A stretch of 64,000 nt of DNA, taken from positions 1 to 64,000 of the forward strand of contig JAIRPN010000015.1 in NCBI GenBank assembly GCA_031256975.1. The letters run 5' to 3'. Within the stretch, counting starts at the first letter, position 1. Each line of letters begins with the position of its first letter. This DNA comes from Verrucomicrobiales bacterium (GTDB taxonomy: Bacteria; Verrucomicrobiota; Verrucomicrobiia; Methylacidiphilales; JAAUTS01). Under the pieces are notes generated by a model. It had not been told where the DNA came from. It made no database searches and saw only the letters and a list, made by a program, of their open reading frames with translations. Made by a program: the position numbers and the translations under genes. This document shows, piece after piece, positions 1-64,000 of the stretch.

Positions 1-892
1 AGGCGCCACCGCCATCCTGAGTATCAGCCCGGTCATTGGTCTCGCTAATAAACGAAGGTGCAAGCGTGACATAGGCATCCTTTTCGAAGTGATACTTGCC
101 TTCGGCCTGGGCAACAAACAAGAAAGCATCACTCCCTGCCGTGGCCTTGGTTTCATCAACATTTGATGTGATAAATTCCCCGCCTCTTAGATTCACATCA
201 AAGCCATCCACGCTTACATCCTTCCAGCCAATTTGTTCGGCAAAACCTTCCGGATTAACCTCGGAATACCACAACAGATCATTATTAAAGTAAGGCTGAA
301 GTATTTTGCCCGCACGAAAATCCAAATAGTCGGCTATCCCTTCACCGAACAACGTCGGTTTGGCAGTTTCATATTCCAAGTAAGCCAACCCAACATAAAT
401 ACCAGCATTATCCTTGCTGAAATAACCACCTAAATCAGTATTGGCACTGTCACTCTTGGTGCCAGTTTCCAGCCGCACCCCGGCCTTCCAGTTTTCTGCG
501 AATTGATAATCCGCTCCTAACCGCACACGCAGGCGGTAGCGGCTTTGATCGTTATTATTAGCCGGTGTCTGTGCGTTATTCCACTGATAACGCAAACGTG
601 CGTCACCATAAAATAACAGACCGATGTCCGCCTTGGACCCCAATTGCAAAAATCCTCCCGGATGGGCTTGCTCTTGTTGCAACAAATCCTCCTCAATGCC
701 TTGCGCCTCATCATTGGTGAGTATGCCCTTTTTCACTAAGACATCGATCAATGCATTACTGCCTGCTGACGCTTGATTGGTTGAAACTGAAGATAGATCC
801 GTCGCTTCTTTCGCATTTACTCCTGCTTGTAATCCGTTAAGTGTTAAAAACAGCGTGGCAATCCACAGTCCGCATTTAGCAAGACAAACCAT
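1..892 (-). CDS. Putative outer-membrane porin, 3' end cut off by the window
   Basis: The reverse strand reads open from an ATG at 892 to the window edge, about 297 codons. The N-terminus has a hydrophobic signal segment ending near LNGLQAGVNA. A short helical stretch with KKGILTNDEAQGIEEDL follows, and then alternating polar/aromatic strands (GLLFYGDARLRYQW, YRLRVRLGADYQF, GIYVGLAYLEYE) typical of a beta barrel. This order of signal peptide, short helical N-domain and barrel fits the putative porin (Porin_5-like) family, which forms outer-membrane channels. Substrate is unknown. A 15-bp palindrome at 1135 lies upstream and is shared with the neighbouring channel gene. The C-terminus is missing. 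Confidence 0.75.
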   Translation of the reverse strand, partial: MVCLAKCGLWIATLFLTLNGLQAGVNAKEATDLSSVSTNQASAGSNALIDVLVKKGILTNDEAQGIEEDLLQQEQAHPGGFLQLGSKADIGLLFYGDARLRYQWNNAQTPANNNDQSRYRLRVRLGADYQFAENWKAGVRLETGTKSDSANTDLGGYFSKDNAGIYVGLAYLEYETAKPTLFGEGIADYLDFRAGKILQPYFNNDLLWYSEVNPEGFAEQIGWKDVSVDGFDVNLRGGEFITSNVDETKATAGSDAFLFVAQAEGKYHFEKDAYVTLAPSFISETNDRADTQDGGGA

Positions 893-1293
893 CCCACGCG
901 TTTTTCCGCCAAACTTCACCCAAGTTAAATACCAAGGTTTTACTTGGCATTTTTGCGGCAGATTACTTTGCAGTATTTTAATATAGTGATGAATAATCGT
1001 CGCAATTCGACGAACCGACATATGGAGGGCAAGCCTCTTTTGTATGAAGTAGCTCATGCCGATGGGAAAAGCAGAAATCAATCCACATATTTAATTGGCA
1101 TCAAAATAGATGTATCAACATATTCATTGCTTAAATGAATTTGATTCATGGATAATCCGGCAATGATTGACGAACGCAATATGCAAATGGAAAATTGCAT
1201 ACTATATATTTAATATTATAAATATGAATAATAATTTATGAAACCGTAATGCCATCCCAATTTCAATGAATTTTGGATAAGATGGGAATCAAG
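893..1293. other. AT-rich intergenic region upstream of the porin
   Basis: No convincing gene is seen: the short open frames here have no recognisable protein features. The stretch is very rich in A and T around 1200-1240 and holds the palindrome at 1135-1149. It probably carries the porin promoter on the reverse strand. Confidence 0.5.
1135..1149. promoter_or_regulatory. Palindromic operator candidate ATGAAT-N3-ATTCAT
   Basis: The sequence is a perfect inverted repeat, ATGAAT-TTG-ATTCAT, about 240 bp upstream of the porin start. The same half-sites with the same 3-nt spacer recur at 2627-2645 upstream of the formate/nitrite channel gene. Two matching sites ahead of two transport genes suggest one shared regulator, which is not identified. 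Confidence 0.45.
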
Positions 1294-1536
1294 TTAAATG
1301 CGCTGCCCTTGCCAAAATTGCATGATCGCATAGATCGTTCCGGCGGCAATAAACACAATCACTCCGACGCTACTAATAAATAGTGCAATGCCGTTTTCTG
1401 TAGACGTAAGCCTAAAGTCAACTGGAGATAAGCCGTATCGCAATATCAAGTATACCATACTCACGGCACTAACCACCCAAGGTGAAAGGGTCAATATGAA
1501 ACCACAAATAAGGGCTATCTTTATGATTTTTAACAT
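1294..1536 (-). CDS. Small two-helix membrane protein of unknown function
   Basis: The 80-residue protein has two clear hydrophobic segments, about residues 5-32 (ALICGFILTLSPWVVSAV) and 52-75 (IALFISSVGVIVFIAAGTI), joined by a short polar loop. I do not recognise a family. The start at 1536 (MLKIIKI) is preferred because it places the first helix at the N-terminus; an in-frame start 15 nt upstream is possible. It lies between the porin and the FNT channel on the same strand and may be transcribed with them. Function is unknown. Confidence 0.5.
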   Translation of the reverse strand: MLKIIKIALICGFILTLSPWVVSAVSMVYLILRYGLSPVDFRLTSTENGIALFISSVGVIVFIAAGTIYAIMQFWQGQRI

Positions 1537-1606
1537 AACTGTAAGTACCAACCTTTGTGTAAATTCCTAAATGGAAGAAACCTACGGAAATACGTAATAC
1601 ATATTC

Positions 1607-2458
1607 TTACATTTTTGCCAGGTCTTCTGTTACCGCAACCACATCAGCCTCAGCTTCCTTCTTCGCAGGCGAATATGTCCAATAGAGAAAAAGTCCGGTG
1701 AATAGAAAACCGCCGATAAGATTTCCAATGGTTACCGGGATCTGGTTCCAAATCCACCAGTCCAACCATGAAACTTTGGCCCCTAGCAACATACCGGTTG
1801 GAATTACGAACATGTTGACTACAGAATGTTCAAACCCTTGAGCGAAAAAGGTCAATACTGGCAACCATGCTGCAATAATCTTGCCTACGGTGGATCGAGA
1901 AGTCATGCCCATTACCAATCCCAGACAAACCATCCAGTTACAAAGAATGGCCTTAACTGTAACGGTAACCAAACCCGCCATGCCGTGAGCGGCATAACCA
2001 TTGGTTTTGGCCTCGGCAGCAGCAATTACTTTTGACGCAATGCCGGTTGGCAACTCACTACCGCAATCGGTTAATACTACATATAGCAATACACCGTACA
2101 GCAAGCTGCCAATAAGATTACCAATAAACACCCACCACAGATTGACAAACACCCGCGACCATTGGATCGGATCTTTTACTCCCACCAGCATCACCACCGC
2201 AAAACTACCGGTGACCAATTCTAATCCGAGTAAAACAATCATTACAAAGCCAACCGGAAATAATACGGCACCGACCAGAGGTATTCCGCTCTGCGCAGTG
2301 GCGGTAAAAGCCAGACTGGTGGCAAATCCCAGTATCGCGCCAGATAAAATGCCCCGCAATAATAAGTCTTTCACTGACAGACTGATTTTGGCTTCGGCCG
2401 TTGCCAGCATGGTTTTTACGACTTCAATGGGTTTAACGTAATCCATAATTTCATCCAT
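1607..2458 (-). CDS. Formate/nitrite transporter (FNT) family channel
   Basis: The 283-residue protein matches the FNT family (FocA, NirC), pentameric inner-membrane channels that pass small monovalent anions such as formate, nitrite or hydrosulfide. Six hydrophobic helices are visible. Landmarks are the N-terminal EIMDYVKPIEVVKTMLATAEAK segment, a helix break at LGLELVTGSFAVV, the conserved CNWMVCLGLVMG stretch around residues 170-182 and the FEHSVVNMFVIPTGM segment with the family's central histidine. Length is normal for the family. Substrate cannot be read from sequence. It is island cargo, with a palindrome about 170 bp upstream shared with the porin gene. Confidence 0.9.
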   Translation of the reverse strand: MDEIMDYVKPIEVVKTMLATAEAKISLSVKDLLLRGILSGAILGFATSLAFTATAQSGIPLVGAVLFPVGFVMIVLLGLELVTGSFAVVMLVGVKDPIQWSRVFVNLWWVFIGNLIGSLLYGVLLYVVLTDCGSELPTGIASKVIAAAEAKTNGYAAHGMAGLVTVTVKAILCNWMVCLGLVMGMTSRSTVGKIIAAWLPVLTFFAQGFEHSVVNMFVIPTGMLLGAKVSWLDWWIWNQIPVTIGNLIGGFLFTGLFLYWTYSPAKKEAEADVVAVTEDLAKM

Positions 2459-2626
2459 TCTTTCAATAGGTTTGATTTAATCCATCGCCCGGTCACTGAA
2501 TCCAATTTAAATCACGTCCTCAACCATTTGGATTCTTTGATCTGGGATCAACACAGATTTTTCAGCAGCGTATATGCCAATATTCAAATTCTAATCAAAT
2601 GAATAGCCTCGGAATTTTCATTCCAA

Positions 2627-2645
2627 TCATGAATCTCATTCATGA
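2627..2645. promoter_or_regulatory. Palindromic operator candidate TCATGAAT-CTC-ATTCATGA
   Basis: A perfect 8-bp inverted repeat with a 3-nt spacer lies about 170 bp upstream of the FNT gene. Its core, ATGAAT-N3-ATTCAT, is the same as the palindrome at 1135-1149. A second small inverted repeat, GGAAT-N4-ATTCC, lies just before it at 2611-2624. A dimeric regulator is implied, but none is encoded nearby in the window. Confidence 0.5.
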
Positions 2646-2872
2646 CTAGATTTGTGGAATGTCACAGGCTCTCGGTAATACGAAATCCCGACACTAACAT
2701 TCCTCCAAGGGTTACACAAAGTTACGTTGACCGATTTTTGCGATAAACCCACTAAGGATATTCTCATCGCGGATTCAGTGGATGACAAAAAATACCGATC
2801 GATGCTCACGTAAAGACATAGTCATTGTGACGTGACTTAGCTTTTCCGCTCCACGGTTGGAGTTAGTCTGGG

Positions 2873-2916
2873 CCTGAATCAAAGTCTGATGTCCTGCCTA
2901 TTAGACAACACGGGAA
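2873..2916 (-). other. tRNA-like remnant, D arm and anticodon arm of tRNA-Gln(TTG) type
   Basis: On the reverse strand, GTCT-AATAGGCA-GGAC forms a regular D arm. It is followed by one base and an anticodon arm TCAGA-CTTTGAT-TCAGG with one A-A mismatch, which puts TTG (Gln) in the anticodon place. No matching T arm or acceptor stem follows. It reads as a decayed or fragmentary tRNA inside the island. The call rests on hand folding only. Confidence 0.3.
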
Positions 2917-3009
2917 TTGAAATCGGTGGCTCGCCCCGGTATTACACCGCGTTCAACGCGAGCCCTGCTGAACACCCACTCATTCATCATTTGACGTGAG
3001 ATCTGCACT

Positions 3010-3078
3010 TCTTCGGACCGGATTTGCACCGGCATGTTCCGCTTTACGAAAGCGGTACATAGAATTGCTGTTAAACTC
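3010..3078 (-). other. tRNA-like remnant, anticodon and T arm of tRNA-Thr(CGT) type
   Basis: On the reverse strand a hairpin CCGCT-TTCGTAA-AGCGG has the shape of an anticodon arm with CGT (Thr). It is followed by a variable loop AACAT and a T-arm-like GCCGG-TGCAAAT-CCGGT. A weak D arm (GAGT...ATTC) precedes it, but the 5' acceptor strand that should pair with CCGAAGA is absent. The anticodon hairpin extends further (ATGT...ACAT), so a protein-binding palindrome is the main alternative. It lies just downstream of the integrase gene. Confidence 0.3.
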
Positions 3079-3114
3079 AACCTGTATCACAAACTTATCC
3101 ATTCACTCCATCTA

Positions 3115-4188
3115 CTAAGCTACCTTTTGTTCGAATAACCCGGAACGATATTCCAAAACTTTAGCTTTCTGTCGCTCATAATGCTCTAACGGCATGGTTA
3201 TCACCTTGGCTTTTCGAGCATAAGCCCGATGAACTGCAGGGCTCTTATGCCCAAGATGAGCCATGGCTTCTCGTTCTGGCATTCCTGCCTGACAGGCGCG
3301 TTCCGCCCAAGCATAGCGATACGAATGGAGTGTCCGGTCTTTAATTCCGAGAATAGTGCACCTGCGCTTAAACTCTGAAGCCCGATGTTTGGCCTGTTCA
3401 GCAGAAATCTTTGGAAACAATAAGCCTGTGCCTGGCAATTGTGCGAGCAATGCCAGTATCCTCTCACCCATGCGCAACTGCACTGGATCAAATCCTCTTC
3501 CCGCCAACTTATGCCGTTGAAAGCAGATAATGCCTTGCTCTCTGTCCACGTGTTCATGCGTAAGCAAGGCAATGTCACTTTGCGCACCGCCCGTCTCCCA
3601 AAGCATTTGATAATACGACCGACGTTCAGGGTTATGTTCTGCGGCAATAATTTGCTGATGTTCTTCTGCGGTAACAGCAAAACATGTCTTATAACGGATC
3701 GGCGGCCATGCCTTAGGTGACAAAACCGGGGCTAATAGCCAGCCAAGATTCATGGCATAGTTATGCAAGCGCCTTAACCACACATTGGTGGAGGTACCGG
3801 CCTTGGGATGACGAAGGACTGCTAATAAGTGACTGGCCTCGGTATAGGCCAATGGAATAGCGCGAATCAATTCCAAAGGCCGGCTTTTGGCAAAACGCTG
3901 CCAACGATCCTTGGTGTTACCATGATAGGTCTGTTCAATGTCTTTAAGCACATCATCCCAAGTCCGCGTCAAAAATTCCGGTGATTTGCCCTGCAAATAG
4001 GTTTTTGCCATCAGCAAATTCAAAGCCGGTTGATAAGCCGCTTGGTTACGGGCAGCAGCCACTTGTTTTGCTATTCCTAAAGCCTTGGTATGGGTACTTT
4101 CCTGCTTGCCGGTAATACCATCTTCCAAATAATAAATACCGTTCGAACGGCAATAGAGACGATAACGTTCCTGCATGGCTGCTTTCAC
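3115..4188 (-). CDS. Tyrosine-type recombinase/integrase
   Basis: The protein (357 residues from GTG at 4188, or 353 from ATG at 4176) has the layout of phage-type integrases: an N-terminal DNA-binding part to about residue 160 and a C-terminal catalytic part. Visible catalytic features are HSYR in LHSYRYAWAERA, LGHKSP and the likely nucleophile tyrosine in HRAYAR. The position that is normally the first catalytic arginine (TGxR) reads TGGAQSD, with glutamine instead. It sits beside tRNA-Asn and probably integrates and excises the island through the tRNA 3' end. Whether the Gln variant is active cannot be told here. Confidence 0.85.
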   Translation of the reverse strand: MKAAMQERYRLYCRSNGIYYLEDGITGKQESTHTKALGIAKQVAAARNQAAYQPALNLLMAKTYLQGKSPEFLTRTWDDVLKDIEQTYHGNTKDRWQRFAKSRPLELIRAIPLAYTEASHLLAVLRHPKAGTSTNVWLRRLHNYAMNLGWLLAPVLSPKAWPPIRYKTCFAVTAEEHQQIIAAEHNPERRSYYQMLWETGGAQSDIALLTHEHVDREQGIICFQRHKLAGRGFDPVQLRMGERILALLAQLPGTGLLFPKISAEQAKHRASEFKRRCTILGIKDRTLHSYRYAWAERACQAGMPEREAMAHLGHKSPAVHRAYARKAKVITMPLEHYERQKAKVLEYRSGLFEQKVA

Positions 4189-4385
4189 AAAACAAGGTTA
4201 TCGTGACCTGAGTATTCGCGTTAGCGAGTAGTCAGAGAGTAGTATCGGATTAGTGACAGAATAGTACCGCACTAGCACCAAAACTTACCGCGCTACTGGC
4301 AATTTTACTGGCAAATCGACCAGAAAACGCCTTTTTCGGCGGAGTATTTGAAAAATGATCCTTGGGAATCAAGGACTTGTCAAAG
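4189..4385. other. Region between integrase and tRNA, likely attachment-site flank
   Basis: The 197 bp hold several repeats of a GTAGTA/AGTACC-like word (around 4230-4300) that could be arm-type recombinase sites, plus one TTAGCG copy at 4221. No gene is seen. The recombinase promoter must lie here on the reverse strand. Confidence 0.35.
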
Positions 4386-4460
4386 TGGCTCCGGAGGTAG
4401 GGCTCGAACCTACGACCAATCGGTTAACAGCCGACCGCTCTACCACTGAGCTACTCCGGA
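4386..4460 (-). tRNA. tRNA-Asn (anticodon GTT)
   Basis: The reverse strand folds into a full cloverleaf: acceptor stem TCCGGAG/CTCCGGA, D arm GCTC-AGTGGTA-GAGC, anticodon arm GTCGG-CTGTTAA-CCGAT with GTT, T arm GTAGG-TTCGAGC-CCTAC, and an encoded CCA at 4386-4388. The 3' end faces the integrase gene and is the likely attachment site of the island. Confidence 0.97.
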
Positions 4461-4533
4461 TGAGATAGTGGAACGTAAAGGAAACCACAGCCAACGATAA
4501 ATTTCAACCTGTTTTTATCGTTTGGGGCATTTT

Positions 4534-5151
4534 TTATATGCCGTCCAGCTCGTAGCTGCGCAGGGCCAGCCGCAAATCGACGTCGGGCCGCAGGTGGATG
4601 GTTTGCCAGCCCAGTTTGGAGGCGCCCATGATATTGGCTTCGAGGTCGTCCACGAACAGGCTCTCTTCCTTGACCCCGCCCATTTCCTCGAGGGCAATGC
4701 GGTAAATCTCGGCGTTGGGTTTCATGTGGCCCACCTGGTAGGAGTAGATGCGCTTTTGGAACAGGCCGAAGAAGTCGTAACGGGCTTCCAGGAAACGGAT
4801 GTGGGCGTCGGAGGTGTTGGAGATCATGCCCAAGGGGTAATGCTTCGCCAGGGAACGGACGTAATGGATGTTTTGTTCCAAGGGGGTGAAGACGTCGCAC
4901 CAGATGAGTTCCAATTCCCCGATGCTGCCGTCGAACTGGAATTGCTCCTTCATGGCGCTGAAGAATTGCGCGGTGTCGATGCGCCCGCTTTCGTAATCGT
5001 CGATCAGGGGGTATTCGGAGTAGGCCTTGCTTTTCAAATGCTCCAGGTCCAGCGGGGAACGCTGCGCCACGCGGTCAAAGGCGATGTTGAAATCGAAATC
5101 GACCAGCACCTTGCCGAGGTCGAAGAACAGCGTGGAGATTTTCATGGGCAC
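4534..5151 (-). CDS. HAD-superfamily hydrolase (subfamily IA)
   Basis: The 205-residue protein shows the four HAD motifs in order: FFDLGKVLVDFD near residue 9 (motif I, here D-L-G rather than D-x-D), SNTS about residue 113 (motif II), the lysine in HMKPNAEIY about residue 146, and FVDDLEANIMGA about residue 166 (motif III). This matches YihX-like small phosphatases that hydrolyse sugar phosphates or similar metabolites in the cytoplasm. The D-L-G form of motif I is common in that branch. It lies upstream of tRNA-Asn on the same strand. The natural substrate is unknown. Confidence 0.85.
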   Translation of the reverse strand: MPMKISTLFFDLGKVLVDFDFNIAFDRVAQRSPLDLEHLKSKAYSEYPLIDDYESGRIDTAQFFSAMKEQFQFDGSIGELELIWCDVFTPLEQNIHYVRSLAKHYPLGMISNTSDAHIRFLEARYDFFGLFQKRIYSYQVGHMKPNAEIYRIALEEMGGVKEESLFVDDLEANIMGASKLGWQTIHLRPDVDLRLALRSYELDGI

Positions 5152-5253
5152 ACTCTAGCGGCGATCGGTCTTTTGCCAAAGGCTAATTGCGCCCCCTGTT
5201 ATTCAACGGACCGGCACGGTTGCGCTTGCCAAAATCGCGGATTCCGCAAAAGT

Positions 5254-5904
5254 ATGTGCGTGGCGATGCTTCTCACTTTAACTCCGCACCGGGTTTCAAT
5301 TAATCCCAACCTGCTGGCCGGCAGCGCGGAGGAATTATTGTCGCACGCCGCCTCGCCGCAATCGCTGGCGGAATTCCTGAACTGGTCCTCGCCGCCGGAA
5401 ATCCTGACCGCCGGGTTCGCCCCGCAAAAGGACGCCAAGAAATTGTTGCTGCTGATGCGGGAAAACAAGCTGCGCAAGCAATTGAAGGCCAAGCGTGTCG
5501 CCAAGGGCTACGCCGATTTCATCCAGCCGCGCAAGGGCTTCAAGGGCTGGTGGCAGAAAAAGTTCAATGACCCGAAGGAGCTGCAACTGGCCTGCGGCTA
5601 CCAAGTGCTGGATTTCCTGCGCGAGTCGCCGCGGCTGCAATTGCTGGCGGCCCTGCACGACACCCTGCTGGCCTATGTCTCGGGCGCCGAACCCCGGCGG
5701 GTGGAGTTGTCGGAAATCTACACCAACATCAACCCGCTGGCGTCGATGGTGGCCAACGACGATCTCGCCGCCGCCGACCGCCTGGTGGTGAAAGCCCTGT
5801 CGGCGCCCCTGTCCAAGGTGTCACCCGCCTTTATCATCGAGAACCTGCACGGCCACGTGTTCGACTACGACCAGAAACGCAGTTTCGCGCATTACTTCGC
5901 CTGA
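5254..5904 (+). CDS. Conserved-looking cytoplasmic protein of unknown function
   Basis: A 216-residue frame starts at ATG 5254, with a second ATG at 5266. It is rich in charged residues and helix formers, with a basic block KKLLLLMRENKLRKQLKAKR around residues 71-90 and the segment KGFKGWWQKKFNDPKEL. No signal peptide or membrane segment is seen and I recognise no domain. A longer open frame extends upstream, but it lies over the divergent HAD gene and is not credible. The 3' end overlaps the convergent META lipoprotein gene by 13 bp. It is real by codon pattern; function is unknown. Confidence 0.6.
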   Translation: MCVAMLLTLTPHRVSINPNLLAGSAEELLSHAASPQSLAEFLNWSSPPEILTAGFAPQKDAKKLLLLMRENKLRKQLKAKRVAKGYADFIQPRKGFKGWWQKKFNDPKELQLACGYQVLDFLRESPRLQLLAALHDTLLAYVSGAEPRRVELSEIYTNINPLASMVANDDLAAADRLVVKALSAPLSKVSPAFIIENLHGHVFDYDQKRSFAHYFA

Positions 5905-6359
5905 GTTGACTTGACGTCGGGCAAAAACTCCAAGCGCAGGGAGCCGTCGCCGGTCAACACCAGCCGGTCCTTTTCCAGGCTCGCGTGGCGAACCTGCCGC
6001 AAGGCGGTGAGATAACGCACCTCGCGTTCCATCGCCGGTTGCGGCCCCATCATCATGGTGGTGGCAAAGCCGGAGCTCAGGTCCAGCGCGCCGTCCGCGG
6101 TGAATTTCGCCTGCCCCATGTAGCGGTTCACGCTGGCATTGCCGCCGACGCGGTTTTCCTCGCTGACCGCGAACGTGATCGCGCCGACCTCCTGGGTGGC
6201 GCCCGCCGCGTCGACCCAGCGGTCCAGCTTCCAGGATTTGCCCGCCAGTTGCGCGAAGGTTTCCTTGGCGGTGGTTTTTGATTCCGCTCCCGGGCCGCAA
6301 CCGGCCAGCATGAAAATTCCGGACAACCCAACCAGCAGCATTGTTTTGATCGTGTTCAT
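5892..6359 (-). CDS. META-domain (HslJ-like) lipoprotein
   Basis: The 155-residue protein begins with a lipoprotein signal, MLAGC at about residues 17-21, so the mature protein should be lipid-anchored in the envelope. The rest fits a META/HslJ domain: LAGKSWKLDRWVDAAG, ITFAVSEENRVGGNASVNRY (the family's GGxxGCNxY-like region) and FATTMMMGP. META proteins such as HslJ are linked to envelope stress but have no settled biochemical role. It is convergent with the gene at 5254 and overlaps its end. Confidence 0.8.
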   Translation of the reverse strand: MNTIKTMLLVGLSGIFMLAGCGPGAESKTTAKETFAQLAGKSWKLDRWVDAAGATQEVGAITFAVSEENRVGGNASVNRYMGQAKFTADGALDLSSGFATTMMMGPQPAMEREVRYLTALRQVRHASLEKDRLVLTGDGSLRLEFLPDVKSTQAK

Positions 6360-6469
6360 GTCCCATGTTTAGCAGCCCCGCGCAATTCGGCAATGCCGCG
6401 ATGACCAAATGCCTTCACGCGGCATGTTGCGACTTGAAATACCGCAGGATTCCGCGACAATGATGCTTT

Positions 6470-6697
6470 ATGGGCGAAAAAGAAAATTCGCGGAAGGAAG
6501 CGGCGGCGAAAATCATTGCCGCGCCGAACAAGTTCAAGGTGTGTGAAAGCTGCGGCTCGATCGTGATGAAAAAGGCCGACGTCTGCCCGAATTGCAATGC
6601 CTACCGCTTTGACGAGTCGCCGGAAACCGTGGTCGCCCAGGCTGAAATCCTCGCCGCGCGGGCGCCGCTGTCGATCGAGCACGAGGATTACAATTAA
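6470..6697 (+). CDS. Small zinc-ribbon protein
   Basis: The 75-residue protein has two CxxC knuckles, CESC at about residue 25 and CPNC at about residue 39, separated by 14 residues, which is a rubredoxin-like zinc ribbon. The N-terminus is basic and the C-terminus acidic. Proteins of this size with a single ribbon usually act as adaptors or nucleic-acid binders, but no specific role can be named. It lies 25 bp before mqnD on the same strand, with one TTAGCG copy in the gap (6706). Confidence 0.7.
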   Translation: MGEKENSRKEAAAKIIAAPNKFKVCESCGSIVMKKADVCPNCNAYRFDESPETVVAQAEILAARAPLSIEHEDYN

Positions 6698-6722
6698 GTT
6701 CACCCTTAGCGTTCCCTTTTAA

Positions 6723-7568
6723 ATGAAACAGAAAATCACCCTTGGTCACAGCCCCGATCCCGACGACGCCTTCATGTTCTACGCCATGGCGGAACACAAA
6801 ATCCCGCTCGGCGATTATGAATTCGAACACACTTTGCAGGACATCCAGACGCTGAACGAACGCGCGTTCCGCGAGGAACTGGACACCAGCGCGGTGTCGA
6901 TCCACGCCTACGCCTACCTGACGCAAAAGTACGCGCTGATGTCCTGCGGCGCGAGCATGGGGGACAATTACGGCCCGATGCTGGTGGCAAAGCAAAAGTT
7001 CTCCCGCGAGGAGCTGCTGAAGAAGAAAATCGCCATCCCCGGCAAACTGACCAGCGCGTTTCTGGCGCTGATGATCTACGCCGGAAAGAAGGAAAGCGAA
7101 CTGGATTATATCGTGGTGCCTTTCGACCAGATTTTCGACGCGGTGAAAGCCGGACAGGCGGAAGTCGGCCTGCTGATCCACGAAGGCCAGCTCACCTATA
7201 AACAGGAAGGCTTCGAACTCTGCGAGGATCTCGGCCAATGGTGGTTCCGGGAAACCAACGGCCTGCCCCTGCCGCTCGGCGGCAACGTGGTCAAGAAATC
7301 ACTCGGCCCCAAGGTGGTGCGCGAGGTCACCGACATCACCCGCGCCAGCATCCAATACGGACTCGCCAACCGCAAGGCCGGGGTCGACCATGCGCTGCCG
7401 CTCGGTCGCGGGCTCGACACCGCGATGGCGGACCAGTTCATCGGCATGTATGTCAACGACCTGACCATCGACTACGGCCAGCGCGGGCGTGACGGCATCC
7501 GGGAATTCCTCAAACGCGGCCACGCCATCGGCGCGCTGCCGGAACCCAGGGAAATTGAGTTCGTCTGA
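6723..7568 (+). CDS. mqnD: 1,4-dihydroxy-6-naphthoate synthase of the futalosine menaquinone pathway
   Basis: The 281-residue protein opens with LGHSPDPDDAFMFYAMAE, the hallmark of MqnD. It keeps the periplasmic-binding-protein fold typical of MqnA/MqnD (LDTSAVSIHAYAYL, IPGKLTSAFLALMIYAGK, GLLIHEGQLTY). MqnD converts cyclic dehypoxanthine futalosine to 1,4-dihydroxy-6-naphthoate on the alternative menaquinone route. Its presence implies futalosine-type quinone synthesis, with the other genes elsewhere. The gene holds no TTAGCG copy, unlike less conserved neighbours. Confidence 0.92.
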   Translation: MKQKITLGHSPDPDDAFMFYAMAEHKIPLGDYEFEHTLQDIQTLNERAFREELDTSAVSIHAYAYLTQKYALMSCGASMGDNYGPMLVAKQKFSREELLKKKIAIPGKLTSAFLALMIYAGKKESELDYIVVPFDQIFDAVKAGQAEVGLLIHEGQLTYKQEGFELCEDLGQWWFRETNGLPLPLGGNVVKKSLGPKVVREVTDITRASIQYGLANRKAGVDHALPLGRGLDTAMADQFIGMYVNDLTIDYGQRGRDGIREFLKRGHAIGALPEPREIEFV

Positions 7569-7574
7569 TCGTGC

Positions 7575-8108
7575 ATGAATCGCCTGTTTCGCGGCCTGCT
7601 GGCATTCCTGTTATTAGCATCGGCGACATACGCCGCCGATGACGCGTTTTTTGAAAAAACGCTGGAACAAATCAACCTCCAGCGCGCCAAGGCCAACCTG
7701 CAACCGGTGTCCCTGGACGAAAAACTGACCCGGATCGCCGGCGAATGGGCGGTCAAGAACGCGCAGGCCGACAACATGATGCATCGCAAGAACCTGAACT
7801 CGTTCATGGGCGATTTCAATTATTCCTACATCAACGAAAACCTGTTCTACGCCAAAAGCAGCACCGGTTCCCGACCAACGCCGGAACAGGTGGTCACCGC
7901 CTGGATGAACAGCACCGGCCACCGCCGCAACATGCTGAAAGACCGCATCGACCGCATCGGGCTCGGCATCGCCCAGGCCAGGGACGGCGGTTACTACGTG
8001 GTCTTCAACGGCGCCGACTCGCATCCGCCCAAGCAGGATGAAACACCCGCTAATGACCAGATTCAAAGTAGTGACGGCGTAAAATTCAACGGCATTCCAT
8101 TACGCTAA
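7575..8108 (+). CDS. Secreted CAP-domain (SCP/PR-1-like) protein
   Basis: The 177-residue protein has a signal peptide (LLAFLLLASATYAADD) followed by a CAP domain: INLQRAKANLQPVSLDEKL, AGEWAVKNAQADNMMHRKN, INENLFYA and WMNSTGHRRNML, with the histidine and glutamate positions of the CAP cavity. Bacterial CAP proteins are secreted and of mostly unknown function. It starts 6 bp after mqnD. Its last codons are CGC TAA within a CGCTAA motif, and a second copy follows at 8110. Confidence 0.85.
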   Translation: MNRLFRGLLAFLLLASATYAADDAFFEKTLEQINLQRAKANLQPVSLDEKLTRIAGEWAVKNAQADNMMHRKNLNSFMGDFNYSYINENLFYAKSSTGSRPTPEQVVTAWMNSTGHRRNMLKDRIDRIGLGIAQARDGGYYVVFNGADSHPPKQDETPANDQIQSSDGVKFNGIPLR

Positions 8109-8156
8109 CCGCTAAAAAGCTGTTGCCAAACCCTTGGCCCCGTCTTATATGACGGC

Positions 8157-8534
8157 ATGAAATTACTGCGCTCCCTGCACCTGTATCTTGGTTGCCTGTT
8201 CGCCCCCATGCTTTTATTTTTCGCTGTTAGCGGCATCTGGCAGGTGTTTCGCTGGAATGATCACCGTTCGGCGGAAGGTCCCTCCATCCTCGGCTACCTG
8301 TCCACCATCCACACCGGTTCCGCGTTTAAAAATCCCAACCTGCCTGTGCAAACCTTGTCCTCCGCCGCCATGCACTGGTTCGTGGTGCTGATGAGCGTGG
8401 TATTCATTTTTACCATCATCCTGGGCATCGTGATGGCCTGCAAGACAGGCCGCCGGAAAACCGCGCTGCTCTGCCTGCTGGCCGGGCTCGCGGTACCGAT
8501 AGGACTGGTTTTGTTCGCCGTAGCCAGCCATTAA
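8157..8534 (+). CDS. Membrane protein resembling the PepSY-associated TM family
   Basis: The 125-residue protein has three hydrophobic segments: residues 10-27 (YLGCLFAPMLLFFAVSGI), 75-97 and 103-122. The opening LRSLHLYLGC...FAVSGIWQVFRW resembles the first helix of PepSY-associated membrane proteins, which start with H-x-x-x-G and then a hydrophobic run ending in SG. The periplasmic part is far shorter than in that family, so this is a small relative or a lookalike. Function is unknown. Confidence 0.6.
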   Translation: MKLLRSLHLYLGCLFAPMLLFFAVSGIWQVFRWNDHRSAEGPSILGYLSTIHTGSAFKNPNLPVQTLSSAAMHWFVVLMSVVFIFTIILGIVMACKTGRRKTALLCLLAGLAVPIGLVLFAVASH

Positions 8535-8639
8535 CCGCGAAACAGCGGACAAAAATTCCCCTTCCCGACCGCTTGACTTGAAAAGCCAAGCTGATAGCCT
8601 TTACCGTTCCAATTGGAAAAATTGAACAAGGATTAATTT

Positions 8640-8888
8640 ATGCAACCTACATACAGACCTTCGACCCGTCGCCGGAAACGCAAGTTTGGTTTCCTGTCCC
8701 GCACCCGCACCAAGAACGGCCGCGCCACGCTGGCCCGCCGTCGCGCCAAGGGACGCAAGCGCTTGACGCCGAAAAAGACCGAGCGCAAGTTCGACCGTCA
8801 CAAGCAGCAACATTCGGTACCGAAGGTCAAGGCCAAGAAGCAAGTCGCCCGCAAGGCCAAAGCCAAGGCAGCCGCCAAGAAGAAATAA
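8640..8888 (+). CDS. rpmH: 50S ribosomal protein L34 with long lysine/alanine tail
   Basis: The N-terminal 45 residues are L34: [39 protein letters not shown]. The protein continues to 82 residues with a Lys/Ala/Arg-rich tail ([11 protein letters not shown]), whereas L34 is usually 44-50 residues. The tail is probably unstructured and RNA-binding. L34 lies near the exit side of the large subunit. Three bases separate it from rnpA, the conserved rpmH-rnpA order. No dnaA or oriC is seen upstream in the window. Confidence 0.95.
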
Positions 8889-8890
8889 GC

Positions 8891-9247
8891 ATGCCGGATT
8901 CCTCGCTGCCGCGGGTCAGGATTCTCCGTCACCGGAACGATTTTGACACGGTGCGGCAGCAGGGAAAACGTGTCGCCAGCCGTCATCTGGCACTGAATTT
9001 CCTCCGTCTGGCCGACACTGATCGCCGGGCGGGGTTCATCGTGCCAAAGGCTTGCGGCAACGCGGTACAGCGGAACAAGATCAAGCGCCGGTTGCGCGAG
9101 ATTTACCGCCACTATCAGCACCAGTTGGCCGGGGACTTGCAATCCGTCTGGATCGCCCGCAGGGGGTCGGCGGAAGTCGCCCAGGCGGATTTGAAACAAG
9201 AAATGCTGGCCTTGTATGCCAAGGCCGGGGTGGGAAAGGCAATATGA
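8891..9247 (+). CDS. rnpA: Ribonuclease P protein component
   Basis: The 118-residue protein has the RNase P protein pattern: an N-terminal ILRHRNDFDTVRQQGKR segment and the conserved arginine-rich RNA-binding helix NAVQRNKIKRRLREIYR at about residues 56-72. It assists the catalytic RNA in trimming tRNA 5' leaders. The stop codon overlaps the yidD start in an ATGA, so the two are likely translationally coupled. Confidence 0.95.
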   Translation: MPDSSLPRVRILRHRNDFDTVRQQGKRVASRHLALNFLRLADTDRRAGFIVPKACGNAVQRNKIKRRLREIYRHYQHQLAGDLQSVWIARRGSAEVAQADLKQEMLALYAKAGVGKAI

Positions 9248-9498
9248 AACAACTCCTGATTCTGGCCGTGAGATTCTATCAGGTGGCGCTTTCCCCGTTG
9301 AAACCTTTGATCGGCGGCAGCATGGGCTGTTGCCGCTACTCCCCCAGTTGCTCCACCTATGCCATCGAGGCCCTGCGCCGCCATGGCGCGTGGCGCGGCG
9401 GCATCATGGCCGCCCGGCGCATCCTGCGCTGTCATCCCTGGGGCTCGGCCGGTTACGATCCCGTACCGCCGCAATTAACCGTTCACCGGAAATTTTAA
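9244..9498 (+). CDS. yidD: Membrane protein insertion efficiency factor YidD
   Basis: From ATG 9244 the frame encodes 84 residues with the YidD signature: YQVALSPLKPLIGGSMGCCR, YSPSCSTYAIEALRRHGAWRG and the cysteine in ILRCHPWG. YidD is a small membrane-associated protein thought to help YidC insert proteins. The start is fixed by the ATGA overlap with rnpA; the frame runs open further upstream but that part lies over rnpA. yidC starts 2 bp after its stop. Confidence 0.93.
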   Translation: MKQLLILAVRFYQVALSPLKPLIGGSMGCCRYSPSCSTYAIEALRRHGAWRGGIMAARRILRCHPWGSAGYDPVPPQLTVHRKF

Positions 9499-9500
9499 TC

Positions 9501-11306
9501 ATGGATAAAACAGCAATCATCGTTATTAGCGTCTGCGTCGCGTTGTTCGGGGCCAACCTGTACTACGCCAACCAGAACCAAAAATCCCAGTTCGCCCGGC
9601 AGCAGGCCCAGGCGGCGCAACAGCAAGCCTCCGGCACTGCCGCAGCCCCGGCAGCGGCAGCCCAACCTGCCGCCAACAGCCAGCCCCTGACCCCGGCGCA
9701 ACCCGCCAACGAACAATTGTCCCCTGCCGCCGAGACGCTGGTTCCCGAAAGCAATCTCGCCCCGGAACAACTGGTCACGCTGGAAAACAATTTCTTCCGC
9801 GTCATCGCCACCACCCACGGCGGCGGCATCAAGCGGGTGGAGTTGAAGAAACACACCCTGAATGACGATCATCCAGTGATTTTGAACAATGGCGCGCAAT
9901 TGCCGGTGTTCAACATCCAGGGCTGGACTCCGAACGTCAATTTGATCGGCTACCAGATCGCCAACAGCGACGCCAACAGCGTCACCTTTACCCGCGAACT
10001 GCAGCCCGGCATCACGCTAACCCGCAAGTTCACCGTTAGCGGCGACTACAGCCTGACGCTGGAACAAACCGTCACCAATGGCACCGCGGAAATCAAGGTA
10101 TTGCCGCCTTACCGGTTGAACATCGGCGCGGTCACCGCCCTGCATCCGGAAAACGGCAGCGCCGAGGATCGTTATGTGACCTTGTCGTGGTACACCACCA
10201 ACGGCAGTTATGATTCCGGCCATCTCGCCCAGTTCAACGACACCAGCTTCGCCGGCATGAAATTCTGGTCGGGCAAAAAACTGATCGAAAGCAGCCAGGG
10301 CCAGGCCATCCGCTGGGCCTCGGTGAAGTCGCAGTTTTTCGCCTTGATCGTCGACTGCATCGGCTTTGACGCGCAGGGAGTCGAGGGCGCGCGCCAGTAT
10401 TTCCCCGACATCCGCACCGTCGCCAACACCGCGGTGCCGGCGGGCATCGTCGGCGACCTCGCCATTAGCGGCATCACGGTGAACCCGAACACCAGCACCG
10501 CGCAGAAATTCACCCTTTACGCCGGGCCGAAGGAAAATTCCCGCCTGCAGGCATTGCCCGACAATCAGGCCCGCGTCATGGAATTCGGCTGGTTCGGCAT
10601 CATCAGCCGCGCCCTGCTCTGGCTGATGAACAGCATCCACAGCTTTGTCCCCAACTACGGCGTCGCCGTCATCTTTGTCACCATCATCCTGCGCGCCATC
10701 CTCTGGTGGCCGCAATCCGCCGCCAACCGCAGCATGAAACGCATGCAGGCCGTGGCGCCGTTGATGAAGGAAATGCAGGAGAAGTACAAGGACAAGCCGG
10801 ACAAGCTCAACCAGGAAATGCTGAAAATCTACAAGGATTACGGCGTCAACCCGGTCGGCGGCTGCCTGCCGATGCTGATCCAGTTCCCGATCTTCATCGG
10901 GTTCTACTGGATGCTGCAAAGCTCCATCGAACTGCGCCACGAGCATTTCCTGTGGATCAAGGACTTGTCGCAGCCCGACACCGTGCTGCGCATCCCGTTC
11001 GGCGGCAATTTCTCGTTCCCGCTGAACCCGATGCCGCTGATCATGACCCTGACCATGTACATCAGCATGCGCATCACCCCGCAACCGCAGGGCGTCGACA
11101 ACCCGATGATGAAGATGATGCGCTTCATGCCGCTGTTCTTCCTGATCTTCTGCTACAACTTCAGCTCGGCCCTGTCTCTTTACTGGACGGCGCAAAATAT
11201 TCTCTCCATTATTCAAATGCGGTATAATCTGAAACAGGTTGCCCCCACGCTCGAGGCGATGAAAGCCCAGGCGCAGGCCCGCAAGAAGAAACAGTTGAAA
11301 CGCTGA
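9501..11306 (+). CDS. yidC: Membrane protein insertase YidC
   Basis: From ATG 9501 (MDKTAIIVISVCVALFG) the protein has 601 residues. It shows an N-terminal anchor, a Gln/Ala/Pro-rich linker (residues 30-75), the large periplasmic domain (to about 360) and the conserved C-terminal insertase core with five helices (SFVPNYGVAVIFVTIILRAI, KYKDKPDKLNQEM, NPVGGCLPMLIQFPIFIGFY). A basic tail ends the protein. YidC inserts and folds inner-membrane proteins alone or with SecYEG. The linker and long periplasmic domain are typical of diderm bacteria. It is the fourth gene of the rpmH operon. Confidence 0.95.
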   Translation: MDKTAIIVISVCVALFGANLYYANQNQKSQFARQQAQAAQQQASGTAAAPAAAAQPAANSQPLTPAQPANEQLSPAAETLVPESNLAPEQLVTLENNFFRVIATTHGGGIKRVELKKHTLNDDHPVILNNGAQLPVFNIQGWTPNVNLIGYQIANSDANSVTFTRELQPGITLTRKFTVSGDYSLTLEQTVTNGTAEIKVLPPYRLNIGAVTALHPENGSAEDRYVTLSWYTTNGSYDSGHLAQFNDTSFAGMKFWSGKKLIESSQGQAIRWASVKSQFFALIVDCIGFDAQGVEGARQYFPDIRTVANTAVPAGIVGDLAISGITVNPNTSTAQKFTLYAGPKENSRLQALPDNQARVMEFGWFGIISRALLWLMNSIHSFVPNYGVAVIFVTIILRAILWWPQSAANRSMKRMQAVAPLMKEMQEKYKDKPDKLNQEMLKIYKDYGVNPVGGCLPMLIQFPIFIGFYWMLQSSIELRHEHFLWIKDLSQPDTVLRIPFGGNFSFPLNPMPLIMTLTMYISMRITPQPQGVDNPMMKMMRFMPLFFLIFCYNFSSALSLYWTAQNILSIIQMRYNLKQVAPTLEAMKAQAQARKKKQLKR

Positions 11307-11331
11307 TAACGAAACGGTTGGAACAAGATAT

Positions 11332-11793
11332 ATGGCGTCGGGTTATTCACCAAAGGAAACGCTGGAGTTGATTCTCGGCCACCTCGGCTTCGTGTTCGAG
11401 GTGCGCGAGGAACAGCGCCCGACCGGCCCGACCCTGCATATCCTGACCGGCGACTCCGCCCGCCTGATCGGCAAGAACGGCAAGACGCTGGAGGATTTGC
11501 AATACTTGCTCAACCGCATCATTTCCAACGACGAGGACGAGTTGCACCGCATCACCATCGACGTGGAAAACTACCGCCAAAGCCAGCACGTCAACCTGCT
11601 GAAAAAAGTCGCCGAGAAGGCCGAACTGGTCAAAACCACCGGCGAGGAAGTGGTGCTGCCGCCGATGAATTCCTTTGACCGCCGACTGGTGCACAACCTG
11701 TTCGCCAGCGACCCGCTGATCATGAGCGTCAGCGAAAACACCGACGCCCGTCTCAAGAGCATCACGCTCAAGCTCCGTCCCGCCGCGGAATAA
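11332..11793 (+). CDS. khpB: KH/R3H RNA-binding protein (KhpB/Jag type, no Jag-N domain)
   Basis: The 153-residue protein has a KH domain with the GxxG loop in ARLIGKNGKTLEDL (about residues 42-55) and an R3H domain with MNSFDRRLVHNLFAS (about residues 110-124). This is the core of Jag/KhpB, an RNA-binding protein tied to cell division and envelope regulation. The N-terminal Jag-N domain of Gram-positive versions is absent. Its place after yidC is the usual one. The palindromic repeat at 11796 begins right after the stop codon. Confidence 0.9.
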   Translation: MASGYSPKETLELILGHLGFVFEVREEQRPTGPTLHILTGDSARLIGKNGKTLEDLQYLLNRIISNDEDELHRITIDVENYRQSQHVNLLKKVAEKAELVKTTGEEVVLPPMNSFDRRLVHNLFASDPLIMSVSENTDARLKSITLKLRPAAE

Positions 11794-11795
11794 CG

Positions 11796-11923
11796 AATTT
11801 ATTCACCGCAGAGGCGCAGAGAACGCTGAGAAAATACAACCTTTGGATTGAAATACTGCTAACTCGCAAACGCGAACCGGATAAAAATCTCCGCGTTCTC
11901 TGCGCCTCTGCGGTGAATAAATT
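11796..11923. repeat. Long extragenic palindrome, family A, copy 1
   Basis: Perfect 31-bp inverted repeats at 11796-11826 and 11893-11923, whose arms carry the word TTCACCGCAGAGGCGCAGAG, enclose a 66-nt centre. Two related copies lie at 28430 and 30913, and the centres of copies 1 and 3 also look alike (a TGCT..CGCGAA stretch). The form is that of a REP/MITE-like non-coding element. It fills the gap between khpB and ndk and could also act as a transcription barrier. Confidence 0.85.
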
Positions 11924-11972
11924 CTGCTCTTGCCTTCAGGAACCGGCCCTCTAGGCTTCGTAAGCTAAATTT

Positions 11973-12392
11973 ATGGAAAAGACACTTATTTTGTTGAAGC
12001 CCGACTGTGTGAGAAATAACCGTTGCGGCGAAGTCATCCAACGTTTCGAGCAGGCCGGAGGCAAGATCCGCGCCACCAAGATGATCGCCCTGAGCGACGC
12101 CATCCTGAAGGAACATTATGCCCATGTGGCCCACCTGCCGTTTTTTCCGGAAATCCAGAAATTCATGCAGGAAACCCCGGTGATCGCCCTGGTCCTGGAA
12201 GGTGACAATATCATCAACAAGGTTCGTGATTTGCTCGGCCCGACCGACTCCGCCAAGGCGCCGAAAGGCACCATTCGCGGCGACCTCGGCACCGACAAGA
12301 TGCGCAACGTGGTGCACGCCTCCGATTCCCCGGAAAGCGCCGCCAGCGAGATCAAGCGCTTCTTTGCCGCCAACGAAGTGTTTTCGTTCTAA
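11973..12392 (+). CDS. ndk: Nucleoside-diphosphate kinase
   Basis: The 139-residue protein has normal NDK length and motifs: EKTLILLKPDCVR at the start, the active-site histidine in NVVHASDSPESA at about residue 115, and GTIRGDLGTDK before it. NDK moves the gamma phosphate from ATP to other NDPs through a phosphohistidine. The gene follows palindrome copy 1 and is closed by the motif-built terminator at 12413. Confidence 0.97.
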   Translation: MEKTLILLKPDCVRNNRCGEVIQRFEQAGGKIRATKMIALSDAILKEHYAHVAHLPFFPEIQKFMQETPVIALVLEGDNIINKVRDLLGPTDSAKAPKGTIRGDLGTDKMRNVVHASDSPESAASEIKRFFAANEVFSF

Positions 12393-12412
12393 GCCAAGCC
12401 TGAATTTCATCT

Positions 12413-12449
12413 CCCGCTAACGGTTAACTTGGCTGTTAGCGGGTTTTTT
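12413..12449. terminator. Bidirectional terminator built from the RTTAGCG motif
   Basis: CCCGCTAAC at 12413-12421 pairs with GTTAGCGGG at 12435-12443 and is followed by six T. The arms are one motif copy in each orientation. It lies between the convergent ndk and antiporter genes, so it can end ndk, and with less of a T tail the reverse gene too. DNA uptake sequences in Neisseria and Haemophilus are often paired in this way. Confidence 0.85.
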
Positions 12450-12453
12450 ATTG

Positions 12454-14745
12454 TTACGATTGCTCGTTCAACCACTGGCGGAATTTCTTCGCCTGCTGCT
12501 TGGAACCCAGGACCAGCAGCTTGTCACCGGCCTTGAGCTGGTGGTTGGCGGCGGGATTGAGGGTCGACTGTCCCTCGCGTTCAATGCCGAGCACCTGCAT
12601 CCCGGTCTTGGCGAAGATTTGCAGGTCCGCCAGGCTGTGGCCGATGCGGGCACTTTCCGGCAATACGCCGATGGTCTCCAGCTGGCTTTCGGAAATCGAC
12701 GAGGCGGATTGCACCGGCTCGTCCTCGCTTTGCAGGAAATCCAGCGCGGGCTTGATCTGGTTGTTGGCGCCAAACAGCAGGAGCTTGTCACCGCTAAACA
12801 GCAGCGTGTCTGGCGACGGATTGGTAATCAGCGCCCCGTGCCGCTCAATCTCCACGATGGTACAACCGAACTTCGGACGCAGGCCAAGTTCGGCGATGGT
12901 TTTCATCCGGCAACTGGCATGGTCGGGAAGGACGCACTCGGCCAGTTGCACGCGCCAGAATTCGGATTGCTGCGGCGTCACCATGCTGCTGATCGACGGC
13001 GACGGGCCGGACAGGGCCTGGTTCAATGAATACTGGAAATGACTGTACCAATGAATCAGCTTGCGCCAGAACAGGGCCACGAATATCACCGCGATGACAA
13101 ACACCGTGATACCCGCCCACGGCCCGTTCAATTGAACCGGGAACAGCATCCAGACCATCCACAACAAGCCCACCGTGCCCACGGTCTGGATCGCCAGTTC
13201 GATCACCGGGCGCAGGCGTCGCGCCTGGGCCTCACGCCCCGCACAGGCCTCGGAATAAATCATGCTGAGCGCCCCGATATTGCGCCAGATGGCGACAAAC
13301 AGCACCAGGCACACCACGCCGATCACCAGCCAGTACAAATACGGGCTGAAGGAAAAATCCAAATTCAGGTCGACAAGCAATTGCTTGATCCCCTGCTGGA
13401 TGGTCACCGAGTAAATCAACACGCCAGCCAACAGCAACAGCTCAATCGACAATTGCCCCAGGCGCTTGGACGTGAGCTTCCACCAAAAAATGCGATCCTG
13501 CTTGCGGACAATTTCCTGCAACCAAACCTGGTAGGCGCCCAGTGATTTGCGCAAAAAAGCCGGTTGGCGGTTGGCGGTGAAATCGGCGATTATGTCCGCA
13601 TGCCGCACCAGGAACGGCGAGATGATCGACGTCAAAATCGAGCTGCCCACGGCGATGACATAAAAATAATCCGGCACCCCGGAACCGGGCGCGCCGACTC
13701 CCGCCTGCGCCAGAATGTAGGAAAACTCACCGATCGGCGTCAGGATTAGCGCCGTGCGGATCGCCGTCTTGAATTCGCTGCCGGTGACCAAAAAACTCAG
13801 CGACGCGGCGAAGATGCGGATCGGCACGATGAACGCGGTCACCCCGAGCACCAGCCAGAGATGATGGTGCACGGTCTTGATGTCGATCAACATGCCAATC
13901 GAGGCGAAGAACACCGCGCTGAAAATATCCTGCGTGCCCATCAGGGATTTCTCGATCTTGTGCTTGAACGAGGTGCCGCTAACGACGACACCGAACAGGA
14001 ACGCGCCAAGCGCCGGGGAGAAACCAACCTTACCCGTCACCACCGCCGCCGAAAACACCAGTCCCGCGACAATGATAACCTTCAAATCCATGTCGCCGGT
14101 GCGGTTGAAACGCTTGAGAAGCCTCGGCAAAAACAGGATTCCGATCACCACACTCAACACCACAAAACCCGCGAACAACCCGAGGACTTTCCCCGGTCCG
14201 CCGGTAATGTCACCGTGATCGCCGGCACTGATATGTACTTGCGACGACAGCAGCGTGAGCAGGATAATCACCACCACGTCTTCCAGAATGGTGATGCCCA
14301 GCGCATTCTGCGCATAACGCTCGTGGCTCAGGCGGCCCTCGATCAGCATCTTGCTGATGATCGCCGAGCTGGACACCACGAACATCGAGGCGAACACAAA
14401 GCTGGAAACCTGGTTCCAGCCCATCATGTAGGCGAAAAATTGGCAAAGATTGAACACCAGCCAGGAAAGCAGCGCGGTCGCCCACACCAGGCTGAAACCC
14501 AGTGTGCGGATGCGGCTCAGGCTCAATTCCAGGCCGACAAAAAACATCAGGAACACCAGGCCGAATTGCGACAAGGTGTGCACCCGCTCCACATCACCGA
14601 CCAGCGAGAACGGCGGCGTGTGCGGCCCGATAATCATCCCCGCGATCAGATACCCCACAATCGCCGACAACCCAAAGCGGCGGAACAACAAACCCGCGAT
14701 GCCGGCGAAGACCAGCACCACGGCAAAATCCTGCAATAAACCCAT
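12454..14745 (-). CDS. Kef/CPA2-type cation:proton antiporter with two C-terminal TrkA-C domains
   Basis: The 763-residue protein starts with a Na+/H+ exchanger domain (residues 1-385; GLSAIVGYLIAGMIIGPHTPPF, FMFFVGLELSLSRIR, LEDVVVIILLTLL, GFSPALGAFLFGVVVSGTSF). An extra membrane block follows (about 435-570), then two RCK_C/TrkA-C ligand-binding domains (about 615-685 and 690-763). The NAD-binding TrkA-N domain of classical KefB/KefC is missing. The role is probably K+ or Na+ efflux in exchange for H+, gated through the C domains. The distinct membrane insert between the domains is unusual for short Kef proteins. Confidence 0.88.
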   Translation of the reverse strand: MGLLQDFAVVLVFAGIAGLLFRRFGLSAIVGYLIAGMIIGPHTPPFSLVGDVERVHTLSQFGLVFLMFFVGLELSLSRIRTLGFSLVWATALLSWLVFNLCQFFAYMMGWNQVSSFVFASMFVVSSSAIISKMLIEGRLSHERYAQNALGITILEDVVVIILLTLLSSQVHISAGDHGDITGGPGKVLGLFAGFVVLSVVIGILFLPRLLKRFNRTGDMDLKVIIVAGLVFSAAVVTGKVGFSPALGAFLFGVVVSGTSFKHKIEKSLMGTQDIFSAVFFASIGMLIDIKTVHHHLWLVLGVTAFIVPIRIFAASLSFLVTGSEFKTAIRTALILTPIGEFSYILAQAGVGAPGSGVPDYFYVIAVGSSILTSIISPFLVRHADIIADFTANRQPAFLRKSLGAYQVWLQEIVRKQDRIFWWKLTSKRLGQLSIELLLLAGVLIYSVTIQQGIKQLLVDLNLDFSFSPYLYWLVIGVVCLVLFVAIWRNIGALSMIYSEACAGREAQARRLRPVIELAIQTVGTVGLLWMVWMLFPVQLNGPWAGITVFVIAVIFVALFWRKLIHWYSHFQYSLNQALSGPSPSISSMVTPQQSEFWRVQLAECVLPDHASCRMKTIAELGLRPKFGCTIVEIERHGALITNPSPDTLLFSGDKLLLFGANNQIKPALDFLQSEDEPVQSASSISESQLETIGVLPESARIGHSLADLQIFAKTGMQVLGIEREGQSTLNPAANHQLKAGDKLLVLGSKQQAKKFRQWLNEQS

Positions 14746-14822
14746 GGGTCACAAGATACGGCAGGATGCCAAAAGCTCAAAGCCTAAAAGCCGGATTTCG
14801 GGTGACAATTTGCCGACCACCA

Positions 14823-15704
14823 TCAATTGCAATGGCCGGCGGGCTCGATGTGGACTAACACATCAATAATCTGCCGGTTTCGCGCGATCAGGAAATCCTT
14901 CACGCGGTGGGCGATGCTGTGCCCTGCGGCGACGCTAATGGCGGGGTCGACCTCGATGTGCAGTTCCACGAACAGGCCGATGCCGCTCTTGCGGATGCGG
15001 CACTTTTCCACCTTGCACACGCCGTCCACCGACGCGGCATGGCGCAGGATGCTGTCGCTGATGGCGGCGGAGACATTGCCGTCGAGCAAATCGTGCAGCG
15101 CGGCGCGGAAGATGAGGAAACCGTTGAAGCTGATGATCGCGCAGGCCGCCAATGCCGCCCAGTCGTCAGCGGGTTCGAAACCCTTGCCGCCGATCAGGGC
15201 GATGGAAATGCCAACCGCGGCGGCGGCCGAGGTCAGCGCGTCGGCGCGATGGTGCCAGGCGTCGCCCTGCACCGCCTTGCTGTCCAGTTCGCGGTTGGCG
15301 CCGCTGATTTTGCGGGAGATCAGTTCCTTGACGATAATAACGATAATGAGCACCGGCAGGGTAAACCAGGACGGGGCATGGTGCGGCAGCTTGATTTCCT
15401 GGATGGCGTGGTGCGCGATGAATCCCGCGGCGGCGAATAGCGCAAGGCCGGAAAACATGCCGGCCAGCGATTCGATCTTGCCGTGGCCGTAGGGATGGTT
15501 GGCGTCCGCGGGCCGCAACGACAGCTTGAAACCCGTCCATGTAATGAGGGAAGTCAGGATATCGCCCGCCGACTCAATACCGTCGGCAATCAGGGCGTAG
15601 GAATTGCCGACGTAACCGGTGATGATCTTGACGAACATCAGGACCACGTTGGTGCCGATCGACAGCAACCCGAGTTTCATCATCTTGTTTTCCTGATCCG
15701 CCAT
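14823..15704 (-). CDS. Cation diffusion facilitator (CDF) family metal exporter
   Basis: The 293-residue protein has six predicted helices and the CDF metal site: ADGIESAGD in helix 2 and HHRADAL in helix 5 (D and HxxxD pattern). A His-containing cytoplasmic C-domain follows (VELHIEVDPAISVAAGH). It should export Zn2+, Fe2+ or a similar divalent metal in exchange for protons. The DANHPYGHGK loop after helix 2 is typical of the family. Exact metal is unknown. It is followed on the same strand by the antiporter after 77 bp. Confidence 0.9.
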   Translation of the reverse strand: MADQENKMMKLGLLSIGTNVVLMFVKIITGYVGNSYALIADGIESAGDILTSLITWTGFKLSLRPADANHPYGHGKIESLAGMFSGLALFAAAGFIAHHAIQEIKLPHHAPSWFTLPVLIIVIIVKELISRKISGANRELDSKAVQGDAWHHRADALTSAAAAVGISIALIGGKGFEPADDWAALAACAIISFNGFLIFRAALHDLLDGNVSAAISDSILRHAASVDGVCKVEKCRIRKSGIGLFVELHIEVDPAISVAAGHSIAHRVKDFLIARNRQIIDVLVHIEPAGHCN

Positions 15705-16076
15705 AAGATTGGTGTTTCAATATGACTTAATCGGAAAATTTAAAAAGAAAATTGAATCCACCGCCCTTTCTTCGGTTTAAAACCCCTATGCGGCCTTTGA
15801 TGCGATTATTATGAATTCTATAATTAACTTATAATCAATGAATTACATCTGTACATGGGTTTTAATCATTAAGCCTGTACAGCTTTTCATGGTGTTGGCA
15901 TGGCTCCTGCTTCTTCCTCTGTTCATGGTTAATTTTTTGGCAGTAACTGTGTATGAGAGCCGCAATGGCGACAGAGCTCCACCCCCGGCGGGTTGGAGCG
16001 AGTGTGGGATGTAAAAAATTAAATAAACTGGAACAACAACAAACAACAATAACAAAACAACTAAAAGGAAAACATT
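15705..16076. other. Regulatory gap upstream of amt
   Basis: No gene is credible here. The stretch holds the sigma-54-like promoter at 15895, AT-rich DNA at 15800-15845 and two CTGTACA words (around 15849 and 15874) that could be part of an activator site. The transcript leader before amt would be about 150 nt. Confidence 0.5.
15895..15912 (+). promoter_or_regulatory. Sigma-54-like promoter of the amt-glnB-glnA block
   Basis: TTGGCATGGCTCCTGCTT fits the sigma-54 consensus: GG at 15897-15898 and GC at 15909-15910 are separated by exactly 10 nt (the -24/-12 pair). It lies 165 bp upstream of amt. Nitrogen control of amt, P-II and glutamine synthetase through sigma-54 and an NtrC-like activator is well known in other bacteria; here it is inferred from this match and the gene order. 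Confidence 0.6.
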
Positions 16077-17558
16077 GTGAAGAAAATTTTAAGCAGATTT
16101 CGTATGTCGCTGTTAGCGGCAATGTTAGTCGTCGGGGTAGGCTTCGTCTCTACTGTCAAGGCACAGGAAGCGGCGCCCGCTCCGGCAGCGGCTCCTGCCG
16201 CCGCACCGGCTGCGGCCGAGCCTGAAAAGAAAAAGGAACCGACCATTGACCAGCGCGTCACCGACCTGGAAGCGTACGTGCTGAACTCGGGCGCACCCAG
16301 TGCCGACGGCAAGCTGGCCGGCAGCGCCGGGCCCGGTCACAACGCGTGGATGATGACCGCCACCGCATTGGTATTATTCATGACCCTCCCGGGTTTGGCC
16401 TTGTTCTACGGCGGTCTGGTTCGCCGCAAGAACGTCCTTTCGGTGCTGGCCCAGTGTCTGGGTATCGCCGGATTGGTCACCATCCTCTGGTGGATCTGCG
16501 GTTACAGTCTGGCCTTCGCTCCGGGCAACGGTTTCTTGGGCAGCCTCAAGACCTTTGCCTTCTTCAAGGATGTGACCGGCGCAACAGGCGGATCGGGCCC
16601 GGGCTGGGTTTCCCAGGACGTGTTCGCGATCTTCCAGCTGACTTTCGCCATCATCACCCCGGCGCTGATCGTCGGTGCCATCGCGGAACGCATGAAGTTC
16701 TCGGCGGTGCTGCTGTTCATCGCCATCTGGATGTTCCTGGTTTACTTCCCGCTGGCCCACATGGTGTGGAGCGGTACTGGTTTCATGAACGGCGCGGGCA
16801 ATGCTGACTCGGCCATCAAGGCAATCGACTTCGCCGGTGGTACCGTGGTGCACATGTCCTCGGGTTGGAGCGCCCTGATCCTCTGCTTGATCCTCGGCAA
16901 GCGCCTGGGCTTCGGCAAGGAAAAGATGGCTCCGCACAGCATGGTGCTTTGCATGATCGGCACCGGCATGCTCTGGGTCGGCTGGTACGGTTTCAACGCC
17001 GGTAGCGAACTCGCTGCGGACGGCGTCGCCGGCAGTGCCTTCACCACGACCACCCTCGCCACCGCCACCGCCTCGTTTGTATGGGCAATGGTCGAATGGC
17101 TCCTGAAGGGCAAGCCCAGCGTGCTCGGCTTTTGCTCGGGTGCGGTCGCCGGCTTGGTTGTCATCACCCCTGCCTGCGGCTGGGTAAACACCAACGGCGC
17201 AATGATCATCGGCCTTGCCGCCGGTATCGTGCCGTTCTTCGCGGTAACCTGGCTGAAGGGCCTGATCGGCTACGACGACGCTCTGGACACCTTCGGGGTG
17301 CACGGTGTTGGCGGAACCATGGGTGCCATCCTCACCGGTGTCCTGGCCGATTCCAGTGTCAACTCGCTGGTTCCCAAGGTTAGCTCACTGACCTTCGAGC
17401 AACTCAAGGCCGTCCTGGTGACCATCGCCCTCTCGGTGATCGGCACAGTCATCGCGGCCCTGATCACCAAGGCTGTGGTTGGCCTGCGCCCGACTCCTGA
17501 AAAGGAAACCGAGGGCCTGGACATCACCGACCACGGCGAAGAAGGTTACATTCTCTAA
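16077..17558 (+). CDS. amt: Ammonium transporter (Amt family)
   Basis: The 493-residue protein has a signal peptide (to about residue 29, KAQE), an Ala/Pro-rich linker and the Amt fold with 11 helices. Key features are FYGGLVRRKN after helix 1, the twin histidines in GGTVVHMSSG and GVHGVGGT, and the acidic TF.GVHG region. It takes up NH4+/NH3 across the inner membrane and is normally blocked by unmodified P-II, which is encoded next. The signal peptide and long linker are typical of Amt proteins that keep an extracytoplasmic N-terminus. Confidence 0.95.
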   Translation: MKKILSRFRMSLLAAMLVVGVGFVSTVKAQEAAPAPAAAPAAAPAAAEPEKKKEPTIDQRVTDLEAYVLNSGAPSADGKLAGSAGPGHNAWMMTATALVLFMTLPGLALFYGGLVRRKNVLSVLAQCLGIAGLVTILWWICGYSLAFAPGNGFLGSLKTFAFFKDVTGATGGSGPGWVSQDVFAIFQLTFAIITPALIVGAIAERMKFSAVLLFIAIWMFLVYFPLAHMVWSGTGFMNGAGNADSAIKAIDFAGGTVVHMSSGWSALILCLILGKRLGFGKEKMAPHSMVLCMIGTGMLWVGWYGFNAGSELAADGVAGSAFTTTTLATATASFVWAMVEWLLKGKPSVLGFCSGAVAGLVVITPACGWVNTNGAMIIGLAAGIVPFFAVTWLKGLIGYDDALDTFGVHGVGGTMGAILTGVLADSSVNSLVPKVSSLTFEQLKAVLVTIALSVIGTVIAALITKAVVGLRPTPEKETEGLDITDHGEEGYIL

Positions 17559-17569
17559 CATTTGAAAGA

Positions 17570-17601
17570 GGGGCGGCCTGCCCAATGAAACAGGCCGCCC
17601 C
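17570..17601. terminator. Strong hairpin between amt and glnB
   Basis: GGGGCGGCCTG at 17570-17580 pairs perfectly with CAGGCCGCCCC at 17591-17601 across a 10-nt loop. No T tract follows, so it may be an attenuator or an RNA-processing/stability element that sets the amt to glnB-glnA ratio rather than a full terminator. Confidence 0.65.
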
Positions 17602-17610
17602 AGCCTCTAA

Positions 17611-17964
<354 letters not shown>

Positions 17965-17984
17965 TCAACAATCAAGCAGTATTT

Positions 17985-19418
17985 ATGTCAGACAAATATA
18001 TCAGAGCGAAAAGCGGCAAGGAAGTCCTGGACTTTGCCAAGAAACACGGCGTCAAGTTAGTTGACTACAAGTTTCTCGATATTCCGGGAACATGGCAGCA
18101 TTTCACCACCACCATCGGTGACACAGACGAGAAAGTATTCGAAGACGGCCTCGGTTTCGACGGTTCCTCCATCCGCGGATGGAAGGCCATCGACAACTCC
18201 GACATGCTGGTCCTTCCGGACCCGGCCACGGCGTTCATTGATCCCTTCAATGCCGAGCCGACTTTGAGCCTCACCTGCACCACGATCGACCCGATCACCA
18301 AGGAAACCTACGAGCGCGACCCGCGCAGTATCGGTATCCGTGCCGAGAATTATCTCAAGAGCACCGGCATCGCCGACACCGCGTTCTTCGGCCCCGAAGC
18401 TGAATTTTTCATCTTCGACGAAGTGCGTTACAAGAGTTCCTCCAACACCCAGTTCTATACCGTCGATTCGGAAGAAGCGATCTGGAACACCGACCGTGAC
18501 GAAGGCCCGAACCTCGGCTACAAGATCCGCCACAAGGAAGGTTACCTCCCGGTGGCTCCCGCCGACACACAGCAGGACATCCGTAACGAAATCACCCTCG
18601 TTCTCGAATCCCTCGGCGTGACCATCGAGCGCCAGCACCACGAAGTCGCCACCGCCGGCCAGGCGGAAATCGACATCCGTTTCGACACGCTGGTCAGCAC
18701 CGGCGACAAGATGGCGATCTACAAGTACGTCGTCAAAAACATCGCGAAAAAGTACGGCAAAACCGCCACGTTCATGCCCAAGCCGCTCTTCGGAGACAAC
18801 GGCTCCGGCATGCACACCCACCAGTCCTTGTGGAAAGACGGCAAGCCGCTGTTCGCCGGCAATGGCTACGCGCACCTGAGCGAAACCGCCCTGTTCTACA
18901 TCGGCGGCATCATCAAGCACGCGCGCGCGTTGACCGCGATCTGTAACCCGACCACCAACAGCTTCAAGCGCCTGGTGCCGGGTTTCGAGGCTCCGGTGAC
19001 CTTCGCCTACTCGGCCCGCAACCGCAGCGCCGCGATCCGCATCCCGACTTACTCGTCGAACCCGAAAGCCATCCGCGTTGAATTCCGCACGCCCGATCCG
19101 GCCGCGAATCCGTATCTGGCCTGCGCCGCGCAATTGATGGCCGGTCTGGACGGTATTCAAAACCGCATCCATCCGGGCGACCCGATGGACAAGAACCTCT
19201 ACGAACTCCCGGCGGAAGAATTGGCCAAGGTACCGACCGCTCCGGATTCGTTGCAGGGCGCGATCAAGGCGCTGGAAGAAGACCACGCGTTCCTGCTCAA
19301 GGGCGACGTCTTCACCAAGGACTTGATTGACACCATCCTGGCGAGCCACAAACGCGACTTCGACGCGATCCGTTTGCGTCCGCATCCGTACGAGTTCTTC
19401 ATGTACTACGACGTTTGA
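17985..19418 (+). CDS. glnA: Glutamine synthetase type I
   Basis: The 477-residue protein has all GSI landmarks: [29 protein letters not shown], the ATP-binding [15 protein letters not shown], and the adenylylation site Tyr in [12 protein letters not shown] near residue 403. It makes glutamine from glutamate, ammonia and ATP. The adenylylation motif suggests control by GlnE, with P-II upstream. No TTAGCG copy occurs in its 1.4 kb. The stop is followed by a strong terminator at 19463. Confidence 0.97.
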
Positions 19419-19462
19419 TTCCATTCTCTGCCTTCCGCTTTCTGGCGGTGGGCTACTCAACC

Positions 19463-19491
19463 AGCGGCCGGGGCAACCCGGCCGCTTTTTT
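19463..19491 (+). terminator. Rho-independent terminator of glnA
   Basis: AGCGGCCGGG (19463-19472) pairs with CCCGGCCGCT (19477-19486) around GCAA and is followed by six T. It closes the amt-glnB-glnA block. The remaining gap to 19721 holds no gene that I can support. Confidence 0.9.
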
Positions 19492-19721
19492 GTTGTTTTG
19501 TGGCTTTGCACAAAAAGTGCAAAAAACTCATCCGCTCAGCATGAGTGGAGAAGGGAGAGATTTAGGACTTTTTTGCAAAGCCTTGTTTTGTCGTTCCTGT
19601 TCCTGTTTCCCGGCTCCACGAACCAATGGCATCATACCAGTCCTCTCCCCAGCCCTAGGCGGACCATCGGCATCCTGCCGGTCTCGTTGCCCTTGGCATG
19701 CCTTATGCTTCGTAGTAGGGC

Positions 19722-20321
19722 ATGAAGCAACTTGTTAAACCTCAACCGGTGCTGCCTGCGGCACTGGGTTTGTTCATCCTGTTCTTTGTCGGCCTGGTCG
19801 ACCGGGAATCCGCCTACAACATGAACCTGTCCGTGCTGTATTTCATTCCGGTCGCCCTGTGGGCCTGGAATCTCGGCATGACCGGCGGCATTGTCATGGC
19901 AGCAGTTTGCACCGCGGGCTGGGCCTTGAACGATTTCCTCGCCGGGCACCACTACGCGCACGAATGGTACCGCGCCGGCAATATCGTGGCCACCTTCGCC
20001 ACCTTCCAGGCGATCGCGGTTAGTGTCTCGCTGCTGCAGAAAAAGTTCCGCCATGAGTCGGAACTCAATTACCGCCTGCGCCAGACCATGACCATGCTGG
20101 AGAAATCGGTTTCGGAGGTGCGCCGCCTGCAAGGCCAGCCGCTGACGCTGTGCACCGTGACCAAGCGGGTGAAGATCGGTGACGAATGGGTCAAGCTCGA
20201 CCAGTTCCTGCACGACAAGCTGGAGCTGTCGGTCACCGAATCCATCTCGGACGAAGCCTTGGCGGAAATCGTGAACCGCGTGACCGAGTATCACGAGTAC
20301 CATGACGCCCAGCCGGCCTGA
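19722..20321 (+). CDS. Membrane protein with coiled coil and degenerate sensor-associated C-domain
   Basis: The 199-residue protein has four hydrophobic segments in residues 12-110 (MASE/DUF4118-like sensor module with RESAYNMNLSVLYFIPVALWAW), then a coiled coil (about 110-142). The C-terminal part is LTLCTVTKRVKIGDEWVKLDQFL. That part looks like the small domain in many sensor kinases and response regulators that reads LPICxxCKKIRDxxGYWxxxExYI, but the paired cysteines are reduced to one. No kinase or output domain follows. It may be a regulator of a sensor partner, or a remnant. Function is unknown. Confidence 0.6.
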   Translation: MKQLVKPQPVLPAALGLFILFFVGLVDRESAYNMNLSVLYFIPVALWAWNLGMTGGIVMAAVCTAGWALNDFLAGHHYAHEWYRAGNIVATFATFQAIAVSVSLLQKKFRHESELNYRLRQTMTMLEKSVSEVRRLQGQPLTLCTVTKRVKIGDEWVKLDQFLHDKLELSVTESISDEALAEIVNRVTEYHEYHDAQPA

Positions 20322-20347
20322 CGGATTTTCCTTGGGTTAATATCAAT

Positions 20348-20392
20348 GCCGCTAACCGCGATATTTGAATCTCGCGGTTAGCGGCGGTTTGA
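20348..20392. terminator. Bidirectional terminator built from the RTTAGCG motif
   Basis: GCCGCTAACCGCGA (20348-20361) pairs perfectly with TCGCGGTTAGCGGC (20372-20385) around a 10-nt loop, and a short T-rich tail follows. It lies between two convergent genes, the membrane protein at 19722 and polX. Each arm holds one full motif copy, in opposite orientations. Confidence 0.8.
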
Positions 20393-20402
20393 TTATCCGG
20401 AT

Positions 20403-22106
20403 TTATCCGAGAATTTTTAATATGTCCTTGAGTGAAAGGCAGTTAATGACATCCTTGGCCTCAAGCCAGCCCTTGCGGGCGATTTGCACGGCGGGTTTCA
20501 GGTAACCGAGCTGATTGACCGCGTGCGCGTCGGGATTGATGACGCATTTCACGCCCTTGTCCTTGGCGGCCCGCCAGTGACGCCAATCCATGTCGAGCCT
20601 CGCCGGGTTGGCATTCAGTTCGATCCAGGTGCCGGTCTTCGCCGCCACGTCAATGATTTTACCGACATTCACCTGGTACGCCTCACGGCGCAGCAATAAG
20701 CGTCCGGTCAGATGGCCGATCATGGTGACATGCGGGTTTTCCATCGCCTTGATAATGCGGCGGGTCATGGTTTTTTCGTCAAGGCTGAAGCTGGAATGCA
20801 CCGAGGCGACCACATAATCAAGCCGGGACAAGATGTCGTCCTCGAAGTCCAGGCTGCCGTCTTTCAGAATATCGCATTCCAAACCCGCCAACAGCGAGAT
20901 GTCATCACGGTTAGCGTTGATTTTTCTGATCTCCTCAACCTGCGCCAGCAATCGTTCCGCGCTCAGGCCGTTGGCTTGCACGGAGGATTTGGAGTGATCG
21001 GCAATGCCCAGGTATTCCAGGCCAATACTGGCTGCGGCGTCGGCCATTTCCTCCAGCGTGTTCTGGCCGTCGCTGGCAACGGTGTGGTTGTGGAAACAGC
21101 CCTTCAACTGCGTCCACTCCACCAGCCTCGGCAGCTCGTGGTTGGCGGCGGCCTCGATCTCGCCCATGTTCTCGCGCAATTCCGGCGGGATGTAATCAAG
21201 GCCGAGCAGCTTGAACAATTCCTCCTCGCTGCGCGGGCAAGTCACCTTACCGTCGGCGTCCAGACCATATTCGCTGAGCTTGTAACCTTGCGCGATGGCC
21301 CGCTGCCGCAGGGCGACATTATGTTCCTTGCTGCCGGTAAAATGATGCAATGCGCCGGCGAATTCGCGGTCGCTAACCACGCGCAGGTCGCAACCGATGC
21401 CGCCAATGATAACCGATGATTTGGCCGGGCCCTGGCTGACGATTTTCTGCACCTCGGGCAACTGCACAAAATCTTCCATCACCTGTTCCGGCTTCCTGGA
21501 TGAGGCGACGATGTCGATATCCTTGATGATTTCCTTGCCCCGTCGCAGGCTCCCCGCCAGTGCAACCCTCGCGATTAGCGGATGCTGTCGCAGGGTATCC
21601 ACCAAATCCTCGGCAACGGCGAGGGCGTCCACATAGCGGTGCTGGTTGGCGTAGGTTTGCAGTTGCGCGATGCCTTCCAGAATCCTGGCTGCGCCCTTCT
21701 CCGAAAAACCCGCTAACGACGAAATGGTGTTGTTGCGGCAGGCTTTTGCCAATTTTTCCAGTGAATCAATTCCCAGTTCCTGGTACAGGGCCCCGACCTT
21801 TTTCGGCCCCAGACCCGGCACCTTCAGCAAATCCAGCACCCCCGCCGGCAACGACGCCTTCAATTCCTCGTAATAGGGCAAGGACCCGCTAACGACCAGC
21901 CGGGTGATTTTCTCCTGCAGGGCCTCGCCGATGCCGCGCAACTCGCCAAGCCGTTCCTCCCGGACCAGCACCGCCACATCCTCGGGACAGGTTTCCAGCG
22001 TCCGCGCCGCGTTGAAGTAAGCCCGGCATTTGAAGGAATTCTCCCCCTTGATCTCCAGCAGGGTCCCGATTTCCTGTAAAACTTCGGCAACTTCGGCATT
22101 GGTCAT
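20403..22106 (-). CDS. polX: DNA polymerase X with PHP domain
   Basis: The 567-residue protein has the bacterial PolX layout: N-terminal helix-hairpin-helix/8-kDa part (VPGLGPKKVGALYQELGIDS), nucleotidyltransferase core with the DID metal site (RGKEIIKDIDIV, about residue 198) and HHFTGSKEHNVALRQRA, then a C-terminal PHP domain (FHNHTVASDGQNT, IADHSKSS, GLECDIL, ASVHSSF, DAHAVNQ). PolX fills short gaps in base-excision repair and the PHP part gives 3'-5' exonuclease activity. Length is normal. It holds several motif copies in less conserved places. Confidence 0.93.
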   Translation of the reverse strand: MTNAEVAEVLQEIGTLLEIKGENSFKCRAYFNAARTLETCPEDVAVLVREERLGELRGIGEALQEKITRLVVSGSLPYYEELKASLPAGVLDLLKVPGLGPKKVGALYQELGIDSLEKLAKACRNNTISSLAGFSEKGAARILEGIAQLQTYANQHRYVDALAVAEDLVDTLRQHPLIARVALAGSLRRGKEIIKDIDIVASSRKPEQVMEDFVQLPEVQKIVSQGPAKSSVIIGGIGCDLRVVSDREFAGALHHFTGSKEHNVALRQRAIAQGYKLSEYGLDADGKVTCPRSEEELFKLLGLDYIPPELRENMGEIEAAANHELPRLVEWTQLKGCFHNHTVASDGQNTLEEMADAAASIGLEYLGIADHSKSSVQANGLSAERLLAQVEEIRKINANRDDISLLAGLECDILKDGSLDFEDDILSRLDYVVASVHSSFSLDEKTMTRRIIKAMENPHVTMIGHLTGRLLLRREAYQVNVGKIIDVAAKTGTWIELNANPARLDMDWRHWRAAKDKGVKCVINPDAHAVNQLGYLKPAVQIARKGWLEAKDVINCLSLKDILKILG

Positions 22107-22256
22107 GCGCCGATTAAACCATGTCCCGGGACATTTTCACACGGATTTTTGACAGCCAAGTTTTTCACTTTTTCGGAAAATTCTGCTGGTATTGTGTCGC
22201 TCTGCACATAAATTATTGCCTTTACGTTCACGCGCTTGTTTGAGCGTGGACCAAGC

Positions 22257-23639
22257 ATGAACATGAACACCAGTGCCTATAACGATTACGTGTTGAATGC
22301 CAGTTTGCAAACGCACTGGATCACCGAGGAACAAAAACAATTCATCGAAGCGGCATTGGCGCGCCTGCCCGGCGCGGCCGCGCTCGATTTGATGCTGGAA
22401 CAAAACCTCCTCACTGCCGAGCAGGGCGACATGCTGAAAAGCCTGATCTCCCAGGCCGAGGCCCAGCAGGCCGCGCAGCCGCAGGTTGCTCCTCCCTCTT
22501 CCGCTCCGTCCGTCAGCAGCGCTTCCGTCGTCAACCCCGGTGCGCCCGTTGAAGGCTTGCCCTACAATATCCACGATCTGCTCGGCATGGCGGTCAGCAT
22601 GGGCGCCTCCGACATCCATCTGGGCCCCGAAGCCCCGATTTTGGTGCGTTACCACGGCCAGCTCATGCCGCTAAACACGGAGTTGCCCATCCTTAACGCC
22701 AGGCAGACCGAGGCGCTGGCCCGCCAGTTCCTGACCCCCGACCAGCAAAAGCAGGTCGAGGAGCGCGGTTCCATCGAATTCAGCTATTCCAAGGAAGGCG
22801 TCGGCCGTTTCCGCAGTTCCGTGGTGCGCCAGCGGCGCGGTTGGGAATCGGTGTTTCGCGTGATCGAACACCGCATTCGCGGCATGAAGGAACTCGGGTT
22901 CCCGCCGGTGATGTATGAATTGATCAAATACCACAACGGCTTGATTCTGGTTACCGGCGCGGTCGGTTGCGGTAAAACCACCACCCTCGCCGCAATGGTA
23001 CAGGAAATCAACCAGGACCGCAAAGATCACATCATCACCCTGGAAGACCCGATCGAATACGTCTTCACCAGCGCCGGTTGCCGCTTGACCCAGCGTGAAA
23101 TTCACACCCACACCGAATCCTACGCCTCGGCACTCAGAACCGCCTTGCGTCAGGATCCCGACGTGATCATGGTCGGTGAAATGCGCGACTTGGAAACCAT
23201 CTCCCTCGCCATCACCGCGTCGGAAACCGGTCACTTGGTATTGGCCACCCTGCACACCAGCAACGCCGCGCGTACCATGCAGCGTTTGCTCGACGTGTTC
23301 CCGGTGGAACAACAGGCGCAGATCCGCACGATGGTTAGCGAATCCCTGCGCGGTGTCATCTGCCAACAGTTGATCCCGCGGGCTGACGGCAAGGGCCGCG
23401 TCATGGCGATGGAAATCATGACCAACAAGCCCGCTATCGGCGCCCTGATCCGCGAAGGCAAGAATTTCATGCTGCCCGGCCAGATCCAGATCAGCCAGAA
23501 GGACGGCATGCGCCTGATGGACGATTCGCTGATCGAACTGGTCAACCAGAACCTGATCACACCCGAAGAAGCCTTTAACCGTTGCGAAGACCGCAAGACT
23601 TTCGCCCAGCAACTTGCCCAGAGGATGAAAAGAAAATGA
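22257..23639 (+). CDS. Type IV pilus retraction ATPase, PilT/PilU type, with extra N-terminal domain
   Basis: From ATG 22257 the protein has 460 residues. About 110 N-terminal residues (helical part then an Ala/Pro/Ser linker) precede a standard PilT core: GMAVSMGASDIHLGPEAP, Walker A GAVGCGKTTT at about residue 239, Asp box TLEDPIEYVF, Walker B DVIMVGEMRD and the His box HLVLATLHTSNAARTM. It should be a hexameric cytoplasmic motor for pilus retraction. Walker A reads GCGK rather than the common GSGK. It overlaps the next PilT gene by 4 bp, so the two are co-translated. Confidence 0.88.
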   Translation: MNMNTSAYNDYVLNASLQTHWITEEQKQFIEAALARLPGAAALDLMLEQNLLTAEQGDMLKSLISQAEAQQAAQPQVAPPSSAPSVSSASVVNPGAPVEGLPYNIHDLLGMAVSMGASDIHLGPEAPILVRYHGQLMPLNTELPILNARQTEALARQFLTPDQQKQVEERGSIEFSYSKEGVGRFRSSVVRQRRGWESVFRVIEHRIRGMKELGFPPVMYELIKYHNGLILVTGAVGCGKTTTLAAMVQEINQDRKDHIITLEDPIEYVFTSAGCRLTQREIHTHTESYASALRTALRQDPDVIMVGEMRDLETISLAITASETGHLVLATLHTSNAARTMQRLLDVFPVEQQAQIRTMVSESLRGVICQQLIPRADGKGRVMAMEIMTNKPAIGALIREGKNFMLPGQIQISQKDGMRLMDDSLIELVNQNLITPEEAFNRCEDRKTFAQQLAQRMKRK

Positions 23640-24715
23640 AGAAGCCTCACCTGATCGACTCCCTGTTCCAAGTCCTCGTTAGCGAGGGCGGTTCCGACTT
23701 GCACCTCGGCGAGGGCGAGTATCCGAAATTCCGCAAGAACGGCGATATCCAGCCGATTCCCGGCACCGAAGTGCTGACCCACGACAGCATCTCCAATTTG
23801 TTGCAGGAAATTTGCCCGCCGCAATACTGGCAAAAATACCTGAAAACCGGTGACCTCGACTTTGCCTATGAAATGGACGAGGACTCCCGTTTCCGTTGCA
23901 ACTACCACAAGCACCTCAACGGCTTTGGCGCCATTTTTCGTTTGATCCCGAACCGCATCAAGACCATCGACGAACTCGGTGTGCCGAAGATTCTCGAAAC
24001 CTTTGGCGACATTCGCTCCGGCTTGGTGCTGGTCACCGGCCCGACCGGTTCCGGTAAATCCACCACGCTGGCGGCGATCATGGATTACATCAACAACAAG
24101 TATTCCAAGCACATCATCACCATTGAGGAGCCGATCGAATTCGTGCACAAGAACAAGAAGAGCGTCCTCACCCAGCGCGAAGTGCCAACCGAGACCGCGT
24201 CGTTCGCCACCGGCTTGAAATCAGCCTTGCGTGAGGATTGCGACGTGATCCTGGTCGGTGAAATGCGCGACTTGGAAACCATTTCCCTGGCGCTAACAGC
24301 GGCGGAAACCGGCGTGCTGGTATTCGGTACCCTGCACACTAACAACGCCCGCAAGACCATCGACCGTATCATCGACGCCTTCCCCGCCGACCAGCAAGAA
24401 TTGGTGCGTACCATGTTGTCCACCTCGCTGCGCGGCGTGGTGGCGCAGTTGTTGTTCAAACGTGCCGACGGCAAGGGCCGTCTCGCCATCAACGAAATCC
24501 TGATCTCCAACCCGGCGGTCAGCTCCATCATCCGCGAAGGCGCCACTTACAAGCTGAACGACGTGTTGAAAACCGGCCGCGCCGACGGCATGCAGTTGAT
24601 GGACGACGGCATTGAGTTTTACCTGAAACAAAACATCATCAGCGGCACCGAGGCCTACATGAAGTCGATCGACAAACAGCGCTTCGCCCATGTCGCAGGC
24701 GGCGGCAAGCATTGA
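23636..24715 (+). CDS. pilT: Type IV pilus retraction ATPase PilT
   Basis: From ATG 23636 (ATGA overlap with the upstream ATPase) the protein has 359 residues, standard for PilT. Visible are SEGGSDLHLGEGEYP, Walker A GPTGSGKSTT at about residue 136, TIEEPIEFVH, Walker B DVILVGEMRD and VLVFGTLHTNNARKTIDR. PilT powers pilus retraction in twitching and DNA uptake. Two PilT paralogues in tandem resemble pilT-pilU pairs. An open frame extends 54 nt upstream but lies inside the preceding gene and is not preferred. Confidence 0.92.
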   Translation: MKKPHLIDSLFQVLVSEGGSDLHLGEGEYPKFRKNGDIQPIPGTEVLTHDSISNLLQEICPPQYWQKYLKTGDLDFAYEMDEDSRFRCNYHKHLNGFGAIFRLIPNRIKTIDELGVPKILETFGDIRSGLVLVTGPTGSGKSTTLAAIMDYINNKYSKHIITIEEPIEFVHKNKKSVLTQREVPTETASFATGLKSALREDCDVILVGEMRDLETISLALTAAETGVLVFGTLHTNNARKTIDRIIDAFPADQQELVRTMLSTSLRGVVAQLLFKRADGKGRLAINEILISNPAVSSIIREGATYKLNDVLKTGRADGMQLMDDGIEFYLKQNIISGTEAYMKSIDKQRFAHVAGGGKH

Positions 24716-24728
24716 TCGCCATTAGCGG

Positions 24729-25052
24729 ATGGTCACCCCGTTCCAACAAAAGGTTTACGACGCCCTAGGCAGGATTCCGCGCGGCAAAGTCACCACTTAC
24801 AAGCTGCTGGCCGAATACTTGGATTGTAATTCCTCCCAGGCCATCGGCCAAGCGCTACGCCGCAATCCCTACGCGCCGGAAGTGCCTTGCCACCGCGTGA
24901 TCAAGAGCGACCTGACCATTGGCGGCTACAGCGGTGAAATCGACGGCAGGAAACTGCAACGCAAATTGGACTTGCTGCGGCAGGAAGGCGTTCTGTTCCA
25001 GGACGGCAAGCTCACCGACCCGCAACGGGTAATCAAAATCCGGACAAAATAA
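24729..25052 (+). CDS. O6-alkylguanine DNA alkyltransferase-like protein, C-domain only
   Basis: The 107-residue protein is the DNA-binding and active-site domain of alkylguanine transferases: TPFQQKVYDALGRIPRGKVTTY, SSQAIGQALRRNPYAP and the active-site VPCHRVIKSD with the acceptor cysteine. The N-terminal domain of Ada/Ogt (about 60-80 residues) is absent. Because the cysteine is kept it may still remove alkyl groups, unlike ATL proteins that have Trp or Ala there. A motif copy (ATTAGCGG) directly precedes its start codon. Confidence 0.85.
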   Translation: MVTPFQQKVYDALGRIPRGKVTTYKLLAEYLDCNSSQAIGQALRRNPYAPEVPCHRVIKSDLTIGGYSGEIDGRKLQRKLDLLRQEGVLFQDGKLTDPQRVIKIRTK

Positions 25053-25090
25053 AACCCGCTAACGGTGAAATCACCAGTAGCGGGTTGTTA
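25053..25090. terminator. Bidirectional hairpin terminator with imperfect motif pair
   Basis: AACCCGCTAACGGTGA (25053-25068) pairs with TCACCAGTAGCGGGTT (25071-25086) except for one AC/AG mismatch. It lies between two convergent genes. One arm has the exact CGCTAAC motif; the other has AGTAGCG, a one-base variant. Confidence 0.75.
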
Positions 25091-25108
25091 AAATCATCCA
25101 ACCAAGGC

Positions 25109-25303
25109 TTAATTGCCGCCGGACATACCGCCCAGGACGCCTTTGCCTTCCCAGTTTTGTGGACGGTTCCACGGAATGGTAGAAACCGGCTCGGTGTTGA
25201 CGGCATTCGGATCTTTTTGGTCGGTTGATGAACATGCTGCCAAGCTACCCAAAATGACGGAGCCAAATGCAGCAACCAAAAACAGTTTCTTCAATACGAT
25301 CAT
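25109..25303 (-). CDS. Small lipoprotein
   Basis: The 64-residue protein has a lipoprotein signal (FGSVILGSLAACSS, lipobox LAAC at about residues 21-24) and a short mature part that includes PVSTIPWNRPQNWEGKGVLGG and ends SGGN. The WNRPxxWEGxG pattern gives a compact Pro/Trp-rich tail. I do not know a function. It lies 17 bp upstream of the motif terminator and 17 bp after the coiled-coil protein on the same strand, so the two are likely one transcript. Confidence 0.7.
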   Translation of the reverse strand: MIVLKKLFLVAAFGSVILGSLAACSSTDQKDPNAVNTEPVSTIPWNRPQNWEGKGVLGGMSGGN

Positions 25304-25320
25304 GACCTGTTTATTATAGC

Positions 25321-26151
25321 TTAATACAGGACTTTGTCACCCACTTGGATTTCGCTCGGGGTCAGATCGGGAATCACGTCGGCGATGGCAGCCTTGGCGT
25401 CGACCGAAACGGTGCGAATCTTGCCGATCATCTGGTTGCCGCGATAGACGGTCAGTTCGACATTCTCAACCAGTTTGTTGTCCTTGCCGACATCCAGCAC
25501 CACGAAATTCCAAGTCTTGTTGATCGCCACCACGCGGCCGGTCAGGTCCATCGGGGCGCTCTTGGTACCGCGAAATTCGTCGAGTTCCTTGTACTTCTCG
25601 ATTTCCGCGTTGGCCTTGGCCAATGCGTCGTCCACGATCTTCTTTTCCGCACTGACAACCTTGGCTTTCTCGGTGGCATCATTCAGATCCTTGATCATGT
25701 CGTCAATCGAACGGCCGCCCAGCTTGTCTTTCAAATCCTTGAGTTCGGTGGCGGTGGTTTGCAAATCGGCGGTGGCCTTGGTCAGCGCCGCGCTCTTTTC
25801 ATCGAGATCCTTCTTAGCGGCAGTGTAATCGGTGGTCAGTTTCTGCACCTGCGAATCGGACTGGGCCAGCTTTTCCTTGGTGGTGCCGAGATCCGTCTTG
25901 GTGGTGTTCAATTCATCAAGGGTTTTCTTGGCAACCCCGGCAACCTTGGTCAGCGTGACAGCCGGTTCATCGGGGGCATTTTTGAAATCAGCAGTGTAGT
26001 TAACATTCGGGAACTTTCGCGTGGCTTCCTCAACCGCAGTCAGTTGGTTGCTGTAACCCGATTTCTTTTTGGCATTCATGAAGCCGACCGCACCGGCCGC
26101 CAATGAACAGATGATCGCCACTACACAACAAATTTTTCCAAGACCAGACAT
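25321..26151 (-). CDS. Membrane-anchored coiled-coil protein
   Basis: The 276-residue protein has one N-terminal hydrophobic helix (residues 6-25), a long coiled coil (about 75-195, with heptads such as LDELNTTKTDLGTTKEKLAQ), and a small C-terminal beta domain (about 200-276: DLTGRVVAINKTWNFVVLDVG, LTVYRGNQMIGKIRTV, IQVGDKVLY). That end looks like a short OB/SH3-type barrel. The layout suggests an envelope spacer or scaffold facing the periplasm. No enzymatic motif is seen. Confidence 0.65.
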   Translation of the reverse strand: MSGLGKICCVVAIICSLAAGAVGFMNAKKKSGYSNQLTAVEEATRKFPNVNYTADFKNAPDEPAVTLTKVAGVAKKTLDELNTTKTDLGTTKEKLAQSDSQVQKLTTDYTAAKKDLDEKSAALTKATADLQTTATELKDLKDKLGGRSIDDMIKDLNDATEKAKVVSAEKKIVDDALAKANAEIEKYKELDEFRGTKSAPMDLTGRVVAINKTWNFVVLDVGKDNKLVENVELTVYRGNQMIGKIRTVSVDAKAAIADVIPDLTPSEIQVGDKVLY

Positions 26152-26261
26152 AATATTCCTTAAAAATCCTGTCTTTTAACAGGTCAAGAAATGAAGCCCG
26201 AATTTGCTTAATGTGTCAATAATAGAATTATAGATATTTGCGTAATAAGTGGGAATTGGAA

Positions 26262-26708
26262 TCACCACTTTGCTTGCTTATGGACCCGGTCGAGGGTGCC
26301 ACGCCAGTCATGATTGACCCTTTCAAGCTCATCTTTAAGCCAATCAGGCGACAGGACAATGGCCCCAAGGGACTCAACCGTGACCCGTTCCGCCCCGTCG
26401 GCGGTAACCACGTAGACGAGGCTCCGGTCGGCCACCTGGCCCACCAAGCGTTCAATGATACTATCCGCGGTCTGTCCCTCCTGACTGTAAATCAAGGCCA
26501 TTTTCCCCGGCTTTACCGGTTCAGCCGGCCCGGTTTTGCCGTCAAAAACCAGCGTCACCAGCCAGTCGGAAGTGTCGTGCAAATCGCCCAGCAGCCGAAC
26601 CAGTACCTCACGGCACTTGTTCGGCTGACGTTGGTGCAAGGCACGCAACTCGGGCCATTGATAAATGACACTGTGCCCGTCCACCAGCAGATATTGTTTG
26701 CGCGACAT
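26262..26708 (-). CDS. NYN-domain (YacP-like) ribonuclease family protein
   Basis: The 148-residue protein begins YLLVDGHSVIYQWPELRAL, with the conserved Asp of the NYN/PIN-like fold, and continues with WLVTLVFDGKTG (second acidic position) and TADSIIERLVGQVADRSLVYVVTADGAE (third and fourth acidic positions). This matches the YacP/Rae1 family of RNases, which in Bacillus cleaves mRNA on the ribosome. Length is near that of the family. Gene neighbours give no further hint. Confidence 0.8.
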   Translation of the reverse strand: MSRKQYLLVDGHSVIYQWPELRALHQRQPNKCREVLVRLLGDLHDTSDWLVTLVFDGKTGPAEPVKPGKMALIYSQEGQTADSIIERLVGQVADRSLVYVVTADGAERVTVESLGAIVLSPDWLKDELERVNHDWRGTLDRVHKQAKW

Positions 26709-26800
26709 GATAAAATTATATCTCCATTAAGCAATCTGCTGAATTGATACTCCTTAAAAAAGAGATTGCATCATAAAACTGCGGTCCTAGCATCAAAAAC

Positions 26801-27370
26801 ATGATTCTTTGGTCTATCCTCATTGCAGCCACAATACTTTATCGCATTCTCTGCCCCTTCGTTGACGGGTTGCTGAATTTCTCCCCGGTCATGGCGCTGG
26901 CCTTTTGCGCCGCCATTTACACCGGACGCAAAAGCGCCGTTTTGTTCCCCTTGCTGGCCCTCGCCATTAGCGACATCATCCTTAACCTGCATTTCGGCGT
27001 TGCCGCCTTTAACGTTTCGTCCCTGGCGGCCTATGCCTGTTATATCGTGGCCGCCGCCATGGGCGTGTGGGTCAGCCAGCATAAGAATTGGATCAACATC
27101 TTCACCGGCACACTCGCCTCGGCGCTCTTGTTCTATCTGGTCACCAACAGCCTGTGCTGGCTGGACAATCCGGTTTATGCCAAGACCTTCGCCGGCTGGG
27201 TGCAGGCGTTGACCACCGGGCAACCCGGCTTCCCGCCCACCATCGTGTTCTTCCGCAACTCATTGGTTGGCGACCTGATTTTCACCGGCGTGTTCGTCAG
27301 CTGCATGGAATTTGCCGCCCAGCGCGCCGGACGCATCTCGCTGTTCCAAAAAGCGCATTCGGCAGTTTGA
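26801..27370 (+). CDS. Integral membrane protein, DUF6580-like
   Basis: The 189-residue protein has six hydrophobic segments and short loops. The sequence NFSPVMALAFCAAIYTGRKS and the segment PLLALAISDIILNLHFG resemble a small conserved membrane family (DUF6580-like) that is common in Bacteroidota and Verrucomicrobiota. The F-x-P-x-x-A-x-x-F start resembles energy-coupling S components of vitamin transporters, so substrate binding is possible but unproven. It ends 4 bp before the phosphodiesterase gene. Confidence 0.65.
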   Translation: MILWSILIAATILYRILCPFVDGLLNFSPVMALAFCAAIYTGRKSAVLFPLLALAISDIILNLHFGVAAFNVSSLAAYACYIVAAAMGVWVSQHKNWINIFTGTLASALLFYLVTNSLCWLDNPVYAKTFAGWVQALTTGQPGFPPTIVFFRNSLVGDLIFTGVFVSCMEFAAQRAGRISLFQKAHSAV

Positions 27371-27374
27371 ATTT

Positions 27375-27836
27375 ATGCAAGGGGTCCTGCGTATCGGAGT
27401 CATCTCGGACACGCACGACCACCTGCCGGGTTTCGTCGTTAGCGAACTGAAAGCCGCCGGTCTCGATGAAATCTGGCACCTTGGCGACGTCACCGCCGAA
27501 CATATCCTCGACGACCTGCATATCCTCGACGTCCCGATTCACGTGGTGCGTGGCAATTGTGACTTCAATTACGAATGGCCGCTAATCATCGACCTCAAAC
27601 GTCACGGCATCCGCTTCCGCCTGCAACACATCCCGCCGAACCGCCACCATCTTCCCGAAAATACCGACATCCTGCTGCACGGCCACACCCATGTCCCGCG
27701 TGATGAAACCGTGCACGGCATCCGCTTCCTCAACCCCGGCACCATCGGCAAACCCAACAAAGGCGCGCCACCCAGCTTTGCCTTCCTCACCATTGGCGCT
27801 AACGGCGAAGTCGGCTGGGAAATCCGGAAAATATGA
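27375..27836 (+). CDS. YfcE/MJ0936-family metallophosphoesterase
   Basis: From ATG 27375 (directly after the previous stop) the protein has 153 residues and all calcineurin-like metal motifs: IGVISDTHDH, WHLGDVTAEH, VRGNCDF and LLHGHTHVPRDE. YfcE-like enzymes cut phosphodiester bonds in vitro and their in vivo substrates are mostly unknown. An open frame continues upstream but would overlap the membrane protein gene. Four motif-like words occur in its 460 bp, two exact (27439, 27797). Confidence 0.88.
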   Translation: MQGVLRIGVISDTHDHLPGFVVSELKAAGLDEIWHLGDVTAEHILDDLHILDVPIHVVRGNCDFNYEWPLIIDLKRHGIRFRLQHIPPNRHHLPENTDILLHGHTHVPRDETVHGIRFLNPGTIGKPNKGAPPSFAFLTIGANGEVGWEIRKI

Positions 27837-27925
27837 CCCGGCCCGGCCCCGGTTGAAATTTTTTCGTTTTTTTCCTAATAAACCCCCACCTCCGGCGTTA
27901 TACCCTTTGAAACAAGGAAAACATT

Positions 27926-28582
27926 ATGCCGCACCAAGATTGGCTACACCGCAGCTTTCACGCCTATGAATCCAAGCTCGTGCATTACGCCTGGAGCATC
28001 GTCGGCGACCTGGAAACCGCCCGCGACATCGCCCAAGATACCTTCCTGAAACTCTGTCACGAAAGCCCTAAAACTGTCGGCGACCCTCCCAACGCCTGGC
28101 TCTACAAAATTTGTCGCAACCGCGCCATCGACCATTACCGCAAAAACAAGCGCCGCCGCCACGAAAGTGCCGAGCAACTCGACAACCACGCCGCCAACGA
28201 CGAAACCCCGCACGAACAACTCATCCGCCGGGAACAAGTCGCCGGCATTCTTTCCGCCTTGGCGTCCCTGCCCGAGCGCGAGCAGGAAATCGTCCGCCTC
28301 AAATTCCTGCACGACTTCAGTTACAAACAAATCGCCGACACCGTCGGCCTCAGCCCCGGCAACGTCGGCTACATCCTGCACGGCGCCTTGGTAAAACTTC
28401 GCGACCAAGTCGCTAACGACGAAAACAATTCACCGCCGAGACGCGGAGACGCGGAGAAAATTTTGATTAAGAAGGCCCCTGCCAACCCCCAACCGCCCAC
28501 CACCAAAAACTCTCTGCACCTCTGCGTCTCGGCGGTTAAAAATTTTCTTCGTCTTGCAACCTTAACCGAGGCAACCGTATGA
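27926..28582 (+). CDS. ECF-type RNA polymerase sigma factor with repeat-derived tail
   Basis: The 218-residue protein has region 2 (AWSIVGDLETARDIAQDTFLK, WLYKICRNRAIDHYRKNKRR) and region 4 (LPEREQEIVRLKFLHDFSYKQIA, LSPGNVGYILHGALVKLR), ending near residue 165. The last 50 residues (from about NNSPPRRGDAEK) are encoded by a copy of palindrome family A at 28430. The element therefore extended the reading frame. The stop overlaps the VWA gene start (ATGA), so sigma factor and partner are coupled. Confidence 0.9.
   Translation: MPHQDWLHRSFHAYESKLVHYAWSIVGDLETARDIAQDTFLKLCHESPKTVGDPPNAWLYKICRNRAIDHYRKNKRRRHESAEQLDNHAANDETPHEQLIRREQVAGILSALASLPEREQEIVRLKFLHDFSYKQIADTVGLSPGNVGYILHGALVKLRDQVANDENNSPPRRGDAEKILIKKAPANPQPPTTKNSLHLCVSAVKNFLRLATLTEATV
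28430..28545. repeat. Long palindrome, family A, copy 2, inside the sigma-factor gene
   Basis: Imperfect inverted arms TTCACCGCCGAGACGCGGAG (from 28430) and TGCACCTCTGCGTCTCGGCG (about 28515-28534) match the arms of copies at 11796 and 30913. This copy is the most diverged and is translated as the C-terminal tail of the ECF sigma factor. Confidence 0.75.
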
Positions 28583-30909
28583 ACTTTGACAAAAACGATC
28601 CGCGCCTCAGCGCCTACATTTTAAACGAACTCGACACCAAGGACCGCGCCGAGATCGAGCAGCAAATCGCCGCCAACGACGAACTCGCCGCCTTCGTTGA
28701 ATCCCTGCGCCAAACCCAGGCGACGCTAACCGTCAAACTCCGCACCGAGGCTGAACCCATGGGCCTCAGCGCCGCCCAGCGCCAGACCGTCCTCAACCAG
28801 TCCGCCGCAACCAAGGAATCGTTGTGGGGCAAAATCAATTCATGGTTAGCGTCCCCAAAACTCATCCTCAGCGCCAGCGCCGTCACCTGCCTGCTATTGG
28901 TGGGTATCGCCATTAGCGTCTTCTTCTCCCGTCCGCCCAAACCAGTCTCCGCCGATCAATTGCCCAAAGCCGACATGGTTGCCGCCGGTTTTGAACAGCC
29001 CTCTTTACCTGTAACTTCAGCCAGCACTGTTGTCCCTCCTCCGCCTGTTGACGAAGGGATTGCCGTGCCCGATGTAAGTATGGCATCCACCGGAATGGCA
29101 GGCTCAGCCACCCCTTCCCCTGGCTTAACAATTACCTCAGGACCTGTCGGTCAATCACAATTAGAACCTTCAAATTCACCGTCTTTCGTCGTTAGCGCCC
29201 CGGCAAGTTCTGCCCAAGTAAGCACTGATGGTTACATCAATTACGATGGTCCTGTAGTAAGCGGCGGAGTTCCTTCAGATTCGACCGTGGCAAACTTAAA
29301 CCCCAGTGTTGGCTCATCCGCTTCTCCAAGTACTGTGCCACCCTCCACCAAATCAAGTTCCACATCCGTTACGCGGCGAATGACCAACGCCTTCGGGTCT
29401 CAAGCTACAGACGGGTACTCTGGACAAGACATGCGGCGGCGCCAATCCGCCATGACAAAAGACCAATTGCCTCCTCCAAACACCAACGAATCCTACCTGC
29501 AAAAACCCGAAAACATCTGGCTGTTAGCGGCGCAGGAACCGCTCTCCACTTTTTCCATCGACGTCGACACCGCCTCGTATTCCAACATCCGCCGCTTCCT
29601 CAGCCAAGGCCAGCTGCCGCCGCCCGACGCGGTGCGCATCGAAGAACTGTTGAATTACTTCACCTACGATTACCCGCAACCCGAGGGCAGGCAACCGTTC
29701 TCGGTCACCACCGAAATCGCCTCCTGCCCCTGGGACTCTACCCACAAGCTGCTGCGCATCGGCATCAAGGGCAGGGAAATCAGCGACGAGGAACGCCCGC
29801 GACTCAGCCTGGTGTTCCTGATCGACGTTAGCGGCTCAATGGACCAGCCCAACAAACTCCCCCTCGTCATTAGCGGCATGAAATTATTGCTGCAAAAACT
29901 GCGTCCCGACGACCGCGTGGCCATCGTCACCTACGCCGGGGAATCCAAACTGGCGTTAAAATCCACGCCGATTGCTGAAAAAGACCTCATCATGAGCGTC
30001 ATCGATTCGCTTCGCGCCGGCGGCTCCACCAACGGCGAAGGCGGCATCCGCACCGCCTACCGGGTGGCGCGCGACAACTTCATCGAAAACGGCGCCAACC
30101 GCGTGATTCTCTGCACCGACGGCGATTTCAACGTCGGCAACACCGGCGAGGAATCGCTCGCCGCGATGGTGCAGCGCCAGGCCAAGAGCGGCGTGTTCCT
30201 CAACGTCTACGGCTTCGGCATGGGCAATTACAAGGACAGCCGCCTCGTTCAACTCGCCGACCAGGGCAACGGCGTCTACGGCTACATCGACAGCTACGCC
30301 GAGGCGCAGAAAATCTTCTCCAAGCAAATCACCGGCACGCTAATCACCATCGCCAAGGATGTGAAAATCCAGATGGATTTCAACCCCGCCAAAGTCGGCG
30401 CCTATCGCCTGATCGGTTATGAAAAACGCCTGTTGAACAAGGAAGACTTCAAGGACGACAAAAAGGACGCCGGGGAAATCGGCAGCGGCCACACGGTGAC
30501 CGCGCTGTATGAAATCGTGCCGCCCGGCGTCGCCGTTAGCGACCGCGTGGACGCCTCCAAATACACCAAACAATCCGAAACCGCCAAACCAGCACTCAGC
30601 GCCGCCGCTAACAGCGAAGAACTCGGCACCGTGCGCCTGCGTTACAAACTGCCGAAGGAGGACAGCAGCACGCCGTTCAACGTCGCCGTTAGCGACCGTG
30701 ACCTGGATTATCGCAAAGCCTCGGTGGATTTCAAACTGGCCGCCGCCTGCGCTGCCTTCGGCATGACTTTGAAAGACAGCCCCGATCGCGGCGATGCCGA
30801 TTTGGCCCTGGCATTGCAACTCGCCAAGATGGGCAAAGGCGAGGACAAAGACAACTACCGCGCCGAGTTCATCCGCCTCATTGAAACGGCAAAAGAATTA
30901 AAACAATAA
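28579..30909 (+). CDS. VWA-domain (YfbK-like) membrane protein with anti-sigma-like N-terminus
   Basis: The 776-residue protein starts with a short helical domain (NDPRLSAYILNELDTKDRAEI) like those of anti-sigma factors, then a transmembrane helix (about residues 94-116). A long low-complexity Ser/Pro/Thr stretch follows (about 120-290), then the YfbK/VWA region with TFSIDVDTASYSNIRRFL, a MIDAS site FLIDVSGSMDQP at about residue 415, and the C-terminal DUF3520-like part. The N-domain likely binds the sigma factor encoded just upstream, with the VWA part sensing outside the membrane. Ten motif copies lie in this one gene. Confidence 0.85.
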   Translation: MNFDKNDPRLSAYILNELDTKDRAEIEQQIAANDELAAFVESLRQTQATLTVKLRTEAEPMGLSAAQRQTVLNQSAATKESLWGKINSWLASPKLILSASAVTCLLLVGIAISVFFSRPPKPVSADQLPKADMVAAGFEQPSLPVTSASTVVPPPPVDEGIAVPDVSMASTGMAGSATPSPGLTITSGPVGQSQLEPSNSPSFVVSAPASSAQVSTDGYINYDGPVVSGGVPSDSTVANLNPSVGSSASPSTVPPSTKSSSTSVTRRMTNAFGSQATDGYSGQDMRRRQSAMTKDQLPPPNTNESYLQKPENIWLLAAQEPLSTFSIDVDTASYSNIRRFLSQGQLPPPDAVRIEELLNYFTYDYPQPEGRQPFSVTTEIASCPWDSTHKLLRIGIKGREISDEERPRLSLVFLIDVSGSMDQPNKLPLVISGMKLLLQKLRPDDRVAIVTYAGESKLALKSTPIAEKDLIMSVIDSLRAGGSTNGEGGIRTAYRVARDNFIENGANRVILCTDGDFNVGNTGEESLAAMVQRQAKSGVFLNVYGFGMGNYKDSRLVQLADQGNGVYGYIDSYAEAQKIFSKQITGTLITIAKDVKIQMDFNPAKVGAYRLIGYEKRLLNKEDFKDDKKDAGEIGSGHTVTALYEIVPPGVAVSDRVDASKYTKQSETAKPALSAAANSEELGTVRLRYKLPKEDSSTPFNVAVSDRDLDYRKASVDFKLAAACAAFGMTLKDSPDRGDADLALALQLAKMGKGEDKDNYRAEFIRLIETAKELKQ

Positions 30910-30912
30910 CCC

Positions 30913-31028
30913 TCACCGCAGAGGCGCGGAGTACGCAGAGAAGAAAATACGGTCTTTAAATTAAGATGCTGCCAACGCGAAACACAAACCAAAAGAAAAT
31001 CTCTGCGTGCTCCGCGCCTCTGCGGTGA
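30913..31028. repeat. Long extragenic palindrome, family A, copy 3
   Basis: Inverted arms of 29 bp, 30913-30941 and 31000-31028, differ at one position. They carry TCACCGCAGAGGCGCGGAG and enclose a 58-nt AT-rich centre. It fills the gap between the convergent VWA and SMP-30 genes and may act as a bidirectional terminator. Confidence 0.85.
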
Positions 31029-31033
31029 AGATT

Positions 31034-31909
31034 TTACTTCGCCCCGCCAACGGTCATCTGCAAACCGTACAACGAGGTTCTGGCGGCAACAAACAGAGTT
31101 TTGCCGTCGGCCCCGCCAAAGCAAAGATTGGTCGGATGCTCGGGGAAATGGATTTCCTCCAGCAGCTTGCCCTCGGGAGAAACAATCAACACGTTCTCGC
31201 TGGCCAAGTAAACATTGCCGTTGGCGTCCAAAGTCAGGCCGTCGGCCTCATGATCGAAGAACAGGCGCTTCTTGCCCAGCTTGCCGTTTTTCAGGATCGC
31301 GTAGGCGTAGACCTTGTTGCCGCCCTCGTCGGCAACATACAAGGTTTTGCCGTCGGGCGTACCGACCACGCCATTCGGTTTCACCAGGTCATCGGCGACC
31401 CGCCCCAGCGGCCCGTCCTTCGGCAGGTAATAAACCGCCATCTTGTCCTGTTCGAGATCATCGGTATTGCCATAACGCGGATCGGTGAAATAAATGCCGC
31501 CCTTGGCGTCGACCCACAAATCATTTGGGCTGTTCAGATTTTTGCCGCCAAACGAATCCGCCAGCACCGAGATTTTGCCGTGCAGGTCGTCACGCACCAC
31601 CCGGCGGCGGCCGCCCTCGCAGACCACCAGTGAACCGTCGCGGTCAAACACCATGCCGTTGGCACCGCCGGAATTATCGCGATAAGTTTTCAAATCCCCG
31701 CCGGTGGTCCAGATGTTGATGGTGTTGTTCGGAATATCGACAAAATAGACATTGCCCTTGGCGTCCGGGGCCGGGCTTTCGGTAAAGCGGAACCCGCCGC
31801 ACAACAGCGCCGGTTTGGCGTCAACTTTCACCAGCGAGGATGTTTGCGCGAACGACGCCAGCGGCAACACGATGGCCGTCAGCAGGAACAGGACGATGCT
31901 TTTCTTCAT
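31034..31909 (-). CDS. Secreted SMP-30/gluconolactonase-like beta-propeller protein
   Basis: From ATG 31909 the protein has 291 residues with a signal peptide (VLPLASFAQ). It has the SMP-30 pattern: FRFTESPAPDAKGNVYFVDI, GMVFDRDGSLVVCEGG, LNSPNDLWVDAKGGIYFTDPRYG, LVKPNGVVGTPDGKTLYVAD and ADGLTLDANGNVYLAS. Metal ligands Glu, Asn and Asp are kept. The family covers lactonases for sugar acids. The signal peptide puts it in the periplasm. A start 57 nt upstream is possible but lacks the signal layout. Confidence 0.85.
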   Translation of the reverse strand: MKKSIVLFLLTAIVLPLASFAQTSSLVKVDAKPALLCGGFRFTESPAPDAKGNVYFVDIPNNTINIWTTGGDLKTYRDNSGGANGMVFDRDGSLVVCEGGRRRVVRDDLHGKISVLADSFGGKNLNSPNDLWVDAKGGIYFTDPRYGNTDDLEQDKMAVYYLPKDGPLGRVADDLVKPNGVVGTPDGKTLYVADEGGNKVYAYAILKNGKLGKKRLFFDHEADGLTLDANGNVYLASENVLIVSPEGKLLEEIHFPEHPTNLCFGGADGKTLFVAARTSLYGLQMTVGGAK

Positions 31910-31925
31910 GGTTCGAGGGACGTGT

Positions 31926-32138
31926 TTACTTCGGCGAGGCCGGATTGCGGCCCGCTTCGGCATCAATCGCCTGGCCCACCGGGTTATTGTTCTTGGAAAT
32001 GTCGCGGTTCATTTCGTCCTCGATCGCATTGCCCAGGGGATCCTGGTCATGGTAGGCCGATTTCGGCTGCTGCGGAGCGCAGGCGGCCATTAGCGCCGCC
32101 GCCAGCAGGGCGACCGTCAATAAAGCTCGTTCCTTCAT
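31926..32138 (-). CDS. Small lipoprotein
   Basis: The 70-residue protein has a lipoprotein signal (LLAAALMAACAPQ, lipobox MAAC at about residues 17-20) and a polar mature part (YHDQDPLGNAIEDEMNRDI) with no recognised domain. It precedes the SMP-30 gene on the same strand by 16 bp and may be co-transcribed. Function is unknown. Confidence 0.7.
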   Translation of the reverse strand: MKERALLTVALLAAALMAACAPQQPKSAYHDQDPLGNAIEDEMNRDISKNNNPVGQAIDAEAGRNPASPK

Positions 32139-32162
32139 GTGATTGTCAGAATCTGGCTCGTA

Positions 32163-32954
32163 TTAGCGATAGGTCAAGCAACGGTTTTGCCAGCCCTCCC
32201 TCCAGCGCTGCTCGCCACGTTCCGGTGGCGAATTGGAGATCCGGCGCTTGAGGACGCCAATGGCGGCGCGGGAAAATTCCTGCCGTGCGGGAATCCCGGA
32301 GGCACTGTCCCGCATTTCCTCCAGCACTTGCAACAATCCCCAGCCCTGGCCGTTGTAGCGCTCCTCCGCCCGGAGGCCCTCGCCCTTGAAGTTCACATAG
32401 TCCATCAACGCGTAAATTCCCTGCGGCGTGGCGGCCACCGCCCGGATTCTCGCGGTTAGCGCCGTCCTCCCGGAGGCAGGGGCCGCATCGAGGATTTTCG
32501 CCAGCGATTGCTCGAAACGCTGCGCCATGTAGGCGGCCTGCAACGGCACGGTGTCGCGCAGGAAATTCCGCAACGCCACCATGTCCGGGCTGTTCTGTGC
32601 CGCCAAAAACGCCTCGCGCGAGGGCCATGGGCAGCTTTTATTTTTCACCAGCACTTCCGGCGGCTTCGCGCCGCGCGACTGCAAATAGGCCAGCATCGGC
32701 GGGAAACTTTCCTCAAAGCGTTGCGGGGCCTCCTTGCGGTACCAGATGAAATGGCCGATGCCCAGCGACGGGAATTCCTCGCCGACATTCCACGAGGTCA
32801 GGCCGCCAACCGTGCCGCCGCATTCATTCTGCCAGATGCGTTTGCCGATTTCCTGCGCCTGCACGTCGCTAATGGCGGGCAGCAATTGCGCCTGCAACGC
32901 CGGTGGCGAAAACAACAAACCAAGCAATGAAAGACTAACGATTGAAATTTTCAT
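32163..32954 (-). CDS. Secreted protein of unknown function, possibly lysozyme-like
   Basis: From ATG 32954 the protein has 263 residues with a signal peptide (LSLLGLLFSPPALQAQ). The mature part has IWQNECGGTVGGLTSWN and LGIGHFIWYRKEAPQRFEESFP. A glutamate followed by GIGHF recalls lysozyme-like enzymes (E...GYGH), but I cannot confirm the fold. It overlaps the MurU-like gene by 20 bp on the same strand, which would fit a cell-wall role. The gene ends in CGC TAA, part of a TTAGCG motif copy. An upstream in-frame start lies inside the next gene and is not preferred. Confidence 0.6.
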   Translation of the reverse strand: MKISIVSLSLLGLLFSPPALQAQLLPAISDVQAQEIGKRIWQNECGGTVGGLTSWNVGEEFPSLGIGHFIWYRKEAPQRFEESFPPMLAYLQSRGAKPPEVLVKNKSCPWPSREAFLAAQNSPDMVALRNFLRDTVPLQAAYMAQRFEQSLAKILDAAPASGRTALTARIRAVAATPQGIYALMDYVNFKGEGLRAEERYNGQGWGLLQVLEEMRDSASGIPARQEFSRAAIGVLKRRISNSPPERGEQRWREGWQNRCLTYR

Positions 32955-33630
32955 ATTCCTCCAAGGTGCCGATGTTATGCCAATAACCGTCATTAGCGAC
33001 GCAGCCTTGCAGGCCGCCGCTTGCCAACATCGTGCGCCAGACGTCGGCAATAACCCGCGGCCTGGCATCGGGGATGCGTTGCAAAAAGCGCGGGTCGATG
33101 ATGGCGACATTGGCATAGTCGTACCAATCCAGGCGGTCATTGGCGTCCGGCCTGCCGATTTTTTTGATTTCACCGCTGGCGTTCAATCCGATGGCCTTGG
33201 TGCCGTTGTCGCGCAAGGCGAGCGTGACCTCGGCCTCGCCGTTGGCGTGCTTGTCGAACAGCGGCCGCAGATTGAAATTGGTCACCACATCACCGCTGTG
33301 CAGCAGAATGGTTTCACCGCCGACCAGGTCCTCAATGTTTTTCAATCCGCCCGCCGTGCCGAGCAGCATCGGTTCATGGCGAAAAATAATCGGGACCCCC
33401 TGCCATTGGTGATCCGGAAATTGTCTCTGCCAGCGTTCCGCGGCATGGTGCGTGTTGACAATGAAACGCCTGATGCCGCCAACGGCGAGCTTTTCAAACA
33501 CATATTCCACCATTGGCCTGCCGCGCACCGGCAACAGGGGTTTCGGACATTCCTCCGTCAGCGGCCGCAACCGCGTGCCAAGCCCGGCTCCCAAGACAAA
33601 TGCTGTTTCGATCGGTTTCAAAGAATTCAT
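32935..33630 (-). CDS. MurU-like sugar-1-phosphate nucleotidyltransferase
   Basis: From ATG 33630 the protein has 231 residues with the nucleotidyltransferase signature GLGTRLRPLTEECPKPLLP, the metal-binding LLHSGDVVTNFNL and HNIGTLEEYENF at the end. Size and sequence fit MurU, which makes UDP-MurNAc from MurNAc-1-phosphate and UTP in the recycling route that bypasses de novo synthesis. A divergent AmgK-like kinase gene lies 138 bp away, and amgK-murU pairs define that pathway. An extra 11 codons upstream would run into palindrome DNA. Confidence 0.82.
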   Translation of the reverse strand: MNSLKPIETAFVLGAGLGTRLRPLTEECPKPLLPVRGRPMVEYVFEKLAVGGIRRFIVNTHHAAERWQRQFPDHQWQGVPIIFRHEPMLLGTAGGLKNIEDLVGGETILLHSGDVVTNFNLRPLFDKHANGEAEVTLALRDNGTKAIGLNASGEIKKIGRPDANDRLDWYDYANVAIIDPRFLQRIPDARPRVIADVWRTMLASGGLQGCVANDGYWHNIGTLEEYENFNR

Positions 33631-33762
33631 TAAACCACGAAACCCACACAAGTAAAACGGCAATTACACGCCGCTGCAAACAGGCGAAACAAAACGCCCT
33701 GGAAATTATTCATTGGCATAGCTTCAAAAATTCCGTGTATTCCGTGTGTTCCGTGGTTTAAT
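33629..33762. repeat. Long extragenic palindrome, family B, between murU-like and amgK-like genes
   Basis: The arms ATTAAACCACGAAACCCACA (from 33629) and CCGTGTGTTCCGTGGTTTAAT (ending about 33762, read inverted) pair with several mismatches around a centre of some 70 nt. Words such as TTCCGTGTATTCCGTG repeat inside. It is unrelated to family A. It fills the whole divergent promoter region, so it may carry or block promoters. Confidence 0.7.
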
Positions 33763-33768
33763 CCCACT

Positions 33769-34797
33769 GTGCAAACCGAGGATTTGTTACAGGAGGAGCA
33801 GTCGTTATTGGCGTCGTCGCGGCAGGTGTTGAATCTGGCCGATCGCGAACCGCTCACACTGACGCCAATCTTGAAAGGCGGCTCCGACCGTCATTTTTTC
33901 CGCCTCAGGGGTGCCAATGGCCAGTCGTGGATCGTCATGCACTATGGCATCGAGCGACGTGAAAACTCCCTGTTCGCCGACATCGCCGCCTTTCTGCAAA
34001 AGCTCGGCGTGCCGGTGCCGCGCGTTCTACATCACGACGCCACGCGGCGGGTTTTATGGATGAACGATCTTGGCGTGACCGACCTGCACACGGCGTCCGC
34101 CAATGGCGAGTCGCCCGATTTGCCGCTATATGAGGCAACCATTGGCGCCGTCGCCACCCTGCACCGGAACGGCTGGGAGTTAGCCAGGCGCGAGGGACTG
34201 CAATTGATGCCGGGCTTTGACGAGGCGTTGTATGCCTGGGAGCGGAATTATTTCTACGAGGAATTCCTCGGCACCGTTTGTGAGCGCCCGCTGAGTCCGG
34301 CGGAACAGGAAAAAATCGAGGCCGATCTTTCGCCTTTGGCGGCGACGCTGGCGCAACAATCCGGCGACCTGGTGCATCGCGATTTCCAGTCGCAGAACAT
34401 CATCATTAGCGGCGGCAAGCCGTTCCTGATTGATTTCCAGGGCATGCGACTCGGCGTGCGCCACTACGACCTGGCCTCGCTGATCTTCGATCCCTACGTC
34501 AACATGAGCGACGCCAACCGCGAACTGCTGATCTCAATCGCCTTCCGCCTCGACGCCAACGGCCAAAACGAGGCCGCCTTCCGGCGCGACCTGCAATGCG
34601 CGGCGATCCAGCGCCTGATGCAGGCCCTGGGCGCCTACGGCATGCTGGGGGTGAAAAAGGAAAAGACCGAGTTCCTGCGGCACATTCCGCGCGCCTTGAT
34701 GAATTTGCAGGCGGTACTCGGCCAAGGCGGCTGTTCCGATGCGTTGCTGGACATCCTGTCGAACATCACCGCCAATGCCCGCCGGCTGCGCCGCTAA
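33769..34797 (+). CDS. AmgK-like amino-sugar kinase (APH family)
   Basis: The 342-residue protein from GTG 33769 has the aminoglycoside-phosphotransferase fold: GGSDRHFFRL (ATP loop), MNDLGVTDLH, catalytic HRDFQSQNII at about residue 205, and FLIDFQGMRLG. AmgK phosphorylates MurNAc or GlcNAc at C1 for cell-wall recycling. The divergent MurU-like gene supports this over drug-resistance kinases. The start at GTG is directly after the family B palindrome. The last codons CGC TAA lie in a CGCTAAC motif copy. Confidence 0.82.
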   Translation: MQTEDLLQEEQSLLASSRQVLNLADREPLTLTPILKGGSDRHFFRLRGANGQSWIVMHYGIERRENSLFADIAAFLQKLGVPVPRVLHHDATRRVLWMNDLGVTDLHTASANGESPDLPLYEATIGAVATLHRNGWELARREGLQLMPGFDEALYAWERNYFYEEFLGTVCERPLSPAEQEKIEADLSPLAATLAQQSGDLVHRDFQSQNIIISGGKPFLIDFQGMRLGVRHYDLASLIFDPYVNMSDANRELLISIAFRLDANGQNEAAFRRDLQCAAIQRLMQALGAYGMLGVKKEKTEFLRHIPRALMNLQAVLGQGGCSDALLDILSNITANARRLRR

Positions 34798-34805
34798 CGG
34801 CGAAA

Positions 34806-35078
34806 TCAGGTCAAAATAAACTCGAAATCGCCGGCCGGGAATTCCTCGCCCTCGATCAGCAGCAAGTTCTTGGCGGCGTCAAAGGTGCCATATTCGCCCA
34901 CCGCCCATTTGGGGCCCTCGATGATCTTGACGATGTAGCAGCCGTTGGTGAACTGGGGTCGCAAACTGGCGCGCAAAGCCTTGGTTTTTTTGATGTCATG
35001 GCGGCGTTTGATCGACCACGCCGAGAGGCCGATGACCGCCCCGGCGGCGAGAAGTCCCAGTATCGAGTTCTTGTTCAT
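34806..35078 (-). CDS. Small membrane-anchored protein
   Basis: The 90-residue protein has an N-terminal hydrophobic helix (ILGLLAAGAVIGLSAWSI, residues 5-22) followed by a basic stretch and a compact polar part (FTNGCYIVKIIEGPKWAVGEYGTFD). No known domain. It is convergent with the AmgK-like gene, 8 bp apart. Function is unknown. Confidence 0.6.
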   Translation of the reverse strand: MNKNSILGLLAAGAVIGLSAWSIKRRHDIKKTKALRASLRPQFTNGCYIVKIIEGPKWAVGEYGTFDAAKNLLLIEGEEFPAGDFEFILT

Positions 35079-35233
35079 AAATCGTAATTGTGTTATAGTA
35101 AACTTAGCACAAAATCAGTTCTGTCTTTTCACCATAAGACGAAATTGAAACTTCCGCAAGCGTGATTGATCGGCGCTAACAGTGAAACGGGGTGTTTCGC
35201 CACCGGCGTCCAACTGAACGAAAGGAGTTTTCT

Positions 35234-35734
35234 ATGACTGTCTTGCCAACAGAACGGCGGCAAATGCCCGTCATCCGGGGAAATCAGGGACACAAGATCG
35301 ATTGTTGCGTGTTAGTCAACCGTCCCGCCACCGAGGCCTATCACTTCTGGCGTGATTTCCGCAACCTGCCACGTTTCATGAAAAGCGTGCTCAGCGTCAC
35401 CTACGGTGAAAATCCGATGGTAACGCACTGGAAAGTGCAGGGGCCGTTCGGCCTGCACATGCATTGGGACGCGGAAATCATCAACCTGCACGAGAACGAG
35501 CTGATCTCCTGGCGCACCATCGGCCAGCCGCAGGTGACCAGCGCCGGCAGCGTACGCTTCATGAACGGCCCGGTCGATTGCAGCGTCATCGTGCGCGTGA
35601 TCGCCGAATATGTGCCGCCCATGGGGCGTTTCGGCGTGGCCTTGGCGGCCATGCTGCACGAGGACCCGGTGCAGATGATCCAAACGGACTTGTATCGCAT
35701 GAAACAACTGCTGGAAACGGGAAGTGTCGAATAA
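35234..35734 (+). CDS. SRPBCC-family (polyketide cyclase/dehydrase-like) protein
   Basis: From ATG 35234, behind a good ribosome site AAAGGAG at 35221, the 166-residue protein shows the SRPBCC pattern: INRPATEAYHFWRDF-like start (here VNRPATEAYHFWRDFRNLPR), WKVQGPFGLHMHWDAEIINL and NELISWRTIGQPQVTSAGSVRF. Such proteins bind hydrophobic ligands in a deep cavity. Ligand is unknown. An upstream in-frame start at 35192 lacks a ribosome site. Its end runs into the family C palindrome. Confidence 0.8.
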   Translation: MTVLPTERRQMPVIRGNQGHKIDCCVLVNRPATEAYHFWRDFRNLPRFMKSVLSVTYGENPMVTHWKVQGPFGLHMHWDAEIINLHENELISWRTIGQPQVTSAGSVRFMNGPVDCSVIVRVIAEYVPPMGRFGVALAAMLHEDPVQMIQTDLYRMKQLLETGSVE

Positions 35735-35820
35735 GAGTGAATGGTGAAGATTGAAGAGTGAAATCAGACAGGGGTTTCGCGGAAGCCTATTTCACTCTTC
35801 ACCATTCACTTTTCACTATT
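35735..35820. repeat. Extragenic palindrome, family C
   Basis: GAGTGAATGGTGAAGA...GAGTGAAAT on the left pairs with ATTTCACTCTTCACCATTCAC on the right around a loop of about 28 nt, with small shifts. It lies between convergent genes (SRPBCC and ROK) and can act as a terminator. It is unlike families A and B. Confidence 0.7.
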
Positions 35821-36724
35821 CTGCCACCAGCATCGCGGCACCGAATACACCCGCGCTGTCACCCAGTGTTGGCTTGAGGAATTTCGTATTCAAGCGGGGG
35901 TTAAACACGTGCCTGGCGACTTCCTGCAGGGTGCTCTCGGCGTACAATTCATCGATATTGCCCACGCCACCGCCCAGTACAATGGCCTGCGGGTCGATGG
36001 TGTTGATCAGGATCGAGATGCCCTGCGAGAAATAGCGGACCAGGTGCTGCAAGGTCAGTTCAGCATTGGCGTCCCGCCCGGTGCGGGCTAACTGCACGAT
36101 TTCCTGGAGCGGTAGTTTGCGGCCGGAACGCAACTGGTAAAATTTCTCCAGCCCCGGACCGGACAAAATCGCCTCGGCGGTGCCGCGCGTGCCGTAGGTC
36201 GAATAAAGCTCGCTGTTGGCGTCCAAAATCAGCTGTCCCCATTCGCCTGCGATGCCGTGGCAGCCGTTCAACACATGGCCATGCACCACCAGCCCGCCAC
36301 CCACACCGGTGCCCATGATCACGCCGAACACCGTTTCGTAACCCTTGGCCGAACCGCGGGTCGCCTCCGCCAGCGCGAAACAGTTGGCATCATTGGCCAT
36401 CACGAAATCGTAGCCGGTCAGCTTTTTTAAGTCATCGTGCAAAGGGCGGTCGTTCAGGCATTGCGTATTGGAATTCTTGATGGTTTGTGTCACCGGATCA
36501 ATCGCGCCGGGCGTGCCCATGCCCACCCGCTGCGGGAACGGGATGCCGGTTTCCCTGCTCATCAGTTCGCATAACCTGGCGATTTGCGACAAAATGTGGT
36601 CGTAACCTTTTTCCCTTTCGGTGGGCACGCGGAGGCGGCATAAAGGCTGGTCGAGATTGCTCTCATGCAGGATAATTCCCTCCACTTTGGTGCCACCCAA
36701 ATCAATTCCGGCAATGTAAGACAT
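35816..36724 (-). CDS. ROK-family sugar kinase without the usual zinc cysteines
   Basis: The 302-residue protein has the ROK fold: GIDLGGTKVEGI at the start, GTPGAIDP, VMANDANCFALAEA with catalytic Asp at about residue 112, GTGVGGGLVVHG and CHGIAGEWG. Normal ROK proteins then have CxCGxxGCxE for zinc; here the place reads YSTYGTRGTAEA with no cysteine. It probably phosphorylates a hexose or N-acetyl hexosamine, which would fit the near cell-wall recycling genes, but the substrate is not decided by sequence. Confidence 0.83.
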   Translation of the reverse strand: MSYIAGIDLGGTKVEGIILHESNLDQPLCRLRVPTEREKGYDHILSQIARLCELMSRETGIPFPQRVGMGTPGAIDPVTQTIKNSNTQCLNDRPLHDDLKKLTGYDFVMANDANCFALAEATRGSAKGYETVFGVIMGTGVGGGLVVHGHVLNGCHGIAGEWGQLILDANSELYSTYGTRGTAEAILSGPGLEKFYQLRSGRKLPLQEIVQLARTGRDANAELTLQHLVRYFSQGISILINTIDPQAIVLGGGVGNIDELYAESTLQEVARHVFNPRLNTKFLKPTLGDSAGVFGAAMLVAE

Positions 36725-36774
36725 AAAGCTGAAAGATTAACAAATCCTCCCCAGACCGTAAACAAGCAAAGGGG

Positions 36775-38307
36775 CTACCATTTGATGATGCAAAGATAGC
36801 CCTGGGAAGTCGAGGCAGCTTCCTCGACAGTGATCCAGCGTTCCGCCGCCCAATTGCCCCAGGAATCGCTAATGGCGATCTCCCCGGTCTTGCTGTTGTA
36901 ACCGATGATCATGCGCATATGCCCCGCGTTGATGTCACGGAATGTCGCGTCGCGGTATTGTTTCTTTACTGCCTTCAATTCCTTGATGTAGGCATCCCAG
37001 TCCATTGTATCACGGCGTTGCTCGCTGCGCCTGGTGATATTTTTCTCTATGTCCTTCGACACATAACAGCACCACATCAGCGGCAAACCCTTGTCCACGT
37101 AACGGGCAATGTTCCTGGTGTCGAGACTGGCGTCAACCGCCTGGATTTTGCAACCATAGCGGTTCACGTAGATGTTGATATTATCGACTATGGAACTGAC
37201 ATAGGTGCCGCCTCCCATGTTGGTATTGCCCGCCATCGCCAGCATGTACATGTCGGCCGGAATTTCCATATAACGCAAATAACGCTCCCAAGTGGCGGGG
37301 ACGCAGTAACCTTTCGGTCCTTGGTTGACCATCGGGATCTGTTGCACGACCACGTCGCCGTTGTCACGCTTCAATACGCGATTTTGCAACAACTCGCGCA
37401 ACCCATCGACACGGGACGCGCGTCCGTAATTGTCCGCCACGTCCTTGCGCACGATGCGCACGGCCACATACTCATCCTTCGGCGACGCCAGCAAGATGGC
37501 GTGTTCCTGCCAATCCCAGCGCGCCACGCTCTCGCGGGTTTCCGGGGTCTCGCCGAAAGTCTGCCGCTTCGGCATTCCCAACGCGGCACTTAGCGTTTGT
37601 TCAATAATCTTCGCATCATCCCTCACCGCGTCCTTGAAATCCTTGATGGCAACATCGCGTTTTTTCTCGTCGTTCTTTTTGCCGACGCCCGAAAAATCCC
37701 CTTTGTTGGAAAACACCATGGACAGTGAATCCGGCTTGTTATCATGGGCGTACAGCACCAGCGAGTAAGGCCTCGTACCAAGCACCCGCACCTCGCTTTT
37801 CGCATAGAGACGATAACTGCTTTGCGTATCAGTCCGCGACTCCTGCGGCCAGCCAAGCCGCTTTGCCACCGCATCGGCATCGTCCTGCCACAGATTCGTA
37901 TCGGTAAACAGCTCAAGGCCGAACGCCTTGTTCAATCCGTCCGGGGACTCCTTGCCATTAGCGTCGGGAACTGCCGGCGCCACGGCTTCATTCGAGCCGC
38001 TAACAGCGGGCTGCGCCGTCGTCGCACTGACAGTTACAACGGCTTCCTGTTCCACGGTCAACGCGCTTTTGGCGATTGTGCCAACCAGTCCATTTTCATC
38101 CTTTACCTGCAACGTGTCGCCATTGTCCTGCAAGACCTCCAATACAACGCCCGCAGGCAGTTTCTTCATCGCGCTCCCGCCATCCATGGTGACGGTCATG
38201 GCGGTCTCGGCATTGGTCCTCGCCAAATTCGCGGCTCCGGAATTCGCGACCAATCCATAACAAACCGCGGCCACTAATAACAAACTGTTTCTGATCATAG
38301 CGCTCAA
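36775..38307 (-). CDS. Secreted SH3-like/C39-like peptidase domain protein
   Basis: The 510-residue protein has a signal peptide (to about residue 26), an SH3-like part (about 38-90: MKKLPAGVVLEVLQDNGDTL), a linker, a middle domain of unknown type and a C-terminal papain-like C39 fold (about 320-510). The catalytic triad is visible as Cys in GPKGYCVPAT, His in INAGHMRMIIGY and Asp/Asn in AISDSWGNW. It likely cleaves peptides in the periplasm. Its start overlaps the end of the creD gene by 4 bp. Confidence 0.75.
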   Translation of the reverse strand: MSAMIRNSLLLVAAVCYGLVANSGAANLARTNAETAMTVTMDGGSAMKKLPAGVVLEVLQDNGDTLQVKDENGLVGTIAKSALTVEQEAVVTVSATTAQPAVSGSNEAVAPAVPDANGKESPDGLNKAFGLELFTDTNLWQDDADAVAKRLGWPQESRTDTQSSYRLYAKSEVRVLGTRPYSLVLYAHDNKPDSLSMVFSNKGDFSGVGKKNDEKKRDVAIKDFKDAVRDDAKIIEQTLSAALGMPKRQTFGETPETRESVARWDWQEHAILLASPKDEYVAVRIVRKDVADNYGRASRVDGLRELLQNRVLKRDNGDVVVQQIPMVNQGPKGYCVPATWERYLRYMEIPADMYMLAMAGNTNMGGGTYVSSIVDNINIYVNRYGCKIQAVDASLDTRNIARYVDKGLPLMWCCYVSKDIEKNITRRSEQRRDTMDWDAYIKELKAVKKQYRDATFRDINAGHMRMIIGYNSKTGEIAISDSWGNWAAERWITVEEAASTSQGYLCIIKW

Positions 38308-39734
38308 GGCAGTGGGGGCGGTTCGCTGTTGTACCAGTCAACACGACGGGTCACAAACATCACCGTGCCCAGCACGACAAACAGCAGGGCGGCGCCAAAG
38401 ATCAGCGAGTAATCCTGCAGTTGCAGCACGATGTACAAGTATGCCTGGATGAAGGCCAGCAAGGCGGCAATGATCAGGGTCTTACGGCCGCTCTTCAGCA
38501 CCGACAGCGTGTACAACGAGATCATCGCCCACGACGCCAATGACGAAACCAAGTAAGCCCAGCCGAAATTCCAGATTTCCGACAACGACAGGATGCCGAG
38601 ATAGAACAGACAGATCGCCGCACCGATCAAAATATACTGGAAGGGATGAATCTTCCGTTTCGCCAGCACCTCGAACAGGAAATAGGCCGTAAACACCAGC
38701 ACAATGAACAGCACCGCGTACTTCACCGCGCGTTCCACCTGCCGGTAATTATCCACCGGCGTCATGAATTCCACGCCGAAAACCGCCCCGCCAACCAATT
38801 CCTCATAACCGTAACGCTCCGTCGAATTCCATTGCTGACCGAAGCTGCGCCCATAATAAGACAACTGCCAGTCCGCCGCAAACCCGCCGGGACCGACTTG
38901 ACGGTTGGTAGGCAAAAAACGGCCGTAAAAATTCGGGTCGGGCCACGGTGACTGCATGCCGATCTTGTTCTCCTTGCCCACCGGCACAAACTCCAGACTG
39001 CCGCTGCCGTTCAATGCCAGTTTCATTGCAAACGGATAAACCAGCGTTTTCTTGATATCCACATTGCCCGGTGTCGCGTGGATTCCCTTCTCCACGACGC
39101 CCGCAATGCTGCCCGAAGAACCGTCACCGGTGAAACGCAAGGTCGTGCCCGGCTTGAACAACACCTGCCGGCCGCCGAATTCCAGCGGGATATTCTCCCG
39201 GATGCCGCGTAAATCGCTAATGACAACACTCAGCACCGCCTCGCCCCACAGCATCTTGACATTGGCAGCGTCCAGCTTCAGGTCCTTCCATTCCGACAGG
39301 TCAAACTCGCCCGTCATGTCACACTCCGTCTGGTACAACACCGCCTCGTAAATCGAACGGTGCCGCAATTCCGGTTTCACCACCGATTTCACCGTTAGCG
39401 TCTTCGGCAGGAAATACGCATGACAAACCACCGTCTCCTTCACCTCGGCCTGCTTGGTCTTGCCGTCGACCACCGTGTCGCGCAGCACCGTCCTCGTCAG
39501 TTCGAACGGCACCTTCAAAATCGGCCCGATCACCCGCTGCGACGAACTCCATGACGAAGTGATGTCCTGCACCGCATCGTCCCGGCGTTGCTTGCGTTCA
39601 TTCAATTTGGACTCCAACATCGACAACGGAATCAGCAGCAACAGCAGCAAAATGCCAATAATGGCGAGTTTGAACAGGATACCGAAACGATTCAAAAAGG
39701 CCCTCAACGGACCGACTGGGGCGGGGATTGACAT
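38304..39734 (-). CDS. creD: CreD-like inner-membrane protein
   Basis: From ATG 39734 the protein has 476 residues. It has one N-terminal helix (FKLAIIGILLLLLLIPLSML), a large periplasmic beta part (about 45-310, with VIGPILKVPFE, the family's I-GP-L-P region) and five to six helices at the C-terminus (about 320-460). This is the CreD/Cet family, linked in Proteobacteria to beta-lactam response and envelope integrity. No creBC two-component genes are nearby. An upstream extension to 39839 is open but not supported. Confidence 0.87.
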   Translation of the reverse strand: MSIPAPVGPLRAFLNRFGILFKLAIIGILLLLLLIPLSMLESKLNERKQRRDDAVQDITSSWSSSQRVIGPILKVPFELTRTVLRDTVVDGKTKQAEVKETVVCHAYFLPKTLTVKSVVKPELRHRSIYEAVLYQTECDMTGEFDLSEWKDLKLDAANVKMLWGEAVLSVVISDLRGIRENIPLEFGGRQVLFKPGTTLRFTGDGSSGSIAGVVEKGIHATPGNVDIKKTLVYPFAMKLALNGSGSLEFVPVGKENKIGMQSPWPDPNFYGRFLPTNRQVGPGGFAADWQLSYYGRSFGQQWNSTERYGYEELVGGAVFGVEFMTPVDNYRQVERAVKYAVLFIVLVFTAYFLFEVLAKRKIHPFQYILIGAAICLFYLGILSLSEIWNFGWAYLVSSLASWAMISLYTLSVLKSGRKTLIIAALLAFIQAYLYIVLQLQDYSLIFGAALLFVVLGTVMFVTRRVDWYNSEPPPLP

Positions 39735-39839
39735 CCCGCCATCCTCCATCCGAAAGCATGCCCCGTCAAGCCCTCTCGTCAGGAACTGCACGCTAACCGC
39801 GGCTTGCGGTGGCGGCGGTTTTGGCTTATAGTTGCGCAT

Positions 39840-40469
39840 ATGAAAGCTATTCTTTGTCTTTTAACCGCCCTGACCATCACCATTAGCGCCAACACCCTGC
39901 GTGCGGACTCCGTCCTGCCGGGACATGAAAAGGTCGCCTCAGCGCTCAAAGAATTGGAGAAAAACACCGGTTATGTTCAGGAACGACTGGGCAACACCCT
40001 GACCTCCCTCGGCAGCCTGCAAGGCGGCGGCGACCTGAAAAGCCCCTACGGCGATTTCAGCCGCAACCTCGAAAAACTGCAAAGCCTGTCCGCCACGGTC
40101 GACAAGAACAGCGAACAATTGAACGAGGCGCTAACCGCCAACTATTCCTCCTGGCAGGCACAGATTGACCAAATCCAGGATTCCTCGCTCAAGTCCATCA
40201 GCGCAAAACGCCTCGCCGATGAGCAAAAGAAATTTGCAACCCTCGCCAAAAACATCAAGGCCGCGCAGACCCAGCTCGCCCCGGTGATCAAGCAGCTCAG
40301 CGACATCAACGGCGTGCTCAAGGCCGACCTCACCGCCGCGGGAGTCAAATCGCTGGAAAAACCGCTGCAAAAGGCGTCCAAGGACGGCAATGCCGTGCTG
40401 GCCACCTACGACAAGTTGAAACAGGATTTCCAGCAGGCCCGCCAGTCGATCTCCAGCACCGCGAATTAA
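39840..40469 (+). CDS. Secreted DUF2959-like helical protein
   Basis: From ATG 39840 the 209-residue protein has a signal peptide (LTALTITISANTLRADS) and then an all-helical coiled-coil-rich body (GYVQERLGNTLTSLGSLQGGG, LQSLSATVDKNSEQLNEALTA, IKQLSDINGVLKADLTAAG). This matches the DUF2959 family of periplasmic proteins of unknown function. It lies divergent from creD with motif copies at 39791 and 39883 near its start. Confidence 0.7.
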   Translation: MKAILCLLTALTITISANTLRADSVLPGHEKVASALKELEKNTGYVQERLGNTLTSLGSLQGGGDLKSPYGDFSRNLEKLQSLSATVDKNSEQLNEALTANYSSWQAQIDQIQDSSLKSISAKRLADEQKKFATLAKNIKAAQTQLAPVIKQLSDINGVLKADLTAAGVKSLEKPLQKASKDGNAVLATYDKLKQDFQQARQSISSTAN

Positions 40470-40489
40470 GCGCTGCCTGTCGTTGGCGT

Positions 40490-43400
40490 TTACAGGTAAA
40501 CTTCCAGCTTCCGCACCAATTCGCTGCGGCGGAAGATCTGACGGCTGATATCACGGTCCAAGACCAGGCCATCGAGCGCGTGGGATTTCCCATTGGCATC
40601 GGTCCAGACCAGACCCTTGGCCTGGCGGCCCTTATGATACACCACCGGCACCTGGCAATAGGTGAACGCCAATGACGAGGCGGCTAACGGCAACTTCGCC
40701 CGTTCGCCGTTGGCGTCGAAATATTCAAACTCGGCGGGCTTGGCCAGAAATTCGTCATCGCGCAACAGCAACGGTTGGAAATGGATTTCTCCGCCGCGCA
40801 AACGCAGGCCAAATTCACCGAGGCGGGTCAGGATTTCCTCCTTCACCTGCCCGGTCATGCCGGGTTGCTGTGCGCCGCGCCGCGCCGGGGTATGCGAATA
40901 CGGATCCGTCGGAAACGCGCCGTACACATAGGGATGCTTGTTGAAACCCAGGCCCTCGCGGACCCGGTAATAGTGCTTGTGTAAATCCCGCAACAGGGCT
41001 TTTTCCGCGCCCCGGTCGACCGCATGATAGAAGCTTTCCTGCGCCGCCAGCAGCAACTTGGAAACCATGTGCCAGTAAATGCTGCCCAATCCCTCATACG
41101 CGAACATCGTGCCGCTGCGGCCGGTGAAGGCGTGGTGGTTGAAGGTCCGTTCGTAAATTTCCAGGATATTCTCCGCCTCGGCTCCGCCAATGGCGAGTTG
41201 AGATAATCGTTCGCGCAAGGCCGCGGCATTGACCAAATCCCTGGCAAAGCGGAACTGGCCGTCATCATCGCGAATGACAATCCGCGGATTGATTGGCTCC
41301 CTGCAGCCGGCCGTGAGATCACGCGCGGCGATGCGATTCTTTTCCAGGAAACCCTTCACCCTGCGGTCGGGATAAAGCATGTAACTGTGCTGGTCCTTGC
41401 GGAACAGGGCGCTGTCCTGCATGGTTTTGAGCAGTTCCGCGGATTCCGCAGGCGACAACAATCCGCTGCTCAGCACCGCAACCTGCCCTTCCAGCATTTC
41501 ATACAGATGGCTGATTTCCAGCTTCTTCGATCCGAACTTCAACAGATTGTAGGCATGGTACAGACCGTCGGCACGGCGGTTGGCGCGAATCGAGCCGTCC
41601 GCCAATGTCAACGTGTGGTCGATGAAGGAACGGATCGCCGTTAGTGGCAGCTGCGTTTTCCCGCCAAGACCCTTGGTATATAGGTGGGAGCGGAATGTCG
41701 AGGCCACCTCCCCCGCCTGGTCGACAAACTCGCGGCGCAGTTGGGCGTCAGCAATCACCTTCTCGTTATTGGCCGCTGCTTCGGCCACGGCGTGATGCAA
41801 GCTGTCGAACAACTTCGCCGTTTCGGCGCTAATGGCGAACTCCTGCTGTTGCGCGGCGGCAAACAATTCGCGGGCAAACACCAAAAAACGCCGCAGGTAA
41901 CACAGCGTCACCACTGAAATTCCATTACCGACCAGCGCATTGTTGCCGTCATTCCATTCGGGACGCTGGGTGTTCATCCAGATGCCGCCGCCGGGCACCA
42001 GATTGGCAATCTTGCCCATCAGCGTCGCCAGCAATTTTTCGGCCAGGTTAACATGTCGTACCTGGCCGTTGGCGTCCCGCAACAACCGAGCGTCGGAACC
42101 TTGTTCCTGCTCGCGCTGCAGCGCTTGTTTATGACGTTCCTTGTCGAACAAAATGGTGTTGTGCGGATCGGCAACCAGGTTCCGGTACGGCTTGATGACA
42201 TAGGGTACGTCGGCGTAGCTGTAAATTTCACGGTCGAGCGCCTGCAACAAATCGCGCGGTTCCACCGCGTAGGAAAACTCCAGCAGCTTGAGCAGGTAAA
42301 TCAACTGGTGGTCGCCCCAATAACCGATGCCCGCCCAGGGATCCTCGGGATCCGGCGCTTCCCAGTCGATGCCCGCCCGCGAAATACGGTAGGCGTTGTA
42401 GCCTTCGGCGGTGGTGGCGTTGACAAACTTGGCGATGATGTGGTTGATGTAGGCGGGATAACTTTGCAGCAACGATTCCCAGTTCTGGAAAATATCGCGC
42501 CAGTTGCCCTGGTAATCGAGGATCGGATCGCCGTTGGCGTCCTTGATGTTGATGGAAAATTTATTCCACGGACGGCTCGGGTCGCCATGGCGACGGCCGA
42601 ACGTGATCGGCACGTATTCGAGGCAAAGCCGTTCAAAATCGGCGCTGCCGGTTTTTTTCACCAACGCGAGCAATTCATCGTGCGGCAATTGCGCCGGGAA
42701 GTCGGCCATTAGCGTCGCATATTTTTCCGCGATTCCGCGATTGCGCTGGCCGACGAATCTGGCGAAGTCGGCCGTCTCGATCAACACCGGATGGGCAAAC
42801 ACCCCGCCGCGCATGTTGTTGAACAGGACGTTGGCGTAATGGTGGATGCAGGTGGTCTGCTGCGCGGTCAATTGCAGGCCGTCGGCGCTGGCGGTTAGCG
42901 ACTGCAGGCGCTCGGTGCCCTTGCGGATATCCTGCCGCAATGACGCCAGCAGCGCGCTTTTGTCCCCGAGTGATTTTTGCAGGCGCACCACCTGCGACTG
43001 GGTCTGCTGCACGTCGGCGACAACCTGCCAGCTTTGCGTCTGGTTGGCGGTCAGCGTCAAATCGGCGCTCAGGATGTAGGCGCCGCGACGGCCGCGCACA
43101 ATGTCCTGCTGCTCGACCGACAATCCGCGCAGATAGGAACGCAGTTGCGCGTCGGAAATCAACACCGTGGGGTCGGACAGCCCGAGCGACCACACGGTGG
43201 TGGCGGTCAGCGATTCCATCGCGATGGCCTGGTCGACAATGCCCGAGGACATGCCATAGACCGCCAACTGGTCCGCCAATAATTCGTTGAGCTTGTAGGC
43301 GTCGGCCAGGCAGCTCATGTCGTTTTGCAAACGCAGGCTGATGTCAGGCGGCATCAGGTTGCGCAGGCCGTCCAGCACGCTAACCGCCAGTTCATTGCCG

Positions 43401-43948
43401 GAAAGGTTGCTCAGCGAGCTCTCGCGCACAAAACCATATTTCTCGCTGGCCGACCAGACATAGGAAAATTTCAAATTGAGCTCAAGGTTGATTTCCTCGA
43501 ACGCGATACGGTTGCCCCAAACACTTTTGTACAGGTTGCGCTTCAGCCGGCAGGCGCCGGGAAACGGTGCGGCAAAAGGTTCCCAGATTTCCTGCCCGTT
43601 CTTGGTCTTGCAGATGATGCGCGTCCAAGGGCCGTTGACCCCCTGCAAGTCCTCGATCTTGTCCACCGTGTAATAGGGAAACAACGCGCGGCTCGAATCG
43701 GTGCGGCCGGCGGTCAGCGCCCCGTTGCTGCTGAGAAAGCACCAGTGATTCGAATCGCTGGCCAGGCTGATGAAAAACGGCTCCATCCGGTCGACGTTTT
43801 CAATCTTGTAAAATAAATCACCGTCGATGGTAACCAGCGGAGCCTGGGCGCCTTCGGCGGACAGCAGGGAAACATGGCCATTCTGATTCTGCGAACCGAC
43901 AGAACTGGCGCGGGAAATTGTGGGTGGCAGGGACATAACCAAAATCAA
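40490..43948 (-). CDS. Very large protein resembling GH94-type glycoside phosphorylases
   Basis: The 1152-residue protein has no signal peptide. A beta-rich N-part (residues 1-200), a helical middle and an (alpha/alpha)6-barrel-like C-part can be inferred. The stretch QRPEWNDGNNALVGNGISVV at about residues 661-680 matches the DWNDG motif whose Asp is the general acid in GH94 cellobiose phosphorylases, and YWGDHQLIYLLKLL and GLGSIYWHMVSKLL fit the barrel helices. I infer a disaccharide or glucan-acting enzyme. Substrate and whether it uses phosphate are unknown. Confidence 0.6.
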   Translation of the reverse strand: MILVMSLPPTISRASSVGSQNQNGHVSLLSAEGAQAPLVTIDGDLFYKIENVDRMEPFFISLASDSNHWCFLSSNGALTAGRTDSSRALFPYYTVDKIEDLQGVNGPWTRIICKTKNGQEIWEPFAAPFPGACRLKRNLYKSVWGNRIAFEEINLELNLKFSYVWSASEKYGFVRESSLSNLSGNELAVSVLDGLRNLMPPDISLRLQNDMSCLADAYKLNELLADQLAVYGMSSGIVDQAIAMESLTATTVWSLGLSDPTVLISDAQLRSYLRGLSVEQQDIVRGRRGAYILSADLTLTANQTQSWQVVADVQQTQSQVVRLQKSLGDKSALLASLRQDIRKGTERLQSLTASADGLQLTAQQTTCIHHYANVLFNNMRGGVFAHPVLIETADFARFVGQRNRGIAEKYATLMADFPAQLPHDELLALVKKTGSADFERLCLEYVPITFGRRHGDPSRPWNKFSINIKDANGDPILDYQGNWRDIFQNWESLLQSYPAYINHIIAKFVNATTAEGYNAYRISRAGIDWEAPDPEDPWAGIGYWGDHQLIYLLKLLEFSYAVEPRDLLQALDREIYSYADVPYVIKPYRNLVADPHNTILFDKERHKQALQREQEQGSDARLLRDANGQVRHVNLAEKLLATLMGKIANLVPGGGIWMNTQRPEWNDGNNALVGNGISVVTLCYLRRFLVFARELFAAAQQQEFAISAETAKLFDSLHHAVAEAAANNEKVIADAQLRREFVDQAGEVASTFRSHLYTKGLGGKTQLPLTAIRSFIDHTLTLADGSIRANRRADGLYHAYNLLKFGSKKLEISHLYEMLEGQVAVLSSGLLSPAESAELLKTMQDSALFRKDQHSYMLYPDRRVKGFLEKNRIAARDLTAGCREPINPRIVIRDDDGQFRFARDLVNAAALRERLSQLAIGGAEAENILEIYERTFNHHAFTGRSGTMFAYEGLGSIYWHMVSKLLLAAQESFYHAVDRGAEKALLRDLHKHYYRVREGLGFNKHPYVYGAFPTDPYSHTPARRGAQQPGMTGQVKEEILTRLGEFGLRLRGGEIHFQPLLLRDDEFLAKPAEFEYFDANGERAKLPLAASSLAFTYCQVPVVYHKGRQAKGLVWTDANGKSHALDGLVLDRDISRQIFRRSELVRKLEVYL

Positions 43949-44112
43949 ACTGTGCCTTGAAGGCCGGGCGGTTTATTCGCCAGCACTTCATGGCCACTTA
44001 TTAACGCAACTTTATACACCTTTTCTCCAAATAACCCCGGCCAAACGCTTGTTAACCTGATATCTGTTCATACCAGCCAAATGACCGTGTTGATTAACAA
44101 TTTGCACTTTTA

Positions 44113-44142
44113 TGCACATAATGTCCAGAATTATATTGTGCA
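44113..44142. promoter_or_regulatory. Palindromic operator candidate TGCACA...TGTGCA
   Basis: TGCACATAAT (44113-44122) and ATTATATTGTGCA (44130-44142) form an inverted repeat with outer half-sites TGCACA/TGTGCA and inner TAAT/ATTA. It lies about 165 bp upstream of the GH94-like gene on the reverse strand. A sugar-responsive regulator of the LacI kind would suit such a site, which is inference. Confidence 0.4.
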
Positions 44143-44214
44143 CTTGTAAGTTGGGGAAGAGGTCCCGCCTTTTGTAAAAAAATACCAACGGGTATTGTTT
44201 ATGCTATTTGAAAT

Positions 44215-44298
44215 CAGCAGGCAGGCAATGCCGCCTGCTGCTGCAAAAGCCGAGAACTAGCCTCCGGACGGATGGTGGTGAGCATCGCCGGAGGCTAG
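44215..44298. terminator. Two hairpins downstream of the PEP-CTERM gene
   Basis: CAGCAGGC (44215-44222) pairs with GCCTGCTG (44233-44240), and CTAGCCTCCGG (44257-44267) pairs perfectly with CCGGAGGCTAG (44288-44298). They lie 8 bp and more after the stop of the PEP-CTERM gene on the reverse strand and likely end its transcript. Confidence 0.65.
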
Positions 44299-44305
44299 CC
44301 GGGCA

Positions 44306-47300
44306 TCATCGCCGCCGTCGCGGCGACAAATTGGTTTTTTGCACCGGCAGGATCTGCCTTTCCCGGTGCTTGAAAATCCCGCAAAATCTTTTACCCGTTA
44401 ACAAAATACCCAGCCCCAACGCCAGCAGCAGCCATGTCCGGGGTTCCGGGATAATCTGCGCGGTATATACCAATTGGACGGTGTTGCCGGATCCGATCAC
44501 GCCGACTTGCGTGCTGCGCACGGTGCCCAATACCACCCCGGAAATTTGTATGGTGACGTTATCCAAATTGATGTTGGAACCGCTCTGGTCGACAATCAGG
44601 TCCCATGTATGATCGACCCCCAAATCCAAACCGGCGAGGGCGCTCAACTGGAAGATGGTGCCATCGCCAAGGCTGACATCCCCGCCGACGTAAATTGTGT
44701 CATTGCTGCTTTGGCCCAGAGTAAATTGCAGAACCGCGCCGCCTTGGGTGGTCAGTCCCGAGCTGAAGGTAATGCTGCCGACACTTCCGGGATTATTGCC
44801 TATCGCCAAGGTTCCCGCCGCGCCAATCACCGTGGCCAATCCAACCGAGCCGCCGTTTTTCACCGACAGGGTGCCGGCTTCTATGCTCAGATTGCCGTTG
44901 GCCGCGCTGATGTTGCTGACCGTCAGGGTGCCGTTGCCAATTTTCCGCAAGCTGCCGCCATTGCCGGCGATCGCATTGCTGAATGTCGCGTTCAAGCCAT
45001 TGGTATTAATGACCGATGTCGAGCTCGCCATTAGCGTCGGCGCGACATTGGTGGCGAGGTCCGTGCCTGTCACCTGGATGGTACCGCCTCCCAGGTTGAA
45101 ATTATTCGTCGCGCTGCCGCTGGAATATTTCGCCCTTAGCGAGTTGCCGCCGATCTGCAGGGTGCCGCCGGTAAAATTGTAAGTGCCGGAACTGGCATTC
45201 AATCCGGAAAGCCAAAGCGAGGAATCATTGTCCACATGGAGCGTGCCGCCGCTTTGATTGAACACCCCGGTCGAACTGTCAGCCTCCAGATTGTTGCCCA
45301 AAATCAAGGAACCGCCATTCCTGACATTCAAGGAGCCGCCACTCATGTTTAGCACACCCTGGCTGGGACCCTGCGCGCCATCGCTGCGGCCCAGAACATT
45401 CAGGCTGTCGTTCAGATCCAATTCGCCGCCCAGCAGGTTGTAAACACCGCTGCCGCCCTGGTTGCCAATGTTAAACCCGCTGTTATTGGCAATCACCAAG
45501 GCCCCGCCGCTTTGATTGAAGGTGCCGCTGCCGCTAAAATCACCGACCCGGAACGAGCCCGCCACCGGCGTCGTGCCGCTGAACGAGGGATTGATGGTTA
45601 GCGTCCCGCCGCTGAGAATAAATTGCGCCGAACTGCCGCTGCCGGAACCGACCATGAATTCCACCGCCGAGGATTGCCCGGTTGTCTGCCGCGTGGCGTC
45701 CTGCAAGGTGGCAAAGGTGTCGAACACGTTGTTGCTGCCGCTAATGGTGAGCGTGCCGCTGCCAATCTTGTACAAACCGTTGCCGCCGACACCGACCTGG
45801 TAAGAACCGCTGCCGATGAAATTGCCGGACCAATTGGCATTGAGGCCGTTGGTATTGATCACCGACGCGGCGTCGCCCACCAATCGCGCATTGACCGCGC
45901 TGTTCAAACTCGAGTCGGTGACGCTAATGGTGCCGCTGCCGAAGTTAAACTGGTAAGGAGAACTTCCATTGTTGTAACGCGGCTGGAAACTGTTGCCGCC
46001 GATTCGCAATTCACCGCCAAGCAGATTGTACACACTGGAACCGGTGTTGAACAAACCGGAGAGGAAAAAGGTCGAATCATTGTCAAACGACACCACCCCG
46101 CCGGTCTGGTTAAAAGTCGCCGATGAAGCATCCGCCTTCAGGTTGTTGCCCAAAATCAACTGTCCGCCATTTTGCACGCTAAACGTGCCGCTGCTGACAT
46201 TGATCACCCCGCTGCTGGCGGACTTGCCTGCCGCGGAACGTCCCACGACATGCAGGCCGTCATTCAGGATCACCTGTCCGCCGCTCAGGTTAAACACCCC
46301 GCTGCCGCCCTGGTTGCCAATGTTGAACGCGCTGTTGTCCTGCAAAATCAGGGTGCCCCCCGTCTGGTTGAATGTGCCGCTGCCGCTAAAATCGCCCACA
46401 CGAAACGAACCGGCCACCGGCGTCGTTCCGTCCGCCAGGGTTGATGGCGTAATGGCCAGTGTGCCACCGCTGAGAATAAACTGTGCCGAGCTGCCGCTGC
46501 CGGAGCCGACCATGAATTCCACCGCGGAAGTCCGCCCGGCCGTTTGTCGCGTGGTGTCCTGCAAGGCCCCGAAAGTGTCCAACACATTGCTGCCGCTAAT
46601 GGTGAGCGTGCCGCTGCCGATTTTCCGCAGCGCGTTGCCACCATAGTCAATCTGGTGCGAACCGCTGCCGGTCAGGTTCCCCGTCCAGTTCATGTTCAGG
46701 CCGTTGGTATTGAAATAAGTCGTGGCGCTGCCGACCAGATTGGCGTTCACGCTGGTGTTCAAGTCCGTGCCGGTGACGCTAATGGTGCCGCTGCCCAGAT
46801 TGAAGGCATAAGTGCCGGGGCCGTTGCCGTATTTGGCTTTCAACGAGTTGGCGCCGATTTGCAATTCACCGCCGTTCAGATTGTAGGTGCCGCTGCCCAC
46901 CGATGACAGATAAAGCCCGGCAAGGTTGCTGACATACAGCACGCCGCCGTTTTGGGTAATGGCACCGTTGCCGTCGCCATAACTGTCGACCCCGCGGTCG
47001 CGGTTGCCAAGAATCAAGGCCACGGATCCGAACGTGCCGCTGGAGCCGAGTTCATGCGCCAGCACGCTGACCGTGCCGCCGTTGATCAGCAGCAAGCCGT
47101 TGGAAGTCCCGCCGCCCGCCGCGTTTAAATTCAAGCCGATGGTCGCCAGACTGGTATGCCCGGCATCGTCCGCATTATCGATGGTCAGCAAACCGCCGTT
47201 GATGGTGTAAACTCCCGTGCCGCCATCGACGCCGATGTTCAGGGAGCCCAGCACCGTAACGCTGCCACCCGATTGATTGACCAGGCCGGTCACCCCACTG

Positions 47301-47695
47301 CCTTCGCCAATGTGGAAATTCGCGTAACGCGAGGATTGCCCGATCTGCAGCACCGCGCCGGAGTTGATGTTTAGCGTGCCGTCCCCACCCGGAACATCAT
47401 CGTAACCGACCCGCAGGAACGCGGTATTATTGTCGTTGTTAGCGACCTGCACCGTCGCGCCATTGGCGAGTACCAGGGTGCCGCTATTTTCAACAAGGAT
47501 CGCATTGCGATGGGCCGCGCTTGAATTCGGCGTGGTTGCGGGAAATCCTTCGCCGTCAGCAAAAATGCTGCCGCTGATGATCAATGTTGAACCGCTAACC
47601 AAGACATCCGCAGTCGCATCCGCATTTGCCCGGCTTGAAACGAGATGCATGGTCAACATAACCACTGACATTGCCTGCCATGTGCATATTTTCAT
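44306..47695 (-). CDS. Autotransporter-like repeat protein with PEP-CTERM sorting signal
   Basis: The 1129-residue protein has an N-terminal signal segment and a body of Gly/Ser/Asn-rich beta-helix repeats of the kind SGGTLTI..GS and GSGTFNQSGG. A 286-residue unit with VEFMVGSGSGSSAQFILSGG occurs twice (DNA offset 858 nt), and a NSL.AKY..FNLG.GTI unit three times. The C-terminus has IIPEPRTWLLLALGLGILLT followed by a basic stretch, the PEP-CTERM signal that exosortase cuts. A further 26-residue tail with RRRR at the end is longer than usual. It should be a surface or matrix protein. Confidence 0.85.
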   Translation of the reverse strand: MKICTWQAMSVVMLTMHLVSSRANADATADVLVSGSTLIISGSIFADGEGFPATTPNSSAAHRNAILVENSGTLVLANGATVQVANNDNNTAFLRVGYDDVPGGDGTLNINSGAVLQIGQSSRYANFHIGEGSGVTGLVNQSGGSVTVLGSLNIGVDGGTGVYTINGGLLTIDNADDAGHTSLATIGLNLNAAGGGTSNGLLLINGGTVSVLAHELGSSGTFGSVALILGNRDRGVDSYGDGNGAITQNGGVLYVSNLAGLYLSSVGSGTYNLNGGELQIGANSLKAKYGNGPGTYAFNLGSGTISVTGTDLNTSVNANLVGSATTYFNTNGLNMNWTGNLTGSGSHQIDYGGNALRKIGSGTLTISGSNVLDTFGALQDTTRQTAGRTSAVEFMVGSGSGSSAQFILSGGTLAITPSTLADGTTPVAGSFRVGDFSGSGTFNQTGGTLILQDNSAFNIGNQGGSGVFNLSGGQVILNDGLHVVGRSAAGKSASSGVINVSSGTFSVQNGGQLILGNNLKADASSATFNQTGGVVSFDNDSTFFLSGLFNTGSSVYNLLGGELRIGGNSFQPRYNNGSSPYQFNFGSGTISVTDSSLNSAVNARLVGDAASVINTNGLNANWSGNFIGSGSYQVGVGGNGLYKIGSGTLTISGSNNVFDTFATLQDATRQTTGQSSAVEFMVGSGSGSSAQFILSGGTLTINPSFSGTTPVAGSFRVGDFSGSGTFNQSGGALVIANNSGFNIGNQGGSGVYNLLGGELDLNDSLNVLGRSDGAQGPSQGVLNMSGGSLNVRNGGSLILGNNLEADSSTGVFNQSGGTLHVDNDSSLWLSGLNASSGTYNFTGGTLQIGGNSLRAKYSSGSATNNFNLGGGTIQVTGTDLATNVAPTLMASSTSVINTNGLNATFSNAIAGNGGSLRKIGNGTLTVSNISAANGNLSIEAGTLSVKNGGSVGLATVIGAAGTLAIGNNPGSVGSITFSSGLTTQGGAVLQFTLGQSSNDTIYVGGDVSLGDGTIFQLSALAGLDLGVDHTWDLIVDQSGSNINLDNVTIQISGVVLGTVRSTQVGVIGSGNTVQLVYTAQIIPEPRTWLLLALGLGILLTGKRFCGIFKHRERQILPVQKTNLSPRRRR

Positions 47696-47838
47696 AATCC
47701 CCCCATGGACCTTTCATAGCACCCTGCCTGATTCCCCTTCACCCCTGAAGCGTCACAGGCATTTTCCAGCAATAATCTTAAACAGAGCTAATAGGGATAT
47801 CAGATACTATTGTCTATGTAAAGGATTTTCTCCATGTC

Positions 47839-47870
47839 AGCTGATAGAGGCACGGCTTTTCCTATCAGCT
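47839..47870. terminator. Hairpin between the RHH and PEP-CTERM genes
   Basis: AGCTGATAG (47839-47847) pairs with CTATCAGCT (47862-47870) around a 14-nt loop. It lies about 80 bp after the stop of the RHH gene on the reverse strand and 144 bp before the PEP-CTERM gene start, so it may end the former or sit in the leader of the latter. The rest of 47696-47947 shows nothing else that I can support. Confidence 0.5.
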
Positions 47871-47947
47871 TATTATTAGCGTTTAATACTTGTGTTACAG
47901 ATTGGTGACAGCAACCCGTTCGGTTGCACGGGCAGAATTATGGAAAT

Positions 47948-48190
47948 TCATTTTCCCGCCTCTGCCTGAAGACTCACTTTATGTACCCTGTTTTCGCTAC
48001 AGGGAACCAAATCAAAAGGGATGCGCAATTCACCCTTGGTTTCCACATAGCGGCACAAGGCTTCCATCAATTCAGCCGTCAAGGTCGAAACCGGCACGTG
48101 GGTTTCCGATTGCACCTTTTTGATGCGTTCTTTCAGCAGGGTCGGGAGTCGTACGGATAACAGGGCATCTTTGAGGGGTCTGTTTTTCAT
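47948..48190 (-). CDS. Ribbon-helix-helix DNA-binding protein
   Basis: The 80-residue protein has a ribbon-helix-helix pattern: ALLSVRLPTLLKERIKKVQ (ribbon and helix 1) and VPVSTLTAELMEALCRYVE (turn and helix 2). Such small proteins bind DNA as dimers and act as antitoxins or local repressors. No toxin gene is seen beside it. It lies upstream of the PEP-CTERM gene on the same strand and might control it, which is a guess from position. Confidence 0.75.
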   Translation of the reverse strand: MKNRPLKDALLSVRLPTLLKERIKKVQSETHVPVSTLTAELMEALCRYVETKGELRIPFDLVPCSENRVHKVSLQAEAGK

Positions 48191-48249
48191 ATAATGTATA
48201 TGTTTACATTTTCCGTAAAGAGAATGCGCGGGATTGCGGATTTGTCAAA

Positions 48250-49347
48250 TTATCTTGTGCCGCGGCCGCATACCGCCACGCATTCAAAGTGCGCGGTCTG
48301 CGGGAACAGATCCACCGGCTGGAGCAATTGCAACACCCAATTGGGTGCCAGCTCCCTGAGGTCACGGGCCAGGGTCGCCGGATTGCAGGACACATAGACC
48401 AGTCCCCTTGCCGGGCTGTTGGCCAGTAAATTCCGCATTGCCGTGCTCAATCCCTCGCGCGGCGGATCCACCAGGATGGTCGCGGATGAAAAACCGGCCC
48501 GTTCCGTCAAACCCGGGAAAATGGCCTCGCAATCACCGGACAGGATTTCCACATCACCCGGCAACTGCTCCCTCGCCCCGGACACCAGGCGTTCATCGGA
48601 TTCGATCATGGTGACCCGGCGGCCTTCCCCCGCTAACAGCGAAGTAAAAAATCCCGCGCCGCCGTAACATTCCACCAGCCAATCCGGATTATTCCCAAGA
48701 CAATGCCCCGCCACCAGCTTCTTGAATTCATCAAGCAAAAACCGGTTCGCCTGATAGAATCCCAACTCGGGAATATTATCCTCCCGCAGGGAATAATGCT
48801 CGCGTTTCCCGGGATGGGCGCGCAGATACTGCAATTTGGCATTCACCTCCGGCGATGCCAACGGGCATTCGCGGATATCCAGCAAGCGGCGCCCGTCGCG
48901 CGAACGGAAACCGATGACACGGCCTTCCTGGTGCACACTGATGCGGTTGCGGTAGCCATAGGCTTGCGGCGACGCCAGCCACGCTTTGACATCAGGAGCG
49001 GCAATTCCCCCGATGCGCGCCAGCACATCGCGCAATTGCTTGGTCTTCACCGCCAGTTGTATCTGGTAATCCAGATGCTGGTACTGGCAGCCGCCGCAAT
49101 CGCCGAAATATTCGCAGGCCGGCCGGCAGCGACCCGGTCCCGGCTGGAGCAGTTCCTCGATTTCCGCCCGGGCAAACTGGCCGCTATTCTTCACCACCCG
49201 CGCACGCAGCTTGTCGCCATTGGCGGCGAACGGCACGAACACCACCCGGCCCTCATGACGCGCCACGCCATCACCGCCAAAGGCGATGTCGTTTATTTCC
49301 AATTCAATCAAATCACCGGATTTCATGGTTAGCGTCGTATCGGGCAA
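48250..49347 (-). CDS. TRAM-domain RNA (uracil-5-)-methyltransferase
   Basis: The 365-residue protein has a TRAM domain (residues 8-65: GDLIELEINDIAFGGDGVARHEG), an iron-sulfur cysteine set (CEYFGDCGGCQYQ with a fourth cysteine in IRECPLAS) and a SAM-methyltransferase core with ILVDPPREGLS and the catalytic cysteine in VYVSCNPATLARD. This is the RlmD/RlmCD/TrmA-like group that makes 5-methyluridine in rRNA or tRNA. It is shorter than E. coli RlmD (433 residues). Target base is not decided by sequence. A motif copy (49329) lies at its N-terminal end. Confidence 0.88.
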   Translation of the reverse strand: MPDTTLTMKSGDLIELEINDIAFGGDGVARHEGRVVFVPFAANGDKLRARVVKNSGQFARAEIEELLQPGPGRCRPACEYFGDCGGCQYQHLDYQIQLAVKTKQLRDVLARIGGIAAPDVKAWLASPQAYGYRNRISVHQEGRVIGFRSRDGRRLLDIRECPLASPEVNAKLQYLRAHPGKREHYSLREDNIPELGFYQANRFLLDEFKKLVAGHCLGNNPDWLVECYGGAGFFTSLLAGEGRRVTMIESDERLVSGAREQLPGDVEILSGDCEAIFPGLTERAGFSSATILVDPPREGLSTAMRNLLANSPARGLVYVSCNPATLARDLRELAPNWVLQLLQPVDLFPQTAHFECVAVCGRGTR

Positions 49348-49351
49348 GCAT

Positions 49352-49384
49352 AAAAAAACCCGCTTCGAATGGGAAGCGGGTTTT
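49352..49384 (-). terminator. Rho-independent terminator of the TIGR04073-like gene
   Basis: CCCGCTTC (49359-49366) pairs with GAAGCGGG (49373-49380), flanked by a run of seven A on the left and four T on the right. Read on the reverse strand it follows the gene at 49410 and ends in seven U. Confidence 0.85.
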
Positions 49385-49409
49385 GCTCAGCTTGTTACAG
49401 CCGGATAAA

Positions 49410-49769
49410 TCAATACCAGTTGTCGTAAAGATCAGCCGGAGGATAAGCGTTCACATCACCGCTGTCATAAGCGGCCTGCTTAATACCGTCCACACCGAAG
49501 GGCGAAGTCACAATTTCCGCGATGCCGATGCCCATGTCCATGATCATGCGGCTGGTGCCTTGGACGAAACCTTTGCTGGTGCCAACCGTCGGGCCGTCCG
49601 ACTGGGTCAGCATGTAGGTGGAATCAAACAATTCGGCAGGAGCCAGAATCACATTGGCCAAGCCTTGGCCCATGCGGTCATAAAAAGTGGGTTTTTTGGG
49701 CATGGTCAAATCGGCATGCGCCACGGAAAAGGTTGCCACCAGTGCAAGGGCTACTAAGAAATGTTTCAT
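49410..49769 (-). CDS. Exosortase-system-associated protein, TIGR04073-like
   Basis: From ATG 49769 (MKHFLVALALVATFSVAHA) the 119-residue protein has a signal peptide and a mature part with RMGQGLANVILAPAELFDST and GPTVGTSKGFVQGTSRMIMD. This pattern matches the TIGR04073 family, which occurs in Verrucomicrobiota genomes that carry exosortase/PEP-CTERM systems. Molecular function is unknown. A PEP-CTERM protein is encoded 1.7 kb away, which fits. An in-frame start 18 nt upstream is less likely because it would lengthen the signal peptide. Confidence 0.75.
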   Translation of the reverse strand: MKHFLVALALVATFSVAHADLTMPKKPTFYDRMGQGLANVILAPAELFDSTYMLTQSDGPTVGTSKGFVQGTSRMIMDMGIGIAEIVTSPFGVDGIKQAAYDSGDVNAYPPADLYDNWY

Positions 49770-49787
49770 ACTGGTCTTTTTACGCAT

Positions 49788-50100
49788 TTCCTATGAAATA
49801 GGCAAGTGAAAGTTAAAAAGTTTTAAAAATCTTTTTTGCTTCCCTTGGGGAACTTCTTCCAGGCAAAAAAAAGAGAAAGGCGGTTCGTTTTACGTGGTTA
49901 CGAACCCGTGGCACATATGATCACCAGCGAATATTGACGCCGCCACAATACCACATTTCCATTTCTCTTATGTAAAGCATATCGCTTTTACAAACATCAT
50001 GTGGTGTGACACCCCACACAATCTGACAGAAGAAAAACACTTTTCAGGCACCTTTTTCTATTATATAATCTTATGTATAGTGATCACAGAAAGAAAACAT
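49788..50100. promoter_or_regulatory. Divergent promoter region with three stacked palindromes
   Basis: Three inverted repeats lie in this AT-rich gap: GGTTCGT...ACGAACC at 49882-49906, TGTAAAGC-ATATC-GCTTTTACA at 49971-49992, and TGTGG-TGTGACACC-CCACA at about 50000-50018. The last two are within 130 bp upstream of the HTH gene at 50101 and are likely operators for it. The gap separates it from the divergent TIGR04073-like gene. Confidence 0.5.
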
Positions 50101-50379
50101 ATGAATATATGTGGTCCCCAAGTCAAAAAATACCGGGGCTTGCTGCATCTTTCCCAGCAGGAATTGGCCGAAAAATGCCAGTTGCTGGGTTGGGATGTTT
50201 CCCGTGACATTATCGCGAGAATCGAACTGCGGCTGCGTTGCGTGGAAGACGGCGAAATGATTTATCTGAGCCGGGCCTTAAAGGCCTCACCGTCGGTGTT
50301 GCTCGGTTACGAGAACGAATGCGTCAAACTCTGTCCGTTCCAATTGTTAAAAAAGGTCCGGCTGGTTAACATGGATTAA
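50101..50379 (+). CDS. XRE/Cro-like helix-turn-helix regulator
   Basis: From ATG 50101 the 92-residue protein has an HTH_3-type domain: VKKYRGLLHLSQQELAEKC and WDVSRDIIARIELRLRCVED, followed by MIYLSRALKASPSVLLG. It probably binds palindromes in its own upstream region. Base composition is lower in G and C than neighbours, and the 2 kb around it lack the TTAGCG motif, so recent gain is possible. A longer open frame upstream lacks a good start site. Confidence 0.8.
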   Translation: MNICGPQVKKYRGLLHLSQQELAEKCQLLGWDVSRDIIARIELRLRCVEDGEMIYLSRALKASPSVLLGYENECVKLCPFQLLKKVRLVNMD

Positions 50380-50393
50380 GGCAAGGCCCGGTT

Positions 50394-51677
50394 TTACTTG
50401 CGGTAAGCGTCAATGACGCCCTGCACCACGATTTCCGCGTATTCGCGGTAAATGCTGCGGTATTTTTTCCCGGCGATGCTTTGCTCGCCGTCATAGTCAC
50501 CGGCAATGATGCGTTGGTACATCAACCTGTCATCCATGAACGGGCCCTCGGTGAACACCACCGGGCCCGGGTACAGCCGATTGGCCAATAAATTGCGCGA
50601 CCAGACATAAGGCATCTCCCCCGCCGACGCCGCGGACGCGGTGGGCGAGCCGTCCCCGTATTGTTCCGCCGGAAAATCCCATACTTTCGCCACCTGCCGG
50701 CCAATGGCATCCGCCACCCGGCTTTCGGTCGCCGCGTTGTTCTCCAGCAATTTGCGGAACAGCCCGTATTTCATGTCGTCGTTTTCCAGTTCCGAGGCCA
50801 GGTAACTGCCATGCACAAAAATCACGATCCGGTTCACCCCCTTGTACAAACGCGGCCCCCGTTTGCTCCAGCCGAAAGCGTTGTAATGCACGCACAAGGT
50901 CAGATCGGGATGCAATTCCTGCACCACCTCGGCACGCGCCTGGATTTCCGCGACCCGGTAAAAAATCAATTCCTGATACCATTGCAACAGCTTGAGCAAA
51001 CCGGCCTCCGGGGATCTGGCGGCTTTCTTTTCATCCTGCCGCCACATCAGCGTGATCGCCTGGCGCACAAAATCAGCCGGCCGTTTCGCCGTCACCGGAA
51101 CGCCGAGTTGCTTGGTCCAGAAAACTTCCGCCCCGGCGTCCTTCAACCCCTGGTCAATCCATTTGCAGGTTTCAAAATTCAGCGTCGCCTCGTCCACCCA
51201 TGGCCCCTTGCCAATGCGGAAATGCCGCTCCTCCATGTCCGCCCAGTCGCCGCCGATATGGCCGGGATCGAGGCAAATTCGCAGGCCGGCCAACGGCTTG
51301 TCGTTAGCGTCACTTGCCGCCGGCGCGCCTGGGTTCACGGTTAGCGTGCCGGATGGCACTGGCGCGGAAGCCTTGGGCCCAGCAAACTGCAGCGTCCACA
51401 ACCTGACCTGTTTTTGCTTGTCGGAATAAACCTCGACCCGGTCGTCGCCAACGACAAGATATTGGTACAACGCGCCGTCGGAAGAATAACGGGGCACCCG
51501 CGACTTGAATTCCTCGGCCGTAACGGTGCCTTGGTAACCGTCGAGCAGCAGCCAGTCAGGCTGTTCCGCCAGCACGCCGAGCTTCGCCTGTGCCGGAAAA
51601 ACAAACAGCGCAAGGAAGGCCATTCCTTGCGCCACGCTAACGATCAAAAATCGCCGTTTGTTATTTGCCCTTGCCAA
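50394..51677 (-). CDS. N-acetylmuramoyl-L-alanine amidase (Amidase_3-like)
   Basis: The 427-residue protein has an N-terminal hydrophobic signal (FLIVSVAQGMAFLALFVFPAQA), a Gly/Ser-rich part with an unknown N-domain (35-125) and an amidase catalytic domain from about residue 130: RICLDPGHIGGDWADMEERH (zinc His and Glu), LNFETCKWIDQGLKD, and DLTLCVHYNAFGWS (zinc His, xHxNA). It should cut the bond between muramic acid and the stem peptide in the periplasm. The end has YREYAEIVVQGVIDAY. Its start overlaps the upstream gene by 17 bp. Confidence 0.8.
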   Translation of the reverse strand: MARANNKRRFLIVSVAQGMAFLALFVFPAQAKLGVLAEQPDWLLLDGYQGTVTAEEFKSRVPRYSSDGALYQYLVVGDDRVEVYSDKQKQVRLWTLQFAGPKASAPVPSGTLTVNPGAPAASDANDKPLAGLRICLDPGHIGGDWADMEERHFRIGKGPWVDEATLNFETCKWIDQGLKDAGAEVFWTKQLGVPVTAKRPADFVRQAITLMWRQDEKKAARSPEAGLLKLLQWYQELIFYRVAEIQARAEVVQELHPDLTLCVHYNAFGWSKRGPRLYKGVNRIVIFVHGSYLASELENDDMKYGLFRKLLENNAATESRVADAIGRQVAKVWDFPAEQYGDGSPTASAASAGEMPYVWSRNLLANRLYPGPVVFTEGPFMDDRLMYQRIIAGDYDGEQSIAGKKYRSIYREYAEIVVQGVIDAYRK

Positions 51678-52254
51678 TCGCTTTGAGATTCAGGTCCAGC
51701 TTGACGATCTTGCCGGTTTCCGCGTCAACCTTGGCCGTGCCGAACTGCACTTCCTTGTCGCCCTTGGCATTGGAAGCGTACAGGTCCGCGTGCCAGACCG
51801 GCGGTTCCAGCGGTCCCTTCTTGTCCTTCTTCAACCACAGGCCGATGCTGGTGATCTTGACATCCTTCAGGCTGGAATCGTTTTGCAAAATCGGGATCAC
51901 GCGCGTGGAGTCGATCTTGAATTTGTTCGGGTCGATGATTTCCTCCATCTTGTAGGCGAGGATGCGGGCGTTGTCCATCTGGGTGTAACCGTCGTGGATG
52001 CCGGTCACCACGTTGCCGCTAACGGTGATCATCATGCCGTTCTGCTCGGCTTTCGGGTCGTAAAACAAGACCTGCCATTCCTCCGGCATCTGGCCCACGG
52101 TGCTGGGTTTGCCCACCACCTGCACCAGGCTCTTCTTGGCGTAATCATTAACCTGTTTCCGGGCGATTTCCACCGCCTGGAAAGCGGTCACCGCATAGGA
52201 TTGCACCGAGAGGACAAGAGTCGCGACAAGTGAGTAGATCAATGATTTCATCAT
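51661..52254 (-). CDS. Secreted PepSY-like protein
   Basis: The 197-residue protein has a signal peptide (YSLVATLVLSVQSYAVTA). Residues 24-115 show a PepSY-like pattern: FQAVEIARKQVNDYAKKS, EEWQVLFYDPKAEQNG and a two-beta/alpha layout repeated near the C-end (ADLYASNAKGDKEVQFGTAKVDAETGKIV is one such unit, cut into shorter parts here: VQFGTAKVDAETG). Function is unknown; PepSY domains often inhibit or guide peptidases. It precedes the amidase on the same strand and overlaps it, so the two are likely coupled. Confidence 0.6.
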   Translation of the reverse strand: MMKSLIYSLVATLVLSVQSYAVTAFQAVEIARKQVNDYAKKSLVQVVGKPSTVGQMPEEWQVLFYDPKAEQNGMMITVSGNVVTGIHDGYTQMDNARILAYKMEEIIDPNKFKIDSTRVIPILQNDSSLKDVKITSIGLWLKKDKKGPLEPPVWHADLYASNAKGDKEVQFGTAKVDAETGKIVKLDLNLKAIGKGK

Positions 52255-52344
52255 GAAATTTGTATGGCAGAAAAAATCGGAAACGCAAGGTTCAAAGTCA
52301 CACGGCCGTTGACAATCCTGATTCGTAAGACTAAATCAAAACAA

Positions 52345-52911
52345 GTGAAATTCTGCCTGCCCATCTTGGCTATTTGTTTGGCCGTCTCCTCTGCTGTTGC
52401 CGCCAACGACAATCAAACTGCTGCCAAAAACCAAATCAAAATCATGGCGAAAATCATCAAAAAAACCGCTAATGATGACAGTAATGCAAAAAACACCTTG
52501 CATTCCGAGCCCAGCGTCATCATAGAAGCAGGACAAAAATCCACCCTCCGCATATGTCGAGAATTTCGCCTTCCCGCACCAAACCCGAAACTCGACTCCC
52601 GACAACTGGATGTCGGAATTATCCTTGATGTTCAAGCCGACATCCAAGACTCCAAAATTATTTACTCCAGCCTAGTCACCATTCGCAACTTCAAGGATGG
52701 AAAAATCAACACCGCGGCAGGAATCCCGGTCCCAGATCATCCGGATAAGCCTGTTGCATCCGATAATTACACTGGATATTTCAAAACCCTGGAATTCATT
52801 TTTACCGGTACCGCGGAAAACAACAAACCCATCACCGCCAAATTCGACGATGGATTAAGCACTGCCATCACATTCACCATCCTGAACCCTGACGGTTCAC
52901 CTAAAAAATAG
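52345..52911 (+). CDS. Secreted protein of unknown function
   Basis: From GTG 52345 the 188-residue protein has a clear signal peptide (KFCLPILAICLAVSSAVA, cut before AND). The body is beta-rich with IIEAGQKSTLRICREFRL, LDVGIILDVQADIQDSKI and LEFIFTGTAENNKPITAKFD. This start is preferred over ATG 52264, which would lie only 10 bp from the divergent gene's start and give a long basic leader. I recognise no family. The motif occurs once (52467). Confidence 0.6.
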   Translation: MKFCLPILAICLAVSSAVAANDNQTAAKNQIKIMAKIIKKTANDDSNAKNTLHSEPSVIIEAGQKSTLRICREFRLPAPNPKLDSRQLDVGIILDVQADIQDSKIIYSSLVTIRNFKDGKINTAAGIPVPDHPDKPVASDNYTGYFKTLEFIFTGTAENNKPITAKFDDGLSTAITFTILNPDGSPKK

Positions 52912-52932
52912 GCTACACATTTTCGCGGTGAA

Positions 52933-54030
52933 TTACTTGTTCCAGCTCCAGATGTAGCGGTTCAATAATACTTTCAACGTCGCGGTTAGCGGCACCGCCA
53001 GCACCGCGCCGAGCAAGCCGCCGAGCAAAATCGACCACACCAAAATCGACACGATGATGGTTAGCGGGTGCAGGCCGGTCCGGCCGCCCATCACGCGCGG
53101 GGAAATGAACATGCCGTCGCACAACTGCACCAGGCCGAACACTCCCGCCGTCAGCGCCACGTAAGCCCAGCTGCCGTTCGACTGCGAATACGCCACCATT
53201 AGCGCCGGCACCAGGCTGGACACCACGCCGAGGTACGGCACGATGCTCAGCGCCCCCGCGATCAACCCGATCAGCACCGCGTATTTCAACCCGATGATCA
53301 ACATGCCGATGCCGGTCAACACGCCGATGAACATCGCCACGACCACCTGCCCGCGGAAAAACGAAATCAGGTGTTTGTTGATCTCGCTCAGAATCAGCAC
53401 GATCTCGTCGCGCAAGGTCGAGGCGCGCATCGGCACATAGTTCTTCCAGCGCTGTTCGATGATTTCCTTCTCGATCAGGAAATAGTACACATACAACGGA
53501 ATCATCACGCAACCGAGGAACAGCTGCACCAGTCCGAACGCGCCGACAATCCCGCTCCATGAGTAATGCAGTGCATAGGAACCGTACTCCGGCAGGCGTT
53601 CCTTGTTCTGCTCGATGAGTTGTTTCACATGCTCCGCCACGCTCGGATGCTGGCTGAGAAAATCCTGCGCCGTCGAGCGCAGACGGTCCAACCAATCGGG
53701 CAAACTGTCGAAGAACAATACCGCCTCCGAATACGCGCTCGGCAACACCAGCGCGCCAAACAACAACAACGCCAACGTCGCCAACACAAACAATCCGATC
53801 ACCGCCACCGAGCGCCGGATTTTCCACTTCGTCAATAGCTCCACCAAGGGACTCAGCAAACAGGCGATCACACCCGCCACCGCCAAGGGCAGCAACACGC
53901 TGCTGAACATCCGCAAGGTGTACAGCACCACGCCAAACACCAGCAAACCGATCAACACCAGCACCAGCAACGCCAGCGCCGACAGGGCTTGCCACAATAA
54001 TTTTTCCTGCTGCGGGTTCGGTCCGTTCAT
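52933..54030 (-). CDS. AI-2E family membrane transporter
   Basis: The 365-residue protein has seven to eight hydrophobic segments in the AI-2E pattern: two paired N-terminal helices (residues 14-75), a cytoplasmic/periplasmic helical part (100-165), and the conserved core with IVGAFGLVQLFLGCVMIPLY, ILSEINKHLISFFRGQVVVA, GALSIVPYLGVVSSLVPAL and FISPRVMGGRTGLHPLTII. The family exports autoinducer-2 or acts as Na+/H+ antiporter in different bacteria. Substrate is unknown. It lies 2 bp after the OmpA/MotB gene on the same strand. Confidence 0.88.
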   Translation of the reverse strand: MNGPNPQQEKLLWQALSALALLVLVLIGLLVFGVVLYTLRMFSSVLLPLAVAGVIACLLSPLVELLTKWKIRRSVAVIGLFVLATLALLLFGALVLPSAYSEAVLFFDSLPDWLDRLRSTAQDFLSQHPSVAEHVKQLIEQNKERLPEYGSYALHYSWSGIVGAFGLVQLFLGCVMIPLYVYYFLIEKEIIEQRWKNYVPMRASTLRDEIVLILSEINKHLISFFRGQVVVAMFIGVLTGIGMLIIGLKYAVLIGLIAGALSIVPYLGVVSSLVPALMVAYSQSNGSWAYVALTAGVFGLVQLCDGMFISPRVMGGRTGLHPLTIIVSILVWSILLGGLLGAVLAVPLTATLKVLLNRYIWSWNK

Positions 54031-54032
54031 AG

Positions 54033-54857
54033 TTATTGTTTTTTCTCTTCCGCTAACGGGGAGGTTGCCTGTTCCTTGCTCAATCTCACGATAATATCAA
54101 TGCGGCGATTAGCGGCCCGGCCCTGTTCCGAGTCGTTGTCCGCCACCGCGCCGGTCTCGCCGCGACCGACCGCCGCCAGCCGGTTCGGGTCAACCTTGCC
54201 CTGCGCGATCAAAAACACCACCGCGCCGCTCGCCCGCGTCGCCGACAGCTCCCAGTTGGTCGGATACTTGTTCTGCAAAGTTTTGGCAATCGGCAGATTG
54301 TCGGTATGTCCCTCGACGATCACATCAAAATCCTTCAGCGTCCCGTTCAGCAGGTCGGCGATTTTTTTCAACACCGCCTGGCCGTCATCCGATAAATCCG
54401 ATTTCCCCGACCCGTACAATAATTTGTCCGACAATCTGATGGTTAGCGCCGATCCCGACAAAAACACCGTGCCGTTGCCCGCGCCAAGCTGGCCGTCGAT
54501 CTTGTCCTTCACCCCTTGCAGCAATTCCTGCTTGTTCTTCTGGTCCTGCAATTGCTGGGCCTGCTGGCGGGAAATCTGCTGCTGCAATTCACCGGCCCGC
54601 GCCAGCAATTCGTCGCGACTCTTCAACTGCGACAGGGTATCGTCGAAATTCTGCTGCAAGCGCAGCAACTGGCCGCTTTGCCGGTCGATTTTTTCCTGCT
54701 GGTTGCGGTTCGCGTCCGTTAGCAGCGAAACCTGCCGCCGGTCCTCCGCCGCGCGGTAAACCGCATACAGTCCCACCAGCAGGCAAAGAAACGACACCAG
54801 CAGCGCCAAACCAATCATGGCAGCCACCCGTTTTTCCGGCGGTATTCTCTCAAACAT
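54033..54857 (-). CDS. OmpA/MotB-family peptidoglycan-binding membrane protein
   Basis: The 274-residue protein has an N-terminal helix (AAMIGLALLVSFLCLLVGLYAV), a coiled coil (about 40-120, Gln-rich RLQQNFDDTLSQLKS and QQISRQQAQQLQDQ), and a C-terminal OmpA domain (about 140-262) with VIVEGHTDNLPIA, TNWELSATRASGAVVFL and LAAVGRGETG, which bind peptidoglycan. The MotB-like layout has no plug or flagellar partner near. It may anchor the inner membrane to the cell wall. It is co-directional with the AI-2E gene. Confidence 0.87.
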   Translation of the reverse strand: MFERIPPEKRVAAMIGLALLVSFLCLLVGLYAVYRAAEDRRQVSLLTDANRNQQEKIDRQSGQLLRLQQNFDDTLSQLKSRDELLARAGELQQQISRQQAQQLQDQKNKQELLQGVKDKIDGQLGAGNGTVFLSGSALTIRLSDKLLYGSGKSDLSDDGQAVLKKIADLLNGTLKDFDVIVEGHTDNLPIAKTLQNKYPTNWELSATRASGAVVFLIAQGKVDPNRLAAVGRGETGAVADNDSEQGRAANRRIDIIVRLSKEQATSPLAEEKKQ

Positions 54858-54993
54858 GCTTTCCTTATATAAAGGCTAATCGCAAAAACACAAAATCTAA
54901 TGACGAACTGTTCCAATTAATTTTTTCGTGCCTCCATCCGCTGCCAGGCACAAAAAACTTTCCCTTGGTTGTTAGCGCCGTATTCTCCGTCTG

Positions 54994-55941
54994 GTGAAAA
55001 TCCTCCGTTTCACATTCCTGTTATTATTATGCAATGCCGTTTCCGTCTCGGCGCTGATCCCGCCGCAGGTGACGGTGCCGCCGCACGAAACCGCGACCAG
55101 CCACGCTAACGACCAAGTCCCGGCGCTCATCGGTTGCTGGAATCTCGAATGGTTCCCCGGCCGCAATCCGCGCCGCACGGAACCGTACCTGGCGCAAATG
55201 CAAATCGACGGCGTGAAAAGAGTCCTGGCGGAACAGCAACCCGGCATCTTTTTCGTCTGCGAGGTCCGCAGCCTGGAGGATTTGAAAAAATTGCAACTGG
55301 ACTACCCTTACCTGGCTTGCACCGAATTCCCGCGCCCGCCCGGCGACGATGCCGAACTGCCCAACCAGGGACTCGCCATTCTCAGCCGCCATCCGTGGCA
55401 GGAATTATGGGCGCTGGATTTCAGCGGCCTGCCCGCGGCGCCCAACCGCCCGCCGCGCGGCATCATCGCCGCCAGTTTTTCCCTGCCAAATCAACAAACG
55501 CTAACCCTCTACGGCGTGCATCTGAAAAGCAACCATGGCGACCCCGCCGCCAACCGCGCCAAACGGGAAGCCGCGCTGGATTATCTCGAGTGGGACTGGC
55601 AGCGCCGCGGACTGGACGCCAACCGCGATTTCATCATCGTGCTCGGCGATTTCAACACCAGCCTGCACGACCCGGTTTTCGCCAGCGAGCAAACCCTGCG
55701 CCGCCTGCGCAAGCTCGGCTTTAGCGACACGGCGGAAGGCATGACCGCCGACCAGCGCATCACCATTCCCGCCAACAACGCCGGTTATCCCGACAACGAC
55801 TTCGACCACATTTTCATATCCAAGCCGCTGCGCTCACGGTTGGCGTCGCCGCCGCCCTGGGTGAAAATTGTGCGGGTGCCGTTCACCGTTAGCGACCATT
55901 ATCCGTTGTTCATCGACGCCAAAATCTGGTTCGGCAAATAA
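54994..55941 (+). CDS. Secreted endonuclease/exonuclease/phosphatase (EEP) family protein
   Basis: The 315-residue protein has a signal peptide (FTFLLLLCNAVSVSA) and EEP metal motifs: IGCWNLEWFPGRN, FFVCEVRSLEDL (catalytic Glu), LYGVHLKSNHGD, VLGDFNTSLHDP, NDFDHIFIS and VSDHYPLFIDA. It probably hydrolyses phosphodiester bonds in nucleic acids or lipids outside the cytoplasm. ATG near 54994 is GTG (GTGAAAATCC). The gene holds five TTAGCG copies in both orientations. Confidence 0.87.
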   Translation: MKILRFTFLLLLCNAVSVSALIPPQVTVPPHETATSHANDQVPALIGCWNLEWFPGRNPRRTEPYLAQMQIDGVKRVLAEQQPGIFFVCEVRSLEDLKKLQLDYPYLACTEFPRPPGDDAELPNQGLAILSRHPWQELWALDFSGLPAAPNRPPRGIIAASFSLPNQQTLTLYGVHLKSNHGDPAANRAKREAALDYLEWDWQRRGLDANRDFIIVLGDFNTSLHDPVFASEQTLRRLRKLGFSDTAEGMTADQRITIPANNAGYPDNDFDHIFISKPLRSRLASPPPWVKIVRVPFTVSDHYPLFIDAKIWFGK

Positions 55942-56004
55942 GCCTCGTCCGTTTGTCATACAAAGTTAGACAAACTGGTGATTTTCAATTCATCAAATCA
56001 CCGC

Positions 56005-56679
56005 ATGATCCGTTTCCTCATGCAACATCCCCTACCCCCGGCACGTGTTTTGAATGAATCAACCGGCGTCCTTGGTTTCAGCCTGATCGAGACCGTGGTT
56101 GCTCTGGGCATCCTGGCCATCGCCTTGTCCTGCCTGCTGGCAGCCCTGCCACCAGTCTTCAATTGCCGCGCCATGGTGGAACAGGAAACCCGCGCCGGGC
56201 TGATTGCGGAAAACCTGCTGGCCGAAATCACCGCTTTCGGGGGACTCAGGCAAGGCGGAGGGACGCTCTTCCCGCTCAACCCGAATAATGCCACTTACTT
56301 CATCTCCCTGAAGCAAAATGGTGATCTTATTCAGGTATTGGATCACTCCATATTTATCTCTGGTATAAGTAATTGCGACTGTTTGGTTTCCATTCGCCTC
56401 GATAACGCAACTAGCGGACTGACAGGACTTTCCACAGTGGAAATTCTCGTCGAATGGCCCGGTTGTGTGGCCAGCCACGCAAGAAAACGTCGATTTTACC
56501 ATAGCCTGATACTATGCCCTCAAAATGCTCACGTACAGGTTTCACCCTGGCAGAGACTCTTGCGGCCACAGCGGCTCTTGCCTTGTTTGCCTTCATCACC
56601 GGCACTTGCATCCAACTGGTCAGTCACTCCACCTCCTCGTTGCCGCATAAACTGGTTTCCTTCCACAATGCACGCATGA
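56005..56679 (+). CDS. Pseudopilin-like protein resembling Verru_Chthon cassette protein B
   Basis: The protein has a type II/IV prepilin-like start, GVLGFSLIETVVALGILAIA, at about residues 24-43, with the cleavage Gly and Glu+5. Then comes a pseudopilin body (FNCRAMVEQETRAGLIAENLLAEI) ending in a basic HARKRRFYHS near 56505. From there the open frame runs another 160 bp inside the next gene, which gives an unlikely Pro/Arg-rich tail to 56679. A lost stop or frameshift near 56505-56515 is probable. The family is a cassette of pseudopilin-like genes (A, B, C, D) in Verrucomicrobiota. Confidence 0.7.
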   Translation: MIRFLMQHPLPPARVLNESTGVLGFSLIETVVALGILAIALSCLLAALPPVFNCRAMVEQETRAGLIAENLLAEITAFGGLRQGGGTLFPLNPNNATYFISLKQNGDLIQVLDHSIFISGISNCDCLVSIRLDNATSGLTGLSTVEILVEWPGCVASHARKRRFYHSLILCPQNAHVQVSPWQRLLRPQRLLPCLPSSPALASNWSVTPPPRCRINWFPSTMHA

Positions 56680-57191
56680 CCGCGCGGTTGATCGACAAGG
56701 ATTTGCGACAGGCTGTCATTGGTGATGAAACCCCGCTGCATATCAATCCCGCATCGAATTTTATCGAGCTGGCGGAGCCGGTTTGCAGCGAAGGCGACAG
56801 CCTGTTCTTCTTCACCAACAACGCTGAAAACGGCAAGAGCGACCTTTGCGCGGTGGGTTATTACGTGGTTTCCCCGGAAGGCAAGCCGCGCGAACTGCAC
56901 CGCTATTTCAAGAACAGCGACGCCACCTGGCAAACCGCCGACGCCAAATGCGGCATCCTGCCGCACGCACTCAACCCGGCCAAACCGCTCTTCACCCCGG
57001 TTGCCGAGGCAACGGAAAACGAAGTGCTGCTCAGCCACGTCCAATCCTTCCGCATCCGCGCCTTGCGCGCCGATACCACCGCTCCCGACGGCTGGCCGCC
57101 GCGGGAAAAACCGGCGCTGCTGGAAATCGTTCTCGACCTGGTGGAATCCGGCCTTACCCAGGAATTCAAGGTCCGCGTCCCGTACCAATAA
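56514..57191 (+). CDS. Pseudopilin-like protein resembling Verru_Chthon cassette protein C
   Basis: The 225-residue protein starts with TGFTLAETLAATAALALFAF, a prepilin peptidase site (G|F, E+5) at about residues 8-14. A beta-rich body follows (FIELAEPVCSEGDSLFFFTN, DLCAVGYYVVSPEGKPRELHRYF, ENEVLLSHVQSFRIRAL). It has the size and pattern of the C member of the Verru_Chthon cassette. It may join a type II-like pseudopilus. Its stop TAA is followed by C and lies at the start of the A-type gene. Confidence 0.78.
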   Translation: MPSKCSRTGFTLAETLAATAALALFAFITGTCIQLVSHSTSSLPHKLVSFHNARMTARLIDKDLRQAVIGDETPLHINPASNFIELAEPVCSEGDSLFFFTNNAENGKSDLCAVGYYVVSPEGKPRELHRYFKNSDATWQTADAKCGILPHALNPAKPLFTPVAEATENEVLLSHVQSFRIRALRADTTAPDGWPPREKPALLEIVLDLVESGLTQEFKVRVPYQ

Positions 57192-59745
57192 CCCGCGCGG
57201 TTTCGCCCTCATCCTCGTATTGGCGCTGATCACCACGCTGGCGGCGCTGGTTATTGGCGTGCTGACCCTTGTTCCGGTGGAATCGCGCACCGCCGCCCTG
57301 CACAATGACAAAATCCGCGCGGATTGGGCTGCCCGCGCCGCGCTCAATCACGCCATCGCGCAACTGACAGCGGTAATTTCCAACCCCGCTAACGGCGAAG
57401 CCGACCTGACCTTCATCACTTGGCAATTGGCGGCACCCGCGCAGTCCGGCAGCTTGTCGCCCATTTTGGTCATTAGCGACAATTCCACCATTCACCCATT
57501 GATTTCAACGTTGAACCATTCCATCAACACCAACGATCAACCTGCCCTCGATGCGCTGTTTCAGGAACGCCATGACAAAGACCTGAACCAGAACGGCCTG
57601 ATTCAAACCGGCAACGATGCCCTGAAATTTAACGTCAAATTGCTGGAGCTATCCGACAACTCCGGCACCACGGTGGCACGTTACGGTTATCAAATTCTCG
57701 ACGAACAAGCGCGTCTCGACCCGCACCTGCATCGTTCTGCAATGCGGGAACATTACGGCCTGAGCGCGTCGGAAATTTGTTTGTCCGGCACCCGCAACCA
57801 GCCTCTCACCAAGGAGGAACTCGCCAAACTGCTTTCCTTCCCGCCATTGCCGGCCACACCGCTCGCTTTCGCCCAAGCGCTATCAAACCGTCAACGACGG
57901 GAACAAATCAAACATTGGTTCGGCCTGCACACCGCTAACGACGAGGACCTGATTCCCGCCGGACTTCCTGACGCGGGTAAACCCAAGTACAATCTTAACG
58001 ATCTCGCCACCGATCCAAACCTGACCCCGCAGCAACGCGCGGAGAACATCGCCGAAATCATCGACCGCAATCTGCCGCTTTTCAAAACCCGGGACCCGAG
58101 CCTGCTCAAAGAATCGGCGGCAACCCAACGCCGTTATCTCAACCGGCTTGCCGCATCCATCGTCGATTATATCGACCCCGAAAGTTGCTGCACCGCCGCT
58201 AACGACGGCGAACCTGCGGGTCGCGGTTTATTCCCGATGGTTGTTAACGTCGCCGAGCAATATCTCTGGACTGGCGGCGATTCTTGCCACGCCAATATTC
58301 AAACCAAAACTTACGTACAGGTTTGGAACCCATACACGTTCGCCGTTAGCGGCCGGGCACGCATCAAACTGGCCAACCGCCAACGTGTCAATTTTGGCGC
58401 GGGAATCGTCCAACCTTTTGACGATTATTTTCCCGATGAGATCACCGTTAGCGTCCGGCCCAACGAATGCAAAGTCATCGCCTTCGCCCCGGTCACACAG
58501 ACCTTCAGCAGTCCCACTCCGGCGAACAAACCAAATTGGAACGGCTCTCCCGCCGATTCCGCCGACCAGACCACCCACCAGCCGTTTGAATTTTATTGGA
58601 ACGCTTGCCGCGCCGACATGAGCCGCCGCTTCCCGGTTGCGCCCGGCAACGCTAACAGCGGTATGGTACGCAACGCCAAGACACTCGAGTTGAACAAAGT
58701 CCATTACCAAGTTTGTTCCATTCCCACTTACAACAACGGCAATGTGGTCGGAGACCCGCGTGCCACTTATTTGAGCAATTACGACTGGGGTTCCGTCATT
58801 AGCGCCGATTCCGCCTACGCCGCCAGGACCTATTGGAACGGACGCAATCCGCGCGACGAGTTTCCCTTCAGCCAGGATTTCGTCAATACCTGGGCAGCCC
58901 GCGATTACATCCGTGCCAATCCGTCCGCCGGTAATGCGCCGGGAAAAATCAGCGTCGCGCCCGACGAAATTTCTTCCGCTTATGACGAAACCATGGACGC
59001 TAACAACGCGCCCTTCTCCATTCGCAAAGGCCAGATGGAATCCATCGGCGAACTCGGCAACATCTTCGATCCCGCGCAGGCCGCCAACGACGGCAGCGCG
59101 CCGAAAGGCGGCACCCCAGCCAGCGTATTTGTCAGCGGCGGCGGCAGAACCCTGCGCATCGGCCAACCGGAATTCGCTTACTGGGACCACGACGGCACAC
59201 GCGCCATCGAATTGCTGGATATTTTCACCGTCAATCCCGGCAGCAAAATGCGCGGCCGCATCAACATCAACACCGCGCCGAAGGAAGTGCTGGAAGCCTT
59301 GTTCGACAACATCGAAATCAAATCCGACATCGGTGCTTACGCCAGTGATGAAAATAAAATCAGCCGTCTCAACTCCTCACGGTTAGCGGATGCCGTGATC
59401 GCCGAACGGCAGAAATCACCATTCAAAAAACTGTCCGACTTATACCGCATCCTTCCGGCATTGAATCGCGCGGATGCCTACGAACCCAGACTCGGCGACG
59501 GCGCTAACAACGAAACCCCCAAGGTGATGGATCGGGCCCGCGAGGAAGCTTTCGCCAAATTCTGCAACCTGGTCGCCGTGCAATCGCGCAATTACCGCGT
59601 CTACGCCGTCGGCCAAGCCCTCGCGCCAAATGGCGCAGTCGCCGGAACAACTTATCTGGAAGCCATCGTCGCACTGGTTCCCGAACAGAACGCTAATGGC
59701 AAAACCATTTTCAAACCAAAATTCGTGCATGTTGAAACTCATTAA
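57187..59745 (+). CDS. Large prepilin-like protein resembling Verru_Chthon cassette protein A
   Basis: The frame carries a prepilin-type start, NNPRGFALILVLALITTLAA, followed by a body of about 820 residues: EARAA-like helix (KIRADWAARAALNHAIAQL), Asn/Asp/Ala-rich linkers, a YLWTGG.. centre and an ILxAL/NINTAPKEVLEALF helix-hairpin stretch near residue 700, the GspK-like end. No ATG, GTG or TTG lies before the prepilin motif in this frame after 56719. The nearest is TTG 57220, which would cut into it. The start given is therefore the start of similarity, not of translation. It is rich in CGCTAAC copies that encode Ala-Asn. Confidence 0.7.
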   Translation, partial: NNPRGFALILVLALITTLAALVIGVLTLVPVESRTAALHNDKIRADWAARAALNHAIAQLTAVISNPANGEADLTFITWQLAAPAQSGSLSPILVISDNSTIHPLISTLNHSINTNDQPALDALFQERHDKDLNQNGLIQTGNDALKFNVKLLELSDNSGTTVARYGYQILDEQARLDPHLHRSAMREHYGLSASEICLSGTRNQPLTKEELAKLLSFPPLPATPLAFAQALSNRQRREQIKHWFGLHTANDEDLIPAGLPDAGKPKYNLNDLATDPNLTPQQRAENIAEIIDRNLPLFKTRDPSLLKESAATQRRYLNRLAASIVDYIDPESCCTAANDGEPAGRGLFPMVVNVAEQYLWTGGDSCHANIQTKTYVQVWNPYTFAVSGRARIKLANRQRVNFGAGIVQPFDDYFPDEITVSVRPNECKVIAFAPVTQTFSSPTPANKPNWNGSPADSADQTTHQPFEFYWNACRADMSRRFPVAPGNANSGMVRNAKTLELNKVHYQVCSIPTYNNGNVVGDPRATYLSNYDWGSVISADSAYAARTYWNGRNPRDEFPFSQDFVNTWAARDYIRANPSAGNAPGKISVAPDEISSAYDETMDANNAPFSIRKGQMESIGELGNIFDPAQAANDGSAPKGGTPASVFVSGGGRTLRIGQPEFAYWDHDGTRAIELLDIFTVNPGSKMRGRININTAPKEVLEALFDNIEIKSDIGAYASDENKISRLNSSRLADAVIAERQKSPFKKLSDLYRILPALNRADAYEPRLGDGANNETPKVMDRAREEAFAKFCNLVAVQSRNYRVYAVGQALAPNGAVAGTTYLEAIVALVPEQNANGKTIFKPKFVHVETH

Positions 59746-60412
59746 TATCCTCGTTCTTTGCGGCATCTCGTCGTTAGCGTCGTTCGCACAGGAAGTGTAC
59801 TTGGTCAACGCCGCCAGTGTGCCAGAAATTTCCGTCAGCATTGACGGACAGCCCTTCTATCCTCATTTCCCCCAGGGTTTGTACACCGCCGGTTCCGCCA
59901 CTCACACGGAGAAAGTCGGCTACAAAATCCAGGCCCCGTTCAGCGGCGCCAACCGGACGCTAACGGCGAGCTTTGCCCCGCATTCCCGCCAGGCCGCGGT
60001 GATCTATGGTGATTTCTCGCCGTTGGCGGAGCCTCATTCCAAGCGCAAAACCAGCACGCCGAATGTCAAATTATTCCCCCTCGATTTCGCCTTGGCCAAA
60101 AATGAAGCTCGCTTGCGTTACCGCGTGGTGAATCTGCTGCCGGGACAAACCTTGCGCTTGGCGGTTGATTCCGGTCCGGTCGAAATTCCTTTCGAGCAAA
60201 GTTTCGCCATTAGCGGCCAGAAGCCGCTGGCGACGCTAACCGTGAGAATTGGCGAAACCGACATTCCCGTATTGATCCGCCAACGACGGGTATTACGGAA
60301 TTGCGATATCGTTTTCTACCCGGACGCCAATGGTGAAATCCGCTTCATCCGCTTCTTCGAACCGAATCCCGACGCTAACGACGAAACCGACGAATCGATT
60401 CCCGAGGAATAA
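59729..60412 (+). CDS. Secreted beta-rich protein following the pseudopilin cassette
   Basis: From ATG 59729, overlapping the A-type gene by 17 bp, the 227-residue protein has a signal peptide (LVLCGISSLASFAQ) and a beta-sandwich-like body (EVYLVNAASVPEISVSIDGQPF, RLRYRVVNLLPGQTLRLAVDSG, LATLTVRIGETDIPVLIRQR). It ends with an acidic tail DANDETDESIPEE. The overlap suggests that it belongs to the cassette operon. The middle resembles alginate-lyase-like or DUF4397-like beta proteins only loosely. Seven motif copies lie in 680 bp. Confidence 0.65.
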   Translation: MLKLINILVLCGISSLASFAQEVYLVNAASVPEISVSIDGQPFYPHFPQGLYTAGSATHTEKVGYKIQAPFSGANRTLTASFAPHSRQAAVIYGDFSPLAEPHSKRKTSTPNVKLFPLDFALAKNEARLRYRVVNLLPGQTLRLAVDSGPVEIPFEQSFAISGQKPLATLTVRIGETDIPVLIRQRRVLRNCDIVFYPDANGEIRFIRFFEPNPDANDETDESIPEE

Positions 60413-60456
60413 TTGCCATTTTACTTTGGCCCGTTCCCTGTTTAGATTGCCACTCC

Positions 60457-61248
60457 GTGAGCAACGATTCGAAACCCTTTCTCGAACATCTGGAGGACTT
60501 GCGCAAAATGCTGTTCAAGTCGATCCTCGCGCTGATCCTGTCGATGGGTCTGTGCCTGGTGTTCGTGAAGCAGATTTTGACGCTGCTGGAACATCCGCTG
60601 GCCAGGGCCGCCGATTTGAAAGGCATCAAGTTCAACGAAATGCTGATCGCCTACACGCCGATGTCCTCGCTCAACACACTGATGCAAACCGCATTGATGG
60701 GCGGTGTGATCGTAGCCCTGCCTTTCGTTTTATTTTTCATCGGCCAATTTATTCTCCCGGCGCTCACCGCACGTGAAAAACGTTTGTTGCTGCCGACTTT
60801 CGGCATCGGTGCGCTGTTGTTTCTCGGCGGCGTGGTGTTTTGCTATTTCCTGGTGTTGCCACAGACCCTGATTTACCTGATCGAACTGGGCGACTGGATC
60901 AATCTGCGTTTCAGTTGGGCCTTGGATGAATATCTGAGCTTCGTGGTGCAATTCCTGATCGCCTTTGGTTTGTCGTTCGAGTTGCCGCTGGTGATCGTGA
61001 TCCTTGCCAAGCTTGGTATTGTTTCCAAGGCCTTCCTCACCCGCTATCGCCGCCATTCGTTCCTGATCATCTTCGTGTTCGCCACCTGCATGATGCCGAC
61101 CACCGACTTGTTCTCGCTGATGGCCATGGCCGGGCCGATGTATCTGCTGTATGAAATCAGCATTTACTGCGTCGGCTGGATCGAAAAGGATCGCGCGCGC
61201 CGCGAGTCGCTGGATAATTGGGAAGACGATTATCCTGATAACTCCTGA
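60457..61248 (+). CDS. tatC: Sec-independent protein translocase TatC
   Basis: The 263-residue protein from GTG 60457 is TatC: FLEHLEDLRKMLFKSILAL at the N-terminus (the twin-arginine receptor face), six helices, and FGLSFELPLVIVILAKLGIV with the conserved F-x-x-E-x-P. It recognises twin-arginine signal peptides and, with TatA, moves folded proteins across the inner membrane. tatA/tatB are not in the window. The gene carries no motif copy; one follows its stop at 61249. Confidence 0.94.
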   Translation: MSNDSKPFLEHLEDLRKMLFKSILALILSMGLCLVFVKQILTLLEHPLARAADLKGIKFNEMLIAYTPMSSLNTLMQTALMGGVIVALPFVLFFIGQFILPALTAREKRLLLPTFGIGALLFLGGVVFCYFLVLPQTLIYLIELGDWINLRFSWALDEYLSFVVQFLIAFGLSFELPLVIVILAKLGIVSKAFLTRYRRHSFLIIFVFATCMMPTTDLFSLMAMAGPMYLLYEISIYCVGWIEKDRARRESLDNWEDDYPDNS

Positions 61249-61353
61249 CGCTAACGGCCAACTTTCAAACCGGCTGAACAGTCAAATCCGCTGAAATTTT
61301 CCGTCAATGGCGAAGATTGAACAATTCCGCTAACCACGCTATTATTTCCCCTC

Positions 61354-62712
61354 ATGCCTGCCTTTTTTATCAAGACCTACGGCTGCCAGATGAACGAGCG
61401 CGACTCCGAACAAGTCGCCACTCAGCTGCGCCAGCGCGGTTACACGGCCGCTAACAGCGAAGCCGAGGCCGATGTCGTGCTCTTGAATACCTGCTCGGTG
61501 CGCGACATGGCGGAGCAAAAGGCCATTGCCAAGATGCAAAACTTGCAAGGCCGCAAACGCAAGAATCCGGGCTTGGTCATCGGCTTCATGGGCTGCATGG
61601 CACAGAGCCGCGGCGGTGAATTGGCGACGCTAATACCGAAGGTCGACATGGTGGTCGGCACGCAGAAATACCACAAGGTGGCCGATTATATCGACCAATT
61701 GTTCGCCCGGCAGAACCCCGACATGGACAGCCTGCGCCAGCCGATTGTCGATACTGCGGAGGAAGCCGGTTCGCAAAACACGATCAAAGACCATGCGCTA
61801 ACGACAAGCCAAGTCACTGCCTTCGTCTCGATCATGCAGGGTTGCAACATGCACTGCACCTTCTGCATCGTCCCTTCCACCCGTGGCGCCGAACGCAGCC
61901 GGCCTATCAATGAAATCGTTGCCGAAGTTCGCAGCCTGGTCACCAAAGGCGTTAAGGAAGTCACCCTGCTCGGCCAAATCGTCAACCAATACGGCCGCCA
62001 CGAATTTCCCGCCGTTGACGGCAAAACACCGTTTACTCAACTGCTCTACGCGCTGGAAGAAATCGATGGCCTCGAACGCATCCGTTTCACTTCGCCTCAT
62101 CCGATCGGTTATAAAAAGGATTTGATCCAGGCTTTCCGCGAGTTGAAAAAACTCTGCGAACACATCCACCTGCCCTTGCAGTCCGGCAGCGACCGCATCC
62201 TCAAGGCCATGCACCGCACCTACACCGCGGACAAATACCGTCGCTTGGTCGATGAAATCCGCGCCGCCAGTCCCGGTATCGCCATCACCACCGACATCAT
62301 CGTCGGCTTTCCCGGCGAGACCGAGGAGGATTACCAGGCGACCCGCAAATTGGTCGAGGACGTGCGCTTCGACAATGCCTTCATCTTCCGCTACTCCGAG
62401 CGCCGCAATACTCCGGCCGCCGATTATCCGGACAAGGTTGCCGAGGAAATCAAGGACGCGCGCAACAAGGACTTGCTAGGAGTAATCGACGTCATCGCCG
62501 AGCAAAACGCCACGGACCTGATGGGCAAGACCGTCGAGATCCTGGTCGAAGGTCCCAGCAAGACCAAAGCCTCCCGCCTGATGGGCCGCACCCGCACCAA
62601 CAAATTGGTGATCTTCGAGGGCGACAACCGCCATCGAGGCCAGATCCTGCCGGTCAAAATCATCGACAACACCGCCTTCACCTTCTACGGCGACCCGGTC
62701 ATTCATTTATAA
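61354..62712 (+). CDS. miaB: tRNA-2-methylthio-N6-dimethylallyladenosine synthase MiaB
   Basis: The 452-residue protein has all three MiaB parts. The N-terminal UPF0004 domain has cysteines in KTYGCQMNE, NTCSVRDMAEQK and GFMGCMAQ. The radical-SAM core has CNMHCTFCIVPSTRG at about residue 164. The C-terminal TRAM domain is LVEGPSKTKASRLMGRT. It adds the 2-methylthio group to i6A37 of tRNAs reading U-starting codons. Length is normal. Motif copies occur at 61449, 61627 and 61796 in variable places. Confidence 0.95.
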   Translation: MPAFFIKTYGCQMNERDSEQVATQLRQRGYTAANSEAEADVVLLNTCSVRDMAEQKAIAKMQNLQGRKRKNPGLVIGFMGCMAQSRGGELATLIPKVDMVVGTQKYHKVADYIDQLFARQNPDMDSLRQPIVDTAEEAGSQNTIKDHALTTSQVTAFVSIMQGCNMHCTFCIVPSTRGAERSRPINEIVAEVRSLVTKGVKEVTLLGQIVNQYGRHEFPAVDGKTPFTQLLYALEEIDGLERIRFTSPHPIGYKKDLIQAFRELKKLCEHIHLPLQSGSDRILKAMHRTYTADKYRRLVDEIRAASPGIAITTDIIVGFPGETEEDYQATRKLVEDVRFDNAFIFRYSERRNTPAADYPDKVAEEIKDARNKDLLGVIDVIAEQNATDLMGKTVEILVEGPSKTKASRLMGRTRTNKLVIFEGDNRHRGQILPVKIIDNTAFTFYGDPVIHL

Positions 62713-62768
62713 AACCCGCTTGCCAGAATCCTGCGGTCAAGCCTATGCTTCCTCCATAAGCGGATATT

Positions 62769-64000
62769 ATGAGCCTCCGTATTTTTTTACCCCTATTCTT
62801 AATCGTTTTCTCCATCCCTTCCTCTTGGGCGCAGAGGTCATTTAATTATATCAAGCCTCTCGAGACTGCCCATTTAGTTGAGAGCAGCAAGCTATCCCTG
62901 TCAGACGAGGAAAAGGAAAAATTAGCCGTATTGCTGTGTACCGCAGCCAAGATTAGCGCAACCAATCTGAAATTTAATAAAAAAACCGACCCATTGCTAC
63001 CCAGCAAATGTGTCGCGCTGGCCCAGGATCTGGCATCGGATGCAAAATCCGTTATGGTCACCAATTATCAGCTTGGCCAGGGAGTTGTTCCCAATGTACC
63101 AGCTGATGCCTCTGCTGTGGAAAAAATCTCCAATAATCTCTACCAACAAGCCATCTCTCTTGTAACTAATGGCAATGCGGAAAATAAGACTTTGGCTTGC
63201 TATATATTCGAACTAGCGGCAGTGCTTAATCCGTTGAATGATGATGCCGTATATCAAATGACCAGTTCTGCACAAAATGGTTTTCATTCTGCGTGGCAAA
63301 TCAAGTTGGTGGATAATAATCCTAATTCCAAACCCGCTATTCCCGACAATCCCACAACAACGACAACTGACCCCTCGAAGGAGCGCAGTTCGATCAAAAT
63401 CCTGCTGGTAAACAGTCTGAATACCGGGCAGGAAATAGGCGCCACAAACAACTTGATCGGCGTACAGCAAAAAGCAGCCGCAACGAACATCAGCACCTCC
63501 TTTTCCGGAAGTGTTGGCACACAAATGAATATTGCAACTGAGGAAGCCACCCGACTCGCAAATGTCAAGCATCCCAATCTTTCGTCCGGTTGCTCCATAA
63601 AACTTAGTTTCGAGGATAAATACACCCCAAAAGACGGCGGTTCCTGCGGAACAGCAGTTGCCGTATTATTGTTATCTTTGGTGGACAATTTCGATATCGA
63701 CCAGACTGGAGTTATCACCGGCGACATTACCGTCGACGGATTGGTACAAAAAATCGGCGGGGTATTTGCCAAGACCGAAGGGGCCATTTCTTCCGGCGCA
63801 AAATTCATGGTGCTTCCTTCCCAAAACACAACGGATATCGATGACTATTTTGTCATGCATCCCGTCGGGGACGCATTAAAAATCCAGATTTTTTCCGCTG
63901 ATAACATCGACGATGCAACCGCGTTGATGAAAATACAAAAGAGCGACAATCTCGCCAAGGCGATGGAATTGTATTCAGCCCTTGTTTCTTCCCCGCAGGC
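62769..64000 (+). CDS. Secreted protein with Lon-type proteolytic domain, 3' end beyond window
   Basis: The frame opens at ATG 62769 and runs to the window edge (about 410 codons). It has a signal peptide (PLFLIVFSIPSSWAQ), a helical N-part, and a Lon-protease-like domain at about residues 265-385: TPKDGGSCGTAVAVLLL with the nucleophile Ser, TGDITVDGLVQKIGG and the Lys in VFAKTEGAISSG exactly 43 residues later, as in Lon (S679/K722 of E. coli). No AAA+ part precedes it. It may be an ATP-independent periplasmic Ser-Lys protease. Composition is more AT-rich than its neighbours. Confidence 0.78.
   Translation, partial: MSLRIFLPLFLIVFSIPSSWAQRSFNYIKPLETAHLVESSKLSLSDEEKEKLAVLLCTAAKISATNLKFNKKTDPLLPSKCVALAQDLASDAKSVMVTNYQLGQGVVPNVPADASAVEKISNNLYQQAISLVTNGNAENKTLACYIFELAAVLNPLNDDAVYQMTSSAQNGFHSAWQIKLVDNNPNSKPAIPDNPTTTTTDPSKERSSIKILLVNSLNTGQEIGATNNLIGVQQKAAATNISTSFSGSVGTQMNIATEEATRLANVKHPNLSSGCSIKLSFEDKYTPKDGGSCGTAVAVLLLSLVDNFDIDQTGVITGDITVDGLVQKIGGVFAKTEGAISSGAKFMVLPSQNTTDIDDYFVMHPVGDALKIQIFSADNIDDATALMKIQKSDNLAKAMELYSALVSSPQ

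Follow-up and report, generated by a model that had tools for sequence, protein, structure and literature searches.

Here we address the question why one short word, RTTAGCG, recurs on both strands of a 64,000-nt stretch of Verrucomicrobiota DNA (the window), which the preliminary description of this stretch had explained as an uptake motif of the lineage's own. The available part of PMC12616744 calls Neisseriaceae and Pasteurellaceae the sole families known to use such sequences, and that of PMC6777429 does not report any for Verrucomicrobia.

Abundance and length of the word

TTAGCG is present in the window 124 times (62 forward, 62 reverse), exactly as the earlier hand tally had it. Base frequencies alone reproduce the chance estimate of about 30 given at that time, and an order-2 Markov model expects even fewer, 17.0. 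The count of about 120 suited TTAGCG, while RTTAGCG itself makes up 112 of the 124 sites. The range 4221..62956 ascribed to the motif agrees with the last TTAGCG, starting at 62953, but not with the first site, which lies already at 43 (the next one at 4220), and the GC content is 55.8% rather than 58%. Features of the window are collected in Table 1.

Table 1. Positions of the word, of word-free stretches and of selected genes in the window
Feature	Position	Strand	Remarks
112 RTTAGCG (124 TTAGCG) sites	43..62958	both, 56 each	window count
RTTAGCG-free stretch, probable integrated island	50..4219		phage-type integrase gene; ends near tRNA-Asn
Phage_integrase-family protein, 357 aa	3115..4188	-	PF00589, 31.8 bits vs cut-off 27.1
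tRNA-Asn (GTT)	4386..4460	-	likely integration site (inferred)
Full-length site TCACCGTTAGCGGC	10030..10043	+	aligned with TCACC(G/A)TCAGCG(G/A)C in the four same-genus genomes
Inverted RTTAGCG pair	12415..12441		intergenic, followed by TTTTTT; terminator-like
Full-length site TCGTCGTTAGCGGC	13975..13988	-	TCATCGTCAGCGGC in 4/4 same-genus genomes (A/G and C/T differences)
RTTAGCG-free stretch, 4.2 kb	16119..20349		most of ammonium transporter gene and glutamine synthetase gene
Inverted RTTAGCG pair	20350..20383		intergenic; T run not seen directly beside
PilT/PilU-family pilus retraction ATPase	22236..23639	+	TIGR01420, 417.3 bits vs 319.1; mechanical ORF, start not settled
Second PilT/PilU-family pilus retraction ATPase	23582..24715	+	TIGR01420, 414.8 bits vs 319.1; mechanical ORF, start not settled

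The genome searched (2,757,365 bp in 19 contigs) contains 4243 RTTAGCG sites, 2128 and 2115 on the two strands, compared to 968 (501 + 467) of the reversed-pattern control. When k-mers of the first 460 kb were set against an order-4 Markov model, which absorbs much of any 7-mer's excess, GTTAGCG was reduced to 354 observed versus 191.6 expected, while 8- to 10-mers remained far over expectation (e.g. CGCTAATGGC, 68 vs 3.9). In fact RTTAGCG is embedded as the core in TCRYCRTTAGCGNC, a word of 12-14 bases with the consensus TCRYCRTYAGCGNC in this genome; the 7-mer described before thus stands as the core, and not as the whole motif. The 12-mer TCNYCRTYAGCG was found 1195 times genome-wide (control 5), 91 copies being of the C form discussed below and the remaining 1104 (~1,100) not. 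Copies resemble one another only from about 6 bases upstream of TTAGCG to 2 bases downstream of it.

Codons, strands and placement in the genome

A sample comprising 31% of the genome (860,502 bp in 41 stretches, 606 called genes) was subjected to 60 rounds of synonymous shuffling, which preserves both codon use and protein. Called genes hold 968 RTTAGCG sites versus 166.3 (sd 11.0) in the shuffles, and 242 copies of the 12-mer versus 12.4; codon usage is therefore not the explanation, and codon bias is ruled out, the word being independent of codon use, in keeping with the codon override proposed earlier. A wider codon, dinucleotide or mutational bias could be read from the shrinkage of the 7-mer excess at order 4 and from the reversed control GCGATTR, mildly high both here (248 vs 212, z 2.7) and in relatives (146 vs 106, z 4.6), but next to those shuffles and to a density of 1.44 sites per kb, equal inside and outside called genes, we give it practically no chance. 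The coding sites use every frame that avoids a stop (365 + 105 sense, 289 + 209 antisense), again in line with the preliminary description; none of the 968 falls in either stop-giving frame.

Chi and KOPS are strand-biased relative to replication and HIP1 is palindromic; words of these kinds are likewise abundant and lineage-specific. The word studied here is also abundant genome-wide and spread across most of the sampled genome, so it deserves to be asked whether, instead of marking DNA for uptake, it is recognised by a protein of chromosome maintenance or repair, in the manner of Chi, KOPS or HIP1. Relative to GC skew, however, 604 sites stand against 599 (p = 0.91), with no leading/lagging bias in the sample. 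This rules out Chi and KOPS proper and bears out both the strand balance claimed at the outset, visible also in the genome-wide counts, and the argument built on it. Local strand asymmetry exceeded 0.4 in six of the 41 stretches, one of them with a single site. The word is moreover not palindromic, is 12-14 bases long, forms inverted pairs at gene ends and differs in dialect between sister species, which makes a maintenance role unlikely.

Those inverted pairs look terminator-like. In the sample 22 of 31 close pairs lie between genes, and TTTT is present within 12 nt in 11 of these 22, as against 45 of all 257 intergenic sites. In relatives 9 of 50 close pairs are intergenic, so the arrangement suggestive of terminators applies to this genome alone. 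Pairs spaced 19-20 bases are over-represented (17 pairs), as a REP-like or terminator hairpin element spread by duplication might have them. Such an origin appears extremely improbable, since, of 1243 sampled sites, 986 start in called genes and only 31 open a pair within 34 bases, and the likeness between copies stops at the edges of the word.

The word avoids mobile-type DNA in the stretches examined. The first 4 kb of the window (GC 45%) belong to the integrase-bearing, site-free stretch, a probable integrated island. Three 20-kb stretches have only 1-2 sites each: one with IS66 and ISL3 transposases (L012), one with a Tn7-like transposase (L019) and one with TrbI as well as TraG-like and CagX-like matches under cut-off (L020). 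Sparsity in islands, as first reported, thereby received further examples. Motif-free runs of at least 8 kb occur in six of 41 stretches, four of them exceeding all of 200 uniform placements; mobile genes were inspected in three of these six stretches. One motif-free stretch (in L223) carries prepilin genes and nothing recognised as mobile. The companion claim, sparsity in very conserved genes, holds for the gap 16112-20350 over the ammonium transporter and glutamine synthetase genes, but a third window gap longer than 2 kb, 4220-8048, has neither an island nor a conserved gene to explain it.

A sister dialect within one genus

Four genomes of the same genus (G001-G004), forming two clades, are devoid of this genome's word and carry TCNYCRTCAGCG, in 1618, 1376, 1839 and 1455 copies, respectively, at control counts of 3-8. 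The same pattern is found 91 times in the present genome, 21 and 17 times in the two other family members and at most 100 times in each of the other 53 relatives. The sister-dialect word TCRYCRTCAGCGNC occurs in all four other genus genomes; the dialect word forms are TCGCCGTTAGCG and TCACCGTCAGCG. Synonymous shuffling of the relatives' genes gave 1316 RTCAGCG versus 385.4 expected, and 219 versus 30.9 for its 12-mer. Judged by alignment, the sister word is a one-letter (C-for-T) dialect, often at the same positions: RTTAGCG here is aligned with RTCAGCG at 29 of 41, 21 of 44, 42 of 86 and 23 of 47 alignable places in the four relatives, and the aligned sample has 71 position-shared sites.

Starting from the relatives' RTCAGCG, this genome has T at 49 and C at 13 places with good flanks (score 4-5), versus T at 10 and C at 9 with poor flanks (score 0-2; p = 0.038), score 3 (T 12, C 6) being omitted from the test. 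Position -4 differs as well, with 200 G/107 A here and 52 G/381 A in relatives; among 31 aligned sites 7 have G here and A in the relative, and none the reverse. An off-motif control, whose sites are near-motif, presents the same shift (19 G/12 A here, 8 G/36 A in relatives). The dialects fit the phylogeny, with C in G001-G004 and T in this genome; the ComEC tree has a trichotomy at the genus root and gives the change no direction.

A C/T difference, together with C5 methylase matches at two places in this genome, brings to mind a methylation by-product, i.e. a cytosine methylase that modified RTCAGCG, with deamination to RTTAGCG. This we consider very improbable: it leaves the abundance of the RTCAGCG word in four genomes unexplained, the change at -4 lies outside it, and the switch follows the flanks, though weakly. 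Nor is RTCAGCG depleted in this genome's genes, where it is in slight excess (473 vs 384 in shuffles, z 5.4) and its 12-mer form matches expectation (18 vs 19.3).

Outside the genus the word was not enriched in the genomes sampled. RTTAGCG exceeded its control in 0 of 59 relatives in the order, and the C dialect was enriched solely in G001-G004, so the same motif elsewhere in the order was rejected. A phylum-wide motif was discarded too, 386 other genomes (an even draw excluding genus and family relatives) being at background, with the highest raw count among those listed, 180, in a 7.2-Mb genome. A glutamine synthetase search of relatives, from which the best 80 of 584 matches were kept, gave no locus at genus density among the best twelve (titled Verrucomicrobia or its subgroups), the top one having 2 C-form 12-mers in 17 kb. 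De novo words from eight other relatives (20-80 kb each) included nothing resembling this one. G005 and G012 possess strongly repeated 10-mers, which may be local repeats. Among the genomes sampled the word is confined to one genus and is not a general Verrucomicrobiota feature. Comparison with related genomes thus bore fruit in four genus members with the C-for-T dialect, and the lineage's own uptake motif, favoured by enrichment, balance, codon independence and avoidance of mobile DNA, would be that of a single genus.

Competence genes and the uptake reading

The five genus genomes have a ComEC domain (5/5), PilB-type ATPases (5/5), prepilins (5/5), DprA (4/5) and PilT-type matches (4/5), the PilT-type match being absent in G001 and DprA in G002, both ~78% complete; a PilC/GspF protein is present in this genome. 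Of the com genes and pilins looked for, ComEA was not found with the one family tried: the HHH_3 matches above cut-off are in reading frames of 376-803 aa, longer than a ComEA should be and presumably Tex. With 98.8 against 190, this genome's ComEC does not reach the NCBIfam ComEC/Rec2 cut-off. ComEC also occurs in both motif-less family members; presence of the genes therefore does not follow that of the motif. The available part of PMC7305173 connects ComEC genes with recombination in soil bacteria that are abundant, and Verrucomicrobia are one of the phyla it covers.

For the receptor, 22 prepilins of this genome were compared with 57 pattern-picked from relatives, a set in which overlapping loci contribute some genes more than once. 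Among the comparisons listed, clear orthologues are 49-60% identical and no candidate was singled out. Two of ten prepilins scanned against NCBIfam pass the Verru_Chthon cassette cut-off, and six were scanned against Pfam; one prepilin pair (L221) lies among metabolic genes and not beside any for pilus assembly.

The genus dialect, the length of the motif, the inverted pairs at gene ends and the competence and pilus genes strengthen the uptake reading. We consider it likely that the dispersed word works as a DNA uptake sequence read by a pilus/ComEC route, labelling DNA to be taken up as "self". According to this prediction the word on free DNA is bound by a minor pilin, after which PilT motors would draw the DNA inwards and ComEC would hand a single strand over to DprA for recombination; the word may have accumulated through more frequent uptake and recombination of DNA holding it. 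The dialects, which differ by C/T in the core and by A/G at -4, could stem from a receptor that changed its specificity, after which sites were converted or turned over; such a difference would restrict DNA exchange between the species.

The neisserial DUS is similar in several respects, according to the parts of the cited papers available: around a thousand copies or more in a 2-3 Mb genome, many in genes, inverted pairs (there associated with terminators, here terminator-like), single-base dialects among related species (PMC3630211) and scarcity in islands (PMC7371117). It differs in being GCCGTCTGAA (PMC13020248) with a CTG core (PMC13020248, PMC3630211), while TCRYCRTYAGCGNC has no CTG core in that orientation and belongs to another phylum; here the pilin receptor and the sequence-specific uptake are predictions. 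Neisserial DUS proper was rejected, the consensus lacking a GCCGTCTGAA-type word and its core, and the partly similar CGTCnG is probably a coincidence. Pasteurellaceae USS, in the accessible text of PMC12616744, is likewise an abundant dispersed word with two phylogeny-following dialects; it is tied to type IV pilus competence, and its word is AAGTGCGGT (PMC13020248), of gammaproteobacteria, with an AT-rich tail not seen in the present one.

Taken as a whole, this is probably a self-DNA uptake code of independent origin, the third of its kind, far from Proteobacteria, at a within-genus dialect split and read by a diverged pilus receptor. Such tags are otherwise known from two proteobacterial families, and this one would be the first from elsewhere. 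If true, uptake codes arise repeatedly, in a third unrelated lineage, and a search for the receptor could exploit the two dialects found inside a single genus. The genus would then offer a natural case of a genome-wide code change and a handle on natural transformation so far inferred from genomes.

Abundance of the word and codon use

The preliminary description put TTAGCG at about 124 copies in the window, and exactly this number was counted (62 + 62 in 64 kb) against 17 expected under an order-2 Markov model. The whole genome to which the window belongs, G000 (2,757,365 bp, 86.9% complete), carries 2128 + 2115 copies of RTTAGCG, as compared with 501 + 467 of the reversed pattern. The consensus built on 650 TTAGCG sites from 460 kb reads T C R Y C R TTAGCG N C, with information from -6 to the second base 3' of TTAGCG. 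The 12-mer TCNYCRTYAGCG, counted over T and C forms, is present in 1195 copies vs 5 for its reversed control; the C form, TCNYCRTCAGCG, makes up 91 of them, which leaves 1104 for the T form.

Synonymous codons were permuted 60 times inside each of 606 genes that a simple purpose-made caller predicted in 860,502 sampled bases (31% of G000). Coding RTTAGCG was observed 968 times vs 166.3 (sd 11.0) in the shuffles, which rules out codon use as the source of the excess, and the 12-mer 242 times vs 12.4. The reversed controls gave 248 vs 212 for GCGATTR (z 2.7) and 124 vs 130 for GCGACTR. In the relatives' genes we noted 1316 vs 385 for RTCAGCG, 42 vs 66 for RTTAGCG and 146 vs 106 for GCGATTR (z 4.6). 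As had been proposed, all four stop-free frames are used, the two stop frames being empty, and the strands are balanced (604 on the G-rich vs 599 on the C-rich strand); density in this G000 sample is 1.44 per kb both inside and outside called genes.

Dialects among the relatives

In each of the 59 relatives searched, RTTAGCG is less frequent than its reversed pattern. In the four same-genus genomes (37-67 kb sampled per genome), TCACCGTCAGCG-type words rank among the most over-represented; whole-genome counts of TCNYCRTCAGCG in these four are 1618, 1376, 1839 and 1455 (controls 5, 4, 8 and 3). Two other family members hold 21 and 17 copies and the remaining 53 relatives at most 100 each. The combined T/C pattern is at background in a phylum sample of 386 further genomes, none of them a same-genus or family relative from the above set.

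In stretches aligned at 75-78% identity, own RTTAGCG faces RTCAGCG in 29 of 41, 21 of 44, 42 of 86 and 23 of 47 cases (71 distinct own sites in at least one relative); therefore many sites share position, one letter apart. Starting from the relatives' sites, 379 distinct places were compared: 71 hold T in G000, 28 hold C and the other 280 hold neither. Site turnover is therefore high. Own T:C is 49:13 at flank scores 4-5, 12:6 at 3 and 10:9 at 0-2 (good vs poor flanks, Fisher p = 0.038). The Asp to Asn frame of the C/T change holds 11 switched and 3 unswitched sites. Position -4, with G at 200 of 313 own sites and A at 381 of 442 in relatives, is a second dialect position, though the off-motif control shifts in the same direction; among 31 aligned sites, 7 have own G and relative A and none the reverse. 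The C dialect is the likelier ancestor, since it is found in two clades; as the ComEC tree leaves the genus root open, we only infer the direction.

Motif-poor DNA and inverted pairs

In the G000 sample, 28 of 171 five-kb bins have no site or one, and 6 of 41 stretches (L005, L012, L013, L019, L020 and L223) carry motif-free runs of 8-17.5 kb. Four runs exceed 9.6 kb, the longest among 200 uniform placements, while two (8.3 and 9.5 kb) lie within their range. L012, L019 and L020 have one or two sites per 20 kb. Among the called genes scanned (6/10, 6/11 and 8/18, respectively), the L012 run contains ISL3 and IS66 transposases. An efflux system lies in the L019 run, and a Tn7-like transposase immediately beyond that run. 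The L020 run contains a TraG-like ATPase (25.7 bits vs cut-off 25.8) and is flanked by TrbI, a D12 DNA methylase and a CagX-like match under cut-off. The L223 run contains prepilin genes. The claim of sparsity in the window's probable island also held: the stretch between the sites at 43 and 4220 lacks RTTAGCG and is accompanied by an integrase gene and tRNA-Asn. For Neisseriaceae, PMC7371117 describes DUS, their uptake sequence, as scarce in islands.

Inverted pairs spaced by 19 or 20 bases are in excess in G000 (17). Close pairs in this orientation are intergenic in 22 of 31 cases, 11 of these 22 having TTTT within 12 nt vs 45 of all 257 intergenic sites; in the relatives just 9 of 50 are intergenic. 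In Neisseriaceae, according to PMC3630211 and PMC13020248, paired DUS occur at terminators.

Features noted in the window, in sampled stretches (L) of G000 and in relatives
Location	Feature	Remark
window 1-4460	low GC; integrase and formate/nitrite transporter genes; tRNA-Asn close to the end	probable integrated island
window 11795-11924	intergenic inverted repeat, REP-like	many relatives across G000 and genus, seen as scattered matches of a 19-kb query
window 56719-59745	Verru_Chthon cassette prepilin-like	weak
L010:8728-9363; L214:4841-5485 (G000)	Verru_Chthon cassette prepilin-like proteins	
L020:1-20000 (G000:C2:20001-40000)	conjugation-type cluster with genes for adenine and cytosine DNA methylases	nearly motif-free
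L224:8828-9535	prepilin; orthologues in 3/4 relatives, 52-59% identity	putative uptake receptor candidate, lead only
L221:6039-7302	prepilin pair	putative uptake receptor candidate, lead only
L099:1-21030 (another Verrucomicrobia MAG)	GATCGACA 25 times in 21 kb, expected 2.2	could be protein repeat or another abundant word
L031-L035 (G003, same genus)	further word in excess, AGCGCGTGAG / CTCACGCGCT, 32 copies in 67 kb	
L036-L040 (G004, same genus)	AGCGCGTGAG / CTCACGCGCT, 8 copies in 37 kb	
L071-L074 (G005), L087 (G012), other relatives	strongly repeated 10-mers: ACTGACAACT 9 in 31 kb; ACTCCGGCCA 14 in 20 kb	perhaps local repeats

Competence genes and likeness to known uptake systems

The proposed check for com and pilin genes turned up ComEC, DprA and prepilins but no ComEA, the HHH_3 matches over cut-off sitting in ORFs of 376-803 aa. 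The ComEC domain is present in all five genus genomes (that of G000 scoring under the cut-off of the NCBIfam ComEC/Rec2 model), and the two family members that lack the motif have it as well. PilB-type ATPases were detected in five of the five, DprA and PilT-type matches in four each. The window carries two PilT/PilU genes over curated cut-off, and contig 4 two PilB/GspE-type ATPases (slightly under cut-off) and a PilC/GspF protein, with RadC nearby. G000 has 25 prepilin-type matches. Two Verru_Chthon cassette matches exceed the NCBIfam cut-off, amid many prepilin clusters.

The best twelve named matches of the window's glutamine synthetase carry the label Verrucomicrobia or that of a subgroup (among them Methylacidiphilaceae, Chthoniobacterales and Opitutaceae), to which G000 probably belongs. 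The literature searched, mostly at shallow depth, gave us no description of a comparable word from Verrucomicrobiota. Known features of DUS and of the Pasteurellaceae signal USS are matched in most respects testable on sequence, which is consistent with the uptake motif first suggested, its uptake function being putative. The exceptions are that the word is spelt differently, that ComEA was not found and that inverted pairs in the relatives are mostly not intergenic. The word is likely a DNA-uptake code of separate origin from DUS and USS.
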